Positions 1 through 64,000 of a stretch of 64,000 nucleotides of DNA are shown here, piece after piece. Below the pieces are notes generated by a model. It did not search any database. It saw nothing but the letters and a program-made list of their open reading frames with translations, and was not told where the DNA came from. Source of the stretch: Aequorivita capsosiphonis DSM 23843 (GTDB lineage: Bacteria; Bacteroidota; Bacteroidia; Flavobacteriales; Flavobacteriaceae); assembly GCF_000429125.1 (NCBI RefSeq), contig NZ_KE386849.1:220647-284646 (forward strand), in the 5' to 3' direction. Positions within the stretch are counted from its first letter, which is position 1. Each line of letters starts with the position of its first letter. A program made the translations under genes and the position numbers.

Positions 1-188
1 TACCCTAACCCAGAACGTAAGACCCAAAGTGAAGAACCTAGCCCTGAAAAGGCGATATACCATAACCTAGGGCATAGCCCTAGGAATACGTGAAGAATTA
101 GTAACCACACCCAGACGAGAAGGAATACCCTAACCCAGAACGCAAGCCCCAAAGTGAAGACCCAGCCCTGAAAGGGCGATATACCCTA
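1..188. repeat. Two direct copies of a ~60-bp repeat
   Basis: Two near-identical units lie at about 1-60 and 126-184. Both run from TACCCTAACCCAGAACG to GGCGATATA with a handful of substitutions and one small indel. The second unit contains the hairpin GCCCT-GAA-AGGGC at 165-177; the first has a decayed version. The second unit is followed by the beginning of another ACCCTAA. The array starts at or before the window edge. It resembles REP-like intergenic palindromes common in Bacteroidota, but no transposase is visible nearby. Confidence 0.7.
66..84. repeat. Perfect 8-bp inverted repeat
   Basis: CCTAGGGC at 66-73 and GCCCTAGG at 77-84 are perfectly complementary around the loop ATA. The hairpin lies between the two direct repeat copies, downstream of the minus-strand lipoprotein gene that ends at 256. 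It has no T-run, so it is unlikely to be an intrinsic terminator. Confidence 0.6.
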
Positions 189-255
189 AAGCATGAAAGT
201 GAATTAATTCTGAGTAAGAGGTACACTTCAGCATAAAATCAAAAAGAATAAAAGC

Positions 256-1584
256 TTAATTCTGCAATTTATAAAATCGCGTAGGTCGGTATTTATTTGC
301 TATCTGCATTTCCTTTTTGAGTGTTCCTTGTCGATCTATAGAATAAACACCGTTAAAGTTGCCCGAAATAGCATTAGGAACTACCATAAAGAGTTTATCA
401 TCCACAATATTGAACACGTTCATCCTGGAAGCTGGATTGGAAGTAGGCATGTCCAATTTCGTATAATTCTCAGGAGAGCTTGTATCAAATTCGTAATAGG
501 AAAGTTTTAATCCATTTCTGGTTTCCACATCTTCGCTGGAGTCAAACAGATAGGGTTCTTCAGAGATATGCAAATAGAGTTTGTTGTTATAGGACATGAT
601 GGATTGTGCTATTCTTCCTTCGCCAAACATCGGTTCTATATCAATTTCCCAATTGGGATCGAAGTCTGTTTCGCCAGTTTTAATTCTAAAGACTTTTGAA
701 GGATTGTGATTATTAAACTGATTCCAACCCCAAGAACAAAAGTAGAGGTTTCCATCCTCATCTTTTGTAGTGGGATTGTTTTCCGACACGAAAAACCCTA
801 CCGTTTTAGCACCGTGATATTGAATGATTTTCTCGAAACTAAAACTTGGAATGTCGATTACTGCCAAATAAAAATTCTCCTCTTCCTCGGCGATCAAATT
901 AAAATTGGCACTCTCCAAAAACACCACACTCACGTAGAGCTTGTCATCTTTAAAATCCATTACCAAAGATCCTGTTCTAACCAAGTTATTTCCGTAGTCA
1001 TCCTCAAATTTAGCTTCAGGACGAAAAGTTTTTATATACGGCCTTAAATCCAATTCGTCCATTAACTGCATCGTTAAGGGATTGAAAGATTGGATGGTCT
1101 GTCCGCCACTGTCCTCATTATAATAAAAGCCAAGATTTTCATTTACTAATGCTAATTTTCGGGAAGGAAAAAGATTGTCTTTCCCAATATATATTTCGCT
1201 ATCAATAAACACTTGGTTTGAAGTGTTTAGGCTAAGCCGAAATAATCCGGGAGTAGAAGAATACCCTCTTTTATCCTTGGCCATGCTAAATATATAATTT
1301 TTAAAAGATTGATATCCAGAGGAAGTGGATGGATCTGAATTGACAAAGTTTTGATTATCCTGAATCAAATCATAGGATTTCTCACTATCTACTGCGCCAA
1401 GATTAAAACTAAAAAAACGAGTTATATCAGCAGTTGAAGCATCTTCTGTAGCTAATACATAATTAAACGTAGAATAATCGGTCTTAGGGTTTTTGTTCTG
1501 GTCGTCTAAGTTGTCAACTTCACAAGAAAACAAGCCTAGTAATAAGAAACAAAAAACGCCTTTATATAGTATTGAAAACTTCAT
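256..1584 (-). CDS. DUF4374-like surface lipoprotein, likely siderophore-binding
   Basis: A 442-residue lipoprotein. The N-terminus is a short hydrophobic signal ending in the lipobox LFSC (Cys21), followed by an acidic linker. The body consists of repeated short beta-strand blocks (for example LYFCSWGWNQF and LYLHISEEPYLF), as expected of a beta-propeller, and resembles the DUF4374 family. In Bacteroides the DUF4374 protein XusB binds ferric siderophores at the cell surface next to its TonB-dependent receptor. The gene starts 4 bases after the TonB-receptor gene upstream on the same strand, so the two almost certainly form one operon. The family assignment is by reading only. An iron-uptake role is inferred from this pairing. 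Confidence 0.6.
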   Translation of the reverse strand: MKFSILYKGVFCFLLLGLFSCEVDNLDDQNKNPKTDYSTFNYVLATEDASTADITRFFSFNLGAVDSEKSYDLIQDNQNFVNSDPSTSSGYQSFKNYIFSMAKDKRGYSSTPGLFRLSLNTSNQVFIDSEIYIGKDNLFPSRKLALVNENLGFYYNEDSGGQTIQSFNPLTMQLMDELDLRPYIKTFRPEAKFEDDYGNNLVRTGSLVMDFKDDKLYVSVVFLESANFNLIAEEEENFYLAVIDIPSFSFEKIIQYHGAKTVGFFVSENNPTTKDEDGNLYFCSWGWNQFNNHNPSKVFRIKTGETDFDPNWEIDIEPMFGEGRIAQSIMSYNNKLYLHISEEPYLFDSSEDVETRNGLKLSYYEFDTSSPENYTKLDMPTSNPASRMNVFNIVDDKLFMVVPNAISGNFNGVYSIDRQGTLKKEMQIANKYRPTRFYKLQN

Positions 1585-1588
1585 AAGA

Positions 1589-3979
1589 TTAGAAACTATA
1601 GGTTATTTTCATTCTAAAATGCCTGCCGGGACTTTGCATTTTAAATTCATTATAAATGTCCTCATTAAAGGCATTCTTCAGTTCTGCACTAAAGGCTACA
1701 CTCTGTTTGGAAAAATCCCGCACATAGATAAAACCAATATTATGGGTATGTTGGTTTGGAATAATCCGACTGGTATTTATTTTGGAAGTACCAAACAAGC
1801 CTAAAAAACCATCTGGTTCAAACTGTTTTTCAATATAATCCAGGTAATATTGATGTACATAGGAGTAATCCCAAAAGAATGATAAATCTGTGGAAAGCTT
1901 CAACAGTTCCATAAAGTTATAGGAAGCGCTAATATTTCCATAGTAAAACGGCATATTGGCAATTCTAGCATCCTCAAAATGTTGATTGTTTAAAGACTTA
2001 TCCTTGGAAGACTGTAGCCGGAAGTCGTTCCAAGTTAAATTCCCTGAAAGCCTTAAGTGTTCCACCGGTTCATAATTGGCTTGTAGTTCAACACCAAAAC
2101 CTTTTACATTGTCTAGATTAAGAAACGTCGCCTGATATTGATTTAGATCTTTTAAGCGAATTAGATTTTTAGTATCGCGATAGTAGGTGTTTATTTCAAA
2201 GCCGAAATGCGTTGCGGCGAAGGTGTATCCTAAATTTATGTTTTTACTTTCCTCTGGCGTCAGTTCATAATTGGCGATAATAAAATTGTTGTCACCAAAC
2301 AATTCCTGCTGCTCTGGAAGTCGGAAGGTATTTTCATAAGAAATCCGCACATAGCTTTTCTCGTTGATATTATACTTTAATGCCTGAGAGAAACTTAAAC
2401 CTGTATTTCTCACTTCTTTATCTACAATGTTTTCTTCCAAGGGATTGTCTGAAGCATTATATTGACCTGCGAAATTTCCTAAAAGATATTTGAATTGCGT
2501 ATTGGTTTCTAGCTTTTGATTAAAAAATTGGGCGTTTAAGGCAAAGTTGGTAATAAGCTTATCGTAAATAGTTCCGTTGTCATTTAAATCGCCCACATTC
2601 GATTTTCTGTTGTAATGACTAAATACGGTATTATTTTCTATTTGAAAATAATTGTTGATCAAATAATTAAGATTGGTTCGAGAGGTAAACTGCTGAAAGT
2701 TGTTTTGCAGATAGCCATTGTCCAGCAACAGGTTTCCCATCTCGGAGCCTGAATTGGTCGTGTGAGCCATTCCTTTCCAGTCATAATAAACATTTTTGCC
2801 CTTGTCGAATATTTCGAAATCAATTTGGCTGTAGACCAAAAATTGATTGAGGCTCAACTTGTTATCCAAAAAGTGATTTTTGTATTTAAGGGAAGGAATA
2901 AAATCGCCGTGTTCTTTGCGATATACTTCTCCAAAAGGTCTTGTTCGCGAAAATGGATCGTTTTGAATATCTTTCTTTAAGCCGTATGAATTCACTTTAA
3001 ATTCAATCGATTCGGCCCAAGATAATTCGCGAGCCTGCACAGAAAACTCCAATGAATGTTGATTAAACTTATTGTGAAACAAACGTTCGCGGATATAGGT
3101 TACCTGCCCTGTATTCTGATTTTTATACGGCAGATTATCTACTTTATAATTGTTTTTTGAATAATTATAAAAGCTATTGACACCAAAAAAAAGATGCTTA
3201 TTCAATTTTATGTTGGCATTGGCAGTGGCAATATGTGTATTATAAGATCCTGTTTCATAGGAAACCGTACCATTTGTTTTTTTACTGGTTTTGGGAACAA
3301 TATTGATGGCACTTCCCAAGGCATCTACGCCAATTTTTGTGGGTAACACACCTTTGTAAACCTCAACCCGGCTGATGGCATTGGTAGGAACTTTAGTGAG
3401 ACCGTAATTAGAGCCGAGATAATCAATTGGAATATCATCATATAGAAATTTGACTGCGTTTCCTGAAAAGCCACCTACAATGATATTACTTGGAGATCCA
3501 AGACCCCCAACATTTCGAATTTTAACTCCTGGACTTTTATCGACCAGATCTTCAACCGAATTTGCGCGTCTCGTATTTGCTTCCACCGGAATAATATCTG
3601 CTTTGATGGCACTATTTTTTAGTTTCTCGCTTAAGCTAAGTGTTCGTAGTTTCACTTCTTCCAAAGTATAATTCAGAGTTCCAATGTAGAGCGTAACTTG
3701 CTGCATCTCCCCTGCCTCAACCTCCACCGTTTCGACGGGAAACTGAAATCCGTCATAAACAGCATATACATTATAGGATCCAGGTGCTAGGTTCTGAAAT
3801 ATAAACGCTCCTTTTTTGTTGGTCAGGGCAACCGCACTGCTTTCTACCATATGTATTTCAATATTTTCCAGTTGGTCGTTAAGGGAGTTTACGATGTTCC
3901 CTTGAAGGCTTCCTGAATTTTGCGCAACGGCAAATAAAGAAAAAAACATAAAAATGAAGAATAGGAAATTCCGTAACAT
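1589..3979 (-). CDS. TonB-dependent outer-membrane receptor
   Basis: A 796-residue receptor. A signal peptide (residues 1-19, ending AVAQ) is followed by a carboxypeptidase-regulatory-like beta domain at about 23-100, a plug at about 120-230 (VEDLVDKSPGVKIRNVGG, then RVEVYKGVLPTKIG), and a long 22-strand-type barrel ending in aromatic FRMKITYSF. It lacks the SusC length and STN domain, so it is a siderophore- or metal-type receptor rather than a glycan one. The partner lipoprotein follows 4 bases downstream. The upstream gap holds a long imperfect stem-loop (4010-4075) that would lie in its leader. The substrate is unknown; a ferric siderophore is the best guess from the DUF4374-like partner. 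Confidence 0.85.
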   Translation of the reverse strand: MLRNFLFFIFMFFSLFAVAQNSGSLQGNIVNSLNDQLENIEIHMVESSAVALTNKKGAFIFQNLAPGSYNVYAVYDGFQFPVETVEVEAGEMQQVTLYIGTLNYTLEEVKLRTLSLSEKLKNSAIKADIIPVEANTRRANSVEDLVDKSPGVKIRNVGGLGSPSNIIVGGFSGNAVKFLYDDIPIDYLGSNYGLTKVPTNAISRVEVYKGVLPTKIGVDALGSAINIVPKTSKKTNGTVSYETGSYNTHIATANANIKLNKHLFFGVNSFYNYSKNNYKVDNLPYKNQNTGQVTYIRERLFHNKFNQHSLEFSVQARELSWAESIEFKVNSYGLKKDIQNDPFSRTRPFGEVYRKEHGDFIPSLKYKNHFLDNKLSLNQFLVYSQIDFEIFDKGKNVYYDWKGMAHTTNSGSEMGNLLLDNGYLQNNFQQFTSRTNLNYLINNYFQIENNTVFSHYNRKSNVGDLNDNGTIYDKLITNFALNAQFFNQKLETNTQFKYLLGNFAGQYNASDNPLEENIVDKEVRNTGLSFSQALKYNINEKSYVRISYENTFRLPEQQELFGDNNFIIANYELTPEESKNINLGYTFAATHFGFEINTYYRDTKNLIRLKDLNQYQATFLNLDNVKGFGVELQANYEPVEHLRLSGNLTWNDFRLQSSKDKSLNNQHFEDARIANMPFYYGNISASYNFMELLKLSTDLSFFWDYSYVHQYYLDYIEKQFEPDGFLGLFGTSKINTSRIIPNQHTHNIGFIYVRDFSKQSVAFSAELKNAFNEDIYNEFKMQSPGRHFRMKITYSF

Positions 3980-4009
3980 ACAGGTTGAGAGATTTACTCT
4001 AAATTATTT

Positions 4010-4075
4010 TGTCTGTCTAGCGCATCTTTATCCCCTAAAGTTAAAAGGATTAGTTCGTGATGCGCAGGACAGACA
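4010..4075. repeat. 17-bp imperfect inverted repeat with 32-nt loop
   Basis: TGTCTGTCTAGCGCATC at 4010-4026 pairs with GATGCGCAGGACAGACA at 4059-4075 at 15 of 17 positions. It lies between the end of the lipocalin-like gene (4122) and the start of the TonB receptor (3979), both on the minus strand, so transcripts of the receptor could carry it in their 5' leader. No T-run follows on either strand. It may be an RNA structure or a small palindromic repeat. Confidence 0.6.
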
Positions 4076-4076
4076 A

Positions 4077-4097
4077 TAAAAGCCAATTTTAAGGCTT
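4077..4097 (-). terminator. Possible terminator of lipocalin-like gene
   Basis: On the minus strand AAGCC-TTAAAATT-GGCTT is followed by TTTATTG, about 25 bases after the stop of the gene that ends at 4122. The stem is only 5 bp, so this is a weak call. Confidence 0.35.
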
Positions 4098-4121
4098 CTT
4101 ATTGGATATTATAATTTGAAA

Positions 4122-4652
4122 TTAATCAAAAAATCCACAATGATATGCTGAACCGTCAGGTTTAGTCAACACAGGTAACTTAGTTTTGTCAATATTCTCT
4201 TTCACCAAAGTAAATTTGGCTGCAGATCCATTCGACATATCGGCATTAAAAGTCATGGTTGTTTTTCCGTCAACTTTATTCACCGAAATTCCAGTGGGAT
4301 TAAGGCCAAAGTTATATGGCGGACTCATCGGGTTGGTTTGTACAATTTTAAAATCGTCGATAACTCCTTCCCAGGTCCAATATTCTCCATCAAAATTGAT
4401 AGGGGAATCAATTTCGCCCAAAATAAAAGAGAAGCTGGAATCCTCATGGAATTCATAGCCTGCAATAAGTTCGACTATACAGGCATCGCTAGCAGGTATT
4501 CCACCTTCTTGCATGTCTGTAAAATCCACATTTGTCAGTCGCCAGTCTCCTACAAGACTAACATTATCTTCTGTTACGTTATCATCATCACTGGAACAAG
4601 AGTAAAACACCAGTCCAAAAACAATCGCACTAAATAAAACTAATTTCTTCAT
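4122..4652 (-). CDS. Lipocalin-like lipoprotein
   Basis: A 176-residue lipoprotein: signal MKKLVLFSAIVFGLVFYSC with the lipobox Cys at 19, followed by a Ser/Asp-rich linker typical of flavobacterial outer-membrane lipoproteins. The mature part starts with LVGDWRLTNVDF, the usual opening of lipocalin-like domains in this phylum, and alternates strands with polar turns to the end (YEFHEDSSFSF, KFTLVKEN). Its ligand is unknown. It lies upstream of the receptor-lipoprotein pair on the same strand, but a 142-base gap with hairpins separates them. A possible TAAATTTG -7 element lies at 4678-4685. Confidence 0.6.
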   Translation of the reverse strand: MKKLVLFSAIVFGLVFYSCSSDDDNVTEDNVSLVGDWRLTNVDFTDMQEGGIPASDACIVELIAGYEFHEDSSFSFILGEIDSPINFDGEYWTWEGVIDDFKIVQTNPMSPPYNFGLNPTGISVNKVDGKTTMTFNADMSNGSAAKFTLVKENIDKTKLPVLTKPDGSAYHCGFFD

Positions 4653-4989
4653 TAAATTTGATTTTTAAATTTTGGTGCAAATTTAAGCCTTATTTAGAGT
4701 AAGTCTAAGTAAAATTGATAGTTTTTATAAAAAAAATTGAAAGGCACGCTGCGTTCCTGAAATAGAAAGAAAATGATCTAAATAAGGTACTGATACATTG
4801 ACAAATCGAATTGCAAGAAACAAAAACAAGTTCTCAAAAATTCAAAAAAGAACGTTGGTAAAGCGATTAATATGAAGTGATCGCGGACCAAAGTGATTTT
4901 CTTTCATCTTATAATTTTCCTAACTGTGGACGCTACGGTTTCTAAAAAAAATCCAGTCATTGGAGACTGGATTTTTAACGATGATTATT
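4653..4989. other. Intergenic region, 337 bp
   Basis: On the minus strand, TAAATTTG at 4678-4685 fits the Bacteroidota -7 consensus TAnnTTTG and could drive the lipocalin-like gene. The terminator of the FMN protein gene lies at 4951-4972. The middle is AT-rich and shows no convincing ORF on either strand. Confidence 0.5.
4944..4972 (-). terminator. Intrinsic terminator of the FMN protein gene
   Basis: ATCCAGTC (4951-4958) pairs perfectly with GACTGGAT (4965-4972) across a 6-base loop. On the minus strand the stem is followed by seven T residues (4944-4950 complement). It begins 18 bases after the stop codon of the gene ending at 4990. Confidence 0.85.
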
Positions 4990-6597
4990 TTAGAATTCTA
5001 CTTCTGGATGGATTCCCCAACGAGTTCTATCAGAAAAGGCAAAATCCAATCTATATTTCTCTGGAATCTCACCATTGACCATAGATCCTGGTTTTATGGA
5101 TGGGAAAAGTTCTTCATAGGTAATCATATCATTAAATGAAATACGACGATAAATATGAGAGCGCGTTAAATTTTTTGTTTCATCTAAACCAGAAGCTCCT
5201 AAAAGTTCTACGAAATTTTTAATTGTCTTTTCGTGATATTGAGCAACTCGAACTTTTTTATCCTCCGGAACCAAGCCATGTGTCAGTTTTGGATCCTGGG
5301 TCGTGATTCCTGTGGGGCATTTATTTGTATTACATAATAATGCTTGTATACATCCCAATGACAGCATCATGGCGCGAGCTTGATAACACGCGTCGGCTCC
5401 CAAAGCAATAGCACGTGCCACGTGAAAAGCAGAAGTAATTTTACCAGAAGCAATCAATTTAATATGCTGGCGTATTCCCATTCCTCTAAGAATATTATGA
5501 ACAAAGTCAAGACCGTCAATCAATGGGGCGCCCACATAGTTACTGAATTCTGGGGGTGCAGCTCCTGTTCCACCTTCGCCGCCATCTACTGCAATATAAT
5601 CAGGATAAATATCCAATTCTACCATTGCTTGACAAATAGCAATAAATTCACTTTTATAACCAATACACAGTTTAAAACCAACTGGTTTTCCTCCAGAAAG
5701 ATCTCTCAGTTTCTGAATAAACTTCACCATTCCCATCGGAGAGTCAAATGCAGAGTGATACGGTGGTGACATAACCTTAGTATGGGGTTGGATATGTCGG
5801 ATTTTAGCAATTTCCACAGAATTTTTCTCCGCTGGAAGAATTCCACCATGGCCTGGTTTGGCACCTTGAGAAACCTTGAGCTCGATCATTTTTACATGAG
5901 GATGTTTAGCTTTTTCGGCAAATAGCTCCGGGTTGAAGCTTCCTTCATCATCCCGACATCCAAAATATGCGGTTCCAATTTGCCAAATGATATCTCCACC
6001 GTGTTTTAGGTGATAATGACTCAAGCCTCCTTCTCCGGTATTGTGAGCAAAATTTCCAATTTTCGCACCTGCGTTTAAAGCCTCCACAGCGTTGGCGCTA
6101 AGGGAACCAAAACTCATTGCGGAAATGTTCAATATACTAGCAGAATAAGGTTGCTTACAATCCTTATTACCTATCATGACTCGAGGATCATGATCTAATG
6201 TATTAAAGGCCTTCGGTGCTATGGAATGGCAAATCCATTCGTACCCTTCGGCATAGACGTCTAGTTGTGTTCCAAATGGAATGGTATCACGAACCGCCTT
6301 TGCCCTTTGATAAACCGTGGAGCGATCCACTCTATTAAATGGGCGACCATCGATATCAGATTCAATAAAGTACTGATACATTTTTGGCCTTAGTTCTTCC
6401 AGCACATAACGCAGTCTACCCAATACGGGGTAATTCCTCATAATAGTATGCCGCGTTTGAAGGATATCATAATAACCCAAAGCAGTAATTATTAATACAA
6501 TTGCAAAAAGCACATACCAGTTTGCACTTAAAAAGAAGGCTAATGCAAAGCTTATCAACAGGGAAAGGGTTGATATAACATAAAATTGATTTCGCAT
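4990..6597 (-). CDS. Membrane-anchored glutamate-synthase-type FMN protein
   Basis: Most of this protein is the FMN-binding synthase domain of glutamate synthase large subunits. The glycine-rich GGEGGTGAAPPEF and the cysteine set C416-x5-C422-x4-C427 (CIQALLCNTNKC) match the flavin loop and the 3Fe-4S ligands of GltB. The glutaminase and GXGXG domains of GltB are absent. The N-terminus instead has two hydrophobic segments (about residues 5-45), so the protein is probably tethered to the inner membrane. The open frame extends upstream to a TTG at 6633, but the ATG at 6597 gives a 535-residue protein with a normal start and is preferred. The reaction is unknown; glutamate synthesis by itself is not shown. 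It stands alone and has its own terminator. Confidence 0.8.
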   Translation of the reverse strand: MRNQFYVISTLSLLISFALAFFLSANWYVLFAIVLIITALGYYDILQTRHTIMRNYPVLGRLRYVLEELRPKMYQYFIESDIDGRPFNRVDRSTVYQRAKAVRDTIPFGTQLDVYAEGYEWICHSIAPKAFNTLDHDPRVMIGNKDCKQPYSASILNISAMSFGSLSANAVEALNAGAKIGNFAHNTGEGGLSHYHLKHGGDIIWQIGTAYFGCRDDEGSFNPELFAEKAKHPHVKMIELKVSQGAKPGHGGILPAEKNSVEIAKIRHIQPHTKVMSPPYHSAFDSPMGMVKFIQKLRDLSGGKPVGFKLCIGYKSEFIAICQAMVELDIYPDYIAVDGGEGGTGAAPPEFSNYVGAPLIDGLDFVHNILRGMGIRQHIKLIASGKITSAFHVARAIALGADACYQARAMMLSLGCIQALLCNTNKCPTGITTQDPKLTHGLVPEDKKVRVAQYHEKTIKNFVELLGASGLDETKNLTRSHIYRRISFNDMITYEELFPSIKPGSMVNGEIPEKYRLDFAFSDRTRWGIHPEVEF

Positions 6598-6972
6598 AAT
6601 GAAAGTATTGTTGAATTGAAAGCTATATTTCAATAAATAAAAAGCTTTTAAAGTTTAAAGAATTGATAATCAGTATTTTGAAGAAAGTAATTAATATGCG
6701 CAAATTACAAATTATATCTCAATACAATTATAAAAAAGAGATTAAAGAAGGATTAAGGTTGATATTTAAAACCAGTCTAATTTTGTGATGCCAATATCAG
6801 CGTTTTAGATTCTTTAATCTCTTAACACTTATAACTTGTTTTAGTATCATTACAGATGGATTTAAAATCATATTAAGTCACTTTTTGGAGACTATCCTAA
6901 TTTAAATCATATTGAATACCGCAATTTTTTGAGGTTGGGCCCGATTAACGATTATTAGGCCTAATCAGTTTC
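6598..6972. other. Intergenic region, 375 bp
   Basis: AT-rich, with no convincing ORF. A 12-bp perfect palindrome ATTAGGCCTAAT sits at 6954-6965, just outside the stop of the MscS-type gene. It could be part of a transcript end but has no clear T-run. Nothing else was recognised. Confidence 0.4.
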
Positions 6973-7896
6973 CTAGCGCAAAGCTCCTTCCGGAAATTTA
7001 ACTTTATCTGGCGCATCGTTCAAAGCAGGGAGAGCAAGTCTAAGAATTCGGTTTCTACGCCCTGTGGTATCTTCTGGCTCCACAGGATATGAGATTACCG
7101 CTTCCATCCAGGCATATGTATTTATCCTAAAATAGACCGCAGGCACCCATAGCGTGGGTTCGTCTTTTGAGACTTTGGGATACTTTTCATTAAAATCTGT
7201 GAGTGCGGCTTCAAATAAACAGTGTTCCACAAATTTCAAATCGCTGGTATAGGCTATCTGAATCGCTGTTTCGTTCCATATAAATGGGATATCCGGTCCC
7301 GAGTAATTAATAATCTCTTCCCTTAAGATCAAGCTATTAGGAAATCGAATTATTCTACCACTTTTTCGGTCGTTGCCTAGATAGTCGCCACTACACTCCA
7401 AAATGGAAGTGTCCAGATAACTTATCTCGACCACATCGCCACGAAATCCTTTAATTTGAATTCGATCGCCTACCAAATAGGAGCGTCGAAAAACCAAATA
7501 GACCCAAGCAATGAATGATGAGATGGGAGCTTGCAAAGCGAAACCAACAATTAGGGAAAATAAACCAACACTTAGGGCTGCTCCGTAAAGACTCTTAAAT
7601 AAAAAGGAAACAACTACTATAAGACTGAAAACAATGGCAAGAAACCTGATAATTCGCAATAAATTATACCTATCACCTTCAAGACGGGTTTGACTATTTA
7701 CAACTCTCTCTATGACTTTACTTATCATAAAGATCAGAGAAATTAAAAATAAGCTTAGACTTAAATTTTTCAAAAAAGGAATATAATTTTCCCAACGATC
7801 AAAGACCTTCAAGTCTAACAAGTAATGAATAGCAATTAACGCCACCGCCGCTATTCCATAAACTACAATCCAATGTCTATCTTTCTGAAGCTTCAT
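6973..7896 (-). CDS. MscS-family mechanosensitive channel
   Basis: A 307-residue small-conductance mechanosensitive channel. There are three to four membrane segments (about 10-28, 42-62, 82-102 and the pore helix at 104-133). The pore-lining helix AALSVGLFSLIVGFALQAPI is rich in small residues. The beta domain that follows opens with FRRSYLVGDRIQIKGFRGDV and contains the usual IRFPNSLIL strand; an alpha/beta cytoplasmic end completes it. It releases solutes under hypo-osmotic stress in characterised relatives. It is monocistronic: 375 bp separate it from the gene downstream and 465 bp from the gene upstream. Confidence 0.85.
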   Translation of the reverse strand: MKLQKDRHWIVVYGIAAVALIAIHYLLDLKVFDRWENYIPFLKNLSLSLFLISLIFMISKVIERVVNSQTRLEGDRYNLLRIIRFLAIVFSLIVVVSFLFKSLYGAALSVGLFSLIVGFALQAPISSFIAWVYLVFRRSYLVGDRIQIKGFRGDVVEISYLDTSILECSGDYLGNDRKSGRIIRFPNSLILREEIINYSGPDIPFIWNETAIQIAYTSDLKFVEHCLFEAALTDFNEKYPKVSKDEPTLWVPAVYFRINTYAWMEAVISYPVEPEDTTGRRNRILRLALPALNDAPDKVKFPEGALR

Positions 7897-8361
7897 AGTA
7901 ATTCAATTTTTATTCTTTGAAAAAAATACATCTATTTAAGTTAATAGCGTCTTTTAAACTGAAAATATTTTGATTAAAATGCTAAGCGATTTAGTGCAAG
8001 TCGAAATTAACAAGTTTTCATTAAAAGAAATGTTGTGACACAATTTAAATAATTATTCACTTTAGATTTGCGTAAAACCGTTACAAGTTAAGATACAAGT
8101 GTAACAAGACATTAATAAAAGACCGAAAGTCTGTTAGCCTATTTGCTACTTTCCTAAATTATACCAAACTTTTCCGATGCAATAAATTTTTTCACATTAA
8201 AAAATCCATCACTATGTTCAGGTGTTCTTCGGTGTATTAAAAAAATTCTAAATTCTTACATCCATTCAAATAAGTTTTAAAACTGCTAAAGCTGAATACA
8301 AAAAAAGCTGCCCCATTTTTGGGGCAGCTCATTAATCTTCACTAGGTACTAAAGAATTTTA
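7897..8361. other. Intergenic region, 465 bp
   Basis: Between the MscS-type gene start and the 3' end of the GEVED protein gene. It holds a short palindrome TTGTG-A-CACAA at 8033-8043, 137-147 bases before the MscS start, and the terminator at 8301-8329. No ORF longer than about 60 codons looks real. The palindrome could be an operator, but nothing else supports that. Confidence 0.4.
8301..8329 (-). terminator. Strong intrinsic terminator of the GEVED protein gene
   Basis: AGCTGCCCC (8306-8314) and GGGGCAGCT (8321-8329) form a perfect 9-bp GC-rich stem with a 6-base loop. On the minus strand it is followed by a T-run (complement of 8301-8306). It begins 32 bases after the stop at 8362. Confidence 0.9.
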
Positions 8362-11300
8362 TTAATTCTTCATAACCTTGAAGTTTTCTATTTGTCCACT
8401 TTCTAAAGAAATACGGAACATATAGGTACCAGTAGGTAAGGAAGAAACATCCACTTTACCATCGGCAAAATGCTTGTTGCTCAATACTTGCTGACCTAGC
8501 ACATTATAAGCCGAAACAGATTGGATATCTAAATCGCCAGTAATGTATAGTACATCTTGCACTGGGTTTGGATAATATGCGAAATTGTACATCGCACTAT
8601 CATCTACACCTGCAACACCATCAACAGTAAGCGTGTAATCTTCCGTTTCACCATAACCTTGAGTTTCATCACAAGCCATATCCCAAGTAGCTGTAGTTTG
8701 ACCTACTGCTGCAACACGAACTCTCATTCTATAGTCTCCATCTGCAACACTTGCAGGAATAGATATATCGCCCGTTAAAGCTTCATCAGTTCCGGTTCCA
8801 ATGTAGTAGAATTCATCTTCATCAAAAGTTCCGCTGTTGTCATAATCAACCCAAACAGAAACTGACTCGTTTGCCCATCCATCTCCTACACTTACAGAAA
8901 TTGAGTAAGTACCATTAGATTGAACAGTAGCCGACATTGCGGTATAGTCTCCATATCCATTAGTGCTACAAGTAGTAGTATTGTCAATTCCTTCGAAAGT
9001 AACATTTGTTATCATATCATTTTCAGCACAATTCAATACAGGAGTACAATAAACATTCGCAGATGATGTTGTGAAAGTTGCGGTTTCTGAATAAGAAGTT
9101 TCTTGTGATAAAGTACAAGTTACCTCTAATCTCCATGCTACTTCAATTCCATCTTGCGTAGGAGCTGTTGCGTCAAACGAAGTGTATTGATCTTCAAGAT
9201 CGCCTTCATTTTCCCAACCTGCACCATCAGTATTTGATTGCCATTGGTAAGTCAATCCATTAGCAACAGAATATCCTGTGGCAGTAACGGTATAGCTACT
9301 ATCAGGGTTTCCTTGTTCTGGATCTACAGATGCTACTCCAGCATCAGGAGTACCTTCACAGTCTGCTAACTCTCCTATTAATAAAGTATAGTCTTCACCT
9401 TGTCCATAGCTGTAAGAACTACATGGATCCAAGGGAGAAGTGTTAAAATTCTTTACTACTCTAAGAAGGTAAGCTCCCTCCAGTAAATCGGCGGGGATTG
9501 TGATGTTCGCTGTAGCTTGCTGTCCATCGTCACCAGTAGATCCGGTAATAGAACCAATTTCAAAAGTTTCATAACTACTCCAGTCATTATCAGTATTCGT
9601 ATTGATAAAAATGGTAAAGTAATTAGTAAAGCTTCCAGATGTATTTCCTTCTAAGACCACATCATAATCTTGTCCTGCTTCTGCCATAATATTGATAGAT
9701 GTAAAGTCTTCCAACGCATCTGGACTACTTGTAGCAGAAACATTGTCAACATTTGCCATCATCAATCTAGTAATTGGCTCTATGCTTGCAGTAATATCAA
9801 AGAAACATTCCTCATCTGGTGGTGTTGCAACGTCACAATGCAGTTTAAATACTGCTTGTGCTCCATCTGCATCCGCTTCCCAAGGTCCTTCCAATTCGGA
9901 AGTGTGAACAGGGGCACCTAAAGTTCCTACCGTACTTACTTCCCAGAAAGCAGCACCTTCACTAACTGGTTGCATCCAGAAAGTTTCTCCTTCAGCACCT
10001 CCTTCAAAATCAAGATCAACTTCTACAAAAACAGCATAAACGTTAAAACCAAGTGCCGTTCCAATCATAACTTGACCATAAGGAACAAGTCCACTTGCAG
10101 AATTTACAAGCGTGCTACCTGGAGCACCATCCTCGTCGTTATAAAAGTTAAGGTCTAAAGAAGTAATAGGCGCACTGGCTATGATGTTAATTTCAACAGA
10201 CTTAATATTTAAAGTATTATCAGCAGAAACATTAAAATCATCAGCATTTCTGAAGTCTGTTCCGGCAGTAATATTAAAGCCATTCTCAAATTCATTGCTG
10301 TCATCTCCTTGATCACAATCTAAATCGTTAGCTTCCTCTACATTTACTGTAAAGTCTAAAGCTTGACCAAAACCTGGAAAAATACCATAGCCACCTGGGT
10401 TAAATACTATTCCACAAGGGTCAACCTCATAAGCAGACTCATCATCAAAATATGTTTTGGTGATTCTTACACGAGTTGGTCCTTGAATGGCATCAGCCGG
10501 TACTGTGATTTCCATACTTGCGGAAACTCCGTCGTCTCCAGTAGAGTTTGTAAGCGTTCCAATGGCATAAACCTCACCAGCATCGTCTAAAATGTCATTT
10601 TGATTCCAGTCGATAAAGGCAACGATATTATTGTCGAAATCGCCTTCCGTATTTCCTTCAACAGAAATTGTATATGTACCACCAGCGTCAATATTTACAA
10701 CAACATCCGTTTTATCGATTAAAGCAGAATCTGTATCGTCATTAGTAATACGGGTTCCTGCAAATTCAACTGCAGTGATTGCTTCAACGGAAACTTCATC
10801 AGCGTCTGCAATCTCACAATATGGAGCAGGGAAAGTTCCGCCGCCACCGCCGCCAAGGTTTACCGTATAATCTTCCACTTGTCCATAAGTTACTAAACCA
10901 CAAGGGTTAGTTCGGGAAGAGCCATAATTCTTTATAATACGCATACGAGTTTCACCCGCAATTGCATCGGCCGGAACAACAATATCACTCGTTGCTTGCT
11001 GGCCATCTGTTCCATCTGAATCTTCAATGGAACCTATCTCATACATTTCAACTTCTTCAAATTCTCCATTTTGGTTCCAATCAATCCAAACGGTAAAGAA
11101 GTTTGTGAAAGATCCACCTGTGTTTCCTTCTGCAGTAAAACTATAGGTTTCTTCAGCTTCTACTTCTGCTACTATTGCAGTAAAATCTTCATACCCATCA
11201 CTAGTTGTATCGGGGGAAGAAGGATTATCAATTCCAGCAAAAATAACTCTACTTATTGGTTCTGTATTTGAAACAGTAATATCACAGTAAGTAATTGCAG

Positions 11301-12126
11301 CAGTAAAAGTTGCCTCTTCAGAAAAAGCTGTCTCTCCTGAACCAGTACAAGTTAAAGCCAATCTCCAAGCTACTTCATCTCCAATTACTGCTGGAGCCGT
11401 AGCGGTATAATCTGTATAGTTAGCAGTGGCATCACCCTGGTCTTCCCAGCCAGCGTCATTTATGTTTGACTGCCATTGAAAAGTCATTTCCGTAGCAACT
11501 GTATAACCTTGTGCTGATACAAAATATTCAGAACCAGGATTTCCAGAAGATGGATTAACTGCGGCTGTTCCCGCCTCTGGTGTACCATCACACGGCTCTG
11601 GAAGGACCACAATAAATTTGTAATCTTCAAATTCACCACTGCCAAAATTTACTTCACAAGGATCTACAGTTCCAGAAGAGCTATTCCAATTACTTACAAT
11701 ACGCATTCTCGTTTCACCGCCTAATGCATCAGCAGGAACTACAATGCTTCCGGTATGATTACTTAGATATGACGTTGAGTTATAGGCAACCTCGTCTGTA
11801 GTATCAAAAACCTCATCTTGGTTCCAGTCTACCCAGATTCTAAATCCGGCTGTTCCTCCTTCAATATCTACGGAAAAGTCTATAGTACCCGAAGTAGCTT
11901 GCGCTACAGTTTGGGTATCATAAAAATCTCCATAACCATCAGTTGAAAATCCAGTCTCTAGATTAGAGATGTTTTCTGAGCCAAGAGTTGTGGAAAAGTT
12001 TTTAATATAGCGATCCGGATTCGTTCCTTCCGGCACACAATATTGGGCATTCATTGAATGGGACATTGCTAAAAACGTCATTAAGACGAATAACATTGAC
12101 CCTTTTTTAAGTAATTTGTTCTTCAT
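8362..12126 (-). CDS. Multi-GEVED secreted protein with T9SS sorting domain
   Basis: A 1254-residue exported protein with a signal peptide (1-27, ending MNAQ). Five GEVED-type modules are visible at about 30-175, 280-425, 435-600, 775-920 and 1030-1170. Each has a GYxDFT or related block, a calcium-binding-like WVDWNQDxxFD, then IPADxxxGETRMRI and GEVEDYT. Two near-identical Ig/PKD-like modules separate them (about 180-275 and 925-1020; both start C-G/D-TP-AG and contain TFQWQSN or TYQWQSN). The last ~75 residues (AYYPNPVQDVLYI to FKVMKN) are a type A T9SS sorting domain, so the protein should be attached to or released from the cell surface. The function is probably adhesion or matrix binding; no catalytic domain was seen. 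The upstream promoter fits well (12155-12185). Confidence 0.85.
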   Translation of the reverse strand: MKNKLLKKGSMLFVLMTFLAMSHSMNAQYCVPEGTNPDRYIKNFSTTLGSENISNLETGFSTDGYGDFYDTQTVAQATSGTIDFSVDIEGGTAGFRIWVDWNQDEVFDTTDEVAYNSTSYLSNHTGSIVVPADALGGETRMRIVSNWNSSSGTVDPCEVNFGSGEFEDYKFIVVLPEPCDGTPEAGTAAVNPSSGNPGSEYFVSAQGYTVATEMTFQWQSNINDAGWEDQGDATANYTDYTATAPAVIGDEVAWRLALTCTGSGETAFSEEATFTAAITYCDITVSNTEPISRVIFAGIDNPSSPDTTSDGYEDFTAIVAEVEAEETYSFTAEGNTGGSFTNFFTVWIDWNQNGEFEEVEMYEIGSIEDSDGTDGQQATSDIVVPADAIAGETRMRIIKNYGSSRTNPCGLVTYGQVEDYTVNLGGGGGGTFPAPYCEIADADEVSVEAITAVEFAGTRITNDDTDSALIDKTDVVVNIDAGGTYTISVEGNTEGDFDNNIVAFIDWNQNDILDDAGEVYAIGTLTNSTGDDGVSASMEITVPADAIQGPTRVRITKTYFDDESAYEVDPCGIVFNPGGYGIFPGFGQALDFTVNVEEANDLDCDQGDDSNEFENGFNITAGTDFRNADDFNVSADNTLNIKSVEINIIASAPITSLDLNFYNDEDGAPGSTLVNSASGLVPYGQVMIGTALGFNVYAVFVEVDLDFEGGAEGETFWMQPVSEGAAFWEVSTVGTLGAPVHTSELEGPWEADADGAQAVFKLHCDVATPPDEECFFDITASIEPITRLMMANVDNVSATSSPDALEDFTSINIMAEAGQDYDVVLEGNTSGSFTNYFTIFINTNTDNDWSSYETFEIGSITGSTGDDGQQATANITIPADLLEGAYLLRVVKNFNTSPLDPCSSYSYGQGEDYTLLIGELADCEGTPDAGVASVDPEQGNPDSSYTVTATGYSVANGLTYQWQSNTDGAGWENEGDLEDQYTSFDATAPTQDGIEVAWRLEVTCTLSQETSYSETATFTTSSANVYCTPVLNCAENDMITNVTFEGIDNTTTCSTNGYGDYTAMSATVQSNGTYSISVSVGDGWANESVSVWVDYDNSGTFDEDEFYYIGTGTDEALTGDISIPASVADGDYRMRVRVAAVGQTTATWDMACDETQGYGETEDYTLTVDGVAGVDDSAMYNFAYYPNPVQDVLYITGDLDIQSVSAYNVLGQQVLSNKHFADGKVDVSSLPTGTYMFRISLESGQIENFKVMKN

Positions 12127-12154
12127 AATAGGGTGTTAATTGTTAATATTTAGC

Positions 12155-12185
12155 CAAATATATCTAAATTAAAACGAACCTACAA
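12155..12185 (-). promoter_or_regulatory. Promoter of the GEVED protein gene
   Basis: On the minus strand TTG (12183-12185) is followed after 20 bases by TATATTTG (12155-12162). This fits the Bacteroidota sigma-ABfr consensus TTG-N(17-23)-TAnnTTTG. It lies 29 bases upstream of the start codon at 12126. Confidence 0.65.
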
Positions 12186-12407
12186 TGTGAATTAGATCTG
12201 CAATTAGAAAATAAGAAGAAATGAAAATTTCAATATAATCGATTTAAACAACCCACCAAAACCCCTTTATTCACTATGATTCAAACATATACGATTATTT
12301 AAAAGTGAGTTCTCGTATCTTATGAATTTTATAATTTATTCTTTAAAACACTAAGCGTCATATATTTGATTTTTCTAAATAAATTTTATCAAAAAAATTA
12401 AGATACT

Positions 12408-12439
12408 TTACAAAAAACACAGGCTCCAAAATTGGAGCC
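12408..12439 (-). terminator. Intrinsic terminator of acidic lipoprotein gene
   Basis: GGCTCC (12422-12427) pairs with GGAGCC (12434-12439), with AAAATT between that can extend the stem. The minus strand continues TGTGTTTTTTG. It begins 31 bases after the stop at 12471. Confidence 0.75.
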
Positions 12440-12470
12440 GGTGTCGTTTTGATAAAAAATTTAATTTTTC

Positions 12471-13217
12471 TTAATCATATAAATCCTCAAGCAAGTCAAT
12501 TTGATTTTTGATGGCTTGCTTCATTGCTTCTGCTAAAGTGCGATTACCATCATTATCACTTGGGCTAATTTCAATAATTCCATCGCCGTTACCATCAAGA
12601 GCTGCGGAAAGATCAACACCACCGGATGGGTCTAAAACTGTAGTTAGATCAAAGTTGATCAAAACCTTGTTTTCATCATTTGAGATTACACCTTGAGATC
12701 CGTTTTCATCAAATTCAAGTTCTAGCTCTTCCTCAAAATCATTCCAAAATACAAATGGAGCTCCATTTATAGTTCCTTCCATACGGATGCTTTGATTAAA
12801 AAGTTCACTGTCGGGATTGTCATTTTTATCAAATTCAAATTCAATTTCCTCAAGACGACCGTTGGGAAGATCTACAACTACAATTTCTATAGGGTCCGGA
12901 GACAATAAGTTTAATTCAAAAGGACCTTTCAGTTCAATATCATCGTCACTATTATAAAAAATATCATCATCGATAATAGCATCGTATTCCAATTCAATTT
13001 CATCCATGTTCACTAAAAACTTGGACAGTTCGATATTATTTCCGTCCAGATTAGTTTTGTCAGCAGATGGGGAATAGCTGGCTGCCGCGTAAATACCAAG
13101 TCGACCTTTGTTGTTTTCTAGGTCTGGACCATTATCATCATCAGATGAGCAAGCCGTAAATGCACCAGCTGCAACAATTGCAAATAAAGGTGCCTTAAAA
13201 TTTTTCAATAAATTCAT
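12471..13217 (-). CDS. Acidic lipoprotein, DUF4382-like
   Basis: A 248-residue lipoprotein: hydrophobic signal with lipobox FTAC (Cys23), then a run of Ser/Asp. The mature chain starts GRLGIYAAASYSP, opening strands like those of DUF4382 proteins, and is strongly acidic throughout (many IELEYD, EIEFEFD and LELEFDE blocks). A calcium-loop-like DGNGDGIIE lies near residue 208. The fold is probably beta-rich. The function is unknown. It is monocistronic, with its own terminator and a 462-bp upstream gap. Confidence 0.55.
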   Translation of the reverse strand: MNLLKNFKAPLFAIVAAGAFTACSSDDDNGPDLENNKGRLGIYAAASYSPSADKTNLDGNNIELSKFLVNMDEIELEYDAIIDDDIFYNSDDDIELKGPFELNLLSPDPIEIVVVDLPNGRLEEIEFEFDKNDNPDSELFNQSIRMEGTINGAPFVFWNDFEEELELEFDENGSQGVISNDENKVLINFDLTTVLDPSGGVDLSAALDGNGDGIIEISPSDNDGNRTLAEAMKQAIKNQIDLLEDLYD

Positions 13218-13679
13218 GAGTTTGGGTTTTTATAGAATTAGTAACCCTTAGAACGGCAAGATTTCAAGATCTATATATCGAATTTACTAATCTATTCATA
13301 AATTAATGTTGCCAAATAGTTAATGAAATCGATTGGGTGAAGACTATCAAATGATTATGGGGATAAATTCAGTTGATTAAAACAGAGATAATTAATATTT
13401 AATGATTGTTCGTAAAAACGACTAATGTCCTAATTTGATATAGGACGAAAGGACATAAGACGTATGACTCTATTAGCTGTCACAAAAAGAAAAGCTATTT
13501 CGATACTTTTTGTCTTATGTCCTAGGTCTTACCGTTCTAAGTCTGTTTTAGGTTTCTTAATGGATAAGCATTTAGTATTTTAATCTACAAAACGAAGAAT
13601 AACTTCAGAAGAGAATACAATTCAGCCTTATTGTTTCAAAAGCTTATATTAAGGTGAAGAAAGAAATACAAAAAAAGTA
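13218..13679. other. Intergenic region with nested inverted repeats, 462 bp
   Basis: It contains the palindromic cluster described at 13427-13522. The rest is AT-rich. No promoter matching TAnnTTTG could be assigned with confidence to the acidic lipoprotein gene that starts at 13217. Confidence 0.45.
13427..13522. repeat. Nested inverted repeats (GGACATAAGAC family)
   Basis: GGACATAAGAC (13451-13461) and GTCTTATGTCC (13512-13522) form a perfect 11-bp inverted repeat around 50 bases. Inside and overlapping are ACAAAAAG (13482-13489) and CTTTTTGT (13506-13513). Just left are GTCCTA (13427-13432) and TAGGAC (13441-13446). The wording GGAC-TA-GAC recurs in the inverted repeat at 62089-62356, so the two may belong to one family. 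Confidence 0.65.
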
Positions 13680-14723
13680 CTACTTCTGAAAAATCAGTTT
13701 TGACACCTTATTGTTTCCAGATGCAAATGCAACGCTATCATTTACAAATTCAATAGCATAAAACCCTTCTTTTGAAAGTTCTTTCCAATCCATCCCACCA
13801 TTCCCGCTAAAGGAAATTCCTGGAGAACTTACGGCTACCATCCCTTGCCCTTTTGTTCCGGGAATATATTTTACAGAAGAACGATAGCCAGGTTTCTTAC
13901 CATTAGCTATAAGTTTCCACGTTTTACCTCCGTTTTCTGTAATGGCCTTATTTCCCTCATTAAAAGATTTCTCTTCCCAATTTCCACCAAAAACAACTCC
14001 GTTTTTAGCATCTAAGAAGTCAATGCTGTAGATACCGGTCATTGCTTTCCCCTGAAGAATAGGGGTATTAAAAATCTCCCAAGTTTCACCTTTGTCCGCA
14101 GTATGCATAACACGCGATTTTTTTCCGCCAGTAGCCACCCAAGCGTTATCTCCAAAAATTGCAATATTGGAATTGCTTGCCGCAAAAGCTGCTTCCCCCT
14201 TTTCAACCACAGGTAACGTATCGCAAGAAAGTTTCTTCCAAGTGTTTCCACCATCGCGGGTTATTAATACCGACATACAGTTACTTATAGGATCGCCAAT
14301 TGCAATGCCTTCCTTATCATTCCAAAATTTCATGGAGTCGTAGAAAACATTTTCATCCTTTTCAGTATATACCTCTTCAATATTGGTGGCATCTTTTCCA
14401 TTGAAGCCTATTTTATAAAGCACGGCTGGATTGGCAATACTCAAAACAAAAACAGCATCGTTAGTTGTTGCAATAGAGCGAAAATGAAGTAAGGAATCGC
14501 CATATTTTATTACCGCAAGCTTAGGCGTATCGCCATCAATCAAACCTACTTTTCCTTTATCAGAAGCAAACCAAACCCTATTTTCATCAAGCGGCTGAAT
14601 GGCACGGATGCTCAGGCTATCAATAAAAACGGGAGTTATTTTAACCGAGTTAAATTCAACTTCAGGTTTATTGCTACAAGAAAAAACAGTGAATAGGCTA
14701 AGAAGAAAAAGAAATGATCGCAT
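13680..14723 (-). CDS. Asp-box (YCF48/BNR-like) lipoprotein
   Basis: A 347-residue lipoprotein with the signal MRSFLFLLSLFTVFSC (Cys16). The body is a beta-propeller of the sialidase/YCF48 kind. Asp-box turns are visible as RDGGNTWKKL, DKGETWEIF, ENGGKTWKLI and GNGGMDWKEL, spaced by about 50-60 residues. Database names such as oxidoreductase for these proteins have no support in the sequence. It may be a periplasmic or outer-membrane assembly or binding factor; the function is unknown. TACTTTTG on the minus strand at 14740-14747 is a good -7 element 17 bases before the start. Confidence 0.7.
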   Translation of the reverse strand: MRSFLFLLSLFTVFSCSNKPEVEFNSVKITPVFIDSLSIRAIQPLDENRVWFASDKGKVGLIDGDTPKLAVIKYGDSLLHFRSIATTNDAVFVLSIANPAVLYKIGFNGKDATNIEEVYTEKDENVFYDSMKFWNDKEGIAIGDPISNCMSVLITRDGGNTWKKLSCDTLPVVEKGEAAFAASNSNIAIFGDNAWVATGGKKSRVMHTADKGETWEIFNTPILQGKAMTGIYSIDFLDAKNGVVFGGNWEEKSFNEGNKAITENGGKTWKLIANGKKPGYRSSVKYIPGTKGQGMVAVSSPGISFSGNGGMDWKELSKEGFYAIEFVNDSVAFASGNNKVSKLIFQK

Positions 14724-14739
14724 TGAAAAAATTTTTTGG

Positions 14740-14747
14740 CAAAAGTA
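14740..14747 (-). promoter_or_regulatory. -7 element of Asp-box gene
   Basis: TACTTTTG on the minus strand matches TAnnTTTG exactly. A TTTG lies 15 bases further upstream, slightly closer than usual for the -33 element. Confidence 0.5.
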
Positions 14748-14916
14748 AGGATTCTAAAATTCCAAATTGTAAAAAAGGGATTGGTTAATTCACGCTTAGA
14801 TAAATATTTCAGTTTCACTATATAAGTTGAATATTTACACGCCAGAAATACATATAGTAAGTACAGCCATCTTAGGTTTTTCTGATTCATTTTGAGCGGT
14901 GAATTTATTTTTTTTT

Positions 14917-14952
14917 GATTTCGATTTCAATTTCAGTTTCTATTTCAGTTTC
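14917..14952. repeat. Degenerate 6-bp tandem array (GATTTC)
   Basis: Six units in phase: GATTTC, GATTTC, AATTTC, AGTTTC, TATTTC, AGTTTC. The same unit family recurs at 50596-50630. The array ends 8 bases before the -7 element of rsmB. Confidence 0.7.
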
Positions 14953-14959
14953 AAAGAGA

Positions 14960-14967
14960 TACCTTTG
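14960..14967 (+). promoter_or_regulatory. -7 element of rsmB-like gene
   Basis: TACCTTTG matches TAnnTTTG exactly. No TTG is present at the expected -33 distance, where the TTTC array lies instead. The transcript would have a leader of about 120 bases that includes the palindrome at 15048-15065. Confidence 0.55.
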
Positions 14968-15047
14968 CAACCGTGAAGGTTTTCAACTGATTGAAAATCT
15001 TTAAGTCAAACACAAATTCACGAATAATTTTCAAAAAATATACGTGT

Positions 15048-15065
15048 TCCCGATAGCTATCGGGA
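15048..15065. repeat. Perfect 18-bp palindrome
   Basis: TCCCGATAGCTATCGGGA is its own reverse complement. A decayed relative, TCCCGATAGTATTCGGA, is at 34927-34943. Here it lies 30-47 bases before the start codon of the rsmB-like gene. I recall this word as abundant in flavobacterial genomes, which would make it a dispersed palindrome rather than a gene-specific operator. Confidence 0.7.
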
Positions 15066-15094
15066 TGTGGTGAAAAAACCGAACATCCTTTAAA

Positions 15095-16339
15095 ATGAAA
15101 TTACACCGAAACCTGGTATTTGCAACAATAGATTCCCTAGACTTGATTTTCAACGAAAACAAGCAAGCCGATAAAGTATTAAAAAACACTTTAAAACGCG
15201 ATAAACGTTGGGGCGCACGAGATAGAGGCTTTATTGCCGAAACCACTTATGACATTGTACGCTGGAAAAGACTTTACGCAGAAATTGCCGAAGTACGCGA
15301 ACCCTTTGGTCGTCCTAATCTATTTAGATTATTTACCGTTTGGGCAACCTTAAAAGGGATTGCCATTCCAGAATGGAAGCAATTTGAAGATACGCCAACA
15401 AGACGTATTAAAGGAAGATTTGACGAACTTTCAAAAATTAGAAAATACCGCGAATCTATTCCAGATTGGATGGACGAGTTGGGAGAAAAGGAATTGGGCA
15501 AAAAATGGGACAAGGAAATTGGTGCATTAAACCAATTGGCCGATGTAGTTCTAAGAGTAAACATCTTAAAAACGACTGTTGAAAAACTTCAAAATGAACT
15601 ATCCGATCTCGACATTGAAACTGAAACCATCAAAGGCTATCCAGTGGCGTTAAAGCTGAAAGAGCGCGCAAATGTTTTTACTACCGATGCTTTTAAAAAC
15701 GGTTTTTTTGAAGTGCAGGATGCTTCTTCACAAAAAGTAGCGGAAATCCTCGATGCCAAACCGGGAATGCGCGTGGTTGATGCGTGTGCCGGAGCTGGAG
15801 GTAAAAGTCTTCACATTGCAACCATGATGGATAACAAAGGCCAGCTGATTGCCATGGACATTTATGATAGTAAATTGAACGAATTGAAGCGTCGTGCCAA
15901 AAGGAACGGTATTTTCAATATTGAAACCCGAGCTATCGATTCCACGAAAGTGATAAAAAAATTAATCGAAAAAGCAGATAAAGTGCTTATAGATGCACCT
16001 TGCTCTGGACTTGGCGTACTTAAAAGAAACCCAGATGCAAAATGGAAACTACAACCTGAGTTTTTAGATAAAATCCGCGCTACGCAAAAAGATCTTTTAG
16101 ATAGTTACTCAAGAATGGTAAAACCCGGCGGGCAGTTAGTTTATGCCACTTGCTCTATCCTTCCTTCAGAAAACGAATTGCAAATAAAAGCTTTTCTAAA
16201 ACGCGAAGAAGGGAAAGATTTCACCTTGGTAAATGAGGAAAAAATATTACCGAGCAAAAGTGGATTCGACGGATTTTATATTTCTTTACTTCAGAAAAAG
16301 AATGAAGAGAAAAAAACAAAGATAAAAGACCAAAAATAA
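15095..16339 (+). CDS. RsmB/NOP2-family RNA cytosine-C5 methyltransferase
   Basis: A 414-residue SAM-dependent rRNA (cytosine-5) methyltransferase of the RsmB/NOP2/Sun family, which methylates 16S rRNA C967 in characterised RsmB. An N-terminal helical part (1-150) precedes the Rossmann domain. Visible motifs are motif I VVDACAGAGGKSLHIA, motif IV DAPCSGLGVLKRNPDAKW with the release cysteine, and motif VI LVYATCSILPSENE with the nucleophile cysteine. A Lys-rich tail ends the protein. The exact target nucleotide cannot be read. The gene is monocistronic with a good -7 element at 14960-14967. Confidence 0.85.
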   Translation: MKLHRNLVFATIDSLDLIFNENKQADKVLKNTLKRDKRWGARDRGFIAETTYDIVRWKRLYAEIAEVREPFGRPNLFRLFTVWATLKGIAIPEWKQFEDTPTRRIKGRFDELSKIRKYRESIPDWMDELGEKELGKKWDKEIGALNQLADVVLRVNILKTTVEKLQNELSDLDIETETIKGYPVALKLKERANVFTTDAFKNGFFEVQDASSQKVAEILDAKPGMRVVDACAGAGGKSLHIATMMDNKGQLIAMDIYDSKLNELKRRAKRNGIFNIETRAIDSTKVIKKLIEKADKVLIDAPCSGLGVLKRNPDAKWKLQPEFLDKIRATQKDLLDSYSRMVKPGGQLVYATCSILPSENELQIKAFLKREEGKDFTLVNEEKILPSKSGFDGFYISLLQKKNEEKKTKIKDQK

Positions 16340-16372
16340 GCGAATATTTTGAAAAAGATGGTGGTTGCAGTG

Positions 16373-16397
16373 CTTCGACTCCACTCAGCAACCGAAG
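16373..16397. repeat. CTTCGACTCC palindromic repeat, intergenic copy
   Basis: CTTCG (16373-16377) and CGAAG (16393-16397) close a 25-base element. It matches the segment inside purL at 19641-19664 at 19 of 24 positions. This is the reference intergenic copy for the in-frame insertion reported in purL. Confidence 0.65.
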
Positions 16398-16614
16398 TTT
16401 TGAAAGCTTGTAATTATCACTGAGCAAAAACCTTTAAGATTTGATTATAAAATGTCAAGCCTTAGCGGTTTTTCCATTTAGAAGAAATAGATTTTATTCA
16501 TCAGAGTAGCGAGAAATAGAACTTAGAGTAACCTTCAAAAAAACAACACTTTCTAACAATTTATTTTTTCTGATTTTGGCTTTTTTAAGTGATTAAAATA
16601 TCTCTAAAAATAGC

Positions 16615-16622
16615 TATCTTTG
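16615..16622 (+). promoter_or_regulatory. -7 element of purL
   Basis: TATCTTTG is an exact TAnnTTTG. It lies 65 bases before the preferred ATG. A clear TTG at -33 was not found. Confidence 0.6.
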
Positions 16623-16687
16623 CAACTTTATTCGCCGAAGCTAATACTTAGGTGAATTTTCGTAAAATCAACAAAAAATCAGCAAGA

Positions 16688-19600
16688 ATGATTCACTTTT
16701 TTGGGAACGAAGAAAACACCGTTTTCGCAGTCCAAGCCCACGGAACTATTTCAGAAGAAAACACTAAAAAGTTGGAGTGGCTTTTCGGCAACCAACCTAA
16801 AATAAAGCAATCCGTCCTGGCTTCAACCGGGACGGATTTTTTTATTGGACCTCGTGCCGCAATGGTTACACCTTGGAGCACCAATGCCGTGGAAATAACA
16901 CAGAATATGGCTATTGATGGAATAATCCGTATTGAGGAATTTCATAATAGTTCAGATAAATCAGTGGTGTTTGATTCTATGCTTTCGCAGAAATTTCAAA
17001 CCTTGGATCAAGATATCTTTGACATTCATGTTTCTCCGGAAGGAATTCTAGAAATTGACGATGTTTCAGAATACAACCAAAAAGAAGGTTTAGCCTTAAA
17101 TGCCGAAGAAGTTGAGCATCTGGAAAATCTTTCAAAAAAACTGGGTAGAAAACTTACAGATAGTGAAGTTTTTGGCTTTAGTCAAGTAAATAGTGAGCAT
17201 TGCCGACATAAAATCTTTAATGGCACTTTTGAAATCGATGGCCATGAAATGCCTGAATCGTTATTCAAACTGATCAAAAAAACTGCTGCCGAAAATCCAA
17301 ACGATATTGTTTCGGCGTATAAAGATAACGTAGCTTTCGTAAAGGGCCCAACAGTAAGGCAATGGGCACCAAAAAGTGGCGATAAGCCCGATTGGTACTT
17401 AGAAAAAGATTTTGAAAGTGTAATTTCACTAAAAGCGGAAACCCATAACTTCCCAACAACTGTAGAACCTTTTAATGGCGCTGCGACTGGAAGTGGCGGA
17501 GAAATCCGCGACCGTTTGGCTGGTGGAAAAGGTTCTTTACCTTTAGCGGGAACCGCGGTTTATATGACTTCCTATTCTAGGTTAAATGAGGAAAGACCCT
17601 GGGAAAAAAGCATGAAAGAGCGCGAATGGCTCTACCAAACTCCTTTAGATATTTTAATAAAGGCCAGTAATGGCGCATCAGATTTTGGAAATAAATTTGG
17701 GCAGCCATTGATTGCTGGTTCTGTTCTCACGTTCGAACATGAGGAAGCCCCCTCCAACTCTCCCAAAGGGGGAGAGCCAAATCATAGAAAATTGGGATAT
17801 GATAAGGTTATTATGATGGCTGGTGGAATTGGCTATGGAAAAGCAAGTCAAGCCATTAAAGACAAACCGGCTGAAGGCGACAAAATTGTTGTGCTTGGCG
17901 GTGATAACTACAGAATTGGTATGGGTGGCGCAGCGGTTTCTTCTGCAGATACGGGTGAATTCCACAGTGGTATTGAGCTTAACGCAATCCAACGAAGCAA
18001 CCCCGAAATGCAAAAACGTGCAGCAAACGCCATTCGCGCGATGGTGGAAAGCGATCACAACCCAATTGTTTCTATTCACGATCACGGAGCTGGCGGACAT
18101 TTAAACTGCTTAAGCGAATTGGTTGAAGACACTGGAGGAAAAATTGAACTCGATAAACTTCCTATTGGCGACCCTACCCTATCTGACAAGGAAATTATGG
18201 GTAATGAAAGTCAAGAACGTATGGGTTTGATTATTGGCGAAGCCGATATGCACACATTAAAAAAAGTTGCAGATCGTGAGCGTTCCCCAATGTATGAGGT
18301 TGGACACGTAACTGGCGACCAACGTTTCTGTTTTGAAAATAAAAACGGCGAAAAACCAATGGATTTCGCTTTGGAAGATATGTTTGGCAGCTCGCCAAAA
18401 ACAATCATGAAAGATAAAACCGTAAACAGAGAGTATAAAAACCCTGCTTACGAGGTTTCAAAAGTTAAAGAATATTTAGAGCAAGTGCTTCAATTGGAAG
18501 CCGTAGCCTGTAAAGATTGGCTTACCAACAAAGTAGATCGTTGTGTTACTGGGCGCGTTGCTAAACAGCAAACTGCAGGCCGCTTACAACTTCCGTTAAA
18601 CAACTGCGGCGTTATGGCGCTAGATTTTCACGGAAAGGAAGGCGTTGCCACTTCTATCGGGCATTCTCCATTAACGGCTTTGATTGATCCTGCTGCAGGC
18701 TCAAGAAATGCCATTACTGAATCTTTGACTAATATTATTTGGGCACCTTTAAAAGATGGGCTGAAAAGTGTTTCACTTTCTGCAAACTGGATGTGGCCTT
18801 GTAATAATGAAGGTGAAGATGCGAGACTTTATTCCGCCGTAAAAGCGGTTTCAGATTTTTCAATCGATTTGGGAATCAACGTTCCAACAGGAAAAGATTC
18901 GCTTTCCATGAAGCAGCGATATAAAGATGGCGAAGTAATTTCTCCTGGAACTGTGATTATTTCCGCAGCTGGAAATTGTAACGATATTCAAAAAGTAGTT
19001 GAGCCAGTATTACAGAAAAATGGTGCCAGTATTTACTATATAAATATCTCCCAAGATGAATTTAAATTGGGCGGTTCTTCCTTCGGACAGATTTTGAGTG
19101 CCATAGGAAATGAGGCTCCAGATGTAAAAAGTGCAGAATACGTAAAAACTGTTTTCAACACTTTGCAGGAATTGATTAAAGACAGGCAAATACTTGCTGG
19201 ACACGATGTGGCTTCAGGTGGATTGATTACTACTTTATTAGAAATGTGTTTTGCTGATGTCCATTTGGGTGCAAATCTGGACTTTTCAGGTTTAGGTGAA
19301 AACGATTTGGTAAAACTATTCTTTGCTGAAAATGCTGGAGTAGTTATTCAAGCAAGTGACGATGCTTCCGTTGAAAAATTGCTTTCAGAAAACAATATCG
19401 ATTTTAGAAAAATTGGAACTGTTTCAAGAAATGGAACACTTCATATTAAAAATAATAAAGAAGAATTCAGCTTTAATATTTCTGAACTGAGAGATGTTTG
19501 GTATAAAACTTCGTATTTATTAGATAGAAATCAAAGCGGTGATAAACTTGCAAAAACACGTTTTGATAATTATAAGAAGCAACCTTTAACTTTTAAGTTT

Positions 19601-20443
19601 CCTGAGAATTTTACAGGAAAATATCCGGTCATAAACAGCACCTCGACTCCGCTCGGTGACCGAAAAGGTTCAGCTCCGATCGGCGACCAGAGACCAAAAG
19701 CAGCCGTTATTCGTGAAAAAGGAAGTAACAGCGAGCGCGAAATGGCGTATATGATGCATCTTGCAGGTTTTGATGTAAAAGACGTGCATATGACCGATTT
19801 GATAGAAGGTCGTGAAGACTTAGAAGATATTAAATTGCTTGTTGCCGTTGGTGGTTTCAGTAATAGTGATGTTTTAGGAAGTGCCAAAGGTTGGGCCGGT
19901 GCATTTTTATATAACGAAAAAGCGCACAAAGCATTAAAGAATTTCTTTGCGAAAGAGGACACACTTTCATTGGGTGTTTGTAATGGATGTCAACTTTTTG
20001 TTGAACTTGGCCTGCTGAATCCGGAAGACGAAGAAAAACCAAAAATGCATCACAACGATACAGGCAAGTTTGAATGTGTGTTTACTTCGGTAAAAATTCA
20101 GGAGAATAATTCTGTGATGCTTTCTTCATTAGCTGGAAGTACTTTGGGAATCTGGTCTGCACACGGAGAGGGAAAATTTAGTTTTCCTAAAGATGAAAAC
20201 CATTACAATATTGTTGCGAAATACGGCTACAACGCCTTACCTGCAAATCCAAACGGCAGCAATTTTAACACCGCAATGATGACCGATAAAACGGGGCGCC
20301 ATCTAGTGATGATGCCACACTTGGAACGTTCTACTTTCCCTTGGAATTGGGCGTATTATCCAGAAGACAGAAAGAATGATGAAGTTTCTCCTTGGGTTGA
20401 GGCTTTGGTGAATGCTCGGGAGTGGGTTGAAAAGAAAAAATAG
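16688..20443 (+). CDS. purL: Phosphoribosylformylglycinamidine synthase
   Basis: Single-chain FGAM synthase, which converts FGAR, glutamine and ATP to FGAM in purine synthesis. From the ATG at 16688 it has 1251 residues; the frame also has an upstream GTG at 16652, but the protein family begins MIHFFGNEENTVFAVQ, so the ATG is preferred. The N-terminal PurS-like part is followed by the synthetase core (SEHCRHKIFNGTF, AETHNFPTTVEPF, SIHDHGAGGHLNCLSE, PTGKDSLSMKQ) and a C-terminal glutaminase with nucleophile Cys1098 (GVCNGCQLF) and SAHGEGKFSF. Three oddities: a terminator-like hairpin in codons 41-51, a repeat-derived insert near residues 351-364, and another at about 985-1002 in the linker before the glutaminase. 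All keep the frame, so the enzyme is probably active. Confidence 0.95.
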   Translation: MIHFFGNEENTVFAVQAHGTISEENTKKLEWLFGNQPKIKQSVLASTGTDFFIGPRAAMVTPWSTNAVEITQNMAIDGIIRIEEFHNSSDKSVVFDSMLSQKFQTLDQDIFDIHVSPEGILEIDDVSEYNQKEGLALNAEEVEHLENLSKKLGRKLTDSEVFGFSQVNSEHCRHKIFNGTFEIDGHEMPESLFKLIKKTAAENPNDIVSAYKDNVAFVKGPTVRQWAPKSGDKPDWYLEKDFESVISLKAETHNFPTTVEPFNGAATGSGGEIRDRLAGGKGSLPLAGTAVYMTSYSRLNEERPWEKSMKEREWLYQTPLDILIKASNGASDFGNKFGQPLIAGSVLTFEHEEAPSNSPKGGEPNHRKLGYDKVIMMAGGIGYGKASQAIKDKPAEGDKIVVLGGDNYRIGMGGAAVSSADTGEFHSGIELNAIQRSNPEMQKRAANAIRAMVESDHNPIVSIHDHGAGGHLNCLSELVEDTGGKIELDKLPIGDPTLSDKEIMGNESQERMGLIIGEADMHTLKKVADRERSPMYEVGHVTGDQRFCFENKNGEKPMDFALEDMFGSSPKTIMKDKTVNREYKNPAYEVSKVKEYLEQVLQLEAVACKDWLTNKVDRCVTGRVAKQQTAGRLQLPLNNCGVMALDFHGKEGVATSIGHSPLTALIDPAAGSRNAITESLTNIIWAPLKDGLKSVSLSANWMWPCNNEGEDARLYSAVKAVSDFSIDLGINVPTGKDSLSMKQRYKDGEVISPGTVIISAAGNCNDIQKVVEPVLQKNGASIYYINISQDEFKLGGSSFGQILSAIGNEAPDVKSAEYVKTVFNTLQELIKDRQILAGHDVASGGLITTLLEMCFADVHLGANLDFSGLGENDLVKLFFAENAGVVIQASDDASVEKLLSENNIDFRKIGTVSRNGTLHIKNNKEEFSFNISELRDVWYKTSYLLDRNQSGDKLAKTRFDNYKKQPLTFKFPENFTGKYPVINSTSTPLGDRKGSAPIGDQRPKAAVIREKGSNSEREMAYMMHLAGFDVKDVHMTDLIEGREDLEDIKLLVAVGGFSNSDVLGSAKGWAGAFLYNEKAHKALKNFFAKEDTLSLGVCNGCQLFVELGLLNPEDEEKPKMHHNDTGKFECVFTSVKIQENNSVMLSSLAGSTLGIWSAHGEGKFSFPKDENHYNIVAKYGYNALPANPNGSNFNTAMMTDKTGRHLVMMPHLERSTFPWNWAYYPEDRKNDEVSPWVEALVNAREWVEKKK
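16809..16843 (+). terminator. Terminator-like hairpin inside purL
   Basis: AATCCGTCCTGG (16809-16820) pairs with CCGGGACGGATT (16827-16838) over 12 bp with a single G-T wobble and a 6-base loop CTTCAA. T residues run from 16837 to 16843. The shape is that of a canonical intrinsic terminator, but it lies about 120-155 bases inside the purL coding region. It encodes SVLASTGTDFF. It may attenuate purL transcription, or be a captured repeat. Confidence 0.6.
17748..17778. repeat. Palindromic repeat inserted in frame in purL (first)
   Basis: CTCTCCC (17758-17764) and GGGAGAG (17770-17776) form a perfect 7-bp stem within a C-rich then G-rich block. It encodes APSNSPKGGEP in the middle of otherwise ordinary PurL sequence (TFEHEE before, RKLGYDKV after). 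The block resembles CCCCCTCCAACTC...GGGGGAG elements that I know as common between flavobacterial genes. Captured repeat is an inference. Confidence 0.6.
19641..19688. repeat. Tandem repeat element inserted in frame in purL (second)
   Basis: CTCCGCTCGGTGACC (19647-19661) and CTCCGATCGGCGACC (19674-19688) are two copies, 13 of 15 identical, with a period of 27 bases (9 codons). The first also forms TCGGT-G-ACCGA. It matches the intergenic element at 16373-16397 at 19 of 24 positions. It encodes STPLGDRKGSAPIGDQR between the synthetase core and the glutaminase domain. Confidence 0.7.
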
Positions 20444-20490
20444 TATTTTGTATTTTTCCTGAAAATCTTTCTATAATTATTAGTATTTTT

Positions 20491-20523
20491 AAGGAATGGC
20501 TCCAACGGGTCATTCCTTTTTTC
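20491..20523 (+). terminator. Intrinsic terminator of purL
   Basis: AAGGAATG (20491-20498) pairs with CATTCCTT (20511-20518). The stem can be extended inward with GGCTC/GGGT pairs including G-T wobbles. T residues follow from 20517. It lies 47 bases after the purL stop. Confidence 0.8.
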
Positions 20524-20578
20524 TTTTCTGGAAAAACTAAAATATTTTTGCTACTTTCACTTCCTTAACAATACTACC

Positions 20579-22360
20579 ATGAATGAACCAAAAAGACTCT
20601 TCGATTTTCCATATTACCAACTTGAAAAATATCCTCAAGAAAAGGCACTTAATACTAAGTATGATGGAATATGGAAGGCTACGTCAACTCAAGAATATAT
20701 AGACAAAGCCAATGCAATAAGCAGGGCTTTGATACGAATGGGAGTAAATGCCAATGATAAAGTTGCGCTTATATCAACTACCAATCGTACCGAATGGAAC
20801 ATCTGCGACATAGGTATTATGCAAACTGGAGCACAGGATGTTCCAATATACCCAACCATTTCAGAGGAAGAATACGAGTATGTACTTAATCACAGCGAAT
20901 GTGTTTATTGTTTTGTTTCGGATAAGGAAGTGTTGGACAAAGTAATGAAGATAAAAAATAACGTACCCTCGCTAAAAGACGTATTTACTTTTGATGAGAT
21001 TAAAGGTGCAAAAAATTGGAGCGAGGTTCTTGAAAAAGGAAAGGACGAAAGCAACCAAGATGAAGTTGACAAGAGAAAAGATGCGATTGACGAAAATGAT
21101 GTAGCCACTTTAATATATACTTCCGGAACTACTGGAAAACCAAAAGGGGTTATGCTTTCACATAAAAACATTGGTAGCAATGCCAAATTTAGCGCTGAAC
21201 GTTTACCAATTGATTTAGGCAAATCATCTTCGTTAAGCTTTTTGCCTGTTTGTCACGTTTATGAAAGAATGCTGCACTACATGTATCAATATTGTGGAGT
21301 GGAACTTTATTTTGCTGAATCACTTGATACTATAAGCGCCAATTTACAGGAGGTAAAACCCGAAGTAATGACAGCAGTACCTCGTGTACTTGAAAAAGTG
21401 TATGATAAAATATACGCCAAAGGAGGCGAACTTTCTGGCATTAAAAAGAAACTCTTCTTTTGGGCGATAGATTTAGGTTTAAAATATGAGCCGTATGGTG
21501 AAAACGGTTGGTGGTATGAAACGCAACTTAGCCTGGCCAACAAATTAATTTTTAGTAAATGGCGCAAAGCTTTGGGCGGAAATTTAAAGGCGATTGCTTC
21601 AGGAAGCGCGCCCTTACAGCCTAGATTGGCTCGTATTTTCAATGCTGCTCAAATTCCAGTGATGGAAGGATACGGACTAACTGAAACCTCTCCAGTTGTA
21701 TCAGTGAATGACATGCGCAATAAAGGATTTAAAATTGGAACCGTCGGGAAACCACTGCGCGAAACGGAAATCAAAATCGCCGAAGATGGAGAGATTTTAG
21801 TAAAAGGTCCACAGGTGATGGTTGGATATTATAAAAATGATGAGGAAACCGAAAAAGTAATGGAAGGCGGCTATTTCCATACTGGAGATATTGGTGAAAT
21901 TGACAGCGAAGGCTTTCTGAAAATTACCGATCGAAAAAAGGAAATGTTTAAAACCAGTGGTGGTAAGTACATTGCTCCCCAATTGATAGAGAACATTATG
22001 AAACAATCACGTTTTATAGAGAATATCATGGTTATTGGCGAAGGTGAAAAAATGCCTGCCGCATTAATACAACCAGATTTTGAATTTATAAAAGATTGGG
22101 GTGCTAAAAAAGGACGCAACATCCCGACAGATCTTAAAGAAATAGTAAAAAACCAAGCGGTTATAGACCGTATTCAACAGGAAGTTGATTTTTATAATGA
22201 GCACTTCGGTCAATGGGAAAAGGTGAAAAAGTTTGAACTTACTCCTGACGTTTGGAGTATCGAGGACGGGCAGTTAACACCTACCATGAAAATGAAACGA
22301 AAAGTGATAAAAGCTCAGTATAAAGATTTGTATGAGAAGATTTATGGGCCTAATTCATAG
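20579..22360 (+). CDS. Long-chain acyl-CoA synthetase (AMP-binding)
   Basis: A 593-residue ANL-superfamily enzyme that activates fatty acids to acyl-CoA through an acyl-adenylate. The ATP-binding P-loop TLIYTSGTTGKPKGVMLSHKN is at about 178-198. The motif EGYGLTETSPVVS lies near 363, and the hinge GYFHTGDIGEIDSEGFLKITDRKKEMFKTSGGKYI near 438. Length and the Lys-rich gate region fit the long-chain (FadD/ACSL, AMP-forming) group. It is preceded by the purL terminator, so it has its own promoter. It is cytoplasmic or loosely membrane-associated. Confidence 0.88.
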   Translation: MNEPKRLFDFPYYQLEKYPQEKALNTKYDGIWKATSTQEYIDKANAISRALIRMGVNANDKVALISTTNRTEWNICDIGIMQTGAQDVPIYPTISEEEYEYVLNHSECVYCFVSDKEVLDKVMKIKNNVPSLKDVFTFDEIKGAKNWSEVLEKGKDESNQDEVDKRKDAIDENDVATLIYTSGTTGKPKGVMLSHKNIGSNAKFSAERLPIDLGKSSSLSFLPVCHVYERMLHYMYQYCGVELYFAESLDTISANLQEVKPEVMTAVPRVLEKVYDKIYAKGGELSGIKKKLFFWAIDLGLKYEPYGENGWWYETQLSLANKLIFSKWRKALGGNLKAIASGSAPLQPRLARIFNAAQIPVMEGYGLTETSPVVSVNDMRNKGFKIGTVGKPLRETEIKIAEDGEILVKGPQVMVGYYKNDEETEKVMEGGYFHTGDIGEIDSEGFLKITDRKKEMFKTSGGKYIAPQLIENIMKQSRFIENIMVIGEGEKMPAALIQPDFEFIKDWGAKKGRNIPTDLKEIVKNQAVIDRIQQEVDFYNEHFGQWEKVKKFELTPDVWSIEDGQLTPTMKMKRKVIKAQYKDLYEKIYGPNS

Positions 22361-22441
22361 AAAATCCATTTTTGCTCTTTTGAAAAATTTTATAATTGAG
22401 AATTATTTCGGTCAGCATACAAATCATAAAAACATAAAAGT

Positions 22442-22768
22442 TTGAACTGGATCCTCCTAATAATCGGCGGTCTCTTTGAAGTGGGTTTCGCTGCTTGTCT
22501 TGGTAAGGTAAAAGAAACTTCAGGACTAGAAGCTAGGCTTTGGTTTGGAGGCTTTCTTATCTGTTTAACCATAAGTATGTTTCTGCTCATTAAAGCTTCA
22601 AAAACGCTACCTATTGGTACGGCTTATGCAGTTTGGACTGGGATAGGTGCTGTAGGTACTGTTCTGATAGGTATTTTTTATTTTAACGAACCAGCCACCT
22701 TTTGGCGTGTATTTTTTCTTCTCACGCTTATTGGTTCCATAGTGGGTCTGAAATTTATTTCATCTTAA
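22442..22768 (+). CDS. SMR-family Gdx/SugE-type exporter
   Basis: A 108-residue protein with four membrane helices and the conserved SMR glutamate in helix 1 (Glu13, in GGLFEVGFAACLG). GTAYAVWTGIGAVGT in helix 3 is the signature of the Gdx/SugE branch, which exports guanidinium or small quaternary ammonium ions, as opposed to EmrE. The start is TTG; no in-frame ATG keeps helix 1. No guanidine riboswitch was recognised in the 81 bases upstream. It shares a bidirectional terminator with the convergent monooxygenase gene. Confidence 0.8.
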   Translation: MNWILLIIGGLFEVGFAACLGKVKETSGLEARLWFGGFLICLTISMFLLIKASKTLPIGTAYAVWTGIGAVGTVLIGIFYFNEPATFWRVFFLLTLIGSIVGLKFISS

Positions 22769-22800
22769 GCATCACACATTTTCTAAGAAATAGAGGTATA

Positions 22801-22837
22801 AAAAAAGGTGTTGTTTCTCCAAACAGCACCTTTTTTT
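22801..22837. terminator. Bidirectional terminator
   Basis: AAAAAAGGTGTTGTTT (22801-22816) pairs with AAACAGCACCTTTTTTT (22821-22837) around CTCC, with one G-T pair. T-runs follow on both strands. It serves the gdx-like gene (plus, ends 22768) and the monooxygenase gene (minus, ends 22856). Confidence 0.9.
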
Positions 22838-22855
22838 ATAATCTTAAGAATTAAC

Positions 22856-24280
<1,425 letters not shown>

Positions 24281-24524
24281 TTAAAAGTAGTTGCTCGATG
24301 TTAATATTCTATTGTGAAATGGCCGCGAAACGCAGCGGGAAAAGCCTAAAAGAAAGACTTTTAAAAGATATCAATTAACTATGAAAATGCAATTGAGATA
24401 CCTAATACGATTTTTTAAAAACACAATGTTGCGAAGATACCATTTTTTGGCCCTACATCCAAGGAATAAAGGCACAATGGGCTGATGGAAAGGACTCTGT
24501 AAATTTAAGAAACAACAGCAGAAA

Positions 24525-24947
24525 TTAGAATTTCAGCAATTCGATTTCCATTGATGTATCTGCCGTCAATTCAAACTGACAGTCATCAAAAGTAGGAGCA
24601 GAAAATTTGGGCTTAAAATTATTCGAAAAGGCGTAAGGCTCCTTTGGAATTCCAAAGAAGTTTCTGTCACATTCACCGTTTGCATTTTCATCGTGATATA
24701 GCGAAATAGCATAGACATCTTTGGGTAAATTTTCAAATACGAAGGTTTCAGATCCATTTTCAACTTTAATGGAAACACTTTTATAAGCCTGCCCCTCTTC
24801 CATAAAGCGATCGCTTTTGTTAAAAAGAGCGACTTCTAGGGTACCTTCCATGGTTTTAATATTATCAATAGTCACAGTGAGTGTATGGGTGTCATTGGAC
24901 TGAGTGTTAATAAAAAGAAGTGTGAAAAATATAATTAAGTAGTTCAT
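24525..24947 (-). CDS. DUF2141 secreted protein
   Basis: A 140-residue exported protein: a signal-like hydrophobic N-terminus (1-16) and a single DUF2141 beta-sandwich. The recognisable parts are LEVALFNKSDRFM, FENLPKDVYAISLYHDENANGECDRNFFGIPKEPYAFSN, in which DENANGECD looks like a calcium loop, and two cysteines (in GECD and DDCQ) that may pair. The function of the family is unknown. The downstream neighbour in the same direction is the monooxygenase gene, 277 bp away; the epimerase remnant lies upstream. Confidence 0.75.
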   Translation of the reverse strand: MNYLIIFFTLLFINTQSNDTHTLTVTIDNIKTMEGTLEVALFNKSDRFMEEGQAYKSVSIKVENGSETFVFENLPKDVYAISLYHDENANGECDRNFFGIPKEPYAFSNNFKPKFSAPTFDDCQFELTADTSMEIELLKF

Positions 24948-24989
24948 TCGTTTTAAGTTTAGTTAAAGGTATAGCGATTCAGTATAGGG

Positions 24990-25995
24990 TTAATTTCCAA
25001 AAAACTGGCTTTTCATCTTTTCGTCATTATTTTTAATTGCGGCGAGAGGTTCAGATTGTTTCAAAAGATAATATTTAATCGGCCTTTTTAAAAGTGATGC
25101 TCCAAAATTTTCAAAACTCGAAATTTTTTCCTTTTCCATTTTAAAGTAATCTTCCAAACTATCTTTTCTAAAGTGAACAATATTTTCTAGTTTATCCCCA
25201 TCTTTATAAAACCCACAGTGAAAGTTTTTTTCAGCGAAAGCCTTCTCTGGAAAATTGAGTTCGCCAAGTCCGAAAATATTGAAAGAACGTTGTAGAAAGC
25301 CTTCGTAACTGATTCTACAATTTTCCCCACCACCAAGATTGAATATGCTTCTTGATAGCTCCTTCTCCTTTTCAATAGCGTTTACAAAGGCTCGCGCTGT
25401 ATCTCGTGGTGTTGCAATTTCCAAAGAGGTAGCCAATGGTTGATGAAACATCAATTTAGACATTTTATGTCCCCCCATTATTGCCGCCAATCTAAAAATT
25501 GTCCATTTTAATTTGCTAGTCTTAATGATTTCCTCCGCCGCTATTTTTGTGAGCGCATATTCATCTCCAGGACTAGGTTCTAAAGGATCTTCAACCGAAA
25601 TATACGGATTTTCCAATCGATCGCCATAAACAGTAAATAAAGAAACAATTAGGTGAATATTGTTCTAATAATCGCACCAAATTGCGAGTTCCTTCCGTAT
25701 TTACTTTTTTGGCTATTTCTGGAAAATCATCTGCTGTTGGCGGAATGATTGCTGCCAAATGAATAATACAATCCTGATCATGAACTATTTTCTCAATGTC
25801 AGCATTTTTTGTAATATCGCCGTAAATTAAATTGACTTGATCTTTAAAGGGATCGAGTTTCTTAACAGCGGCTTTCGTTTTTTTATCAAAAACGGTAAGC
25901 TTCAAGTATGGAATTTCTACAAGCTGTTTTAAAGCTTCAAAACCAACAGTACCTGAAGCACCAGTCAATAATACTGATTTTGTTTTGTTCTCCAT
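24990..25995 (-). pseudogene. NAD-dependent epimerase/dehydratase, frameshifted
   Basis: Two pieces of one extended-SDR protein lie in different frames. The 5' piece (25995 to about 25635) has the Rossmann motif TGASGTVG, DKKTK, and HLAAIIPP through NLVRLLEQYSPNCFFI. The 3' piece (to 24990) resumes with TVYGDRLENPYISVEDPLEPSPGDEYALTK, which holds the catalytic YxxxK, and runs to a normal end. The break is at about 25632-25642; the serine strand before VYGD seems shortened, so one or a few bases are missing. It is either a decayed gene or a sequencing error. It follows the CurA-like gene by 5 bases, so it belonged to that operon. Confidence 0.75.
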
Positions 25996-26000
25996 CCCTT

Positions 26001-27035
26001 TTACTGCTTTTCAATTTCCGAAATTTTCACAAGCTGTTTCCCAATATTATCACCAGAAAACAAGCCAATAAATGCCGAAGGAATATTTTCAAAGCCTTCA
26101 ATAAGGTTTTCCTTATATTTCATCTGACCGTTGTTATACCATTTAGAAAGCTGATTTTTGGCGTCTTCAAATTCATCCTTAAAATCAAAAACCACAAAAC
26201 CTTCCATGCGCGCACTTTTTTGAATTAATGCATGCTGTGGTCTTGGTCCCTTTGGTGGATTTTCATCATTGTATTCAGCAATTTGACCGCAGATGACAAT
26301 CCGTCCATTTTTATTCAAAATTTCCAGAACATCATCTGCAATTTCGCCACCTACATTGTCAAAGAAAACATCAATTCCATTTGGACAAGCATCTTTAAGC
26401 GCTTTGGCCATATTATTGGTTTTCTTGTAATTTATTCCTTTGTCTATGCCCAATTCATTTTCCAAATAATCAATTTTTTCCTTAGAACCTGCAATGCCAA
26501 TTACTTTACAGCCTTTCAATTTGGCAATTTGCACAGCAACGCTTCCTACAGAACCGGCCGCCCCAGAAACTACAACAGTCTCTCCTTTTTGCGGATTACC
26601 AATTTTTATAAGCCCAAAATATGCGGCGAGGCCTGTAACACCTAAAATACTCAATGCCGTTGAAATAGGAGCTAGATCTGGGTTGACCTTTTCAAGTTTA
26701 TCTGCATTAAAAGACTGTAGCTTTTTCCAATCTAAACGGCCATAGACTATATCTCCTTTTGTGAATTTTTTACTTCTGGATTCTACAACTTGTGCCACGC
26801 TCCTACTTGTTATAGGTTTACCCAATTCATATTTATTTCCCCTATCATCGTCATCGCCTTTATCCATGAAGCCGCGCATGCCTGGATCTACAGAAACGTA
26901 AATGCTTTTTAGCAAAACCTCTCCTTCCTTAAGTTTAGGAACGTCAATATCACGAAACTCAAAGGTGCTTTGATCAGGGACACCCGAAGGTCTTTTGGCC
27001 AATACTATTTCTTGATTGTCTTGTTGCTTAGTCAT
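26001..27035 (-). CDS. CurA/PTGR-like NADP-dependent reductase
   Basis: A 344-residue medium-chain reductase of the zinc-free leukotriene B4 dehydrogenase / prostaglandin reductase / curcumin reductase group. It reduces the double bond of enones with NADPH. The catalytic-domain opening VLAKRPSGVPDQSTFEF is followed by SVDPGMRGFMD, the cofactor motif VSGAAGSVGSVAVQIAKLKGC, and GIDVFFDNVGG, all close to E. coli CurA. The usual zinc-ligand cysteines are missing, as expected. It is the first gene of an operon with the frameshifted epimerase. The substrate is unknown; detoxification of reactive enones is likely. Confidence 0.85.
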   Translation of the reverse strand: MTKQQDNQEIVLAKRPSGVPDQSTFEFRDIDVPKLKEGEVLLKSIYVSVDPGMRGFMDKGDDDDRGNKYELGKPITSRSVAQVVESRSKKFTKGDIVYGRLDWKKLQSFNADKLEKVNPDLAPISTALSILGVTGLAAYFGLIKIGNPQKGETVVVSGAAGSVGSVAVQIAKLKGCKVIGIAGSKEKIDYLENELGIDKGINYKKTNNMAKALKDACPNGIDVFFDNVGGEIADDVLEILNKNGRIVICGQIAEYNDENPPKGPRPQHALIQKSARMEGFVVFDFKDEFEDAKNQLSKWYNNGQMKYKENLIEGFENIPSAFIGLFSGDNIGKQLVKISEIEKQ

Positions 27036-27194
27036 TATGATATAAGTTTGAATTAAATTAAAAATTGGAATCTTGTGGGTTTTGCTCTTTCTGAAACTAA
27101 AAAACCTTCATTTCTCTACTTGACAAAGTTTTGGAATTCACTCTAGAACTTTTGCCAATTATGGAGAAATGAAGATTTCTTAAAAGCGCTTTAT

Positions 27195-27244
27195 AATTAA
27201 TTCTGAATGAAAAGTAAATATTTCAAATTCATTCGGAATTAATT
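27195..27244 (-). terminator. Stem-loop at the end of the META lipoprotein gene
   Basis: AATTAATTCTGAATGA (27195-27210) pairs with TCATTCGGAATTAATT (27229-27244) over 16 bp with one G-T wobble. It overlaps the stop codon at 27239. No strong T-run follows on the minus strand, so termination is uncertain, but the hairpin could stabilise the 3' end. Confidence 0.4.
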
Positions 27245-28054
27245 AAAATACACTGCCTCAAAAACTGCCAACGGAGCTCTACGGCCAACGTTTAATGAAA
27301 GTTCATCACCATTTATGGTATAATTGTCAGCAAGTTGAAAAATCTTCAGAAATTCGGAATCTTCTACTGCAACATCTGGGCAAATCATCATAGTAGAACC
27401 CATGTTTTTAAAACGAATTCTGTTTCCTTTTTCTAAAGTATAAGATCCTAAAATCGTGTTGCAACCAGCAAAACCAGTTACACGATTATCTTCGCTTTTC
27501 AGCATAAAATAGATTTCTTTCTCTTGGTTTTTAGCCATTTCTACAGGTTTTCCTTCCAAGGTTTTCAGTTTCCAATACTTTTCTACAATAGGTTCGTCAT
27601 TAACAACTCTTTTAAAAATGGCCAAAGGAGCCCTTTTTCCAACATTAAGCTGCAGCATGTCATCATTGATAGTAAAATTGTCGGCTAAATTAAATACCTC
27701 TAAAAACTCAGATTCGTTAAATGCGCTGTCTGGACAAGCCATTCTAGTTGCACCCAAGGCGGAAAAATTAATTCGATTTCCATCTTCTAATGTATAAGTG
27801 CCAAAAAAGTTATTGCAACCTGAAAATCCAGTGATTCGGTTTTCTTTATCATTTAAGGTAAAGCCGATTTCTTTATCATTGTCTTGAAGATCTGAAATGC
27901 TTTTCCCTTCAAGCGTTTCCAGTTTCCAGTAGGATCCTGAAATTTCATTATTTGAAGTGGCATTCTGGTTTTCCATGGTATTGGTGTTTTGGGTAGACCC
28001 ACAACTATAAAGTGTCAATGCTGCAAGAGCGATGGTAAAAAGTTGTACTTTCAT
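27239..28054 (-). CDS. Lipoprotein with two META domains
   Basis: A 271-residue lipoprotein (lipobox YSC, Cys18) with two tandem META/HslJ-like domains, about 41-150 and 158-268. Each has SYWKLETLEGK or KYWKLKTLEGK, a G(F/N)xGCNxxxGxY block, a methionine-cysteine pair (ATRMACPDSAF or STMMICPDVAV), and ends in GKRAPLAIF or GRRAPLAVF. The close likeness suggests an internal duplication. META proteins are linked to stress tolerance in some bacteria, but a molecular role is not known. Single gene; a stem-loop covers its 3' end. Confidence 0.82.
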   Translation of the reverse strand: MKVQLFTIALAALTLYSCGSTQNTNTMENQNATSNNEISGSYWKLETLEGKSISDLQDNDKEIGFTLNDKENRITGFSGCNNFFGTYTLEDGNRINFSALGATRMACPDSAFNESEFLEVFNLADNFTINDDMLQLNVGKRAPLAIFKRVVNDEPIVEKYWKLKTLEGKPVEMAKNQEKEIYFMLKSEDNRVTGFAGCNTILGSYTLEKGNRIRFKNMGSTMMICPDVAVEDSEFLKIFQLADNYTINGDELSLNVGRRAPLAVFEAVYFN

Positions 28055-28246
28055 AATTAAACTATTGTTTTTAGGTTTGGTGAATTTATATTGAAGTGGA
28101 ATCTAATACTTTAATTTCTTAAAGAAGCCTATAGAAAAGCTAAATTAAAGTGAAGGTTTCCCAACTTCATTTTCTCTAAGCCCAGATATGCACAAAGCAA
28201 GCCAAACCTAAAAAACAACAGAATTTACTGGAAATTTAAGATAAAT

Positions 28247-29404
28247 TTAGGCTTTATGGAAGAGCAAATGTGCCAATAGAATAAGTGCAGATAACACCAG
28301 ACCCAATACCGAAACCCCTGTCCATTTATAGGTTTCCCAAGCAAGTGCGCCTAAAGTAGTTCCTAAGGCACCACCGATAAAAAAAGAAACCATATAAACG
28401 GTATTGACCCGATTTCTACCTTCGGGGTTTTTGGAGAAGATAATATTCTGATTGGTAATATGAAGTGCTTGCAAACCTAAATCAACTAGAATAACACCTA
28501 TCACTAAGCCAACAATTGAATTGCCAGAAACTAGAAAAATCACCCAGGAAACAATTAATAAAATCGCAGAAAATATGATTAATTTATTTTTATCGACCTT
28601 ATCATTTAGTTTTCCCACAATGGTCGCTCCCAAGGCACCTGCAATTCCTAAGAGACCAAACAAGCCGGTAATAGTACTACCATAACCAAAATTATCTTCC
28701 ATCAAGAAAACCAAGATCGTCCAAAAAGCACTAAGTCCTGCAAATGCTAATGCGCCGCGCAAGGAAGCAATTCGCAATTCTGGTTCCGTTTTGAAGTAAT
28801 AAAATATAGATTTCAACAAGCTGCCATAGCTGCCTGGAAAATGTGGATTGAGTTTTGGAAGTTTAGCACGAAGGATAAAAAACAAAAACACCATTAATAC
28901 CGCAGCACTGTAATACATTACCCGCCAACCGAATTGTTCCCCTACAAAACCACTAATAACTCTACTTCCCAAGATACCTATTAGCAAGCCGCTCATCACG
29001 ATGCCAATTGCACGACCTCTTCCTTTATCATCGCTCAATTGTGCCGCCATGGGCACAAAGAGCTGTGGAACTGCCGAAGTGAAGCCAATAAAGAAACTAC
29101 TTGCTATCAGCAAAAAAAGTGAATCTGAAAGCGCTGCTGCGATTAATGAAATAATCATCAACAGAAAATCCACTTGTATTATTTTGTGGTTTGAAATTTT
29201 ATCGCCCAACGGAATAATAAAAAGTAAGCCAAAGGCATAACCAAGCTGCGTACTGAGTGCAACATTGCTTACAGCCGCTTCAGAAACGTCATAATCTACG
29301 GCGATTTGATGCAATAAGGGCTGGTTATAGTAGAGGTTGGCTACTATGAGACCAGCCGAAATACTCATTAAATATAAAGTGGAATTGGTAAGTTTTGGAG
29401 TCAT
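28247..29404 (-). CDS. MFS transporter
   Basis: A 385-residue major facilitator with 12 predicted membrane helices. The N-terminal signature LIVANLYYNQPLLHQIA and GLLFIIPLGDK (loop 2-3) are seen in a large group of bacterial drug or sugar efflux permeases. GRGRAIGIVMSGLLIGILGSRV follows in helix 5. The substrate cannot be predicted. The gene begins 29 bases after the hydroxyisourate hydrolase gene on the same strand and may share its transcript. Confidence 0.82.
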   Translation of the reverse strand: MTPKLTNSTLYLMSISAGLIVANLYYNQPLLHQIAVDYDVSEAAVSNVALSTQLGYAFGLLFIIPLGDKISNHKIIQVDFLLMIISLIAAALSDSLFLLIASSFFIGFTSAVPQLFVPMAAQLSDDKGRGRAIGIVMSGLLIGILGSRVISGFVGEQFGWRVMYYSAAVLMVFLFFILRAKLPKLNPHFPGSYGSLLKSIFYYFKTEPELRIASLRGALAFAGLSAFWTILVFLMEDNFGYGSTITGLFGLLGIAGALGATIVGKLNDKVDKNKLIIFSAILLIVSWVIFLVSGNSIVGLVIGVILVDLGLQALHITNQNIIFSKNPEGRNRVNTVYMVSFFIGGALGTTLGALAWETYKWTGVSVLGLVLSALILLAHLLFHKA

Positions 29405-29433
29405 CCTAAAATCTAAAAGGTTTCAATCAAAAA

Positions 29434-29841
29434 TCAACTTCCGCGGTACGTAGAATAACCAAATGCTGAAAGTGTTATTGGTACGTGATAGTGATTTTTA
29501 CCAGTTATTTTAAAGGCGACTTCTACAAAAGGGTAAAAGGTTTCTTTATTTTTCATCTTAAAATAGTCCTCCACCATAAATGTAAATCTATAAATTCCCT
29601 CGTTGTCATTTTCCGATGGAAGAAAGTCATTTACACGACCACTTTCTGAAGTTACTTTTTCAGAGACAAAGTCCCAGATTTTAGTTTCGGGGTTCATTTT
29701 TTCTAATTTTATCGTTACCTCTTCTGCCGGCAAACCTTCGGAAACGTCCAGGATATGCGTAGATAATTGGAATTCCTTTTGTTGTGCGAAACCTGCACTT
29801 GTCGCAAATAACATAATTGCCGCTAATAATAAATTTTTCAT
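29434..29841 (-). CDS. Exported 5-hydroxyisourate hydrolase
   Basis: A 135-residue transthyretin-like protein with the family hallmarks: LSTHILDVSEGLPA near the mature N-terminus and the C-terminal HYHVPITLSAFGYSTYRGS, ending in the YRGS tetrapeptide. HIUase hydrolyses 5-hydroxyisourate from urate oxidation to OHCU. A signal peptide (1-19, ending GFAQ) sends it to the periplasm. No uricase or OHCU decarboxylase gene is visible here. It follows the GlcG/HbpS gene by 5 bases, so both are co-transcribed. A non-urate role of an exported family member is possible. Confidence 0.85.
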   Translation of the reverse strand: MKNLLLAAIMLFATSAGFAQQKEFQLSTHILDVSEGLPAEEVTIKLEKMNPETKIWDFVSEKVTSESGRVNDFLPSENDNEGIYRFTFMVEDYFKMKNKETFYPFVEVAFKITGKNHYHVPITLSAFGYSTYRGS

Positions 29842-29846
29842 CTTTT

Positions 29847-30374
29847 TTATTTGTTTGTGTTTGTTGTTGTTATTCCCATTTCAGGTATTTCTGCCGCCTT
29901 GGCAATCATATCATCATTTTCGGCACTGCCACCACCGGCTATGCCAATACTTCCTACAACATTTCCTTCCCAATAAATTGGTGCTCCACCACTTAACAAT
30001 AATAGTTCTGGCAATGTGTTCAAATTTTGGGAATCGGGATTAGACTGGGCCATTCGCATTAAAGCCAGCGTTCCAGTTTTAGTAGAAAGCGAGGTATATG
30101 CCTTTCTTCGCGCCGCTTCGGTGTTATGGGGACCAATATTCTTTCCTCTTGCACTTAGAATAAATTCACCAGAAGCATCCAAAATTACGATGGTTGCATT
30201 TTTTCCAAGTGATTTGGCTTTATTGCTCGCGTTTTCCAATAGTTGATTAGCGGCCAATAAATTTAGTGTAGGAATTTCATCAATATATTGGTTTGCTTTT
30301 CCAAGCTTTGATGTCTGTGCTATAGCCATTATCGGGAGTAATAATGCGATAATTAAAATGTGTTTTATATTCAT
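29847..30374 (-). CDS. GlcG/HbpS-family heme-binding-like protein
   Basis: A 175-residue protein with a signal peptide (1-19, ending AIAQ) and a GlcG/HbpS (DUF336) domain. Typical blocks are NASNKAKSLGKNATIVILDASGEFIL, RGKNIGPHNTEAARRKAYT, LLLLSGGAPIYWEGNVVGSIGIAGG and AAEIPEMG. HbpS of Streptomyces binds heme outside the cell; other members act as degradation-pathway accessories. It is the first gene of the operon with the HIUase, and possibly the MFS transporter. Confidence 0.8.
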   Translation of the reverse strand: MNIKHILIIALLLPIMAIAQTSKLGKANQYIDEIPTLNLLAANQLLENASNKAKSLGKNATIVILDASGEFILSARGKNIGPHNTEAARRKAYTSLSTKTGTLALMRMAQSNPDSQNLNTLPELLLLSGGAPIYWEGNVVGSIGIAGGGSAENDDMIAKAAEIPEMGITTTNTNK

Positions 30375-30493
30375 TGTTTATATTTTTAGCAAAAATATTA
30401 AACAAAAATATCTCTTAGATTGCGTTTGGGAAAACTTTGTATAAAATAATAGTTTGAGAAACTCAATTGGAATGAAGGGTAAAAATGGTTTTA

Positions 30494-31246
30494 TCAATGA
30501 CTTTGTTGATTCTTTCTCTCGGACTCCTTATCCACAAATTCTTGATGCTGAACCTCTGCTTTATAATCTCTTTTTCTTCCGTAAAGACTTTTAATACCTT
30601 CTGCTTTTCCATAGATAGTAACAACATCACCTGGTAATATCTTAAAGTCTCCATTTGGTGAACCAAAATAATCTTCCCCATCCCGATCTATACCTAGCAC
30701 GGTAATTCCCTCTTTTCTTAAATCCAGGTTTTTTAGGGTTTTATTGGATACCCAATCTCCAGTGTCAATTTTTCGTTCACTCACTCGATAATCATCCTTT
30801 AGGTGGAGTACTGCAGCAAAATCCTGAATATTTAGCTCGGTGTATTTTTCCAACATTCTGCTAATAATTCTAGAGAGACCCCGATCTACCCACTTACTTT
30901 TAATGGCCCAATAAACTATAGCCATACCAACTACAACTATTAATAACCCATATAGTTTTGAAGCCAAGGTATCTGGCAGCACGAAGGTTAAAATAAGAGA
31001 GGACATTACGGTAACAATCCCCGCATTACCAACCAGCATAAGGATATAAATGATTTTACGTCGCAGGGGATGGTTCATTATTTTTTCAGATTCAGCTGTC
31101 GTAAACCCGGCTCCAGTATAAGCGGATCTGGCCTGAAAACGCGCACTTTGTGTAGACAGCCCGGTGTGAACCAAGGCGATAGTTGCAATTTTCGTAATCA
31201 AGGCCGAAAGCGAAACCACCAAAAACAATGTTACTGCTGCGAACAT
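30494..31246 (-). CDS. Membrane protein with TrkA-C (RCK_C) domain
   Basis: A 250-residue protein. Three or four membrane helices (about 2-22, 66-88, 92-112) contain SAYTGAGFTTAESEKIMNHPLRRKI, which resembles the selectivity loop with a G-F-T/S-T of Trk/Ktr potassium channels. A linker leads to a RCK_C domain (about 150-220: GDWVSNKTLKNLDLRKEGITVLGIDRDG, then LPGDVVTIYGKAEGI). The tail is charged. It may control or be part of an ion pathway. No TrkA N-terminal Rossmann domain is present. The family is known in Flavobacteria but uncharacterised. Confidence 0.72.
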   Translation of the reverse strand: MFAAVTLFLVVSLSALITKIATIALVHTGLSTQSARFQARSAYTGAGFTTAESEKIMNHPLRRKIIYILMLVGNAGIVTVMSSLILTFVLPDTLASKLYGLLIVVVGMAIVYWAIKSKWVDRGLSRIISRMLEKYTELNIQDFAAVLHLKDDYRVSERKIDTGDWVSNKTLKNLDLRKEGITVLGIDRDGEDYFGSPNGDFKILPGDVVTIYGKAEGIKSLYGRKRDYKAEVQHQEFVDKESERKNQQSH

Positions 31247-31373
31247 ATACTTTAAAAATTATAATGTGATAAATCTTTGCCGATGCTCCTTATAAAAATA
31301 GTAGATTTTTAAATACGAACCGTGATAAACGTTTTAAAATGAAAGGATAGAGTACCAATATTTCACATATCCA

Positions 31374-31781
31374 CTAATCCCAATTTCGCTTATCTTTCAC
31401 TAGTTTCTCAATTTTTTTAAAGCTTTCTTTATGGATTTTATAATCGGCTGGGCTTAGTAAATCTTTCATATCAGTATTTAAATCATCCACTAAATCATTA
31501 AACTTCGAATTTCTTTCTGCATCGGTGTAGCCATATTTCTTCAAACCTAATCTGGACATTTTATAGGTGTAATAATTCAGAAGTGAAAGATAGTTATCCC
31601 GACCTTCTTGATTTAAATCCATTTGTAATACTTGCTCGTAATGCCACAACTGCAAATAATCCTTGTCCTGTGAAGTAAATATAAGTTCAGTTTCATACGG
31701 ATTTTCATCAGCCGCTTTTTCCTGCGCTTGACTGTTTAAACTGAAGCAAAAAAGTATACTGAAAAGTAGTATGTATTTCAT
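31374..31781 (-). CDS. Unknown exported helical protein
   Basis: A 135-residue protein with a signal peptide (1-19, ending SQAQ) and a mostly helical, charged mature part rich in Tyr, Leu, Asp and Lys (LQLWHYEQVLQMDLNQEGRDNYLSLLNYYTYKMSRLGLKK). I do not recognise the family. It stands alone, with a gap of 127 bp to the gene downstream. Confidence 0.6.
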   Translation of the reverse strand: MKYILLFSILFCFSLNSQAQEKAADENPYETELIFTSQDKDYLQLWHYEQVLQMDLNQEGRDNYLSLLNYYTYKMSRLGLKKYGYTDAERNSKFNDLVDDLNTDMKDLLSPADYKIHKESFKKIEKLVKDKRNWD

Positions 31782-32000
31782 ATTTTAATTTTAAGATGAT
31801 ATAAATTATTAATTAGATTGAGAAATTTTTATAAAAATACTGTAATGATTTGAAAACCTAGGGCTAAGTTTTATTAATTCTATCTCAAAGTTTGAAGGAT
31901 GAGCTTCGAAGGACAAACGAACAACTAAATTTGAAATACGAAATTGGAATCTGGAAAAACCAAAAAATGAGACTTGATGAAATATTTAAGTTCAAACTGT

Positions 32001-32040
32001 CAACTTGTAACCTGTAACTTGAAACTTGCAACTTGCAACC
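32001..32040. repeat. Degenerate 7-bp tandem array (CAACTTG)
   Basis: Units in phase: CAACTTG, TAACCTG, TAACTTG, AAACTTG, CAACTTG, CAACC. It lies 12 bases from the terminator of the M16 gene. Confidence 0.7.
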
Positions 32041-32051
32041 TTTTTAAATAC

Positions 32052-32082
32052 AAAAGGACCGTCATTTAAGACAGTCCTTTTT
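32052..32082 (-). terminator. Terminator of the M16 peptidase gene
   Basis: AAAAGGAC (32052-32059) pairs with GTCCTTTT (32074-32081). An inner GTC/GAC pair follows after one mismatch. The tail on the minus strand is moderately T-rich (TTTTGTATTTAAAAA). It starts 24 bases after the stop at 32106. Confidence 0.65.
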
Positions 32083-32105
32083 ATAAGTATTCTAATTTGC
32101 GATCT

Positions 32106-34892
32106 TTATTTTAAAGGTTTCCCTTCTTGATCCAAAGATCCCGCTTTAATAATTACTAATTTATCGACATCAATATATTTTTTGATGGCTTCATTTACTT
32201 GCTTCAAGGTTACAGCTTCCAACATTGCAGGATATTCATAAATATAGCTGGGTTGCTCACCACGTTCAACAACGGCCAAAATATTAGCCGCCATTCCGCG
32301 AGTCGTGGCAAGTCCAATTTTAAAAGCACCAATCAAACTAGATTTTTTGTCCTTTAATTCGGCAGCAGTGATACCTTTTTCTGACCACTTTTTAAGTTCC
32401 TTTAAAGTTGCTTCTTCTCCTGTTGCGAATAATTCTGGGTTAAATGATGCATTTATAAACCAATATCCGTCTGCAAAAGTATATCCACTTTGACGTGAAG
32501 AAATACCATACGTCAAACCAGCTTCATCACGAACGGTGAGCATCAGCCTTCCTGAGAAACCACCCCCTAAAACACTGTTTCCAATAAGAAATGGAAGGAA
32601 ATCTGCATTGCTACGACGCATTCCAGTATACTGCCCAATAAAAAGATCAGCACTTGGCTTTTCTGGGATACTTACAACTTTTGTAAGGGCATTACCTTTT
32701 TTTACATCGTAATTTTTAGAACTCCTCTTTACACCACCAGACCAATTTTTGAAATTTTTCTCCAATGATTTGTAAACTGGTTTAGTATCTACATCTCCAA
32801 CGAATACAAGGTGCATATCTGCAGGACCAAAATATTTTTTATGAAAGGCCTTTATATCTGCTAATTTCACATCTTTAATATTTTCTATCGTCTTTTCAAT
32901 AGAATTTGAATAGTTAGGATGTCCCTTTGGATATAGACTCTGCGTTAAAGCAATGTTTCCCTGCGTTCCAGGATCTGAAAGACCTGGTTGCATATTTCCT
33001 ATAAATTGTTCCTTTAGCAAATCAAATTCCTTTTCATCAAAAAGTGGATTCCGCAATTCCTCAGCCAAGAGTGCAATTACGGTATCAACATCTTTTGATA
33101 ATGATTTGAAACCTAAGCTTACGTTGTCATTGTCTGAACTCACATAAATATCAACACCCAACTTTTCAAGTTTTTGTGAAAACTGAAATTTGTCGTTTTT
33201 AGTTGTTCCTTTGCTTAACATAGAAGTAGTAAGCGTTGGGATCATTTCGTTGTTCTTACCGTTAAAGAACTCTCCAATTGGAAAACTTCCAGCTACAGTA
33301 ACGTAACCTTTAGCCCCGGTTTTCTTTATAATAACATCAATGCCAGCAACTGTTTTTCTGATGAAATCTTCATTGCCCGGAGTTTCTGTTACAGCTTTAA
33401 TTTCTACTTCTAAAGTAGTTTTAACTTCATTTGAACCATCCACAAACATTTCTGGATTTCTGTAGAAATATTTTCCGTCTGTTTCTGAAGAGCGTTTTGC
33501 CTCGCCTTCCACAGTTTCAGGATTTGATCCGGCTTTCTTCGGAATAAAAAATCCAGTTGTACTTTGGTCAAGCACTAGATATTTATCTGCTACACGTTTA
33601 ACATCGGCAGCAGTAACTTTTGCAAGTTTTTTGCTTTCGTTGATATATTCCGTCCAATCGCCACCAGATATAAACTCTGTCAATTCTGAAGCAATACTTC
33701 CTGAACCATCTCTGCCTAATATAGTCTGCGCGTTTAGATTCGCAATAATCCGATCAATATCTGCTTGAAGAACACCGTCTTTCTTAACCTTTTCAAGAGT
33801 TTCCAAGAGTTTGGTATTCATTTCTTCCGAATCTTTTTCAGGGTTAAAGCCTAAAGTCACAGTAAACAATCCGTTTTCTGCAAATTGTGAAGCTGAAGCA
33901 CCTGCGTAATAAGCAAGACCAGCGTCTACAAATTCTTTATTCAAAACAGAGGAAGGACCATCGCCCAACGCTTTGGCTAAAATAATCAAGGCTGGAATGT
34001 CTTTGTCCAATGTTCCAGGAATTTTATAGGCTACGGTGTTTACACTCGTTTCACCCGCTTTACTTATTTCAATTTTACGAGGACCATATTGTGGTGGCTC
34101 TTCCGTATAAGGTTGTGGAATGACGTGTGATGCTTTTGAAATTTTTCCAAAATAGGTATCTACTAATTTGAAAAGGTTATCTTTCTGGAAATCTCCAACT
34201 ACGGTTAACCACGCATTGTTAGGCCAATAGTAGGTATCGTAAAAATCGCGCAATACTTTCATCGGCATATTTTCGATATCGGAACGCCATCCAATAGTGG
34301 AGTGGTGATAGCCGTGAGCCATATAAGCTGTTGCCCATATTTCTTTAGAAAGTAGTGAATTCGGGTTGTTCTCACCACGTTCAAATTCGTTACGAACAAC
34401 AGTCATTTCGGCTTCTTTATCTTCTTTCAACAAAAGAAGGTTGCGCATTCTGTCCGCTTCAATTTCAATCGCGAGTTCCATTTTGTCGCTTGGGATGGTT
34501 TCGTAATAATTAGTACGGTCATTCCAAGTTGTCGCATTCATCTGCGCGCCATAACGGGTTAATTCAGAATCAATAGATGTACCTTTCTTCTTGTTGAATT
34601 TTTCGGTTCCTTTAAACATTAGGTGTTCCAAAAGGTGTGTAGATCCAGTATTACCCGAAACTTCATATTTGGAACCTACGTCATAAACCATTTGCACATT
34701 TACCACTGGCGCGGCGTTGTCTTGAACCAAAAGTATTTTTAGTCCGTTTGGCGTGTAAAGATATTCTTCAACACCACCCAATTCCTGTACTCTTTCAAAT
34801 TTGGAATTAGTAGTTTGGGCGATTGACGATTGCTGAACTATTAGCAATAAAGCTAAAAGGAACAGTGATTTAAGCGAAAAGATATGTTTCAT
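32106..34892 (-). CDS. M16-family zinc metallopeptidase, fused halves
   Basis: A 928-residue M16 peptidase (PqqL/insulinase-like) with a signal peptide (1-25, ending SIAQ). The N-terminal half carries the inverted zinc motif HLLEH (His86, Glu89, His90) and the third ligand region EMTVVRNEFERGENN. The C-terminal half is the inactive partner domain with GNSVLGGGFSGRLMLTVRDEAGLTYGI. Both halves are on one chain, as in PqqL. It works in the periplasm on peptides or partly unfolded proteins. A terminator upstream (34995-35028) separates it from the SusC-SusD-TlpA operon. Confidence 0.88.
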   Translation of the reverse strand: MKHIFSLKSLFLLALLLIVQQSSIAQTTNSKFERVQELGGVEEYLYTPNGLKILLVQDNAAPVVNVQMVYDVGSKYEVSGNTGSTHLLEHLMFKGTEKFNKKKGTSIDSELTRYGAQMNATTWNDRTNYYETIPSDKMELAIEIEADRMRNLLLLKEDKEAEMTVVRNEFERGENNPNSLLSKEIWATAYMAHGYHHSTIGWRSDIENMPMKVLRDFYDTYYWPNNAWLTVVGDFQKDNLFKLVDTYFGKISKASHVIPQPYTEEPPQYGPRKIEISKAGETSVNTVAYKIPGTLDKDIPALIILAKALGDGPSSVLNKEFVDAGLAYYAGASASQFAENGLFTVTLGFNPEKDSEEMNTKLLETLEKVKKDGVLQADIDRIIANLNAQTILGRDGSGSIASELTEFISGGDWTEYINESKKLAKVTAADVKRVADKYLVLDQSTTGFFIPKKAGSNPETVEGEAKRSSETDGKYFYRNPEMFVDGSNEVKTTLEVEIKAVTETPGNEDFIRKTVAGIDVIIKKTGAKGYVTVAGSFPIGEFFNGKNNEMIPTLTTSMLSKGTTKNDKFQFSQKLEKLGVDIYVSSDNDNVSLGFKSLSKDVDTVIALLAEELRNPLFDEKEFDLLKEQFIGNMQPGLSDPGTQGNIALTQSLYPKGHPNYSNSIEKTIENIKDVKLADIKAFHKKYFGPADMHLVFVGDVDTKPVYKSLEKNFKNWSGGVKRSSKNYDVKKGNALTKVVSIPEKPSADLFIGQYTGMRRSNADFLPFLIGNSVLGGGFSGRLMLTVRDEAGLTYGISSRQSGYTFADGYWFINASFNPELFATGEEATLKELKKWSEKGITAAELKDKKSSLIGAFKIGLATTRGMAANILAVVERGEQPSYIYEYPAMLEAVTLKQVNEAIKKYIDVDKLVIIKAGSLDQEGKPLK

Positions 34893-34994
34893 ATTTATTT
34901 TTTTTAAATGAGATTTTAGACGTGAGTCCCGATAGTATTCGGAATAGATTTTATATGTCTTATTGATGAGCTATAGCTTGCATTATAATTAATT

Positions 34995-35028
34995 AAAAAA
35001 AGGGCCAAAGAGATAATTTCAATGGCCC
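34995..35028 (-). terminator. Terminator of the susCD-tlpA operon
   Basis: GGGCCA (35002-35007) pairs with TGGCCC (35023-35028) around a 15-base loop. On the minus strand a run of seven T residues follows (complement of 34995-35001). It is 80 bases past the stop of the TlpA-like gene (35109). Confidence 0.75.
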
Positions 35029-35039
35029 ATATTTCCGTT

Positions 35040-35078
35040 ATCCCGGGAAAACAAATCAAGGAACAATCCCGGGAAAAC
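35040..35078. repeat. Two direct copies of ATCCCGGGAAAAC
   Basis: Copies at 35040-35052 and 35066-35078, with a 26-base period. Each contains the palindrome TCCCGGGA. They lie between the stop of the TlpA-like gene and its terminator, so they are in its 3' untranslated region. Confidence 0.6.
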
Positions 35079-35108
35079 TAACTAACCAACTAAAAAACAA
35101 ATCAAAAA

Positions 35109-36140
35109 CTATATATTCAATGAATCGAACATTTCAATTAATGCAGGGTCTGATGGACGTGGCGCATCATAGCTCACAATATTTCCTTCAGGATCTAAAA
35201 TGATAAAACGAGGAATACCTTGGATGTAATAATCTTGGATAAATTTTGAATCTATTTCATTATGAGCCAAAAGCTGCGTGCCCATCAATTCTTTATCAAC
35301 AATCATTTTTCTCCATTTGTCCTCGTCTTTTTTACGATCTATAGAAATTCCAACAAACTGAATGTTTTTCCCTTCATATGCCTTTTCAACTTCAATAAGA
35401 TAAGGCATTTCATAAATACAAGGAACACACCAAGTAGCCCAAACATCTATATAAACATACTTTCCTTTAAGGTCTCCAATAGAAGTTGTGCCTCCTTCAT
35501 AATTTAGATAATCTGTAAATTGCGGAGATTCCATTCCTGGACTTAGAGCGGCATTAATCTCCATTTGCTGTAAATGCTGTGCCTGAATATCGTTTTTAAA
35601 TTTTGCGATATTTTCATTTTCTGAAGTAACAAATGCCGGATTCAATTCAGCTTTTTTATTTTCTAAATTGTCATTCAGGTCTTTCACGAACGCGGAAGTC
35701 TTTGCATCGAAGGCGCTGGTTTCAAGCCCAAGATATTCTCTGTAATTTTCGCCCATCAATTCACCGCTTTTCTTTGCTTTATATTTTAGGAAGTTGTTTT
35801 CTTCGGAACCATCTCCATTATAAGAAACCGTTTTGGAAATTTTATTGGCATCAAAATTTAATTCAACATCCATATCATTAGCTAAATAGATATTGAACAC
35901 ATCGTTGTAAACAGCACTGAAATAAGCTGGTTCCTTCAGCTTTAGCGTGTCGCGGAAAGCTCCGTTTTCATCAACTTTAATCACCACATTTTCTGAAGTT
36001 ACTGGGTTGAAAAGTCGAAGACTTTCATTCTCGGTAGGGTTCGTGATTTTACCGTGGATCACGGCGTAGTCCTTTGGCGGTTGTTCCTGCTTACAGGCAG
36101 CGAAAAGACAGATAATTGCAATTAGAAATAAATTTTTCAT
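35109..36140 (-). CDS. TlpA-like disulfide reductase lipoprotein
   Basis: A 343-residue lipoprotein (lipobox LFAAC, Cys16). An N-terminal beta domain (about 25-110, HGKITNPTENESLRL) and a helical linker lead to a thioredoxin domain from about 205, with the active site WCVPC (Cys238, Cys241) and the cis-proline region YYIQGIPRFIILD. It acts on periplasmic disulfides. It is the last gene of the SusC-SusD unit; such TlpA-like proteins are frequent there. A large palindrome (36164-36196) fills the 68-bp gap to susD. Confidence 0.85.
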   Translation of the reverse strand: MKNLFLIAIICLFAACKQEQPPKDYAVIHGKITNPTENESLRLFNPVTSENVVIKVDENGAFRDTLKLKEPAYFSAVYNDVFNIYLANDMDVELNFDANKISKTVSYNGDGSEENNFLKYKAKKSGELMGENYREYLGLETSAFDAKTSAFVKDLNDNLENKKAELNPAFVTSENENIAKFKNDIQAQHLQQMEINAALSPGMESPQFTDYLNYEGGTTSIGDLKGKYVYIDVWATWCVPCIYEMPYLIEVEKAYEGKNIQFVGISIDRKKDEDKWRKMIVDKELMGTQLLAHNEIDSKFIQDYYIQGIPRFIILDPEGNIVSYDAPRPSDPALIEMFDSLNI

Positions 36141-36163
36141 TTGAATGTTTTTTTATGATTATT

Positions 36164-36196
36164 AAACCTGACAGGTTTTTAAAACCTGTCAGGTTT
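36164..36196. repeat. Perfect 16-bp inverted repeat (AAACCTGACAGG)
   Basis: AAACCTGACAGGTTTT (36164-36179) and AAAACCTGTCAGGTTT (36181-36196) are perfectly complementary around a single T. Each arm is also almost palindromic by itself (AACCTG-A-CAGGTT). It is between susD and tlpA, within the operon. I know this word as a common dispersed repeat in flavobacterial genomes. Confidence 0.75.
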
Positions 36197-36208
36197 CAGA
36201 AAATTTAA

Positions 36209-37621
36209 TTAATACCCCGGATTCTGCACTAATGCGTTGTTTCCTATCAAAACGTCCGAAGGAATTGGCAAAATAAATTTATATTCATTGTTCAAGGTAG
36301 ATTTTACTGTTGAAGCGTCTATATTTCCCAAAACATCGTAACGTACCAGATCAAATAGCGGCTCTCCATTTTCAAAGGAAAGCTCCAAAAGTTTTTCCTG
36401 ACGAATGTCTTCCAATAATGTTGGCACATCAACAAATTCCTTTGGATCTACTCCTGCCCTATCACGAATCGTGTTTAGACTTTGTAAAGCGCTCGCAGAA
36501 TTGCCACCACTTCGAGTCAATGCTTCGGCATGCACTAGATATAGCTCGCCAAGACGCAAATGATATAAAGTGTTGTTTTGGGAACTGGAATTAGAAGCGA
36601 ATGGATATTTTCCGTTTGAGTTAGCTCCTTGAGTTTCCTCAGAATACGCAAAACTAAATCTTGGGTCATAATCTGAACCGAGTCCTTCTAGGCTCCCATC
36701 ATCGGCTGTCCCAACCTGCATATCGGCTAGAGAACGAAAATATTCACTATAGTTAGTTCGGCTAACTAAGTACATATTAGTTCCGCCTTCAGCTCCAGGT
36801 CCTGCGAAGGGAGCAAAAATCACTTCAGAGGAATCAAATCGATTTGAGAATATATCACTATAAATTGCTTCCAAGGAATAACCTTCGGCATTATTGATAA
36901 CTTCTTCCGCCAAAGTCGCAGCTTCGCCATATTTACCTTCATATAATTTTACTTTGGCCAATAAGGCTTTTGCAGCCAAACTTCCACTGTAAAAATGTTC
37001 GATAAAAACAGGACCGTTGGTTGCGGCATATTCTAAATCCGATTCAATCAAATTATAGGTTTCCTGAACGGTGCTACGAGGAGAAGATTCCAATTCAGTA
37101 GCAAAACTAGTACGCAAGACTACGCCATAGCTAGAATTTAGATCGTAATATTGGCCAAAATAACGCAATAGATTAAAGTAGGAAAAAGCTCTCTGGAACT
37201 TTGCTTCGGAAATCATTTCCGCTTTTCGCTCCTCGCTTATTCCTATTGCTTTTCCAGCTTCCAATTCCTGAATTAAAAAATTGGCAATATTGATTACTTT
37301 ATAGTGTCCATTGTACACATTGGAAAGAAATCTATTTTCAACCGGCACTTCATTGGTATTAAAACCGGCATCACCGCTGAGTCCAGTACTAATGCCCTCA
37401 TCGCCATAAGCGGCCAAGTGAAGTGGAAAAAAACTAATATCGAATGCCCGACTTAAATCGTAAACTCCGTTTAATACCTTCTGTGCAGATTCTTCATCCC
37501 GGATGGTGTTCTCGGCGGTAAGTTGATTAATCGGTTTTATTTCGTCAATACTACAACTGGAAATAGTTATTGCAACTGTAAGTATTAAAAGCTTCTGAAA
37601 TGTGTTTATATATTTTTTCAT
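36209..37621 (-). CDS. SusD/RagB-family nutrient-binding lipoprotein
   Basis: A 470-residue surface lipoprotein with lipobox SSC (Cys23) and the typical SusD start SIDEIKPINQLTAENTIRDEESAQKVLNGVYDL. Helical TPR-like parts follow, with SEAKFQRAFSYFNLLRYFG, and the C-terminus has LRLGELYLVHAEALTRSGG, LNTIRDRAGV and FENGEPLFDLVRYDVLG. It captures substrate for the SusC channel, whose gene ends 12 bases upstream. The substrate is not known; no glycoside hydrolase or peptidase except the separate M16 gene is near. Confidence 0.92.
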   Translation of the reverse strand: MKKYINTFQKLLILTVAITISSCSIDEIKPINQLTAENTIRDEESAQKVLNGVYDLSRAFDISFFPLHLAAYGDEGISTGLSGDAGFNTNEVPVENRFLSNVYNGHYKVINIANFLIQELEAGKAIGISEERKAEMISEAKFQRAFSYFNLLRYFGQYYDLNSSYGVVLRTSFATELESSPRSTVQETYNLIESDLEYAATNGPVFIEHFYSGSLAAKALLAKVKLYEGKYGEAATLAEEVINNAEGYSLEAIYSDIFSNRFDSSEVIFAPFAGPGAEGGTNMYLVSRTNYSEYFRSLADMQVGTADDGSLEGLGSDYDPRFSFAYSEETQGANSNGKYPFASNSSSQNNTLYHLRLGELYLVHAEALTRSGGNSASALQSLNTIRDRAGVDPKEFVDVPTLLEDIRQEKLLELSFENGEPLFDLVRYDVLGNIDASTVKSTLNNEYKFILPIPSDVLIGNNALVQNPGY

Positions 37622-37633
37622 CGTTTTCTTTTT

Positions 37634-40600
37634 TTAAAATTGAAGTTGAATACCTAGTGAGAATGACTTTGACAATGGATAAGGATCCTCGGCACTTACT
37701 TGATCTGTAATAGAGCCTCTTTCAGAAAGACTTTCAGGATCTATACCAGGCCATTTAGTCCACGTAAATAAATTACTTCCAGTCAACATTATTCTTGCAC
37801 TGTCAAAACCTATTCGTTCCATTAAATAAGAATCCAAATTATAACTCAATTGCAAGCTTTTTAATCTTAAGTAAGAAGTGTCATAGAGGTATTTATCCGA
37901 AGTTCTTCCACTTGAAGATGGGTCTGTATAAAGTGCGCGTGCATATTTTGCACCTGTGTTTTCTGGAGTCCAAGTGTTTAATGCATATTCACTATACCTG
38001 TTTTCGCCAAGGCTGTTAAACGTTCCAAAAGCCACGCCATCCCAAATTGTTTCTGCCCCTACTGAATATTGCAATAAGGCTGAAAGGCTGAAAGACTTAT
38101 ACGTAAACGTATTTGAAATACCCCCGAAATAATCTGGTTCTATACCACCTATAATCGTTGTATCGTCGGAAGTTATTTTGCCATCGCCATTGATATCTTC
38201 AAATAAATAATCTCCTACCCCAGTTGAATTCTTGTCGTAAGTACCATCGGGAGAAAGATTGTTAAGGTTGTCTATTTCCTCTTGGCTCTGAATGATTTTT
38301 ACCACTTTATAGCCTCTAATAGAACCTACAGCTTCCCCTTCTATAAAGTAATCTTGAAGGAAAGGATCAATTTTAGCTCCTTTCAATTTATCCAGTTTGT
38401 TTCGGTTGAAGGCCCAATTTATATTGGCACTCCATGTAAAATCTGTACTGCGTATTATATCACCTCCTAAACTCACCTCAATACCTTTGTTGGAAACATC
38501 TAAGTAATTTGAGTAATATGTGTTAGATCCTAATTCCTGCGGTATCGGGGTACGGGTTAAGGCATCTTTAGTTTTTCTAGTATAAACATCCACATTTCCG
38601 CGTAATCTTGAGTTGAAAAAACCAAAGTCTAAGCCTAAGTTTATTTCATCTGTTGTTTCCCAACCAACATTGATGTTGGGAAAATTGTTGGAAGGAATTA
38701 CGGCAGAATTTCCGTTGTAAATATCACTGGCCGTAGTTTGGAAGAATTGTAGATATGTATAATCTGCAACATTTGTAGATCCTACACGTCCAACACTTAC
38801 CCGTAGTTTAAGATTGTTAACTTTCTCTGTTGAAAGAAAGTTTTCGTTAGCAATATTCCAGCCTGCAGAAAGCGATGGAAAATAGGCGCGCTTATTGTTA
38901 GGCCCGAACTTAGAAGAAGCATCCGATCTAAAGTTGATAGTAGCATTATACCTGTTTTTATAATTGTAGGTTAACCTAGAGAATACAGAGTTCAAACCAG
39001 ATTCCAAACGGTTGCTGGTATATCCAAGTACCGTTTCTGCTGAAGATCCGTTAATAAGTACTTCATCATCAGGAAAACCAGTATAAAAGTGGCTTTTATT
39101 ATTAAAATTTGTTCTATCCCATGCCAATCCTGCAAGAATATTGAAGTGGTGGTCAGATAGGTTAAAGTCATAGTTGGCCGTTAGGTTCGTGGTTATGTTT
39201 GAAACCAGCGCATCTGATTCGTTTAAATACGAATCACTAGGGAAAATCATAAAATCAGTCTGCGTAATTTTGGGAGTAAAAATGCTGGTGGTATTGTAAA
39301 AAACGGCTGCATTAACATCTGCCTTCACTTTTAAGTGCTTTATAGGCTCAATTTCTAGATAAGAATTTCCTATAAAGTTATAGGTCTTATTATTGTTTTT
39401 GTTTTGAAGTCGCATCAATGGATTTGGCTCAGAAGTCTCAAAACCATACGAATAATCTGGCTGACCATAAAGTCTTCCCAATTCATCGTAAACAGGAAGG
39501 TCTGGACGGGCACGTACTACCGATGTATTAACATTATACTGGCCAATTCCATCATCCTCTCCAGAATTCGATTCAGTATGGCTTAGGTTTACCGATCCAC
39601 CAACCTTAACATAATCGTTAACGTCGTTATCCAAAGACATGCTTAGATTATACTGCTTCAACTTATCTTTAACAACAAGACCTTCTTGATCTATTGCAGA
39701 AAGGCTTAAAGCGTAATTCGTTTTATTTCCACCACCACTAATACTAAAGTTGGCTTGTTTGGTGACAGCTATATCTCTATAGATAACATCGTTCCAATCT
39801 GTATCAGCATTCCCGAAATAGTCTTCCCGAAGTCCATCATAGTTCACTAGAAAAGTATCAAAATCTAATTCTACATTTCCAATATTGGCGAGATCATAAG
39901 AATAGAACGGATCCAATTGTCCGGCATTCATTGCATCAACACTGTTTCTTATCAATTGGTCATAGAAACCTTTGTATTGTTCTGCATTTAAAACATCCAA
40001 AGTATTGATTGGTTCTGCCAAAGTTGTGGAGGTAGAAAAAGAAATGGTCGGTTTTTGACCGCGTTTTCCACGTTTTGTTTGAATAAGAATAACTCCGTTA
40101 GCACCTCTTGAACCGTAAATAGAAGTTGCTGCGGCATCCTTTAAAATGTCAAAGCTTTCAATATCGTTCGGGTTAAGAGTTAAAAGTGGATTTGCACCGC
40201 CAATGGCATCTATATTAAAAGGAACGCCATCAATAACATATAATGGTTGGTTAAGGCCATAAGAAGAAAGCGGTGAGGTAATCCCACGAATATTCAAGCG
40301 CACCGGAGAGCCTGGACGGCCACTGCCTTGTGATACTTGAACCCCTTGAACCAATCCACCCAAGGCACGGTCAAAACCAATATTCCCAACAGAAGACTGG
40401 ATAACCTCTTTTGTTTTAACAGAAGAAACGGCTCCAGAAACATCTTCGCGCTTTTGTTCGCCATAACCAATCAGCACCACCTCGTCCAACTGACTTAAAT
40501 CTTCCTCCAAAACAAGGTCAATAACTGTCTTACCATTTACTTCTAAACGCTGCGTTTTATAACCCAGGGAAGAAAAAACCAACACGTTCTCACCATCTGC

Positions 40601-41128
40601 CAAAGTAATGTCATACTCTCCGTCAAAGTTAGTAATGGTTCCTTTTTGAGTTCCTTCAACAATTACGGTAACACCCGTCAAAGGCATTCCCGTTCTATCA
40701 ATAATGGTCCCCGTAACAGGCTGTTGTTGCTGCGAAGTAGTGATAAGATTATTAACAGCACGTTTTACAGTTTTTTTCAAAACAATCTGATTCCCCAAAA
40801 TTTGATAGGAAATGGCGCTATTGCTGAAAAGATTTTGCAAAACTGCTAAAACAGATTCGTCACTTGCAGAAAAAACTACTTTTTTACGAACGTCAATTTC
40901 TTTGCTGTTGTAGAAAAAATTAAAATCCGTTTGATCTTCAATAATCTGAAATACCTGAGTAAGAGGAACGCCATCGGCGATAATGGAAACACGAGTGCTC
41001 TGTCCATAGCCATTAGTGGCGTTCATTTGAAAAAGACTGACAAGCAATAATGTGAAAGTGAGTTTCATCTTTAAATGATTGGTGTTGAAAATGCACCGAA
41101 GTACATCTTTGATTGGTTCATTTTTCAT
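37634..41128 (-). CDS. SusC/RagA TonB-dependent transporter with STN domain
   Basis: A 1164-residue receptor. After the signal segment (MKLTFTLLLVSLFQMNATNGYGQS) comes an STN signalling domain (about 50-125, VPLTQVFQIIEDQTDFNFFYNSKEID), a carboxypeptidase-like domain (about 138-215, TGTIIDRTGMPLTGVTVIVEGTQKG), a plug with GYGEQKREDVSGAVSSV and LYVIDGVPFN, and the barrel to the C-terminal SLGIQLQF. The STN domain shows that it signals to a FecR-type anti-sigma factor, here the gene just upstream. It is the import channel partner of the SusD protein. Confidence 0.93.
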   Translation of the reverse strand: MKNEPIKDVLRCIFNTNHLKMKLTFTLLLVSLFQMNATNGYGQSTRVSIIADGVPLTQVFQIIEDQTDFNFFYNSKEIDVRKKVVFSASDESVLAVLQNLFSNSAISYQILGNQIVLKKTVKRAVNNLITTSQQQQPVTGTIIDRTGMPLTGVTVIVEGTQKGTITNFDGEYDITLADGENVLVFSSLGYKTQRLEVNGKTVIDLVLEEDLSQLDEVVLIGYGEQKREDVSGAVSSVKTKEVIQSSVGNIGFDRALGGLVQGVQVSQGSGRPGSPVRLNIRGITSPLSSYGLNQPLYVIDGVPFNIDAIGGANPLLTLNPNDIESFDILKDAAATSIYGSRGANGVILIQTKRGKRGQKPTISFSTSTTLAEPINTLDVLNAEQYKGFYDQLIRNSVDAMNAGQLDPFYSYDLANIGNVELDFDTFLVNYDGLREDYFGNADTDWNDVIYRDIAVTKQANFSISGGGNKTNYALSLSAIDQEGLVVKDKLKQYNLSMSLDNDVNDYVKVGGSVNLSHTESNSGEDDGIGQYNVNTSVVRARPDLPVYDELGRLYGQPDYSYGFETSEPNPLMRLQNKNNNKTYNFIGNSYLEIEPIKHLKVKADVNAAVFYNTTSIFTPKITQTDFMIFPSDSYLNESDALVSNITTNLTANYDFNLSDHHFNILAGLAWDRTNFNNKSHFYTGFPDDEVLINGSSAETVLGYTSNRLESGLNSVFSRLTYNYKNRYNATINFRSDASSKFGPNNKRAYFPSLSAGWNIANENFLSTEKVNNLKLRVSVGRVGSTNVADYTYLQFFQTTASDIYNGNSAVIPSNNFPNINVGWETTDEINLGLDFGFFNSRLRGNVDVYTRKTKDALTRTPIPQELGSNTYYSNYLDVSNKGIEVSLGGDIIRSTDFTWSANINWAFNRNKLDKLKGAKIDPFLQDYFIEGEAVGSIRGYKVVKIIQSQEEIDNLNNLSPDGTYDKNSTGVGDYLFEDINGDGKITSDDTTIIGGIEPDYFGGISNTFTYKSFSLSALLQYSVGAETIWDGVAFGTFNSLGENRYSEYALNTWTPENTGAKYARALYTDPSSSGRTSDKYLYDTSYLRLKSLQLSYNLDSYLMERIGFDSARIMLTGSNLFTWTKWPGIDPESLSERGSITDQVSAEDPYPLSKSFSLGIQLQF

Positions 41129-41183
41129 AATTTTACATCGGTTTTACTTTGTTGGAAATAAGGTTAAATCATTCTAATTAAAG

Positions 41184-41213
41184 AGGAAGGTGTTGACGCA
41201 TCTTCCTTTTTTT
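41184..41213 (+). terminator. Plus-strand terminator-like hairpin between fecR and susC
   Basis: AGGAAGGTG (41184-41192) pairs with CATCTTCCT (41199-41207), one G-T wobble, loop of six, then seven T residues (41207-41213). In shape it is an intrinsic terminator for the plus strand, but both neighbours are transcribed on the minus strand. As RNA on the minus strand it is a hairpin without T-run in the susC leader. Confidence 0.5.
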
Positions 41214-41227
41214 CTTTTAAACACTCT

Positions 41228-42358
41228 TTATTTTTTCGGTCTGCTAATGATTACTGTTCCATCTTTTAACACATAATCAAAATCCTTATAGGATTGGAAG
41301 GTGCTTAGAACCTCTTCGATAGTTTCGTTTGTAAAGGTTGCAGTAATGTTGATTTCGGCAAGCTCCGCATAGTTGTTTTCAATTTTCACATTGAATTTAC
41401 GCTCCAGTTTGTTTGCTATTACTTTAAAAGAATCGTCCACGAAAATCAACTCACCTTGAACCCAGGCTATATATTTGGTGACGTTTACTTTTTCTACTTG
41501 CAGTTTTCCGTTTTCAAAAAAGGCTTTTTCATTCGGATTTAATGTTTTTGTGTCGTTGGCATCGAGTTTGTCGTGCGCAGCCACCTTTCCTTCCACCAAA
41601 ACAGTGAATGTTTTTTGATCGTCTGTATAAGAGGTCACATTAAAGTGGGTTCCCAGAACTTCAACATCCATATCTTCTGTATTAACTATAAAAGGATGGG
41701 CATCGTCTTTGGCAACTTCAAAATAAGCTTCTCCATTTAAGAATACAGAACGATTTTCATCTTTAATAAAGTTGACTGGATATTTCAATTCGGAACCTGC
41801 GTTCAAAACAACACGTGATCCATCTGAAAGCTTCAGCTTAAAGGTTTTTCCATAAGGAACGGTAAGAGTGTTGTATTGTAGCGTTTGTGCAACGTTAGTA
41901 TTATCGTAAATAAGTTCATCACGTTTTTGCTGAGAAATGCGATTGCCTGCTGCATTAACAATAACAGTTTCGTTATTTTCATCAACCGTGCGGATGCTGC
42001 CATCTTCCAATTGTAAAGTAATTTGGGGAGCAGCCGTTACAGTACCTTCATTAGGGGAGTTGAAATAAATACCATAACCAATAATTGCTACTCCCACAAA
42101 TACAGCGGCATATTTCAGCCAATTAGGGATAAGTTTTCTTACTGGTGTTTTTTCTTTTTCTTCGGAATTGTTTGCCATCAACTTTTTATAAGCTACTTCT
42201 GAATCTACAGATTCGGAAATCTTGTTGAGGCGATGGTTTATCTTTACGAACTCCTTAAATGTCTTTTGATTTTTAGGAATTTGCAACCATTCCGTAAGCT
42301 GAAGTCGTTCCGCTTCGGAAATGGTTTCGTTCAAATATTTAATAATAAGCGTTTTCAA
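41228..42358 (-). CDS. FecR-type anti-sigma factor
   Basis: A 376-residue transmembrane regulator. A cytoplasmic N-terminus (1-85) binds the sigma factor, one membrane helix is at about 87-105 (LKYAAVFVGVAIIGYGIYF), then the periplasmic FecR domain (TLTVPYGKTFKLKLSDGSRVVLNAGSELKYP, EVLGTHFNVTSY) and a C-terminal DUF4974 domain that contacts the receptor STN domain. It precedes susC by 99 bases. Its sigma factor gene is divergent, not upstream as in most such loci. Confidence 0.9.
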   Translation of the reverse strand: MKTLIIKYLNETISEAERLQLTEWLQIPKNQKTFKEFVKINHRLNKISESVDSEVAYKKLMANNSEEKEKTPVRKLIPNWLKYAAVFVGVAIIGYGIYFNSPNEGTVTAAPQITLQLEDGSIRTVDENNETVIVNAAGNRISQQKRDELIYDNTNVAQTLQYNTLTVPYGKTFKLKLSDGSRVVLNAGSELKYPVNFIKDENRSVFLNGEAYFEVAKDDAHPFIVNTEDMDVEVLGTHFNVTSYTDDQKTFTVLVEGKVAAHDKLDANDTKTLNPNEKAFFENGKLQVEKVNVTKYIAWVQGELIFVDDSFKVIANKLERKFNVKIENNYAELAEINITATFTNETIEEVLSTFQSYKDFDYVLKDGTVIISRPKK

Positions 42359-42440
42359 AACTATTTTTTCTCTTTTATACCCCTATGATGCAGAAAAAAT
42401 GATTTACCCTTAAGTTTTTTTTAAGTATTTTTAATATTCC

Positions 42441-42448
42441 TAACTTCG
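42441..42448 (+). promoter_or_regulatory. Possible -7 element of ECF sigma gene
   Basis: TAACTTCG fits TAnnTTTG with one mismatch. It lies 26 bases before the ATG. The 116-bp gap also must hold the promoter of fecR on the other strand, which I could not assign. Confidence 0.35.
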
Positions 42449-42474
42449 AACCCGAAATCCAGGAGAACAAAATA

Positions 42475-43029
42475 ATGGACGATGCGCATTTAATTGCCGA
42501 CATAAAACAAGGAAGTGAACCCGCGTTCAAATCTTTGTTTGATAAATACTACGGGCCACTCTGCGCCTACCTTAGAAGCTACACCCCTGATTTTGATACA
42601 GCGGAAGAAATTGCACAACGCACTTTCGTTAAATTTTGGAACAAACGTGAAGAAATCGAAATACACACTTCGGTAAAAAGTTATCTTTTTAGAATGGGGT
42701 ATCATTCGTTTTTAAAAACCATTCGCCAAAAAAACAAACGAACAAATTTGCTAGAAGAATTAAAATATAAGGCGTTGGAGGAAGAAGAACAACGTCCAGA
42801 AAATGATTTACAAGCAGCCACCAAACGTCTAAAAAAAATAATTGAAACGCTGCCTCCTCGCTGCCAAGAAATTCTACGGCTAAAAATGCAAGGCTTCAAG
42901 TATAAGGAAATTGCAGATGAATTGAATATTTCCATAAAAACAGTAGAGGCTCAAATGCGGATAGCCTTTAACAAAATACGAGACGATTTTAAGGATGGCT
43001 TGATTTTGTGGATTATTCTTAATAAATAA
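42475..43029 (+). CDS. ECF sigma factor (FecI-like)
   Basis: A 184-residue RNA polymerase sigma factor of the extracytoplasmic group typical for Bacteroidota SusCD loci. Region 2 is at about 20-90 (FKSLFDKYYGPLCAYLRSYTPDFDTAEEIAQRTFVKFWNKR) and region 4 at about 115-175 (IETLPPRCQEILRLKMQGFKYKEIADELNISIKTVEAQM, a clear helix-turn-helix). It should be held by the FecR-type protein encoded divergently and switch on the SusC-SusD operon when the receptor binds substrate. This link rests on adjacency. Confidence 0.9.
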   Translation: MDDAHLIADIKQGSEPAFKSLFDKYYGPLCAYLRSYTPDFDTAEEIAQRTFVKFWNKREEIEIHTSVKSYLFRMGYHSFLKTIRQKNKRTNLLEELKYKALEEEEQRPENDLQAATKRLKKIIETLPPRCQEILRLKMQGFKYKEIADELNISIKTVEAQMRIAFNKIRDDFKDGLILWIILNK

Positions 43030-43031
43030 AA

Positions 43032-43217
43032 GTATTGCCACAAATGCACCAATATTTTTGACACTCCCGCGAAAAAGAATGCCACCAATGCACAAATGTT
43101 TCTGATTTTCCTGCAAGGTGTTCCCCGCGTTGCGAGGCACGAAGCAATCTCGGGGCTCCTCGTAGGTATAAAACCACTAATGCACGAATGATTCCCAAGA
43201 ATATTCGTGCATTAGTG
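43032..43217. repeat. Cluster of GCCACNAATGCACNAAT repeats
   Basis: Degenerate copies are at 43036-43053 (GCCACAAATGCACCAAT) and 43081-43097 (GCCACCAATGCACAAAT). At 43175-43189 CACTAATGCACGAAT pairs perfectly with ATTCGTGCATTAGTG at 43203-43217 (15 bp, 13-base loop). Relatives are at about 60193-60207 (CCACGAATGCACGAAT). The cluster fills the gap between the sigma gene and the hemN promoter. Confidence 0.7.
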
Positions 43218-43241
43218 TCAAAAATCAATTTCTCATAAATC

Positions 43242-43253
43242 TGACATTTATCA
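43242..43253 (+). promoter_or_regulatory. FNR-type box of hemN
   Basis: TGACATTTATCA fits TGAY-N4-RTCA. A perfect -7 element, TAATTTTG, is at 43277-43284, exactly 23 bases further. The box centre is 33 bases from the -7 centre and hence near -41. The identical 12-mer precedes ccoI. It lies 50 bases before the hemN start. Confidence 0.8.
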
Positions 43254-43303
43254 TTTTATAGTCTTCACGACAAAAGTAATTTTGAGCAGAATTAAAAAAG
43301 CTC

Positions 43304-44668
43304 ATGCAAACAAACCTAGTTTCAAAATACAATGTTCCCGGCCCGCGTTACACCAGTTATCCCACAGTTCCTTATTGGAATAACGAAAGTTTTTCACTGA
43401 AAGAATGGAAGAAAAATGTGACTCAAAGTTTTTCGGAAAGCAATGCTTCTGAAGGCATAAGTCTATATATACATCTTCCTTTTTGCGAAAGTCTCTGCAC
43501 TTTTTGTGGTTGCAACAAGCGGATCACAAAAAATCACAAAGTGGAGACGCCTTATCTCGAATCCGTTTTAAAGGAATGGCGTCTATACCTAGAAATGTTT
43601 AATGAGCGTCCTATAATTAAAGAACTTCATCTTGGGGGCGGTACGCCCACTTTCTTTTCCGCAGAAAACTTAAGGCTTCTTATAAAAGAAATTTTTCGCG
43701 ATGCCACTATGGCCGAAAACCCTTCCTTTAGCTTTGAGGGACATCCCAATAATACAAAGAATGAGCATTTACAAACGCTTTATGATTGCGGATTTACTAG
43801 AGTGAGTTACGGGGTTCAGGATTATAACACCACCGTTCAAATTGCTATTCATAGACTTCAACCCTTTGTAAATGTAAAGCGCGTAACAGAAAGTGCGCGT
43901 GAAATTGGATATACTTCAGTAGGCCACGATATTATTTTTGGTCTTCCTTTTCAAACAAGAGAAAACGTAATGTATTCCATTGAAAAAACCAAAGAACTGA
44001 TGCCAGACCGTATTGCTTTTTATAGTTATGCCCACGTACCTTGGATAAAAGGGAATGGACAGCGCGGTTTTAAGGATGAAGACTTACCGAGTGCTTCAGA
44101 AAAACGAGAAATGTATGAAACCGGCAAACGAATGCTGGAAGAAGCTGGATATATAGAAATTGGGATGGATCATTTCGCCCTTAAAAACGATAGTTTACAC
44201 AAAGCAGTAGAACAAAAGAAACTGCACAGAAACTTTATGGGCTATACTGAAAGTAAAACGCAATTGATGATCGGTCTTGGTGTTTCTGCTATCGGTGATA
44301 GTTGGTACAGTTTTGGGCAAAACTCCAAAAATGTAGAAGAATATCAAGACTTGGTGGAGCAGGGAATCCTTCCCATCCATAAAGGTCATAATCTAAACGA
44401 AGAAGATCTGGTAATTCGTAAACATATTTTAAATATGATGTGTCGTCTGGAAACTTCTTGGAGCGACCCAAAGATGCAATTTAAAGAGTTGCCAGAAGTC
44501 TTGTCTAAACTACAGGAAATGCAAGATGACGGGTTAATTATAATCGGTTTCGAAAGTCTTCAAATTACTGAAAAAGGTCGTCCTTATGTTCGAAATGTGT
44601 GTATGGCTTTCGATCTTCTTTTGCAGCGCAGCAAGCCAGAAATGCAATTGTTCTCCATGACCATTTAG
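43304..44668 (+). CDS. hemN: Oxygen-independent coproporphyrinogen III oxidase
   Basis: A 454-residue radical-SAM enzyme that makes protoporphyrinogen IX without oxygen. The 4Fe-4S cluster motif CxxxCxxC plus one Cys is at C61, C65, C68, C70 (PFCESLCTFCGC), the HemN pattern. GGGTPTFFSAENLRLL follows, as does FEGHPNNTKNEHLQTL and the SYGVQDYN block, all HemN-like and not HemW-like. The C-terminal HemN domain is present. Heme synthesis at low oxygen fits the cbb3 oxidase and cytochrome genes around it. The FNR-type promoter at 43242-43284 supports this. Confidence 0.92.
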   Translation: MQTNLVSKYNVPGPRYTSYPTVPYWNNESFSLKEWKKNVTQSFSESNASEGISLYIHLPFCESLCTFCGCNKRITKNHKVETPYLESVLKEWRLYLEMFNERPIIKELHLGGGTPTFFSAENLRLLIKEIFRDATMAENPSFSFEGHPNNTKNEHLQTLYDCGFTRVSYGVQDYNTTVQIAIHRLQPFVNVKRVTESAREIGYTSVGHDIIFGLPFQTRENVMYSIEKTKELMPDRIAFYSYAHVPWIKGNGQRGFKDEDLPSASEKREMYETGKRMLEEAGYIEIGMDHFALKNDSLHKAVEQKKLHRNFMGYTESKTQLMIGLGVSAIGDSWYSFGQNSKNVEEYQDLVEQGILPIHKGHNLNEEDLVIRKHILNMMCRLETSWSDPKMQFKELPEVLSKLQEMQDDGLIIIGFESLQITEKGRPYVRNVCMAFDLLLQRSKPEMQLFSMTI

Positions 44669-44700
44669 GATAAAAAAATTATTTATTTTATTTGAAATAC

Positions 44701-44712
44701 TGATATTCGTCA
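44701..44712 (+). promoter_or_regulatory. FNR-type box of porin-nirK unit
   Basis: TGATATTCGTCA fits TGAY-N4-RTCA. The -7-like GACTTTTG is at 44736-44743, again exactly 23 bases further. It is less perfect than the hemN and cco boxes, but the spacing is identical. It lies 54 bases before the start of the porin gene. Confidence 0.65.
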
Positions 44713-44766
44713 TTTTTTCCTTGCAAGTATATTCGGACTTTTGTGTCATAAATAACAAATGCGTCA

Positions 44767-46038
44767 ATGAATATTTCGAAAAACTTTATCTTTATCATTC
44801 TTGTGTTAGGCATCACTCAAGGCTACGCACAATTTACAGTAGATGCGCAATTAAGACCTCGATTTGAATTCCGTCACGGTTATAAAACACTTTTTCCTGA
44901 CCATACTGATCCTGCTGCATTTGTCTCGCAACGAACAAGATTGAATTTTGGTTATAAAACCGAAAAGCTTCAAATTTATTTAAGCCCGCAGGATATTCGG
45001 GTTTGGGGAGATGTTCCCCAACTTAATACTGCAGACAACAATGGGATATCGCTTCACCAGGCATGGGCCGAAGTTTTACTGATTCCCGAACTCACCTTAA
45101 AAGTAGGTCGTCAGGAAATTGTTTACGACGACCAAAGGTTTTTCGGCAACGTAGATTGGGCCCAGCAGGGAAGAAGCCATGACGCTGCCATTGTAAAATT
45201 TGAGCCTAGTTTTATGAAATTACATTTGGGGGCGGCATATAATCAAGGTGGAGAATTCTTAACCGGAAATGTTTTGACAGTTAACACCTATAAAAGCTTA
45301 CAATATATATGGCTTCATAAAGATTGGAAAACCATTAGCGCAAGTTTTCTTTTATTGAATAATGGCCAACAATACATTGACGAAATAGACCCAGCAAAAA
45401 ACGACACTCGATACACTCAAACTGCGGGTCTTCATTTAAAAGCAGGTGTAGGTAAATTCAACTTTAGCTCTAATTTTTACTATCAACTTGGAAAAGATGT
45501 TGCCGATAATACTCTAAACGCTTATTTGTTTTCATTGGAAGGTTTATATTCGGCAACAGAAAACCTTAACCTTAGTTTTGGGGGTGAATTACAAAGTGGA
45601 AATGAATATGGAACTCCAAGTAATGGAAAAAACAAGGCTTTTAACCCGCTTTATGGAACCAACCATAAGTTTAATGGGTTTATGGATTATTTTTATGTTG
45701 GCAATCATTTAAACAATGTTGGATTAGTAGATTTATACGGAAATATTAAATATTCATTTAATAAGAAAGCAAATATAACGGCCGTTTTCCATCAATTTTT
45801 CTCAGCTGCTAAGTTAGATGAAGACCTTTCAAAAAACCTTGGTTTTGAAATGGATTTAGTAACTTCGCTAAAATTGAGTGAATTTGTTGGTATACAAGCG
45901 GGTTATTCACATTTCTTTGCTTCCCAAGGAACAGAGGCTTTAAAGAATAATTTTGATGGTAACACCAATAATTGGGCTTGGGCGATGTTGACAATTGATC
46001 CAGTTATTTTCACTTGGCAAAACAACCCGCAGAAATAA
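44767..46038 (+). CDS. Alginate-export-type outer-membrane porin
   Basis: A 423-residue outer-membrane beta-barrel with signal peptide (1-21, ending GYAQ). The start FTVDAQLRPRFEFRHGYKTLF and the block QRTRLNFGYKTEKLQIYLSPQDIRVWGD, then KVGRQEIVYDDQRFFGNVDWAQQGRSHDA, are characteristic of the alginate_exp barrel family. Such proteins often appear by nitrite or nitric oxide reductase genes in Bacteroidota, where they might pass nitrite or another small anion. It opens the plus-strand unit with nirK, nirV-like and SCO genes and has an FNR-type promoter. Confidence 0.75.
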   Translation: MNISKNFIFIILVLGITQGYAQFTVDAQLRPRFEFRHGYKTLFPDHTDPAAFVSQRTRLNFGYKTEKLQIYLSPQDIRVWGDVPQLNTADNNGISLHQAWAEVLLIPELTLKVGRQEIVYDDQRFFGNVDWAQQGRSHDAAIVKFEPSFMKLHLGAAYNQGGEFLTGNVLTVNTYKSLQYIWLHKDWKTISASFLLLNNGQQYIDEIDPAKNDTRYTQTAGLHLKAGVGKFNFSSNFYYQLGKDVADNTLNAYLFSLEGLYSATENLNLSFGGELQSGNEYGTPSNGKNKAFNPLYGTNHKFNGFMDYFYVGNHLNNVGLVDLYGNIKYSFNKKANITAVFHQFFSAAKLDEDLSKNLGFEMDLVTSLKLSEFVGIQAGYSHFFASQGTEALKNNFDGNTNNWAWAMLTIDPVIFTWQNNPQK

Positions 46039-46165
46039 ATAAACATTAATTAACTCAATATAATAAGTAAACAAACCAATGTTATGTATTTATTAAATTT
46101 AAAACCAACCAAGAATTATTAATCAGATCACAACTAATTTTTTAACAACCAAACATTATATCCAC

Positions 46166-47632
46166 ATGAATTTAAGAATCAAAAAAAATTTCGTCACAAA
46201 AATGCTGTTAGGTTTAAGCACAATAGCATTTCTTTCTGGCTGTGTTAATGATCAATCAGACAAAACTTATGATGACGCGGTAGATATTCCGACAAACCAA
46301 GAAATGGTCGCAGAACTTACCTCCCCTCCATTCGTACCAACACCTGTTGGAAAAAGAATGGCAAAAAAGCTGATCGTGGATCTGGAAATCCAGGAACGTG
46401 AAGGTGAAATGGTTGGCGGTGTAAAATATGTCTATTGGACTTTTGGAGGAACCGTTCCAGGAAGTTTCATTAGAACACGCGTTGGCGATGAATTAGAATT
46501 TCATCTTAAAAACCACCCAGACAACAAGCTTCCACACAACATTGACCTTCACGCCGTAAATGGTCCCGGTGGAGGTGCAGAATCTTCCTTCGTTGCTCCA
46601 GGCCACGAAAAAGTATTCTCCTTTAAAGTACTTAATCCAGGCTTATATGTTTACCACTGTGCCACTGCGCCAGTAGGAATGCACATTGCCAATGGAATGT
46701 ATGGCCTTATTCTAGTTGAACCAGAAGGTGGACTAGAACCAGTAGACAGAGAATACTACGTGATGCAAGGTGAATTCTATACAGAAGGTGGCTATGGAGA
46801 CCGTGGCATGCAAGCATTTGATATGCAAAAAGCCATTAATGAAAATCCAGATTATGTTGTATTCAACGGTCACGTTGGTGCCTTAACAGGTGACAATGCA
46901 ATGACAGCAAAAGTGGGCGAAACGGTTCGTCTCTTTGTAGGGAATGGGGGTCCTAGTTTAATTTCGTCTTTCCACGTAATTGGAGAGATTTTCGACAAAG
47001 TGCATGTTGAAGGGGGTGACTTGTTAAATCATAACGTTCAAACAACTTTGATTCCTGCCAGTGGTTCAGCTATTGTTGAATTTAAAGTGGACACTCCCGG
47101 CTCCTTCATCTTAGTGGATCACTCTATGTTTAGAGCCTTTAATAAAGGTGCACTCGCTATGCTAAATGTAGAAGGCGAAGAAAACAAGAAGGTATTTACT
47201 GGTGAAATCCACGATGGTATTTACCTTCCAGAAGGTAGTGTAATCCAGTCTATGCCAAGCCTTGATAGGAAAAAAGCAAAAGAAGAAGTTAAAGCCTTAA
47301 GCTTTGAGGAAAAAATGAAGTTTGGTAAAGACAAGTATATGGCTACTTGTGTTGCCTGTCATCAAGGAAATGGACAGGGAATTGCAGGCGCTTTTCCTCC
47401 ACTTGCAAAATCAGATTATTTAAATGCAGATGTTGATCGTGCAATTGATATTGTATTACACGGAAAAACTGGTGAAATTACAGTGAACGGTGAAAAATAC
47501 AACAGTGTGATGACTGCACAAGCACTTAGTGATGAAGAAGTATCAAACGTACTTACTTACGTTTATAACAGTTGGGGCAACTCCAAAAAAGAAGTTACTC
47601 CACAAATGGTGGAAGCCGTTAGAAACAGATAG
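46166..47632 (+). CDS. nirK: Copper nitrite reductase with C-terminal cytochrome c
   Basis: A 488-residue lipoprotein (lipobox LSGC, Cys26) that reduces nitrite to nitric oxide. Two cupredoxin domains (about 55-370) show type 1 and type 2 copper ligands: LPHNIDLHAV, YVYHCATAPVGMHIANGMYG, SSFHVIGEIFD and LVDHSMFRAFNKGALAML. A linker leads to a cytochrome c domain with CVACH from Cys395, MTAQALSDEEVSNVLTYV at the end. This three-domain form can take electrons directly through its own heme. The membrane anchor suggests attachment to the outer leaf of the inner or the inner leaf of the outer membrane. It is followed by the nirV-like gene after 5 bases. Confidence 0.93.
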   Translation: MNLRIKKNFVTKMLLGLSTIAFLSGCVNDQSDKTYDDAVDIPTNQEMVAELTSPPFVPTPVGKRMAKKLIVDLEIQEREGEMVGGVKYVYWTFGGTVPGSFIRTRVGDELEFHLKNHPDNKLPHNIDLHAVNGPGGGAESSFVAPGHEKVFSFKVLNPGLYVYHCATAPVGMHIANGMYGLILVEPEGGLEPVDREYYVMQGEFYTEGGYGDRGMQAFDMQKAINENPDYVVFNGHVGALTGDNAMTAKVGETVRLFVGNGGPSLISSFHVIGEIFDKVHVEGGDLLNHNVQTTLIPASGSAIVEFKVDTPGSFILVDHSMFRAFNKGALAMLNVEGEENKKVFTGEIHDGIYLPEGSVIQSMPSLDRKKAKEEVKALSFEEKMKFGKDKYMATCVACHQGNGQGIAGAFPPLAKSDYLNADVDRAIDIVLHGKTGEITVNGEKYNSVMTAQALSDEEVSNVLTYVYNSWGNSKKEVTPQMVEAVRNR

Positions 47633-47637
47633 AAATA

Positions 47638-48435
47638 TTGTTTAGATTGAAGTTTTATAGCACCGCGTTTTTCTTAATCCTGTCATTATTTTGCAAGGTT
47701 ACAGCCCAAAATGATAAAATGGTTACAGTAAAAGGCGGTGTTTATTTACCGCTTTATGGCGCCGCAGATCAACTTATAGACGTTGATTCGTTTATGATGG
47801 ACGTACTACCTGTTACAAATACAGATTATTTAAAATTTGTACAGGAAAATCCAAAATGGAAAAAAAGCAATGTAAAAGCTTTATTTGCCGACAAAAGTTA
47901 TTTGGCAAAATGGACAGACGACACCAGTTTTACTGGACTTCCAGATGCTCCTGTGAACAATGTGTCTTGGTTTGCCGCAAAAAAATACTGTGAGTGCCAA
48001 GGAAAACGCCTTCCCACCATGGATGAATGGGAGTTTGCCGCCATGGCGAATGAAGATGTGCAAGATGCTCGAAAAATAAAGTCGTATAATCAGTATATCT
48101 TAAATTGGTATGAAGCCCCCAGAACTTATAATAAGTCTGTTGGATCTACGTTTAAAAATTATTGGGGAATCTATGACCTCCACGGTTTGGTATGGGAGTG
48201 GACCCAAGATTTCAACTCCGTACTTATCTCTGGAGAATCCAGAAAAGATCAGGACAAAGACTCCAATCTTTTCTGCGGAAGTGCTGCCATTGGTGCTTCA
48301 GATTTAATGAATTATGCTGCATTTATGCGCTATGCTTTCCGCGGAAGTATGAAAGCACGTTATAGCTCACAAAACTTAGGCTTTCGATGTGCAAAAGATA
48401 TTGAAAAACTAGACGTAGGGCAAAAAGACTTATGA
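47638..48435 (+). CDS. nirV: NirV-like FGE-sulfatase-domain protein
   Basis: A 265-residue exported protein of the SUMF1/formylglycine-generating-enzyme fold: VTVKGGVYLPL, DVLPVTNTDYLKFVQENP, PVNNVSWFAAKKYCECQGKRLPTMDEWEFAA, GLVWEWTQDFNS and FRGSMKARYSSQNLGFRCAKD. Relatives named NirV follow nirK in other denitrifiers and their role is unclear. The gene starts 5 bases after nirK. The listed start is TTG at 47638; a second TTG at 47650 (MKFYSTAFF) would also give a full signal peptide. The name follows from both the fold and its position. Confidence 0.78.
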   Translation: MFRLKFYSTAFFLILSLFCKVTAQNDKMVTVKGGVYLPLYGAADQLIDVDSFMMDVLPVTNTDYLKFVQENPKWKKSNVKALFADKSYLAKWTDDTSFTGLPDAPVNNVSWFAAKKYCECQGKRLPTMDEWEFAAMANEDVQDARKIKSYNQYILNWYEAPRTYNKSVGSTFKNYWGIYDLHGLVWEWTQDFNSVLISGESRKDQDKDSNLFCGSAAIGASDLMNYAAFMRYAFRGSMKARYSSQNLGFRCAKDIEKLDVGQKDL

Positions 48436-48553
48436 CCTTCCGACGAAGGGCAAGCGCAGGACGAATTTTAAATTTTTTTAATCTTATTCCTGCCGGAAAG
48501 AAGATATTGCGTCCTGTCGTCTTAAATCATTGTTTTAAAAACTCTAAATTATT

Positions 48554-49171
48554 ATGATACACTTTAAACATATATTACTTGTACTTTCTTTAGTTGCAAT
48601 ATCTTGTAACGATACTTCAAAGAAAGATTCCGAAACTGCGGAAGCGGATATTTTGGAAAATACTGATAGTGAAAAAATATCGGATATGTCCATTTATAAC
48701 CTTCCCTCTCAATGGACTACACAAGACGGCAATGAAATTGAATTAAAAGAACTGAAAGGAAAAGTATTGGCAATGGTGATGATCTACACTTCTTGTCAAG
48801 CTGCTTGTCCACGATTGGTTGCAGATATGCGCAATATTGAAAAACAGATTCCAGAAGATAAAAAAAATGATGTGCAATACGTTTTCGTTAGCATAGACCC
48901 AGAAACTGACACGCCTGAACGTTTAACAGCTTTCGCCAAAGAGAATGAAATGGAAGAGGACAAATGGCTATTTCTACGTGGCACGGAAGAAGATACACGC
49001 GAATTTGCAGCCGTATTGGCTGTAAACTATAAAGAAATTTCACCAATAGATTTCTCCCACTCAAACATTATAAGTGTTTTTGACCAGGGTGGCGAACTTG
49101 CTCACCAACAAGAAGGACTTGGCGTTGACAATAAAGAAACCGTCCAAACTATTATCGATTTAGCAAAATAG
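48554..49171 (+). CDS. SCO1/SenC-type copper chaperone lipoprotein
   Basis: A 205-residue thioredoxin-fold lipoprotein (lipobox AISC, Cys18). The copper ligands are Cys81 and Cys85 (TSCQAACPRL), and the histidine in DFSHSNIISVF. SIDPETDTPERLTAF is the usual family block. SCO proteins bring copper to oxidase or to copper reductase centres. Placed after nirK and opposite the cbb3 operon, it could serve either. A 118-bp gap separates it from nirV. Confidence 0.88.
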   Translation: MIHFKHILLVLSLVAISCNDTSKKDSETAEADILENTDSEKISDMSIYNLPSQWTTQDGNEIELKELKGKVLAMVMIYTSCQAACPRLVADMRNIEKQIPEDKKNDVQYVFVSIDPETDTPERLTAFAKENEMEEDKWLFLRGTEEDTREFAAVLAVNYKEISPIDFSHSNIISVFDQGGELAHQQEGLGVDNKETVQTIIDLAK

Positions 49172-49175
49172 TTTG

Positions 49176-49248
49176 TAGTCGGTAGACTATAGACTGTAGT
49201 TGGGAGTACCAAAAATACCGATCTCTAAAATCTATCAACTACCGACTA
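49176..49248. repeat. 10-bp inverted repeat between convergent genes
   Basis: TAGTCGGTAG (49176-49185) and CTACCGACTA (49239-49248) are perfectly complementary. Variants (TAGACTATAGACTGTAGT) lie inside. The element is between the ends of the SCO gene (plus) and the small membrane protein (minus), with a T-run at 49260-49266, so it may end transcription from one or both sides. Confidence 0.55.
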
Positions 49249-49252
49249 AAGA

Positions 49253-49438
49253 CTACCCTCTTTTTTCCGGATTGTCATTCTTCTTTTTCTTATTGTGCAC
49301 CATATTCTTTCGCTTTTTACTGTTTTTAACATACAGAATAAGGCCAATGATTATGGCGAAGCATATAACAATAGATATTATTGTGGTTACAACGCCATCA
49401 GTAAAATCAACTAACGGAATAGAATTTAAAATGTTCAT
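49253..49438 (-). CDS. Small single-helix membrane protein (61 aa)
   Basis: A 61-residue protein. Residues 16-38 form one membrane helix (VVTTIISIVICFAIIIGLILYV) after a short acidic start (MNILNSIPLVDFTDG). A Lys/Asn-rich tail of 20 residues follows. It is the second of two alike genes (see 49451-49621), 12 bases apart, at the downstream end of the cco cluster. I do not know the family. Its layout recalls CcoQ/CcoS or TorE-like accessory peptides. It may help in assembly of the oxidase or of the TauE/SafE-like transporter. Confidence 0.6.
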   Translation of the reverse strand: MNILNSIPLVDFTDGVVTTIISIVICFAIIIGLILYVKNSKKRKNMVHNKKKKNDNPEKRG

Positions 49439-49450
49439 AGCATAAAGTTT

Positions 49451-49621
49451 TTAAACGTTCTCTTTTTCTGATGAAGTCACTTCTTCATCCTTCTTCTTTT
49501 TTGTTCCGCCAAATACAAAGGCAAGCACAATGGCTGTAAGAGCAACACACAACACGGCAAAGAAAATAATGATTGCGGTTCCCATTCCCCAATTTGCAAG
49601 TGGCAAGATTGAATTTGTCAT
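49451..49621 (-). CDS. Small single-helix membrane protein (56 aa)
   Basis: A 56-residue frame read directly from the minus strand: start MTNSILPLANWGMG, a membrane helix TAIIIFFAVLCVALTAIVLAF, then FGGTKKKKDEEVTSSEKENV. It starts 12 bases after the TauE/SafE-like gene ends and is followed 12 bases later by the similar 61-residue gene. The common plan is a short N-terminus with NSI-PL, one helix, and a Lys-rich tail. The tight packing in the cco operon is the main evidence that it is real. Confidence 0.6.
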   Translation of the reverse strand: MTNSILPLANWGMGTAIIIFFAVLCVALTAIVLAFVFGGTKKKKDEEVTSSEKENV

Positions 49622-49633
49622 GATATAACTATT

Positions 49634-50377
49634 TTAATTGTTATTAATTAATTCATTTTCTGAAATCGTCGGGGCGCAATTTTGATTTGCATCCACGGTT
49701 TCAGTCATTGGTTTTGGTGAAATATATGGAATGCCCAACCCCAAACCTCTAACTATAAAAAGGCACGCTATAATAACTACAAGAACAGGAATCGCACGCC
49801 GAATTCGCTGGCGCACCTGTCCGTTTAAAAAGTTTCCAAGATAAATTGCCGATGTCATCAATGGAATGGTTCCCATCCCAAATACGGCCATATACAAACT
49901 ACCTTGAAATGCATTTCCCGAAGCAATGGCTCCGAAAACTGCCATATAAACCAACCCACAAGGAAGAAACCCATTTAAGAAACCGATGGTTAAAAAAGTA
50001 TCAGGAGTTTTCTTTTTAAGTTCTTTTCCCAGAGCCGACTTTACTTTTGAAATAATCTTAAAAACCGGTCTTGAAAAATTGTATTTGTTGAAAGTTTTCT
50101 GCGGAATAAAAATCACTAACAACATCAAAACACCGATAATAATAGAAAGTTGTTGTTGAAAACCAAACAGATTCAAACTTTTACCAACCAGTCCGAAAGC
50201 GAGCCCAATAATACTATACGCCAAAACCCTCCCGAAGTGATACAGAAAGATCTGCCCAAGTTTTTTAAAACTGTTATTTCTATCAACCGGCAACATAAAT
50301 GCAATAGGCCCGCACATCCCCACGCAGTGGAAACTACCCAATAATCCAAATAAAAGTGCGGTGTATAGCATATTCAA
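49634..50377 (-). CDS. TauE/SafE (DsbD_2)-like membrane protein of cbb3 cluster
   Basis: A 247-residue protein with six or more membrane helices. The N-terminal GLLGSFHCVGMCGPIAFMLP and the repeat-like GFLNGFLPCGLVYMAVFGAI carry Cys pairs that are typical of the so-called sulfite exporter TauE/SafE family members found next to cbb3 oxidase genes. These are thought to take part in copper or thiol handling for oxidase assembly, not in sulfite export. It ends the main cco operon, before the two small membrane proteins. Confidence 0.78.
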   Translation of the reverse strand: MNMLYTALLFGLLGSFHCVGMCGPIAFMLPVDRNNSFKKLGQIFLYHFGRVLAYSIIGLAFGLVGKSLNLFGFQQQLSIIIGVLMLLVIFIPQKTFNKYNFSRPVFKIISKVKSALGKELKKKTPDTFLTIGFLNGFLPCGLVYMAVFGAIASGNAFQGSLYMAVFGMGTIPLMTSAIYLGNFLNGQVRQRIRRAIPVLVVIIACLFIVRGLGLGIPYISPKPMTETVDANQNCAPTISENELINNN

Positions 50378-50395
50378 TGTTTAAGATTCAAAGTT

Positions 50396-50439
50396 CAGTG
50401 GTCAGTGGTCAGTGGTCAGTGGTCAGTGGTCAGTGGTCA
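50396..50439. repeat. Tandem 7-bp repeat (CAGTGGT)n
   Basis: Six perfect CAGTGGT units at 50396-50437 plus a partial CA. It lies in the 254-bp gap between ccoH and the TauE/SafE-like gene. Perfect short repeats like this can slip and vary in copy number between strains. Confidence 0.9.
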
Positions 50440-50595
50440 AGTTAAAAAATAAACTATTAAACTCATTAACGTTTAAAATGTTCAATTCTCAATAGTCAAT
50501 GTTCAATACTCAGGCTTAATTTTGAAACTTCTGAAGTCATAAACTTTTACACTGTTCAAAAGTCTTTCTTCTTTTCTCTTTATTCTTTTCTCAAT

Positions 50596-50630
50596 TTTCG
50601 ATTTCAATTTCGATTTCGATTTCGATTTCG
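50596..50630. repeat. Tandem 6-bp repeat (TTTCGA)n
   Basis: Units TTTCGA, TTTCAA, TTTCGA, TTTCGA, TTTCGA, TTTCG in phase. It directly abuts the stop codon of ccoH (50632-50634). The unit family is shared with 14917-14952. Confidence 0.85.
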
Positions 50631-50631
50631 T

Positions 50632-51078
50632 TTAATAAACAATCTCCTCCTTATACAAATAATCCTCTCCTTCATAACTCCATTGAACTATGGTATTCCA
50701 ACGGCCAGCCAACAAACGTTGATCTGGAATAAGCACATTAGGGCTTGAAAGATTCAATGGAAGTTTAAAATCCAATTTTTTGTTGGAGGGTCTGTAAAGG
50801 AACACGGTACCCTTTATTTTTGAATAATCAATATTCTCAGGAAAAGTAAGCATCCACCCCGCTCCTATTTTTTCACCTGAAATATTATTTTCTAAAGTGT
50901 TCGAGTTTGCCTCATCATCCATTTCCTTTTGAAACACCATTTCTTTCTGATAGTATTCCTCAGTCACCAAGTCATAATCATACTTATCTTCCGTACTTAT
51001 TCTTATAACAAAGTACATAATGAACGCTATAAAAAGCCCCAACCAAATCGCCAATCCTGTACCCCAGTTAAATTTCAT
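50632..51078 (-). CDS. ccoH: FixH/CcoH-family assembly protein
   Basis: A 148-residue protein with one N-terminal membrane helix (MKFNWGTGLAIWLGLFIAFIMYFVIRI), then YDLVTEEYYQKEMVFQKEMD, a block conserved in FixH, and a periplasmic beta domain that ends with YEGEDYLYKEEIVY. CcoH is needed for stable assembly of the cbb3 oxidase. It follows ccoG after a 124-bp gap with a small hairpin, in the same direction. Confidence 0.82.
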   Translation of the reverse strand: MKFNWGTGLAIWLGLFIAFIMYFVIRISTEDKYDYDLVTEEYYQKEMVFQKEMDDEANSNTLENNISGEKIGAGWMLTFPENIDYSKIKGTVFLYRPSNKKLDFKLPLNLSSPNVLIPDQRLLAGRWNTIVQWSYEGEDYLYKEEIVY

Positions 51079-51147
51079 TTTGTTCTAAATTATTATTTAT
51101 TGATTATTTTTCCCTTGTTCTCCATAGCTTTACGGCCTTCTTAGCCA

Positions 51148-51168
51148 CTTCGGCGTAGTACGCCAGCG
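51148..51168. repeat. Small hairpin between ccoG and ccoH
   Basis: GGCGTA (51152-51157) and TACGCC (51159-51164) pair around one G. An outer CTTC/GAAG pair can flank it. No T-run, so it is not a terminator. It may be an internal repeat or an RNA processing site. Confidence 0.4.
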
Positions 51169-51202
51169 AAGGAGGAAACACCGGTCATCCAGCACTCGGC
51201 AT

Positions 51203-52624
51203 CTATTTATAACTTCGAGGTCCCAAAAATGTCGCACTCGTTGTTTCAATCAAATTTTTGCCGCTATAGACTTCAATAACAGCACGGTTTTTATCCCCGC
51301 TTAAGGCAGAATTGTTAATTTCAATAAAGAGTGTTCCTTCAGCTAAATCCTGAGCTGGTACTATAATCTCGCCCTGTTTTACGGTTTTAATTGTTCCTTT
51401 TGGAGATTTCAGCACAAAGTGAATGTCTTCTATATCCTTGGTAGTTTTATTGAGCAGTTTATAGGTGAACACATTACTAATTATATTATTCTCTTTGTGC
51501 TCATACAACTGACCTGGAAGTCTTAAAACATTAGCTTCTACATCACTTCTTAAAAACAGGAGACCACTCAAAACTCCAATCAATATTATCAACACTGCGG
51601 TATAGCCTTTCAATCTAGGTGTAAAACTAAAAGGAGTCTTTTTCTCAATATTCTCTTCGCTGGCATAACGAATCAATCCCTTAGGAAGATTTACAGCTTC
51701 CATTATATCATCACAAGCATCCATACAAGCAGTACAGTTAATGCACTCCAACTGCGTTCCATTCCGTATATCTATCCCTGTAGGACAAACGTTAACACAC
51801 TGAAAACAGTCTATACAATCTCCTTTTCCAGAAGCTTCCCGGTCTTCATTCTTTTTGAATTTAGCCCTTCCAACTTCCTTTTCTCCTCGCTTGTGATCAT
51901 AGGCAACAATAATAGATTTATTGTCTAGCAACACTCCTTGCAACCTTCCGTAAGGACAAGCGATTATACAGACTTGTTCGCGGAACCAAGCAAAAATAAA
52001 GTAGAATACACCGGTAAATATTAAAAGTGAAATAAGTGTACTTATATGATCTAATGGTCCTTCAAAAACATACTGTAATAAACGATCACTTCCTATAAAA
52101 TAGGCTAGGAATATATTGGCGGTTAGAAATGAAATAATAAAAAAAATGAACCATTTTAATGCTCTTTTCTTAATCTTGGCTGCATTCCAAGGTGCTTTAT
52201 CTAAACGAATCTGAGCTCCTCTATCTCCATCAATCCAATATTCAACTCTTCGGAATACCATTTCCATAAAAATTGTTTGCGGACAGATCCATCCACAAAA
52301 AATCCTTCCGAAGGCCGCTGTAAAAAAGATTATAAATACCACTCCGATGATCATCATAATCACGAAGAGATAAAAATCTTGCGGCCAAAATGGGAATCCG
52401 AGAATATTGAAACGACGCTCAAGAACATTGAATAGCAAAAACTGATTGCCATTAATTTTCACAAAAGGTGCTAGAAAGAAAAACGCAAGTAAAACATAAC
52501 TCACATATATTCTATACTGGTAAAATTTTCCAGATGGCTTCTTAGGATAAACCCAAGCTCTTTTCCCCTCTTCGGTCAAGGTACCAATACTATCTCTAAA
52601 GGATTCGTTTTCGGGAGTTTCCAA
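51203..52624 (-). CDS. ccoG: Cytochrome c oxidase accessory protein, 4Fe-4S
   Basis: A 473-residue membrane ferredoxin (RdxA/FixG). Several membrane helices in the N-terminal half hold FGRIFCGWICPQTIFMEMVFRRVE and EQVCIIACPYGRLQG. Two 4Fe-4S clusters are given by CIDCFQCVNVCPTGIDIRNG and CINCTACMDACDDIM. An IG-like FixG C-terminal domain follows from about 370 (LPGQLYEHKENNIISN). CcoG reduces copper for the assembly of the cbb3 oxidase in studied bacteria. It is inside the cco operon, between ccoP and ccoH. Confidence 0.93.
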   Translation of the reverse strand: METPENESFRDSIGTLTEEGKRAWVYPKKPSGKFYQYRIYVSYVLLAFFFLAPFVKINGNQFLLFNVLERRFNILGFPFWPQDFYLFVIMMIIGVVFIIFFTAAFGRIFCGWICPQTIFMEMVFRRVEYWIDGDRGAQIRLDKAPWNAAKIKKRALKWFIFFIISFLTANIFLAYFIGSDRLLQYVFEGPLDHISTLISLLIFTGVFYFIFAWFREQVCIIACPYGRLQGVLLDNKSIIVAYDHKRGEKEVGRAKFKKNEDREASGKGDCIDCFQCVNVCPTGIDIRNGTQLECINCTACMDACDDIMEAVNLPKGLIRYASEENIEKKTPFSFTPRLKGYTAVLIILIGVLSGLLFLRSDVEANVLRLPGQLYEHKENNIISNVFTYKLLNKTTKDIEDIHFVLKSPKGTIKTVKQGEIIVPAQDLAEGTLFIEINNSALSGDKNRAVIEVYSGKNLIETTSATFLGPRSYK

Positions 52625-52701
52625 TTTTTTCTTTATTATAGTTTAAGGTTGAAATTCACGTTCAATAATTGAATCTCTAAGCTTTGCTTGGTTTAAAAAC
52701 A

Positions 52702-53595
52702 TTATAATTCCGCAGTGGCATCATCCTCTGCCCATAAATCCCCCTCTGCTTCTTTTCCATCAGGTGGATTTGTGCCGTGTAAACTAATAACATAACTAGC
52801 CACTTGCGCCATCTCACTTGGTTTAAGATCAGATTTCCAAGCAATCATTCCCTTTCCGGCACGACCACCTTCACTAATAGTGTGGAAAACATTTTTAATC
52901 CCCCCACCTAAAATCCAATAATCATCGGTTAGGTTCGGACCAATCCCCCCACCACCATTGTCTTTATGACAGGCAACACAGTTATCCATATATATGGTTT
53001 TACCAGCAGCAAGGTCTGAAGCGTCCGTCATTAGTTCAACAGACTCTGCATCAATTAGATCTTTGTTGTTTTTCTTAAATTCGGCAATTTCTTCCTTTGC
53101 TATTGCAACTTCAGTTTCATATTCATCAATCTGGTTAGGACCGTCAAACACCTCATAATAAACAAAATAAGCTACTCCAAAAACAATGGTAATATAAAAA
53201 AGGTATTTCCACCAAGGTGGAAGGTTGTTATCCAACTCGCGAATTCCATCATAGTTATGATCCATTACAATTTCTTGCTCGCTTTCTATTGGCCTGGAAT
53301 CCAACATTTCGTGATATTTCCTTTTAAACCAGCCAAAACGATTTTCTTCACGTAACTCCTCGGCAGCAACAAAACGTTCTTGAGCTTCTGGATTAAGACT
53401 GGCAAACAAGATACGCTGTAAAGCAGCGGCAATTACTTCAAATACAATTGCTAGAAACAGTATCATCACTAATACTGCCCACATAATGGGATATTTGATT
53501 ATTGCTAGATCTTTTCCGGAATCAACAATGAATTCCATTAGAAAAAATGCGAGGATCATAAAGCCAGTGACTCTTAAATATGATGCTATTTTCAT
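52702..53595 (-). CDS. ccoP: cbb3 oxidase subunit III, mono-heme
   Basis: A 297-residue membrane cytochrome c that passes electrons to the CcoNO core. Two N-terminal helices (about 10-28, 36-62) and a third before the periplasmic part (about 128-148, preceded by the signature ELDNNLPPWWKYLFY). The cytochrome domain has one CVACH (Cys206, Cys209, His210) and MIAWKSDLKPSEMAQVASYV. Classical CcoP proteins have two such motifs; only one is present here. The start overlaps the ccoQ stop by 4 bases (ATGA). Confidence 0.92.
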   Translation of the reverse strand: MKIASYLRVTGFMILAFFLMEFIVDSGKDLAIIKYPIMWAVLVMILFLAIVFEVIAAALQRILFASLNPEAQERFVAAEELREENRFGWFKRKYHEMLDSRPIESEQEIVMDHNYDGIRELDNNLPPWWKYLFYITIVFGVAYFVYYEVFDGPNQIDEYETEVAIAKEEIAEFKKNNKDLIDAESVELMTDASDLAAGKTIYMDNCVACHKDNGGGGIGPNLTDDYWILGGGIKNVFHTISEGGRAGKGMIAWKSDLKPSEMAQVASYVISLHGTNPPDGKEAEGDLWAEDDATAEL

Positions 53596-53789
53596 AGTAG
53601 TTTTTCGTTTTGGTTGTTAGTATCGTCCTCTAATGGAATGTTGCTCACTTCAGCAATATGCTCTTTCTTCGCTGTAATTACCCAATAAAAAAGTAACACA
53701 AAAAAGACAAAGAATATCATTAGTGAAATGAGTGGATATATTTGAACATTATCAATGTTTTCTAAATTTCCTTTTATAAACTTCAGCAT
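53592..53789 (-). CDS. ccoQ: CcoQ-like small subunit
   Basis: A 65-residue protein with one membrane helix (about 18-40, IYPLISLMIFFVFFVLLFYWVI) followed by AKKEHIAEVSNIPLEDD, as in CcoQ/FixQ proteins. It lies 2 bases after ccoNO and overlaps ccoP by 4 bases. CcoQ helps keep CcoP in the oxidase. Confidence 0.85.
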   Translation of the reverse strand: MLKFIKGNLENIDNVQIYPLISLMIFFVFFVLLFYWVITAKKEHIAEVSNIPLEDDTNNQNEKLL

Positions 53790-53791
53790 AA

Positions 53792-55993
53792 TTAATCGTT
53801 TTGGACCGAAGCATCTTCGGTGTTTTGTACTTTAATATCAGTTCCCAATCGCTGCAAATAAGCTATAACTGCTACAATTTCACGGTTTTTCATTTCAATA
53901 AAATCTTCTCCGTTGTCTTGTGCATATTTTTTATCTGCTTCATAGGTTGTCACAAAATCGGGATCGCTATAAAGATTCTGCTCTATTTTTGTTCCTTGCT
54001 CATCCATCCATTGTTGTGCTCTTTCTATTTCCTCATCGGTATAAGGCACGCCAATTGTTGTAAGCGCACGCATTTTATCTTCGGTATTAGACTTGTTCAA
54101 TTCTGAACTCACCAACCATTTATAGGAAGGCATGATAGAGCCTGAAGAAGTACTCTGCGGGTCATACATATGGTTTAAATGCCAGTTATCGGAATACTTC
54201 CCACCAATACGATGTAAGTCTGGACCGGTACGTTTACTTCCCCATAAAAATGGATGGTCGTAAACATATTCCCCAGATTTAGAATATTCGCCATAGCGCT
54301 CCACCTCACTTCTAAATGGACGTATCATTTGTGTATGGCAGTTTACGCAACCCTCACGAATATAAATATCGCGACCCTCCAACTCTAAAGGCGTATATGG
54401 TTTAACAGATGAAATTGTAGGTACATAATCATCAACCATCAGCGATGGAATAATTTGCACCATTCCCCCAATTAAAATTGCGATGGTTGCATAAATTGTC
54501 AATTTAACAGGACGACGCTCCAACCAAGTGTGCCAGCCTTCACCAACAGTCTGTCTTTTGGTTACTGGAGTAAGCGGTGCTGCTTCTGCTAATTCATCGG
54601 TAACCTTGCTTCCATTTCTTGCAGTCATTATCATATTGTAAAGCAAAATAAAGGCTCCTGTAATATAAAGACTACCACCAATGGCACGCATCCAGTACAT
54701 AGGCATAATTTGAGTCACCGTTTCAAGGAAGTTTCCATAAGTAAGTGTTCCATCAGGGTTAAACTGATTCCACATGGAAGCCTGCATAAAACCTGCAACA
54801 TACATTGGTAAGGCATACATAATAATACCTAAAGTACCTATCCAGAAATGTGCGTTCGCTAATTTTATGGAGTAGAGTTTGGTCTTAAACAATCTCGGCA
54901 CCAACCAATAAATCATACCAAAGGCCAAGAAACCGTTCCAGGCAAGGGCGCCAACGTGAACGTGGGCAATAATCCAGTCACTAAAGTGTGCAATGGCGTT
55001 TACGTTTTTAAGCGAAAGCATGGGGCCTTCAAAAGTTGCCATCCCGTATCCCGTTATGGCTACTACGAAAAATTTCAAAACTGGATCTACACGAACTTTA
55101 TCCCAAGCACCGCGTAAGGTTAAAAGACCGTTAATCATACCTCCCCAAGATGGGGCCAAAAGCATTACAGAAAAGGCAACCCCTAGGTTTTGCGCCCACT
55201 CCGGAAGTGCTGTATATAACAAATGATGCGGCCCAGCCCAAATATAAATAAAGATCAAAGACCAAAAGTGAACGATAGAAAGTCGGTAGGAATATACCGG
55301 TCTATTTGCCGCTTTTGGAACAAAATAATACATCAAACCAAGAAAAGGCGTGGTTAAGAAAAACGCAACCGCATTATGCCCGTACCACCATTGCACCAGC
55401 GCATCCTGCACTCCAGCGTACATAGAATAACTCTTTAAGGCAGTTACAGGAATTGCCATACTGTTCACGATATGCAAAACGGCAACAGTTACCCACGTTC
55501 CCAAATAAAACCAAAGGGCAACATATAAGTGACGCTGGCGTCTTTTGACCATGGTCATTATCAAGTTGATACCAAAAGCCACCCAAATTACCGCTATGGC
55601 AATATCAATAGGCCATTCCAGTTCCGCATATTCTTTTGATGTGGTATAACCTAAAGGCAAGGTAATGGCAGCAGCAACAATAATTGCTTGCCAACCCCAG
55701 AAGTTTAGGTTACTAAGCGCATCACTCCACATTCGCGCTTTCAGCAAACGCTGACTGGAATAATAAACTCCGGCAAATATGGCGTTCCCAACAAATGCGA
55801 AAATCACGGCATTGGTGTGTAAAGGCCGTAAACGACCAAAACTAAGCCAAGAAATTCCGTCCGTCATATTCGGGAACATAAACATATAGGCCAGCAGTAA
55901 ACCTACACTCATACCTATAAGTCCCCAAAAAATGGTCGCATAGATAAATTTTTTGACAATCTGATTGTCGTAGTAAAACTGTTCTGTTTGCAT
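53792..55993 (-). CDS. ccoNO: cbb3 oxidase subunits I and II, fused
   Basis: A 733-residue fusion of the catalytic subunit CcoN (about 1-480) and the mono-heme cytochrome subunit CcoO (about 500-733). CcoN histidines for heme and copper are seen in RPLHTNAVIF (His59), WWYGHNAVAFFLTTPFLG, GPHHLLYTALP and IIAHVHVGALAWNGF. CcoO shows GRDIYIREGCVNCHTQMIRPF and the distal methionine region SIMPSYKWLV. The fused form is the rule in Bacteroidota. The oxidase has high oxygen affinity and is used at low oxygen. It starts 13 bases after ccoS. Confidence 0.96.
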   Translation of the reverse strand: MQTEQFYYDNQIVKKFIYATIFWGLIGMSVGLLLAYMFMFPNMTDGISWLSFGRLRPLHTNAVIFAFVGNAIFAGVYYSSQRLLKARMWSDALSNLNFWGWQAIIVAAAITLPLGYTTSKEYAELEWPIDIAIAVIWVAFGINLIMTMVKRRQRHLYVALWFYLGTWVTVAVLHIVNSMAIPVTALKSYSMYAGVQDALVQWWYGHNAVAFFLTTPFLGLMYYFVPKAANRPVYSYRLSIVHFWSLIFIYIWAGPHHLLYTALPEWAQNLGVAFSVMLLAPSWGGMINGLLTLRGAWDKVRVDPVLKFFVVAITGYGMATFEGPMLSLKNVNAIAHFSDWIIAHVHVGALAWNGFLAFGMIYWLVPRLFKTKLYSIKLANAHFWIGTLGIIMYALPMYVAGFMQASMWNQFNPDGTLTYGNFLETVTQIMPMYWMRAIGGSLYITGAFILLYNMIMTARNGSKVTDELAEAAPLTPVTKRQTVGEGWHTWLERRPVKLTIYATIAILIGGMVQIIPSLMVDDYVPTISSVKPYTPLELEGRDIYIREGCVNCHTQMIRPFRSEVERYGEYSKSGEYVYDHPFLWGSKRTGPDLHRIGGKYSDNWHLNHMYDPQSTSSGSIMPSYKWLVSSELNKSNTEDKMRALTTIGVPYTDEEIERAQQWMDEQGTKIEQNLYSDPDFVTTYEADKKYAQDNGEDFIEMKNREIVAVIAYLQRLGTDIKVQNTEDASVQND

Positions 55994-56006
55994 AATGGTA
56001 ATAAAA

Positions 56007-56234
56007 TTATTTATCTGGATTGGTTAATTGTTTCTTGCTACCTGAAGCCATGGTTTCTGCAGTTTCAGTTTTTGACGTGGCGCCTTCCTTCACAAGTTCA
56101 TCATCAAAAAGCATCCGCACCGAGGGGGTGTAGGTATCATCATACTGCCCTTTTTTCATAGAAAAAATGAACAATACAAAAAAGACAAGAGCCACAAAGA
56201 GACTAATTGCCAAAAGCATGTAAATGATGTTCAT
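56007..56234 (-). CDS. ccoS: cbb3 oxidase maturation protein
   Basis: A 75-residue protein with one membrane helix (about 2-24) and the CcoS signature FSMKKGQYDDTYTPSVRMLFDDE. CcoS is needed for cofactor insertion in cbb3 oxidases. It is the first gene after the FNR-type promoter at 56254-56296, so it heads the operon ccoS-NO-Q-P-G-H. Confidence 0.9.
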   Translation of the reverse strand: MNIIYMLLAISLFVALVFFVLFIFSMKKGQYDDTYTPSVRMLFDDELVKEGATSKTETAETMASGSKKQLTNPDK

Positions 56235-56253
56235 ACCTAAAAATTTTAAAAGT

Positions 56254-56261
56254 CAAAAATA
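56254..56261 (-). promoter_or_regulatory. -7 element of ccoS operon
   Basis: TATTTTTG on the minus strand is an exact TAnnTTTG. It is 23 bases from the FNR-type box and 20 bases before the ccoS start. Confidence 0.75.
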
Positions 56262-56284
56262 TTGTTGAAAATGCCCTTAATATA

Positions 56285-56296
56285 TGACATTTGTCA
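56285..56296 (-). promoter_or_regulatory. FNR-type box of ccoS-NOQPGH operon
   Basis: TGACATTTGTCA is a palindrome (TGACA-TT-TGTCA at plus orientation). It sits exactly 23 bases upstream of the -7 element TATTTTTG (56254-56261). On the minus strand its first three bases (56296-56294) are the TGA stop codon of ccoI. Confidence 0.85.
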
Positions 56297-58726
56297 ATTT
56301 TGCTTATTTATATTCATTCTTAATTTCTTCCCAACATATTGTGTTGCGAGGGTTGTGAAAACTACAATGCTTATAGAGCTTAAAGGCATTAGAATGGCCG
56401 CCACTACAGGTCGTAAATGTCCCGTAATTGCAAAGCTTAAGCCTATTAAATTATAAAACAAAGAGAATAAAAATGCCCATTTAATTATCTTTACGCCAAT
56501 CTTTGAAAAGTTTAAATAATCAGCAATTTTGTTGAATTGCGTGGCATCCAAAATCCCATCACAAGCAGGAGAAAAAACATTCGTGTTTTCTGAAATAACA
56601 AAACCCACATCACTCTGCTTTAAGGCTCCAGCGTCATTTAACCCATCGCCTATCATCAAGACGCGTTTGCCCTCTTGTTGTAGTGATTTTATAAAGTTGA
56701 GCTTGTCGTTCGGTTTTTGGTTGAAATGCAACTTCACTCCTTTTGGAAGCATAGCCTCCAAACGTTCGCGTTCGCCTTCATTGTCGCCGGAAAGAACTAT
56801 TACTTCTTTATCTTCCCCTAACTGTTTAAAAACATCGGCAACGCCACTTCTGTATTCGCTGTTGAAAATATAACACCCTTTATAAACCTTGTTTGCACTG
56901 ATGTGAACCGTGGTTTTATTTTTAACTTCCCTGATAGTGTCATCATAAGAACCAACAAATTCATAAGAACCAACCTTTATGGAATTGTCGTTAAAACTTG
57001 CGGAAATTCCCTTTCCTACTTCTTCTTCAAAATCATCTAAAGTCTGTATATCATTTTTTTCAAGAATGCTGTAAAGAGAACGACTCAAAGGATGGCTGGA
57101 AGCCCGAAGGGTGTTGGTTAGCAATTTTTTTTCCTCCGAAGAAAGCGCAACGCCTTCATACGTAATCAAGTTTTTCTTATTGGTGGTGAGGGTTCCCGTT
57201 TTGTCGAAAACGACGGTATCCAACTTCGCCATTTGTTCAATAATTGGAGCTTCTTTTAAATACAGTTTTTCTCTTCCGAAGATACGTAGCACGTTCCCCA
57301 ATGTGAAAGGAGCAGCTAATGCAATGGCGCACGGACAAGCGACAATTAGCACCGCCGTAAATACATTAAACGCTTTTGAAGGATCAACAATTAACCAGAA
57401 AATAGTCGAAATACAGGCAATGGAAAGCAGCGTTACGGTAAAGCGCTTACTAATACTGTCCGTCAAGGATTCAAAAATACCCGTTTTGTCTTTACTAAAA
57501 ACATCATTACTCCACAGCTGGGTTAAATAGCTTTGGGAAACTGGTTTTAAAACTTCTACTTCTACAATTCCAGCCTGTTGTCTTCCACCGGCAAAGAGCT
57601 TATCGCCGCTTTGTTTTGAAATGGGTTCCGCCTCGCCGGTTACAAAACTATAGTCAATTAGTGCATTGCCTTTGATCAAGATTGCATCTACAGGTAGTAT
57701 TTCGTTATTCCGAATTAATAATCGGTCGCCTTTTTCAACTGTATAAACTTCGGCCTGTTCCTCAACAATTTTTCCTTCTTCATTTTTAAAAAGTCGCGTA
57801 ACGGCAATTGGAAAATAGGACTTATAATCGCGTTCAAAAGAGAGATAGCTATATGTTTTCTGCTGAAAATATTTCCCGAGAAGCAAAAAGAAAACCAAGC
57901 CCGTAAGACTGTCAAAAAAACCAGTACCCCAATCCATAACAATATCAATAGTACTGCGTATAAAAAGAACCGCTACTCCCAATGCAATGGGAACGTCGAT
58001 ATTTAATATTTTAGAGCGAAGTCCCTTATATGCAGAAGTGAAATAGCCACTTGCCGAATAAAAAACCACCGGTAGCGAAAAAGCAAACATCAACCAGCGG
58101 AAGAATGGTTTAAACTGATCCAACCAAAATTCCGAATCTTCAAAATACTCTGGAAGCGAAAGGAACATGATATTCCCGAATGCAAAACCTGCAATGGTTA
58201 ATTTATAGATTAAACTTCGGTTGACGTCCTTTTCCTTTTTATTAGAGTCATCCAGCGAAATATAGGGTTCGTAGCCAATTCTACTCAGTAAAATAACTAG
58301 GTTTTTTAAGGTATTCTCCTGTTTGTCGGTACCCAACGTTTCCGTTGTAAAAGTGATTCGAACGGTTTTTTCGGGGAAGTTTACCTGAGATGTTTTTACC
58401 GAAGGATTAAGTTTATTGAGGTTTTCTAGAATCCAAATACAACTGCTACAGTGAATTGAAGGAATAACAAAGGAAACAATCTGCATTTTTCCATCGTTAA
58501 ACTCCAGTAGTTTTTCAACTATAGCTTCGTTATCTAAAAAGTCGTATTTCCCAGCAATTTCCAGAGGAGAAGTACCTGGGGTTTTTTCAAGATCGTAATA
58601 ATAACTTAGGTCGTTGTAGTGAAGAATATCGTAAACCGTTTTGCAGCCATGGCAACAAAAAGATTTATCATCGTGCGTAATCTCAACATCCAAGCACGCA
58701 TCTCCACAATGGAAACAGTTTACCAT
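56294..58726 (-). CDS. ccoI: Copper-transporting P-type ATPase of cbb3 assembly
   Basis: An 810-residue P1B ATPase (FixI/CtpA). The N-terminus has a Cys-rich metal-binding domain (MVNCFHCGDACLD, FCCHGCKTVYDIL), then an HMA domain with SIHCSSCIWILENL (about 90-105). Eight membrane helices include VACPCAIALAAPF with the CPC motif. The phosphorylation site is DKTGTLT, the nucleotide domain has ASSHPLSRSLY, and the hinge is MIGDGLNDAGALKQSDVG. It supplies copper to the oxidase. It has its own FNR-type promoter at 58757-58799. Confidence 0.95.
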   Translation of the reverse strand: MVNCFHCGDACLDVEITHDDKSFCCHGCKTVYDILHYNDLSYYYDLEKTPGTSPLEIAGKYDFLDNEAIVEKLLEFNDGKMQIVSFVIPSIHCSSCIWILENLNKLNPSVKTSQVNFPEKTVRITFTTETLGTDKQENTLKNLVILLSRIGYEPYISLDDSNKKEKDVNRSLIYKLTIAGFAFGNIMFLSLPEYFEDSEFWLDQFKPFFRWLMFAFSLPVVFYSASGYFTSAYKGLRSKILNIDVPIALGVAVLFIRSTIDIVMDWGTGFFDSLTGLVFFLLLGKYFQQKTYSYLSFERDYKSYFPIAVTRLFKNEEGKIVEEQAEVYTVEKGDRLLIRNNEILPVDAILIKGNALIDYSFVTGEAEPISKQSGDKLFAGGRQQAGIVEVEVLKPVSQSYLTQLWSNDVFSKDKTGIFESLTDSISKRFTVTLLSIACISTIFWLIVDPSKAFNVFTAVLIVACPCAIALAAPFTLGNVLRIFGREKLYLKEAPIIEQMAKLDTVVFDKTGTLTTNKKNLITYEGVALSSEEKKLLTNTLRASSHPLSRSLYSILEKNDIQTLDDFEEEVGKGISASFNDNSIKVGSYEFVGSYDDTIREVKNKTTVHISANKVYKGCYIFNSEYRSGVADVFKQLGEDKEVIVLSGDNEGERERLEAMLPKGVKLHFNQKPNDKLNFIKSLQQEGKRVLMIGDGLNDAGALKQSDVGFVISENTNVFSPACDGILDATQFNKIADYLNFSKIGVKIIKWAFLFSLFYNLIGLSFAITGHLRPVVAAILMPLSSISIVVFTTLATQYVGKKLRMNINKQN

Positions 58727-58756
58727 TAATCTAATATTTGCTCATTATTACGGCAG

Positions 58757-58764
58757 CAAATATT
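58757..58764 (-). promoter_or_regulatory. -7-like element of ccoI
   Basis: AATATTTG on the minus strand differs from TAnnTTTG at the first base only. The 23-base distance to the FNR-type box is the same as for hemN and ccoS. Confidence 0.55.
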
Positions 58765-58787
58765 ACAAAACCTTATTGAAGTTAAAA

Positions 58788-58799
58788 TGACATTTATCA
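58788..58799 (-). promoter_or_regulatory. FNR-type box of ccoI
   Basis: TGACATTTATCA (plus orientation) is identical to the hemN box. It is 61 bases before the ccoI start and 23 bases from the -7-like AATATTTG. Confidence 0.8.
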
Positions 58800-58848
58800 G
58801 CTTTAAACTTTAAATAAAATTTTGAAAAATTAAATTTAAAGCTGTAAT

Positions 58849-60063
58849 TTAGGCAGAAAGATATATACTTTTAATCTGTTTAAAAAATAAAACTCCCACA
58901 GCAATAGGAAAGAGACAACTTAAAAAGGCGAGATAGATATAATAATCCTGAAAAAATGGAAGCCCAAGCCATAAAGCCACGGCTTTGTAGAATATAAGCG
59001 TTTCCGTAGTGACGAAGGCTACAAGAAATAACCACAGAAAGCTTTTGGGAATATTGAGCAGCTTGAAATAATTTAGGAAAGCCATCATTGTTGTAATGAC
59101 AACCCCTAGAAATACCAAGTGTAAATAGCCAATTACAAAATCTTTAAGCTGAAATGCCAAATTGGCCATATATGGAAATGCCGAAGTCACCTGCATCAAT
59201 ATTTTTACGATCACTAAACCTCCAGCTATTTTCAGAAGAAAAAAAGAACGTTCCGAGAAAGCATGTTTTAAAACCTTAAAATTAGCTTTTAGTAATATAT
59301 AAAGTTCATAAAACGCTAGTAACTGTGCAATGGTTCCTATCAATCCCATAACATAAAAAACTTTGGGCGGCACAAACCAGAGTGCTGAAAGAAACAACGT
59401 AAAGATAATACCGAAGTTTAAAAGCAGGAAAAAAGATTTCAGTTTCTCTCGATTGAATTCGATCCCTTTTTCCTCAAGGATATAGAAGAGAACTCCCAAT
59501 AACGCCAAGATAAACCAGCCATTATATTGAAAGTGAAGGTAAAAATATATGGAGGTTTTATACCAAATAGACTCCGGCCCTAGTGTTGCCATCACCCCGC
59601 CAATAGCCCAGGGACCAATACTGGAAAAAACCAGATACCAAAGTGAAGTTTTTATCAGTTTCCAGGAAAAACGCTTTTTAAAGTGAGATGGAATATGCTT
59701 TATCGCGAACCACGCAAACCAATAGGAGGCAAACAAAAAAAGCGTTGAGAAAATAATGGAATATAGCGCATATCCTTGGATCGGAAATGTTACAATCATT
59801 CCAAGAATACAAATATTTGTAAAGAAGAAAATACGTTTGTAAAGCTTCGGTTTCTGTGCTTCCGAAAGGAAAATTTTATAGATCAAGGTGGTCAAGCCTA
59901 AATAAATCCACCCCAAGAGTGCCGTATGGGAATGTGCATGAAGCAGAAACTTATAATTTATGGGAAGAGAGGTTACCATGTAAAACCTCAGCACGAGGCC
60001 CATTAACGCCACGATCAAAAAATAGGCAACGGCGATGCCAATATGTTTTTTTAGATCAATCAA
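58849..60063 (-). CDS. His-rich polytopic membrane protein of unknown function
   Basis: A 404-residue protein with about twelve membrane helices. Conserved-looking histidines are in membrane context: His42, His44, His46 in KFLLHAHSHTALLGW, the segment YLHFQYNGWFILALLG near 180, and IGYLHLVFLGV near 310. Such patterns recall heme or copper ligands of heme-copper oxidases or NnrS proteins, but the full set of neither is present. The start is TTG at 60063 because an in-frame stop lies four codons upstream. It stands between ric and ccoI. I infer a link to nitric oxide or heme-copper chemistry from the location only. A strong terminator-like hairpin lies in its leader. Confidence 0.65.
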   Translation of the reverse strand: MIDLKKHIGIAVAYFLIVALMGLVLRFYMVTSLPINYKFLLHAHSHTALLGWIYLGLTTLIYKIFLSEAQKPKLYKRIFFFTNICILGMIVTFPIQGYALYSIIFSTLFLFASYWFAWFAIKHIPSHFKKRFSWKLIKTSLWYLVFSSIGPWAIGGVMATLGPESIWYKTSIYFYLHFQYNGWFILALLGVLFYILEEKGIEFNREKLKSFFLLLNFGIIFTLFLSALWFVPPKVFYVMGLIGTIAQLLAFYELYILLKANFKVLKHAFSERSFFLLKIAGGLVIVKILMQVTSAFPYMANLAFQLKDFVIGYLHLVFLGVVITTMMAFLNYFKLLNIPKSFLWLFLVAFVTTETLIFYKAVALWLGLPFFQDYYIYLAFLSCLFPIAVGVLFFKQIKSIYLSA

Positions 60064-60076
60064 GCTGTAAAATTAC

Positions 60077-60133
60077 AAAAAAACAGTTCGGAGTTTGACA
60101 TCAAACATTCAAAGTTGTCAAACTTCCGAACTG
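60077..60133 (-). terminator. Strong terminator-like hairpin before the His-rich protein
   Basis: CAGTTCGGAGTTTGACA (60084-60100) pairs with TGTCAAACTTCCGAACTG (60116-60133), 17 bp with a single bulged base, loop of 15. On the minus strand seven T residues follow (complement of 60077-60083). It ends 14 bases before the start codon at 60063. It can end transcripts from ric, 260 bases upstream, or act as an attenuator. Confidence 0.75.
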
Positions 60134-60310
60134 CAATAAAAACCAATTAAATAAAAATATGGGGGCAAGCACAAAGTCCGCCAAAATATAGGCCACGAAT
60201 GCACGAATAATGTAAAAGGGACTTAGGTGCTTTTATTTTCACAAATATTCCCGAATAATCATTCACGGAATATTAAATTAGCAACACTCTTAAAATTATT
60301 AATCAGGAAT

Positions 60311-60330
60311 AATCCTGAAACTTCAGGATT
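60311..60330. repeat. Perfect 8-bp inverted repeat after ric
   Basis: AATCCTGA (60311-60318) and TCAGGATT (60323-60330) pair around AACT. A further CAGGAAT at 60304-60310 could pair alternatively. No T-run follows on the minus strand. Confidence 0.5.
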
Positions 60331-60392
60331 GGCTAAAGAAGTCAATTAATTTTACACAACAGATCTATTGACTCCTAAACCCTTTTATACTT

Positions 60393-61118
60393 TTAGTTTT
60401 TCTTTAATTTCTTTTCTAAACTCAATGATTTTGGGAAAAGAATATTGTTTTCTAAGTGTATGTGGTGGTGAAGATCTTGTTCAAATTCATCCAACTTGGC
60501 ATAAAATGCGCGGTAGGTATTGCAAGCTCCTTGTGGTGGTGTGTAGTTATCACTTAATTCAGCCATTTTACGCATAATTTCACCAGCTTCTTCGTGCTCC
60601 TCCTCCATCATAGCGATCGGGTTCTCTACACTTCCAAAATGGATTGGTGGAACCTCAGTACCTTCACGCTCAGCTTTTACTAATTTCTTAATAAAAGGGA
60701 ATAAAATCAATTCTTCTTTCTTTTGGTGCGCTGCCATTGCCTGAACGACTTGTAACACTAAGGCTTCTATTTCTGCAAGCTCGGTATAATGATGTCCGTG
60801 AACGTGATTTACTCGTTTTGAATATTGTAAAAGCAACGGACTGTTCTCCTCTACATAATGATGGTGTACGTTTATGATATGATCTGCAAGGAAATCCAGT
60901 TTCCAGCTATTATAATCTGAGGCACGGTCTGGTGCATTGTCTAGATTTACTAATTCCGCAAGTAAAACTGAAGGATCCACTTTTGCTTTTTCACAAGCTT
61001 TTGTGATACTTACTCCGCCGCCACAGCAAAAGTCAATGCCGTGTTTTTTGAATATGTGCGCGGCTTTTATGTTTTCTGTAACCACATCGGCTACGGTACG
61101 TTCTTGTAGTGTTGTCAT
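60393..61118 (-). CDS. ric: Iron-sulfur cluster repair di-iron protein
   Basis: A 241-residue Ric (ScdA/YtfE) protein. The N-terminal ScdA_N domain has HIFKKHGIDFCCGGGVSITKAC (about 22-43). The hemerythrin-like domain gives di-iron ligands by histidines and glutamates in INVHHHYVEENSPLL, HVHGHHYTELAEIEAL, HQKKEELILFPF and HHHIHLENNILFPKSL. Ric repairs iron-sulfur clusters damaged by nitric oxide or oxidants. This fits the neighbouring nitrite reductase that generates NO. It has an FNR-type promoter with two boxes (61151-61212). Confidence 0.93.
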   Translation of the reverse strand: MTTLQERTVADVVTENIKAAHIFKKHGIDFCCGGGVSITKACEKAKVDPSVLLAELVNLDNAPDRASDYNSWKLDFLADHIINVHHHYVEENSPLLLQYSKRVNHVHGHHYTELAEIEALVLQVVQAMAAHQKKEELILFPFIKKLVKAEREGTEVPPIHFGSVENPIAMMEEEHEEAGEIMRKMAELSDNYTPPQGACNTYRAFYAKLDEFEQDLHHHIHLENNILFPKSLSLEKKLKKN

Positions 61119-61150
61119 GATTTTTAAAGTTATAATGAATATTAATGAAG

Positions 61151-61158
61151 CAAATTTC
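61151..61158 (-). promoter_or_regulatory. -7-like element of ric
   Basis: GAAATTTG on the minus strand differs from TAnnTTTG at the first base only. It is 23 bases from the box at 61182-61193. Confidence 0.5.
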
Positions 61159-61181
61159 AGCAGAAAAAAATGAAAATCTTA

Positions 61182-61193
61182 TGACTTAAATCA
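61182..61193 (-). promoter_or_regulatory. FNR-type box of ric (proximal)
   Basis: TGACTTAAATCA fits TGAY-N4-RTCA and has the 23-base spacing to the -7-like element that is seen at the other four promoters. Confidence 0.7.
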
Positions 61194-61198
61194 TATAA

Positions 61199-61212
61199 TG
61201 ACATTTTTGTCA
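61199..61212 (-). promoter_or_regulatory. Second palindrome upstream of ric (distal)
   Basis: TGACA-TTTT-TGTCA is a perfect 14-bp inverted repeat with half-sites two bases further apart than in the standard box. Its centre is 18 bases from the proximal box, near -59. It may bind the same or a related regulator. Confidence 0.55.
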
Positions 61213-61278
61213 GAAATTAAAACACATTTTAAATTAGCTAACTATCAAAAATTTAGAGCATGAAATAAAAAAGACTTA

Positions 61279-61743
61279 TTAATCCCAAAAAGGATCCGAA
61301 TAATCTGGAGTTTTTTCCAGTTCACTGTGTATTTCTTCAATTTTCTCCAATTGGGCTTCCGTAGCAACTTTTTGGATTTCGTTAAAAAGTACCCGCTCTT
61401 CAAAACGGATGTGGGCATCCAACTCCTCCTCTAAACGATGAAGTGATTTTTCAGGATCTTTGGTGTCATGGAACAAGCGTTTTATACGTCGATGTTCTTT
61501 TAATGCACGCTCAACCAATTCATTACCCTCCTCCATTATAGGAAAAAGATATTTTTCCTCATCTTTAAAGTGGGGTTTTATTTCGTGTTCATAAAACCAC
61601 TTCGCATATTTTTGAATTCGTTCAATTTCAATATTTTTACCAAAACCTTTACGGAGTTTCCAACTAAACAATAATCCAAAATGATGCTGTCTGCTTAAAG
61701 GTTTTAAAGCTTCATGACGTTTAATAGGTTTTTTCTTTTCCAT
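61279..61743 (-). CDS. Hemerythrin-like protein
   Basis: A 154-residue four-helix hemerythrin-domain protein. Likely iron ligands are in LSRQHHFGLLFSWKL, FYEHEIKPHFKDEEKYLFPIMEE, LKEHRRIKRLF, and LDAHIRFEERVLF. There is no N-terminal ScdA_N domain as in ric. Such proteins bind oxygen or NO or sense iron state. It follows the zinc-ribbon gene by 4 bases and precedes ric by 160 bases. Confidence 0.85.
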   Translation of the reverse strand: MEKKKPIKRHEALKPLSRQHHFGLLFSWKLRKGFGKNIEIERIQKYAKWFYEHEIKPHFKDEEKYLFPIMEEGNELVERALKEHRRIKRLFHDTKDPEKSLHRLEEELDAHIRFEERVLFNEIQKVATEAQLEKIEEIHSELEKTPDYSDPFWD

Positions 61744-61747
61744 TGAT

Positions 61748-62053
61748 TTAGAGGTTTTCTTTATATTTTATTCGTTTGCCGCCACATTCTGGGCAACGTT
61801 CCACAATTCTCTTTTTGTTTTTAAATCCATCAACATGCTCCACCATAAATTTTCCCACTTTCACATGTTTATCTATATGATTTTTTACATCAATCTGTTT
61901 ATCCTTGGGCATGGAACGGGTTTTATCATCATATTCTTGATAGCCCCAACAAAAAGGGCAGTTTTTATCCGCTCCTTCTTTTTTGGAGACTACTTCCACT
62001 TCTTCTTTCGATTTCTTTCGAAAAAATGTGAGAAAACGATGAATATAGCCCAT
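61748..62053 (-). CDS. Small zinc-ribbon protein
   Basis: A 101-residue protein. Two CxxC pairs, NCPFCWGYQEYDD and RCPECGGKRI, suggest a zinc ribbon, with a Lys/Val/His-rich middle (KNHIDKHVKVGKFMVEHVDGF). The N-terminus MGYIHRFLTFFRKKSKEEVEVV is amphipathic. I do not know a named family. It is the first gene of a pair with the hemerythrin gene. Confidence 0.65.
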   Translation of the reverse strand: MGYIHRFLTFFRKKSKEEVEVVSKKEGADKNCPFCWGYQEYDDKTRSMPKDKQIDVKNHIDKHVKVGKFMVEHVDGFKNKKRIVERCPECGGKRIKYKENL

Positions 62054-62360
62054 TTATATAGATTTAAAAAATGATCATTTATTTAGAAGGACGTAGGACT
62101 TATTGACGTAAGAAGTACGACTTTCACTTTGGCTTAAAGTACTGCCACGAATGACACTAGCTTACACAAATTACCTCAATTGTTAAAAACGGATGCCCAA
62201 TTGGCAAAGTTTTGAATTTCACGAATTTAACAGACTTTTAGTCAGTTTATAATGCCTTGTCAAATTAGTACATCATGGTTTAGTCAAATACTTATTCGCA
62301 CAAAATTAATCAACTGATAATCCAACTACTTTATACCTTATACTAGTCCTACGTCCTATG
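62054..62360. other. Intergenic region bounded by inverted repeats, 307 bp
   Basis: The 12-bp inverted repeats at 62089-62100 and 62345-62356 enclose 244 bases without ORF. Within lie GCCACGAATG at 62142-62151, related to the GCCACNAATGCAC repeats, and TGACGTAAG. No clear promoter was assigned to the zinc-ribbon gene that starts at 62053. Confidence 0.5.
62089..62356. repeat. 12-bp inverted repeats enclosing 244 bp
   Basis: GGACGTAGGACT (62089-62100) and AGTCCTACGTCC (62345-62356) are perfectly complementary. The wording resembles the nested repeats at 13427-13522. No ORF or transposase is inside, so a MITE-like element or two halves of a dispersed repeat are possible. Confidence 0.6.
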
Positions 62361-63080
62361 TCAATTCTTTTCCGGTGCTTTCGGGTTTAGTGGTCTAACG
62401 GTCATTTCGCTTATCAACATATTATCTGGTGTCTTGAGAATATGCATAAGCGTTGAAGCTATATCATCTGCCTGAAGCATATTATGATGTGACGCTATTC
62501 CGGAACTTTTAAAAAATCCTGTATCAATAGAACCGGGATTTAAGCAAGTTACTTTAATATTATCTCCTCTTAATTCCTTAAAAAGTGCTTCACTAAAACC
62601 ACTTATTCCATATTTAGTTGCCGAGTAAGCCGCTCCTTCTGCACGCGTGGTGATTCCGAGAATAGAACCGATATTTACTATATGTGCACTTTCCTTTTTA
62701 AGCTTCATAAGTTTCACCACTTCTGAAGTGATACAATACATTCCATTTAAATTGGTATTTATCATTTTATACCATTCTTCGGAAGGCATTTCGTCAATCT
62801 TTCCGAAGGAGCCTGTACCAGCATTATTGACAAGAATGTCAGGAGATTTGTCTTCGGAAAAAGTTTCGGCACACCATCCTTTTAGAGCCTTTTCATCCGT
62901 AATATCTAAGCTCACATAGATAAACTTACTTCCAATACTATTTTGAAGCTCTTGAAGTTTCGTTTCGTTCCTTGCAAGTCCGAAAACGGTGGCGCCAGCT
63001 CCAACTAAGGCTTTAGAAATAGCTGCTCCCAAGCCACTACTGGCTCCCGTAACCATTGCTATTTTATTTGAAATATTCAT
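62361..63080 (-). CDS. Short-chain dehydrogenase/reductase
   Basis: A 239-residue classical SDR. The cofactor motif TGASSGLGAAI is at 11-21, DILVNNAGTGSFG follows, and the catalytic serine and YxxxK are in IGSILGITTR and YSATKYGISGF. LNPGSIDTGFF is the usual later block. The substrate is unknown. The end of the gene touches the inverted repeat at 62345-62356. The start is 36 bases after the AhpD-like gene upstream. Confidence 0.88.
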   Translation of the reverse strand: MNISNKIAMVTGASSGLGAAISKALVGAGATVFGLARNETKLQELQNSIGSKFIYVSLDITDEKALKGWCAETFSEDKSPDILVNNAGTGSFGKIDEMPSEEWYKMINTNLNGMYCITSEVVKLMKLKKESAHIVNIGSILGITTRAEGAAYSATKYGISGFSEALFKELRGDNIKVTCLNPGSIDTGFFKSSGIASHHNMLQADDIASTLMHILKTPDNMLISEMTVRPLNPKAPEKN

Positions 63081-63116
63081 ACGATGGTATTCTTAAAATG
63101 TCAATAAAAATTTCTT

Positions 63117-63569
63117 TTACGGCTTATAACTTCCTGGCTCATTTCGGAAAGCGATCGCCAATCGGTTCCAACCATTGATGGCAACAATGGCCATCGTCAA
63201 GGCCAAATGTTCCTTTTCACTGAAATGTTTTTGAACTTCATTATAAAGTGAATCGGATATATCATTTTCAGCAATCAAGGTCATTGCTTCCGTCCAGGCC
63301 AAGGCAGCGCGCTCGCGTTCGGAATAAAAAGATGTTTCCCGCCAGGCCGATAGTGCGTAAAGTCGTTGCTCGGTTTCCCCAGCTTTCCGCGCATCCTTAG
63401 AGTGCATATCTATACAATACGCGCAGCCATTAATCTGGGAGGCGCGAAGTTTTACGAGCTCATAAAGGCTTAATTCAAGTCCCGAACCCGCAACGTATTT
63501 TTCAAGTTCCAACATTCCCTTTATGGCTTTGGGATCTGTTTGGTTGTAATCCAATCTTTTAAGTGACAT
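63117..63569 (-). CDS. AhpD-like carboxymuconolactone decarboxylase-family protein
   Basis: A 150-residue protein of the CMD/AhpD fold. The active-site block is LRASQINGCAYCIDMHSKDARKAG with the CxxC pair and the histidine, as in AhpD-type peroxidases, not true decarboxylases. ERAALAWTEAMTLI and NGWNRLAIAFRNEPGSY complete the family pattern. It probably reduces peroxides with a thiol partner. It may be co-transcribed with the SDR. Confidence 0.85.
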   Translation of the reverse strand: MSLKRLDYNQTDPKAIKGMLELEKYVAGSGLELSLYELVKLRASQINGCAYCIDMHSKDARKAGETEQRLYALSAWRETSFYSERERAALAWTEAMTLIAENDISDSLYNEVQKHFSEKEHLALTMAIVAINGWNRLAIAFRNEPGSYKP

Positions 63570-63716
63570 AACTATAAATTATTATTTTCAATACTATTGA
63601 AATAAAATGAGCATATCATACTTTCTGGAAACACTAATATTTTCACTTGATTCTCCGTGAAACTTCGTGATTCTTTGTGCAACCTTGCCCGTGGGCTAGG
63701 CAGGTCTGTGCTATAG

Positions 63717-64000
63717 CTAAAACGCTTCTTTTACAATTCTATCCGCCGGAACTTTCAAATTTGCCAACTGTTTTTCAACAGCCTCCATCATTGGTGGTGG
63801 GCCGCATAGATAAAAATACGAACCTGATGGCCCCATATTCTGCTTTAAGAAGTCTTCTGAAATCTGTCCGTAGGCGTATTCATCTGTCTTTTCCCTAGAA
63901 AGAATGTTGATAAAATTTGCGCCAAGCATATTACTAAATTCCTCTTTCAGAATGATATCATCCCTTTTCTTATTGGAGAAAATCAATTTATTGATTCCCA
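63717..64000 (-). CDS. Ferredoxin-reductase-like flavoprotein, C-terminal part
   Basis: The 3' end of a gene that runs out of the window at its 5' side. The frame is open to position 64000 and reads GINKLIFSNKKRDDIILKEEF before FYLCGPPPMMEAVEKQLANL and a short tail ending KEAF. These are the NAD(P)-binding end of ferredoxin-NADP reductase-type (flavodoxin reductase) proteins. The CGPPPMM motif contacts the nicotinamide. The full length and partners cannot be seen. Confidence 0.8.
   Translation of the reverse strand, partial: GINKLIFSNKKRDDIILKEEFSNMLGANFINILSREKTDEYAYGQISEDFLKQNMGPSGSYFYLCGPPPMMEAVEKQLANLKVPADRIVKEAF

Follow-up and report, generated by a model that had tools for sequence, protein, structure and literature searches.

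The stretch of DNA analysed here, hereafter the window, covers 64,000 nucleotides (C3:220647-284646) of the genome of Aequorivita capsosiphonis DSM 23843, which comprises 4.04 Mb in 26 contigs. It carries five promoters in which a 12-mer, taken as a putative activator box, is followed by an 8-mer taken as a putative -7 element, both assigned by pattern match. On the forward strand, the box TGACATTTATCA (43242..43253) and, 23 bases after it, the element TAATTTTG (43277..43284), which fits the TAnnTTTG described in PMC9723704, precede hemN (43304..44668), the gene of oxygen-independent coproporphyrinogen III oxidase (TIGR00538 above cut-off). On the same strand, the box TGATATTCGTCA (44701..44712) and the element GACTTTTG (44736..44743) precede an alginate-export-type porin gene (Alginate_exp, PF13372; 44767..46038) and nirK (46166..47632), which encodes a copper nitrite reductase with a C-terminal cytochrome c (TIGR02376 above cut-off; PF00034).

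The other three promoters lie on the reverse strand. The box TGACAAATGTCA (56285..56296), placed at the end of ccoI, and the element TATTTTTG (56254..56261) precede ccoS (56007..56234; TIGR00847 above cut-off), the ccoNO fusion of the cbb3 oxidase (53792..55993; PF00115 and PF02433), ccoP (52702..53595; PF14715) and, downstream in the cco cluster, ccoG (51203..52624; PF13746, PF11614). The gene ccoI itself, encoding a cation P-type ATPase (56294..58726; PF00122, PF12156), has the element AATATTTG (58757..58764) and the box TGATAAATGTCA (58788..58799), which relatives share with a divergent fnr gene that is missing here. Finally, ric (60393..61118), encoding an iron-sulphur cluster repair di-iron protein (TIGR03652 above cut-off), is preceded by the box TGATTTAAGTCA (61182..61193) and the element GAAATTTG (61151..61158). 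These profiles, the four TIGR models and the Pfam families for the porin, CcoNO, CcoP, CcoG and the CcoI-type ATPase, bear out the gene names proposed from the sequence.

Distance between box and core element

The original prediction placed five TGAY-N4-RTCA boxes 23 bases before an 8-mer ending in TTTG, and all five are where it put them: the gap is exactly 23 bases at every site and every 8-mer ends in TTTG. The pattern TGAY-N4-RTCA-N23-NNNNTTTG has 5 matches in the window for 0.08 expected (100 dinucleotide shuffles, largest 1), and is thus far from equally frequent in shuffled DNA. The box without the distance requirement is not enriched in the window, with 7 occurrences for 4.2 expected and 12 of 100 shuffles reaching 7; the boxes lacking an N23 partner are at 24577 and, inside ccoNO, at 55546. 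Since the box alone stays at chance, the signal in the window is the box together with the distance. The genome-wide scan that had been proposed gave 23 matches, against 3 for the reversed control, of which 19 are intergenic and upstream of a gene, 3 intragenic and 1 ambiguous. When the gap was allowed to vary, N23 accounted for 19 among the 100 matches listed out of 124, and the runner-up distance for 7. Two of the boxes had been described as the same 12-mer, which holds only when both are read on the forward strand; hemN and ccoI lie on opposite strands, and each reads the palindrome from the other end.

The 8-mer matches, by sequence, the Bacteroidota sigma-A element TAnnTTTG, which Flavobacterium psychrophilum has at -12 to -5 and which PMC9723704 gives as the flavobacterial sigma-A element. 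The full motif is present at two of the five window sites (hemN and ccoS); in the 8-mers of nirK, ccoI and ric the first T is replaced by G or A, and the A is present in all five. Among the 19 intergenic sites of the genome, position 2 is A in 18, though the search did not require it, and position 1 is T in 12. By simple arithmetic, an 8-mer at -12 to -5 and a gap of 23 bases make the 12-mer span -47 to -36 and centre it at -41.5, in agreement with the class II geometry near -41 originally proposed. Given the published -7 coordinates, the layout box-N23-TAnnTTTG is a predicted class II activator promoter. In Escherichia coli, the palindromic box of class II FNR and CRP promoters is of the TGA type and adjoins the polymerase, with its centre at -41.5. 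The promoters of the window would share this arrangement and differ in the core element, which is the -7 box TAnnTTTG here and the -10 box TATAAT in E. coli. It is because of the different core element read by their polymerase that the activator promoters of Bacteroidota remain poorly defined. We found no clear -33 motif in the 19 intergenic sites, and the promoters of the ccoI set have a T-rich stretch after the box. The base preceding TGA shows no conservation in the 19 sites, unlike in the rhizobial anaerobox TTGAT-N4-ATCAA (PMC7888657).

To follow the spacing beyond this genome, we used a family set of 30 genomes, including this one, drawn from a sample of 296 genomes. N23 gave 538 sites, with 65 for the reversed control, and exceeded the control in all 30 genomes, N24 gave 229 against 92 (28 of 30 genomes), and N22 gave 142 against 106 (18 of 30). 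A scan of named genomes for ccoI returned 54 loci, the closest in Aequorivita sinensis (88% identity). A box lies at most 250 bases upstream of ccoI in 47 of them, at N23 in 40 and at N22 in 2. In the 8-mer, the 40 N23 promoters share the A at position 2; at position 1, 18 of them have T, every one from Pontibacter or Adhaeribacter, and 22 have some other base. For the internal promoter, located where ccoI ends, 22 loci have a box (14 at N23, 3 at N22). Two Lutibacter loci (L149 and L174) have N22 at both promoters and a Flavobacteriaceae MAG (L186) has it at the second one, at the ccoI end; these N22 cases read as a one-base shift running through a lineage. Four genomes of the genus labelled g2 have N24 at ccoI.

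These comparisons bear on the possibility that both the boxes and their spacing arose by chance in AT-rich intergenic DNA. The chance level of the box without distance in the window, and the three intragenic and one ambiguous matches in the genome, are what such a reading would predict. It is at odds with the excess over shuffled DNA in the window, with the excess of N23 over the 30 genomes and its collapse at N22, and with the predominance of N23 among box-bearing ccoI loci. Because the spacing and reversed-pattern controls contradict it, we regard it as already refuted and give it virtually no probability.

The distance had been presented as a rigid, FNR-type one. It is indeed rigid, but not absolutely so, given N24 or N22 in some lineages, and it is not specific to FNR, as boxes with another half-site (TAAC-N4-GTTA) are also found at N23. 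The latter adjoin the gene of a Crp protein of the type encoded at C11:13874, which occurs in 30 of the 30 family genomes. Over the whole of the 30 genomes, the TAAC pattern at N23 shows no enrichment (76 sites against 101 controls, hand sums); 14 of the 76 sites are no more than about 5 kb away from a match to the C11:13874-type protein (hand count). The C11:13874 protein was rejected as regulator of the TGAY-type boxes, as its recognition helix S-R-V-V-I-S-R lacks the Glu and its adjoining boxes are of the TAAC type.

Members of the predicted regulon

In the window, the members are hemN, porin-nirK, ccoS-ccoNO-ccoP-ccoG, ccoI and ric. Elsewhere in the genome, an operon with clade II nosZ (TIGR04246, above cut-off) stands behind two N23 boxes, and further members are universal-stress-type genes and an HPF/YfiA ribosome hibernation factor (TIGR00741, above cut-off). 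The matches that name two others, a CoA-transferase-type gene and a thioredoxin-reductase-like flavoprotein, stay below cut-off, and YceI-like and MlaE-like genes are named by eye only. Genes of these kinds make up FNR, ANR or FixK regulons. The content described for the FixK regulon is comparable (PMC13327599), and oxygen limitation in F. psychrophilum is described as raising the expression of cbb3 oxidase and haem synthesis (PMC9723704). The five sites of the window probably act as class II promoters in a regulon for low oxygen and, in all likelihood, nitrogen oxides as well, and as sequence features both the promoter geometry and the regulon are well supported. PMC8510549 reports no evidence of denitrification control by CRP/FNR in its genomes of Ignavibacteria, Flavobacteriales and Saprospiraceae. 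In the open full-text literature, outside of which most subscription journals lie, neither this geometry in flavobacteria nor a receiver-Crp fusion such as the one described below turned up in any report. A layout this rigid and searchable would make low-oxygen and denitrification regulons, including those with clade II nosZ, predictable from sequence alone.

Candidate regulators in this genome and in relatives

Three proteins of the genome, encoded at C3:364086-365138, C3:208429 and C11:13874, score above the cut-off of Pfam HTH_Crp_2, and a fourth, weaker one is encoded at C2:220584. None of the Crp-type proteins of the genome has the N-terminal cysteine pair of FNR. A query with the FNR of relatives finds only one of them at E <= 1e-20 in this genome (G000), the 350-aa protein encoded at C3:364086-365138, in which a response regulator receiver is joined to an entire Crp/Fnr protein with cNMP and HTH_Crp domains. 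The gene of a PAS-HisKA-HATPase kinase (C3:365140-366375) is located one base before the fusion gene. The recognition helix of the fusion, A-T-E-S-L-I-R, corresponds to the A-T-E-S-x-I-R of the relatives' FNR and differs from that of the C11:13874 protein. The regulator had been said to be encoded outside the window, and this candidate is. It had also been described as FNR-type, which in that wording is not supported: the genome lacks a cysteine-bearing FNR, and the best candidate is the receiver-Crp fusion under a FixL-like kinase.

We propose that a dimer of the Crp/Fnr type would bind TGAY-N4-RTCA at -41.5, next to an RNA polymerase whose Bacteroidota sigma-A would contact TAnnTTTG, and would thereby activate transcription. 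In this genome the dimer would most likely be formed by the fusion, phosphorylated by the adjacent kinase, whose PAS domain is akin to the haem oxygen sensor of FixL. Kinase and fusion would thus stand in for the cysteine-bearing FNR of most relatives, over unchanged promoters. We infer the role of the fusion from its domains, its gene linkage, its recognition helix and its distribution. On balance we favour these low-oxygen class II promoters being read by a kinase-controlled fusion that replaced FNR while the promoters stayed the same, although with reservations.

The distribution of the two regulators is informative. FNR is found in 25 of the 30 family genomes (E<1e-70), and seven family genomes that lack both a full-length fusion and the second Crp protein discussed below have an FNR with the N-terminal cysteine pair. 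Cysteines 4, 7, 53 and 106 are conserved in all 29 FNR proteins read, from 29 of 30 FNR loci; L129, where the ORF came out in a wrong frame, was left out. In 24 of 25 loci, the exception being L123, fnr is divergent from ccoI and one box is common to both; toward ccoI, the spacing in the 24 divergent loci is N23 in 18, N24 in 4, N22 in 1 and N23 with TTTA in 1. The window keeps the ccoI promoter and its box, but no fnr lies alongside and no significant remnant of it was found in the window. The five FNR-less family genomes (G000, G053, G088, G130 and G234) all have a close fusion (E<1e-100), which is otherwise found in 5 of the 25 FNR-bearing genomes; none of the 30 lacks both. The co-occurrence of FNR absence and fusion over the 30 genomes gives a Fisher p of 0.0018, not corrected for ancestry. 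G029 has only FNR and G088 only the fusion, though both carry the same genus label. Control by a single regulator, as originally claimed, is not borne out, since the same boxes occur in relatives with FNR, with the fusion or with both; the claim of one regulon stands.

Beyond the family, we classified 43 genomes of the class by FNR at E<=1e-40 and by a full-length fusion. Genomes with only FNR (n=11) have 129 sites against 16 controls, those with both (n=3) 50 against 7, those with only the fusion (n=24) 239 against 51, with 21 of the 24 above control, and those with neither (n=5) 22 against 10. Two features of these counts speak against the fusion: the genomes with neither regulator still show an excess, and three of the fusion-only genomes are not above control. 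Among the 30 family genomes, box numbers are as high with FNR alone as with the fusion alone, a further point against it.

A histidine kinase gene directly precedes the fusion gene in all 10 fetched loci. An N23 box (TTTG or TTTA) lies directly behind the fusion in 7 of them, before a stress-protein-type gene in 6 of the 7. In the MAG CG2_30_34_30 (L143), the kinase, the fusion and the stress-protein gene are divergent from ccoI, in the place of fnr, and an N23 box precedes the stress-protein gene. The position of this cassette beside ccoI speaks for the fusion, whereas the lack of an exact box at ccoI itself counts against it.

A plain Crp protein of 195 aa, encoded at C3:208429-209016 next to a truncated-globin-like gene, could instead be the regulator, acting on the same boxes as a DNR-like sensor of nitrogen oxides. 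Its helix R-V-E-T-V-I-R keeps the Glu and Arg (E-x-x-I-R), same-type boxes adjoin the genes of such proteins in 7 of 8 fetched loci, and three of the five FNR-less genomes have one; the first and last of these points also weigh against the fusion. However, proteins of this type (E <= 1e-15) occur in only 46 of the 296 genomes and are missing from G130 and G234, which are FNR-less and yet keep boxes, if few (4/0 and 10/2). Moreover, no exact box was found at the protein's own locus in this genome, and at the Flavobacterium-like loci (L064-L068) the boxes are at N24, not N23. We therefore consider it unlikely that this protein is the regulator. Marginally less probable still is that both proteins act on the boxes and split the oxygen and nitrogen-oxide signals between them. 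Their compatible helices, the fact that the targets include genes for oxygen (cco, hemN) as well as for nitrogen oxides (nirK, nosZ, ric), and the presence of FNR and fusion together in some relatives would fit such a division; among the 19 sites, however, no class of site separates the oxygen genes from the nitrogen-oxide genes.

The kinase and known oxygen-control systems

If the fusion is the reader, as favoured here, the signal would reach it through its kinase. Among all PDB sequences, FixL is the best match of the kinase PAS domain (E 8.5e-16). Of the 17 matches, the top 13 comprise 7 FixL, 4 DosP, one 'heme pas sensor protein' and one entry named 'yddU', which we take to be a DosP name; a multi-sensor kinase and then blue-light receptors follow. 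His67 and Arg87 of the kinase PAS align with the FixL His and Arg (His 200, Arg 220), which presumably bind haem and oxygen. Of 8 single-PAS kinases, all 8 retain the His and 6 the Arg, and those of all five FNR-less genomes have both residues. The PAS domain may thus bind haem, judging by a resemblance that haem-free PAS domains can also have, and low oxygen would be the signal. In G226, which also has FNR, the kinase starts with a LOV-type domain instead. Since one genome with FNR and fusion has such a kinase, the cassette need not sense oxygen everywhere; this case, and the presence of the fusion beside FNR in some genomes, sit uneasily with the fusion as reader.

The relatives' FNR aligns over residues 4 to 223 with Aliivibrio-type FNR structures (5cvr, 9qlt; E about 1e-18). 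Cys4, Cys7 and Cys106 fall on cysteines of the known FNR, whereas CX2CX5C lacks its third cysteine and the fourth conserved one is Cys53; of the four that may hold a cluster, one is thus displaced. Compared with such Fe-S FNR systems, the genome of the window lacks any such protein, and because there is no FNR protein this would not be FNR control in the strict sense. The system here would resemble the rhizobial FixL-FixJ-FixK cascade in its parts, a PAS kinase closest to FixL, a receiver and a Crp/Fnr output, and in its targets, cco genes (of the fixNOQP and fixGHIS type) and haem synthesis (PMC13327599, PMC7888657). As the receiver and Crp/Fnr parts form one protein, there is no separate fixJ-to-fixK transcription step; the FixL, FixJ and FixK steps would be housed in two proteins, and without a separate FixJ and FixK it is not the rhizobial cascade. 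By analogy, the system may work in the manner of both class II FNR promoters and FixL-FixJ-FixK.

A broader reading, to which we give an even chance, is that the Fe-S FNR lost its part as oxygen sensor of an unchanged regulon to a haem kinase of the FixL kind and a FixJ-FixK made in one piece, once in the very place of fnr beside ccoI. Under it, box-N23-TAnnTTTG would be a general activation code of Bacteroidia obeyed by Crp/Fnr paralogs with different half-sites, and the lineage-wide one-base shifts would be natural experiments on class II geometry. Such an exchange of sensors under fixed promoters would be a clean case of oxygen control rewired with its target genes untouched. Two oxygen-linked regulators for one type of box are also described in Rhizobium leguminosarum, where FnrN and FixK act on a common anaerobox (PMC7888657). 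The difference is that here the two mostly replace each other between genomes, FNR and a close fusion being found together in only 5 of 30.

Variants of the cco promoters in relatives

In 18 Pontibacter and Adhaeribacter loci (within L157-L183 of the fetched loci of relatives), the ccoI promoter carries paired TGAY-N4-RTCA boxes exactly 22 bases apart, a separation of about two helical turns. In 17 of these 18 promoters the nearer box of the pair is at N23, i.e., 23 bases from an 8-mer ending in TTTG, and in the remaining one (L173) it stands at N23 from TTTA. A spacing of 22 bases (N22) replaces N23 at both cco promoters of two Lutibacter loci (L149, L174) and at one cco promoter of L186.

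Boxes and kinases at the regulator genes

The operon encoding the PAS histidine kinase (C3:365140-366375) and the receiver-Crp fusion, our candidate regulator (C3:364086-365138), has a box of its own within C3:366380-366424 on the minus strand of the window's genome. This box lies 25 bases before TACTTTTG, which hints at autoregulation. In relatives where fnr, the gene of the cysteine-bearing regulator, is divergent from ccoI, the two genes share one box; 5' of fnr in L077-L082, a TTTG element facing fnr also follows this box after around 9-11 bases, as if the fnr product repressed its own gene.

In L052 (17-1504, genome G226), the kinase preceding the fusion begins with a domain of the LOV (blue-light receptor) type. 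Its counterpart in L054 is likewise LOV-type, as judged by eye from the motif NCRFLQ, and that of L058 probably has such a start. FNR is also present in all three cases, and light might be linked to the same box set in relatives having both a LOV-type kinase and FNR.

A second box type and other loci

TAAC-N4-GTTA occurs at N23 from TAnnTTTG, the sigma-A -7 element of Bacteroidota, at C11:13787-13829 (minus strand) of the window's genome and in L069, L072, and L073. This arrangement showed no genome-wide enrichment among 30 family genomes (76 sites vs 101 controls). The Crp protein directly adjoining the box (C11:13874) has a conserved cysteine-rich motif of the GDTCAM type.

Two extra TGAY-N4-RTCA boxes lack an N23 element, one at window positions 24577-24588 and one within ccoNO (55546-55557). 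Outside the window, a CoA-transferase-type gene (C3:290628-291955, minus strand) behind a box at 291953 is seemingly split across two overlapping frames, reflecting either a genuine frameshift or a fault in the assembly. The 404-aa protein encoded between ccoI and ric (window 58849-60063, minus strand) matches no Pfam family at E <= 0.001; Aequorivita sinensis (L134) encodes at this position a protein of the same length with a similar start.
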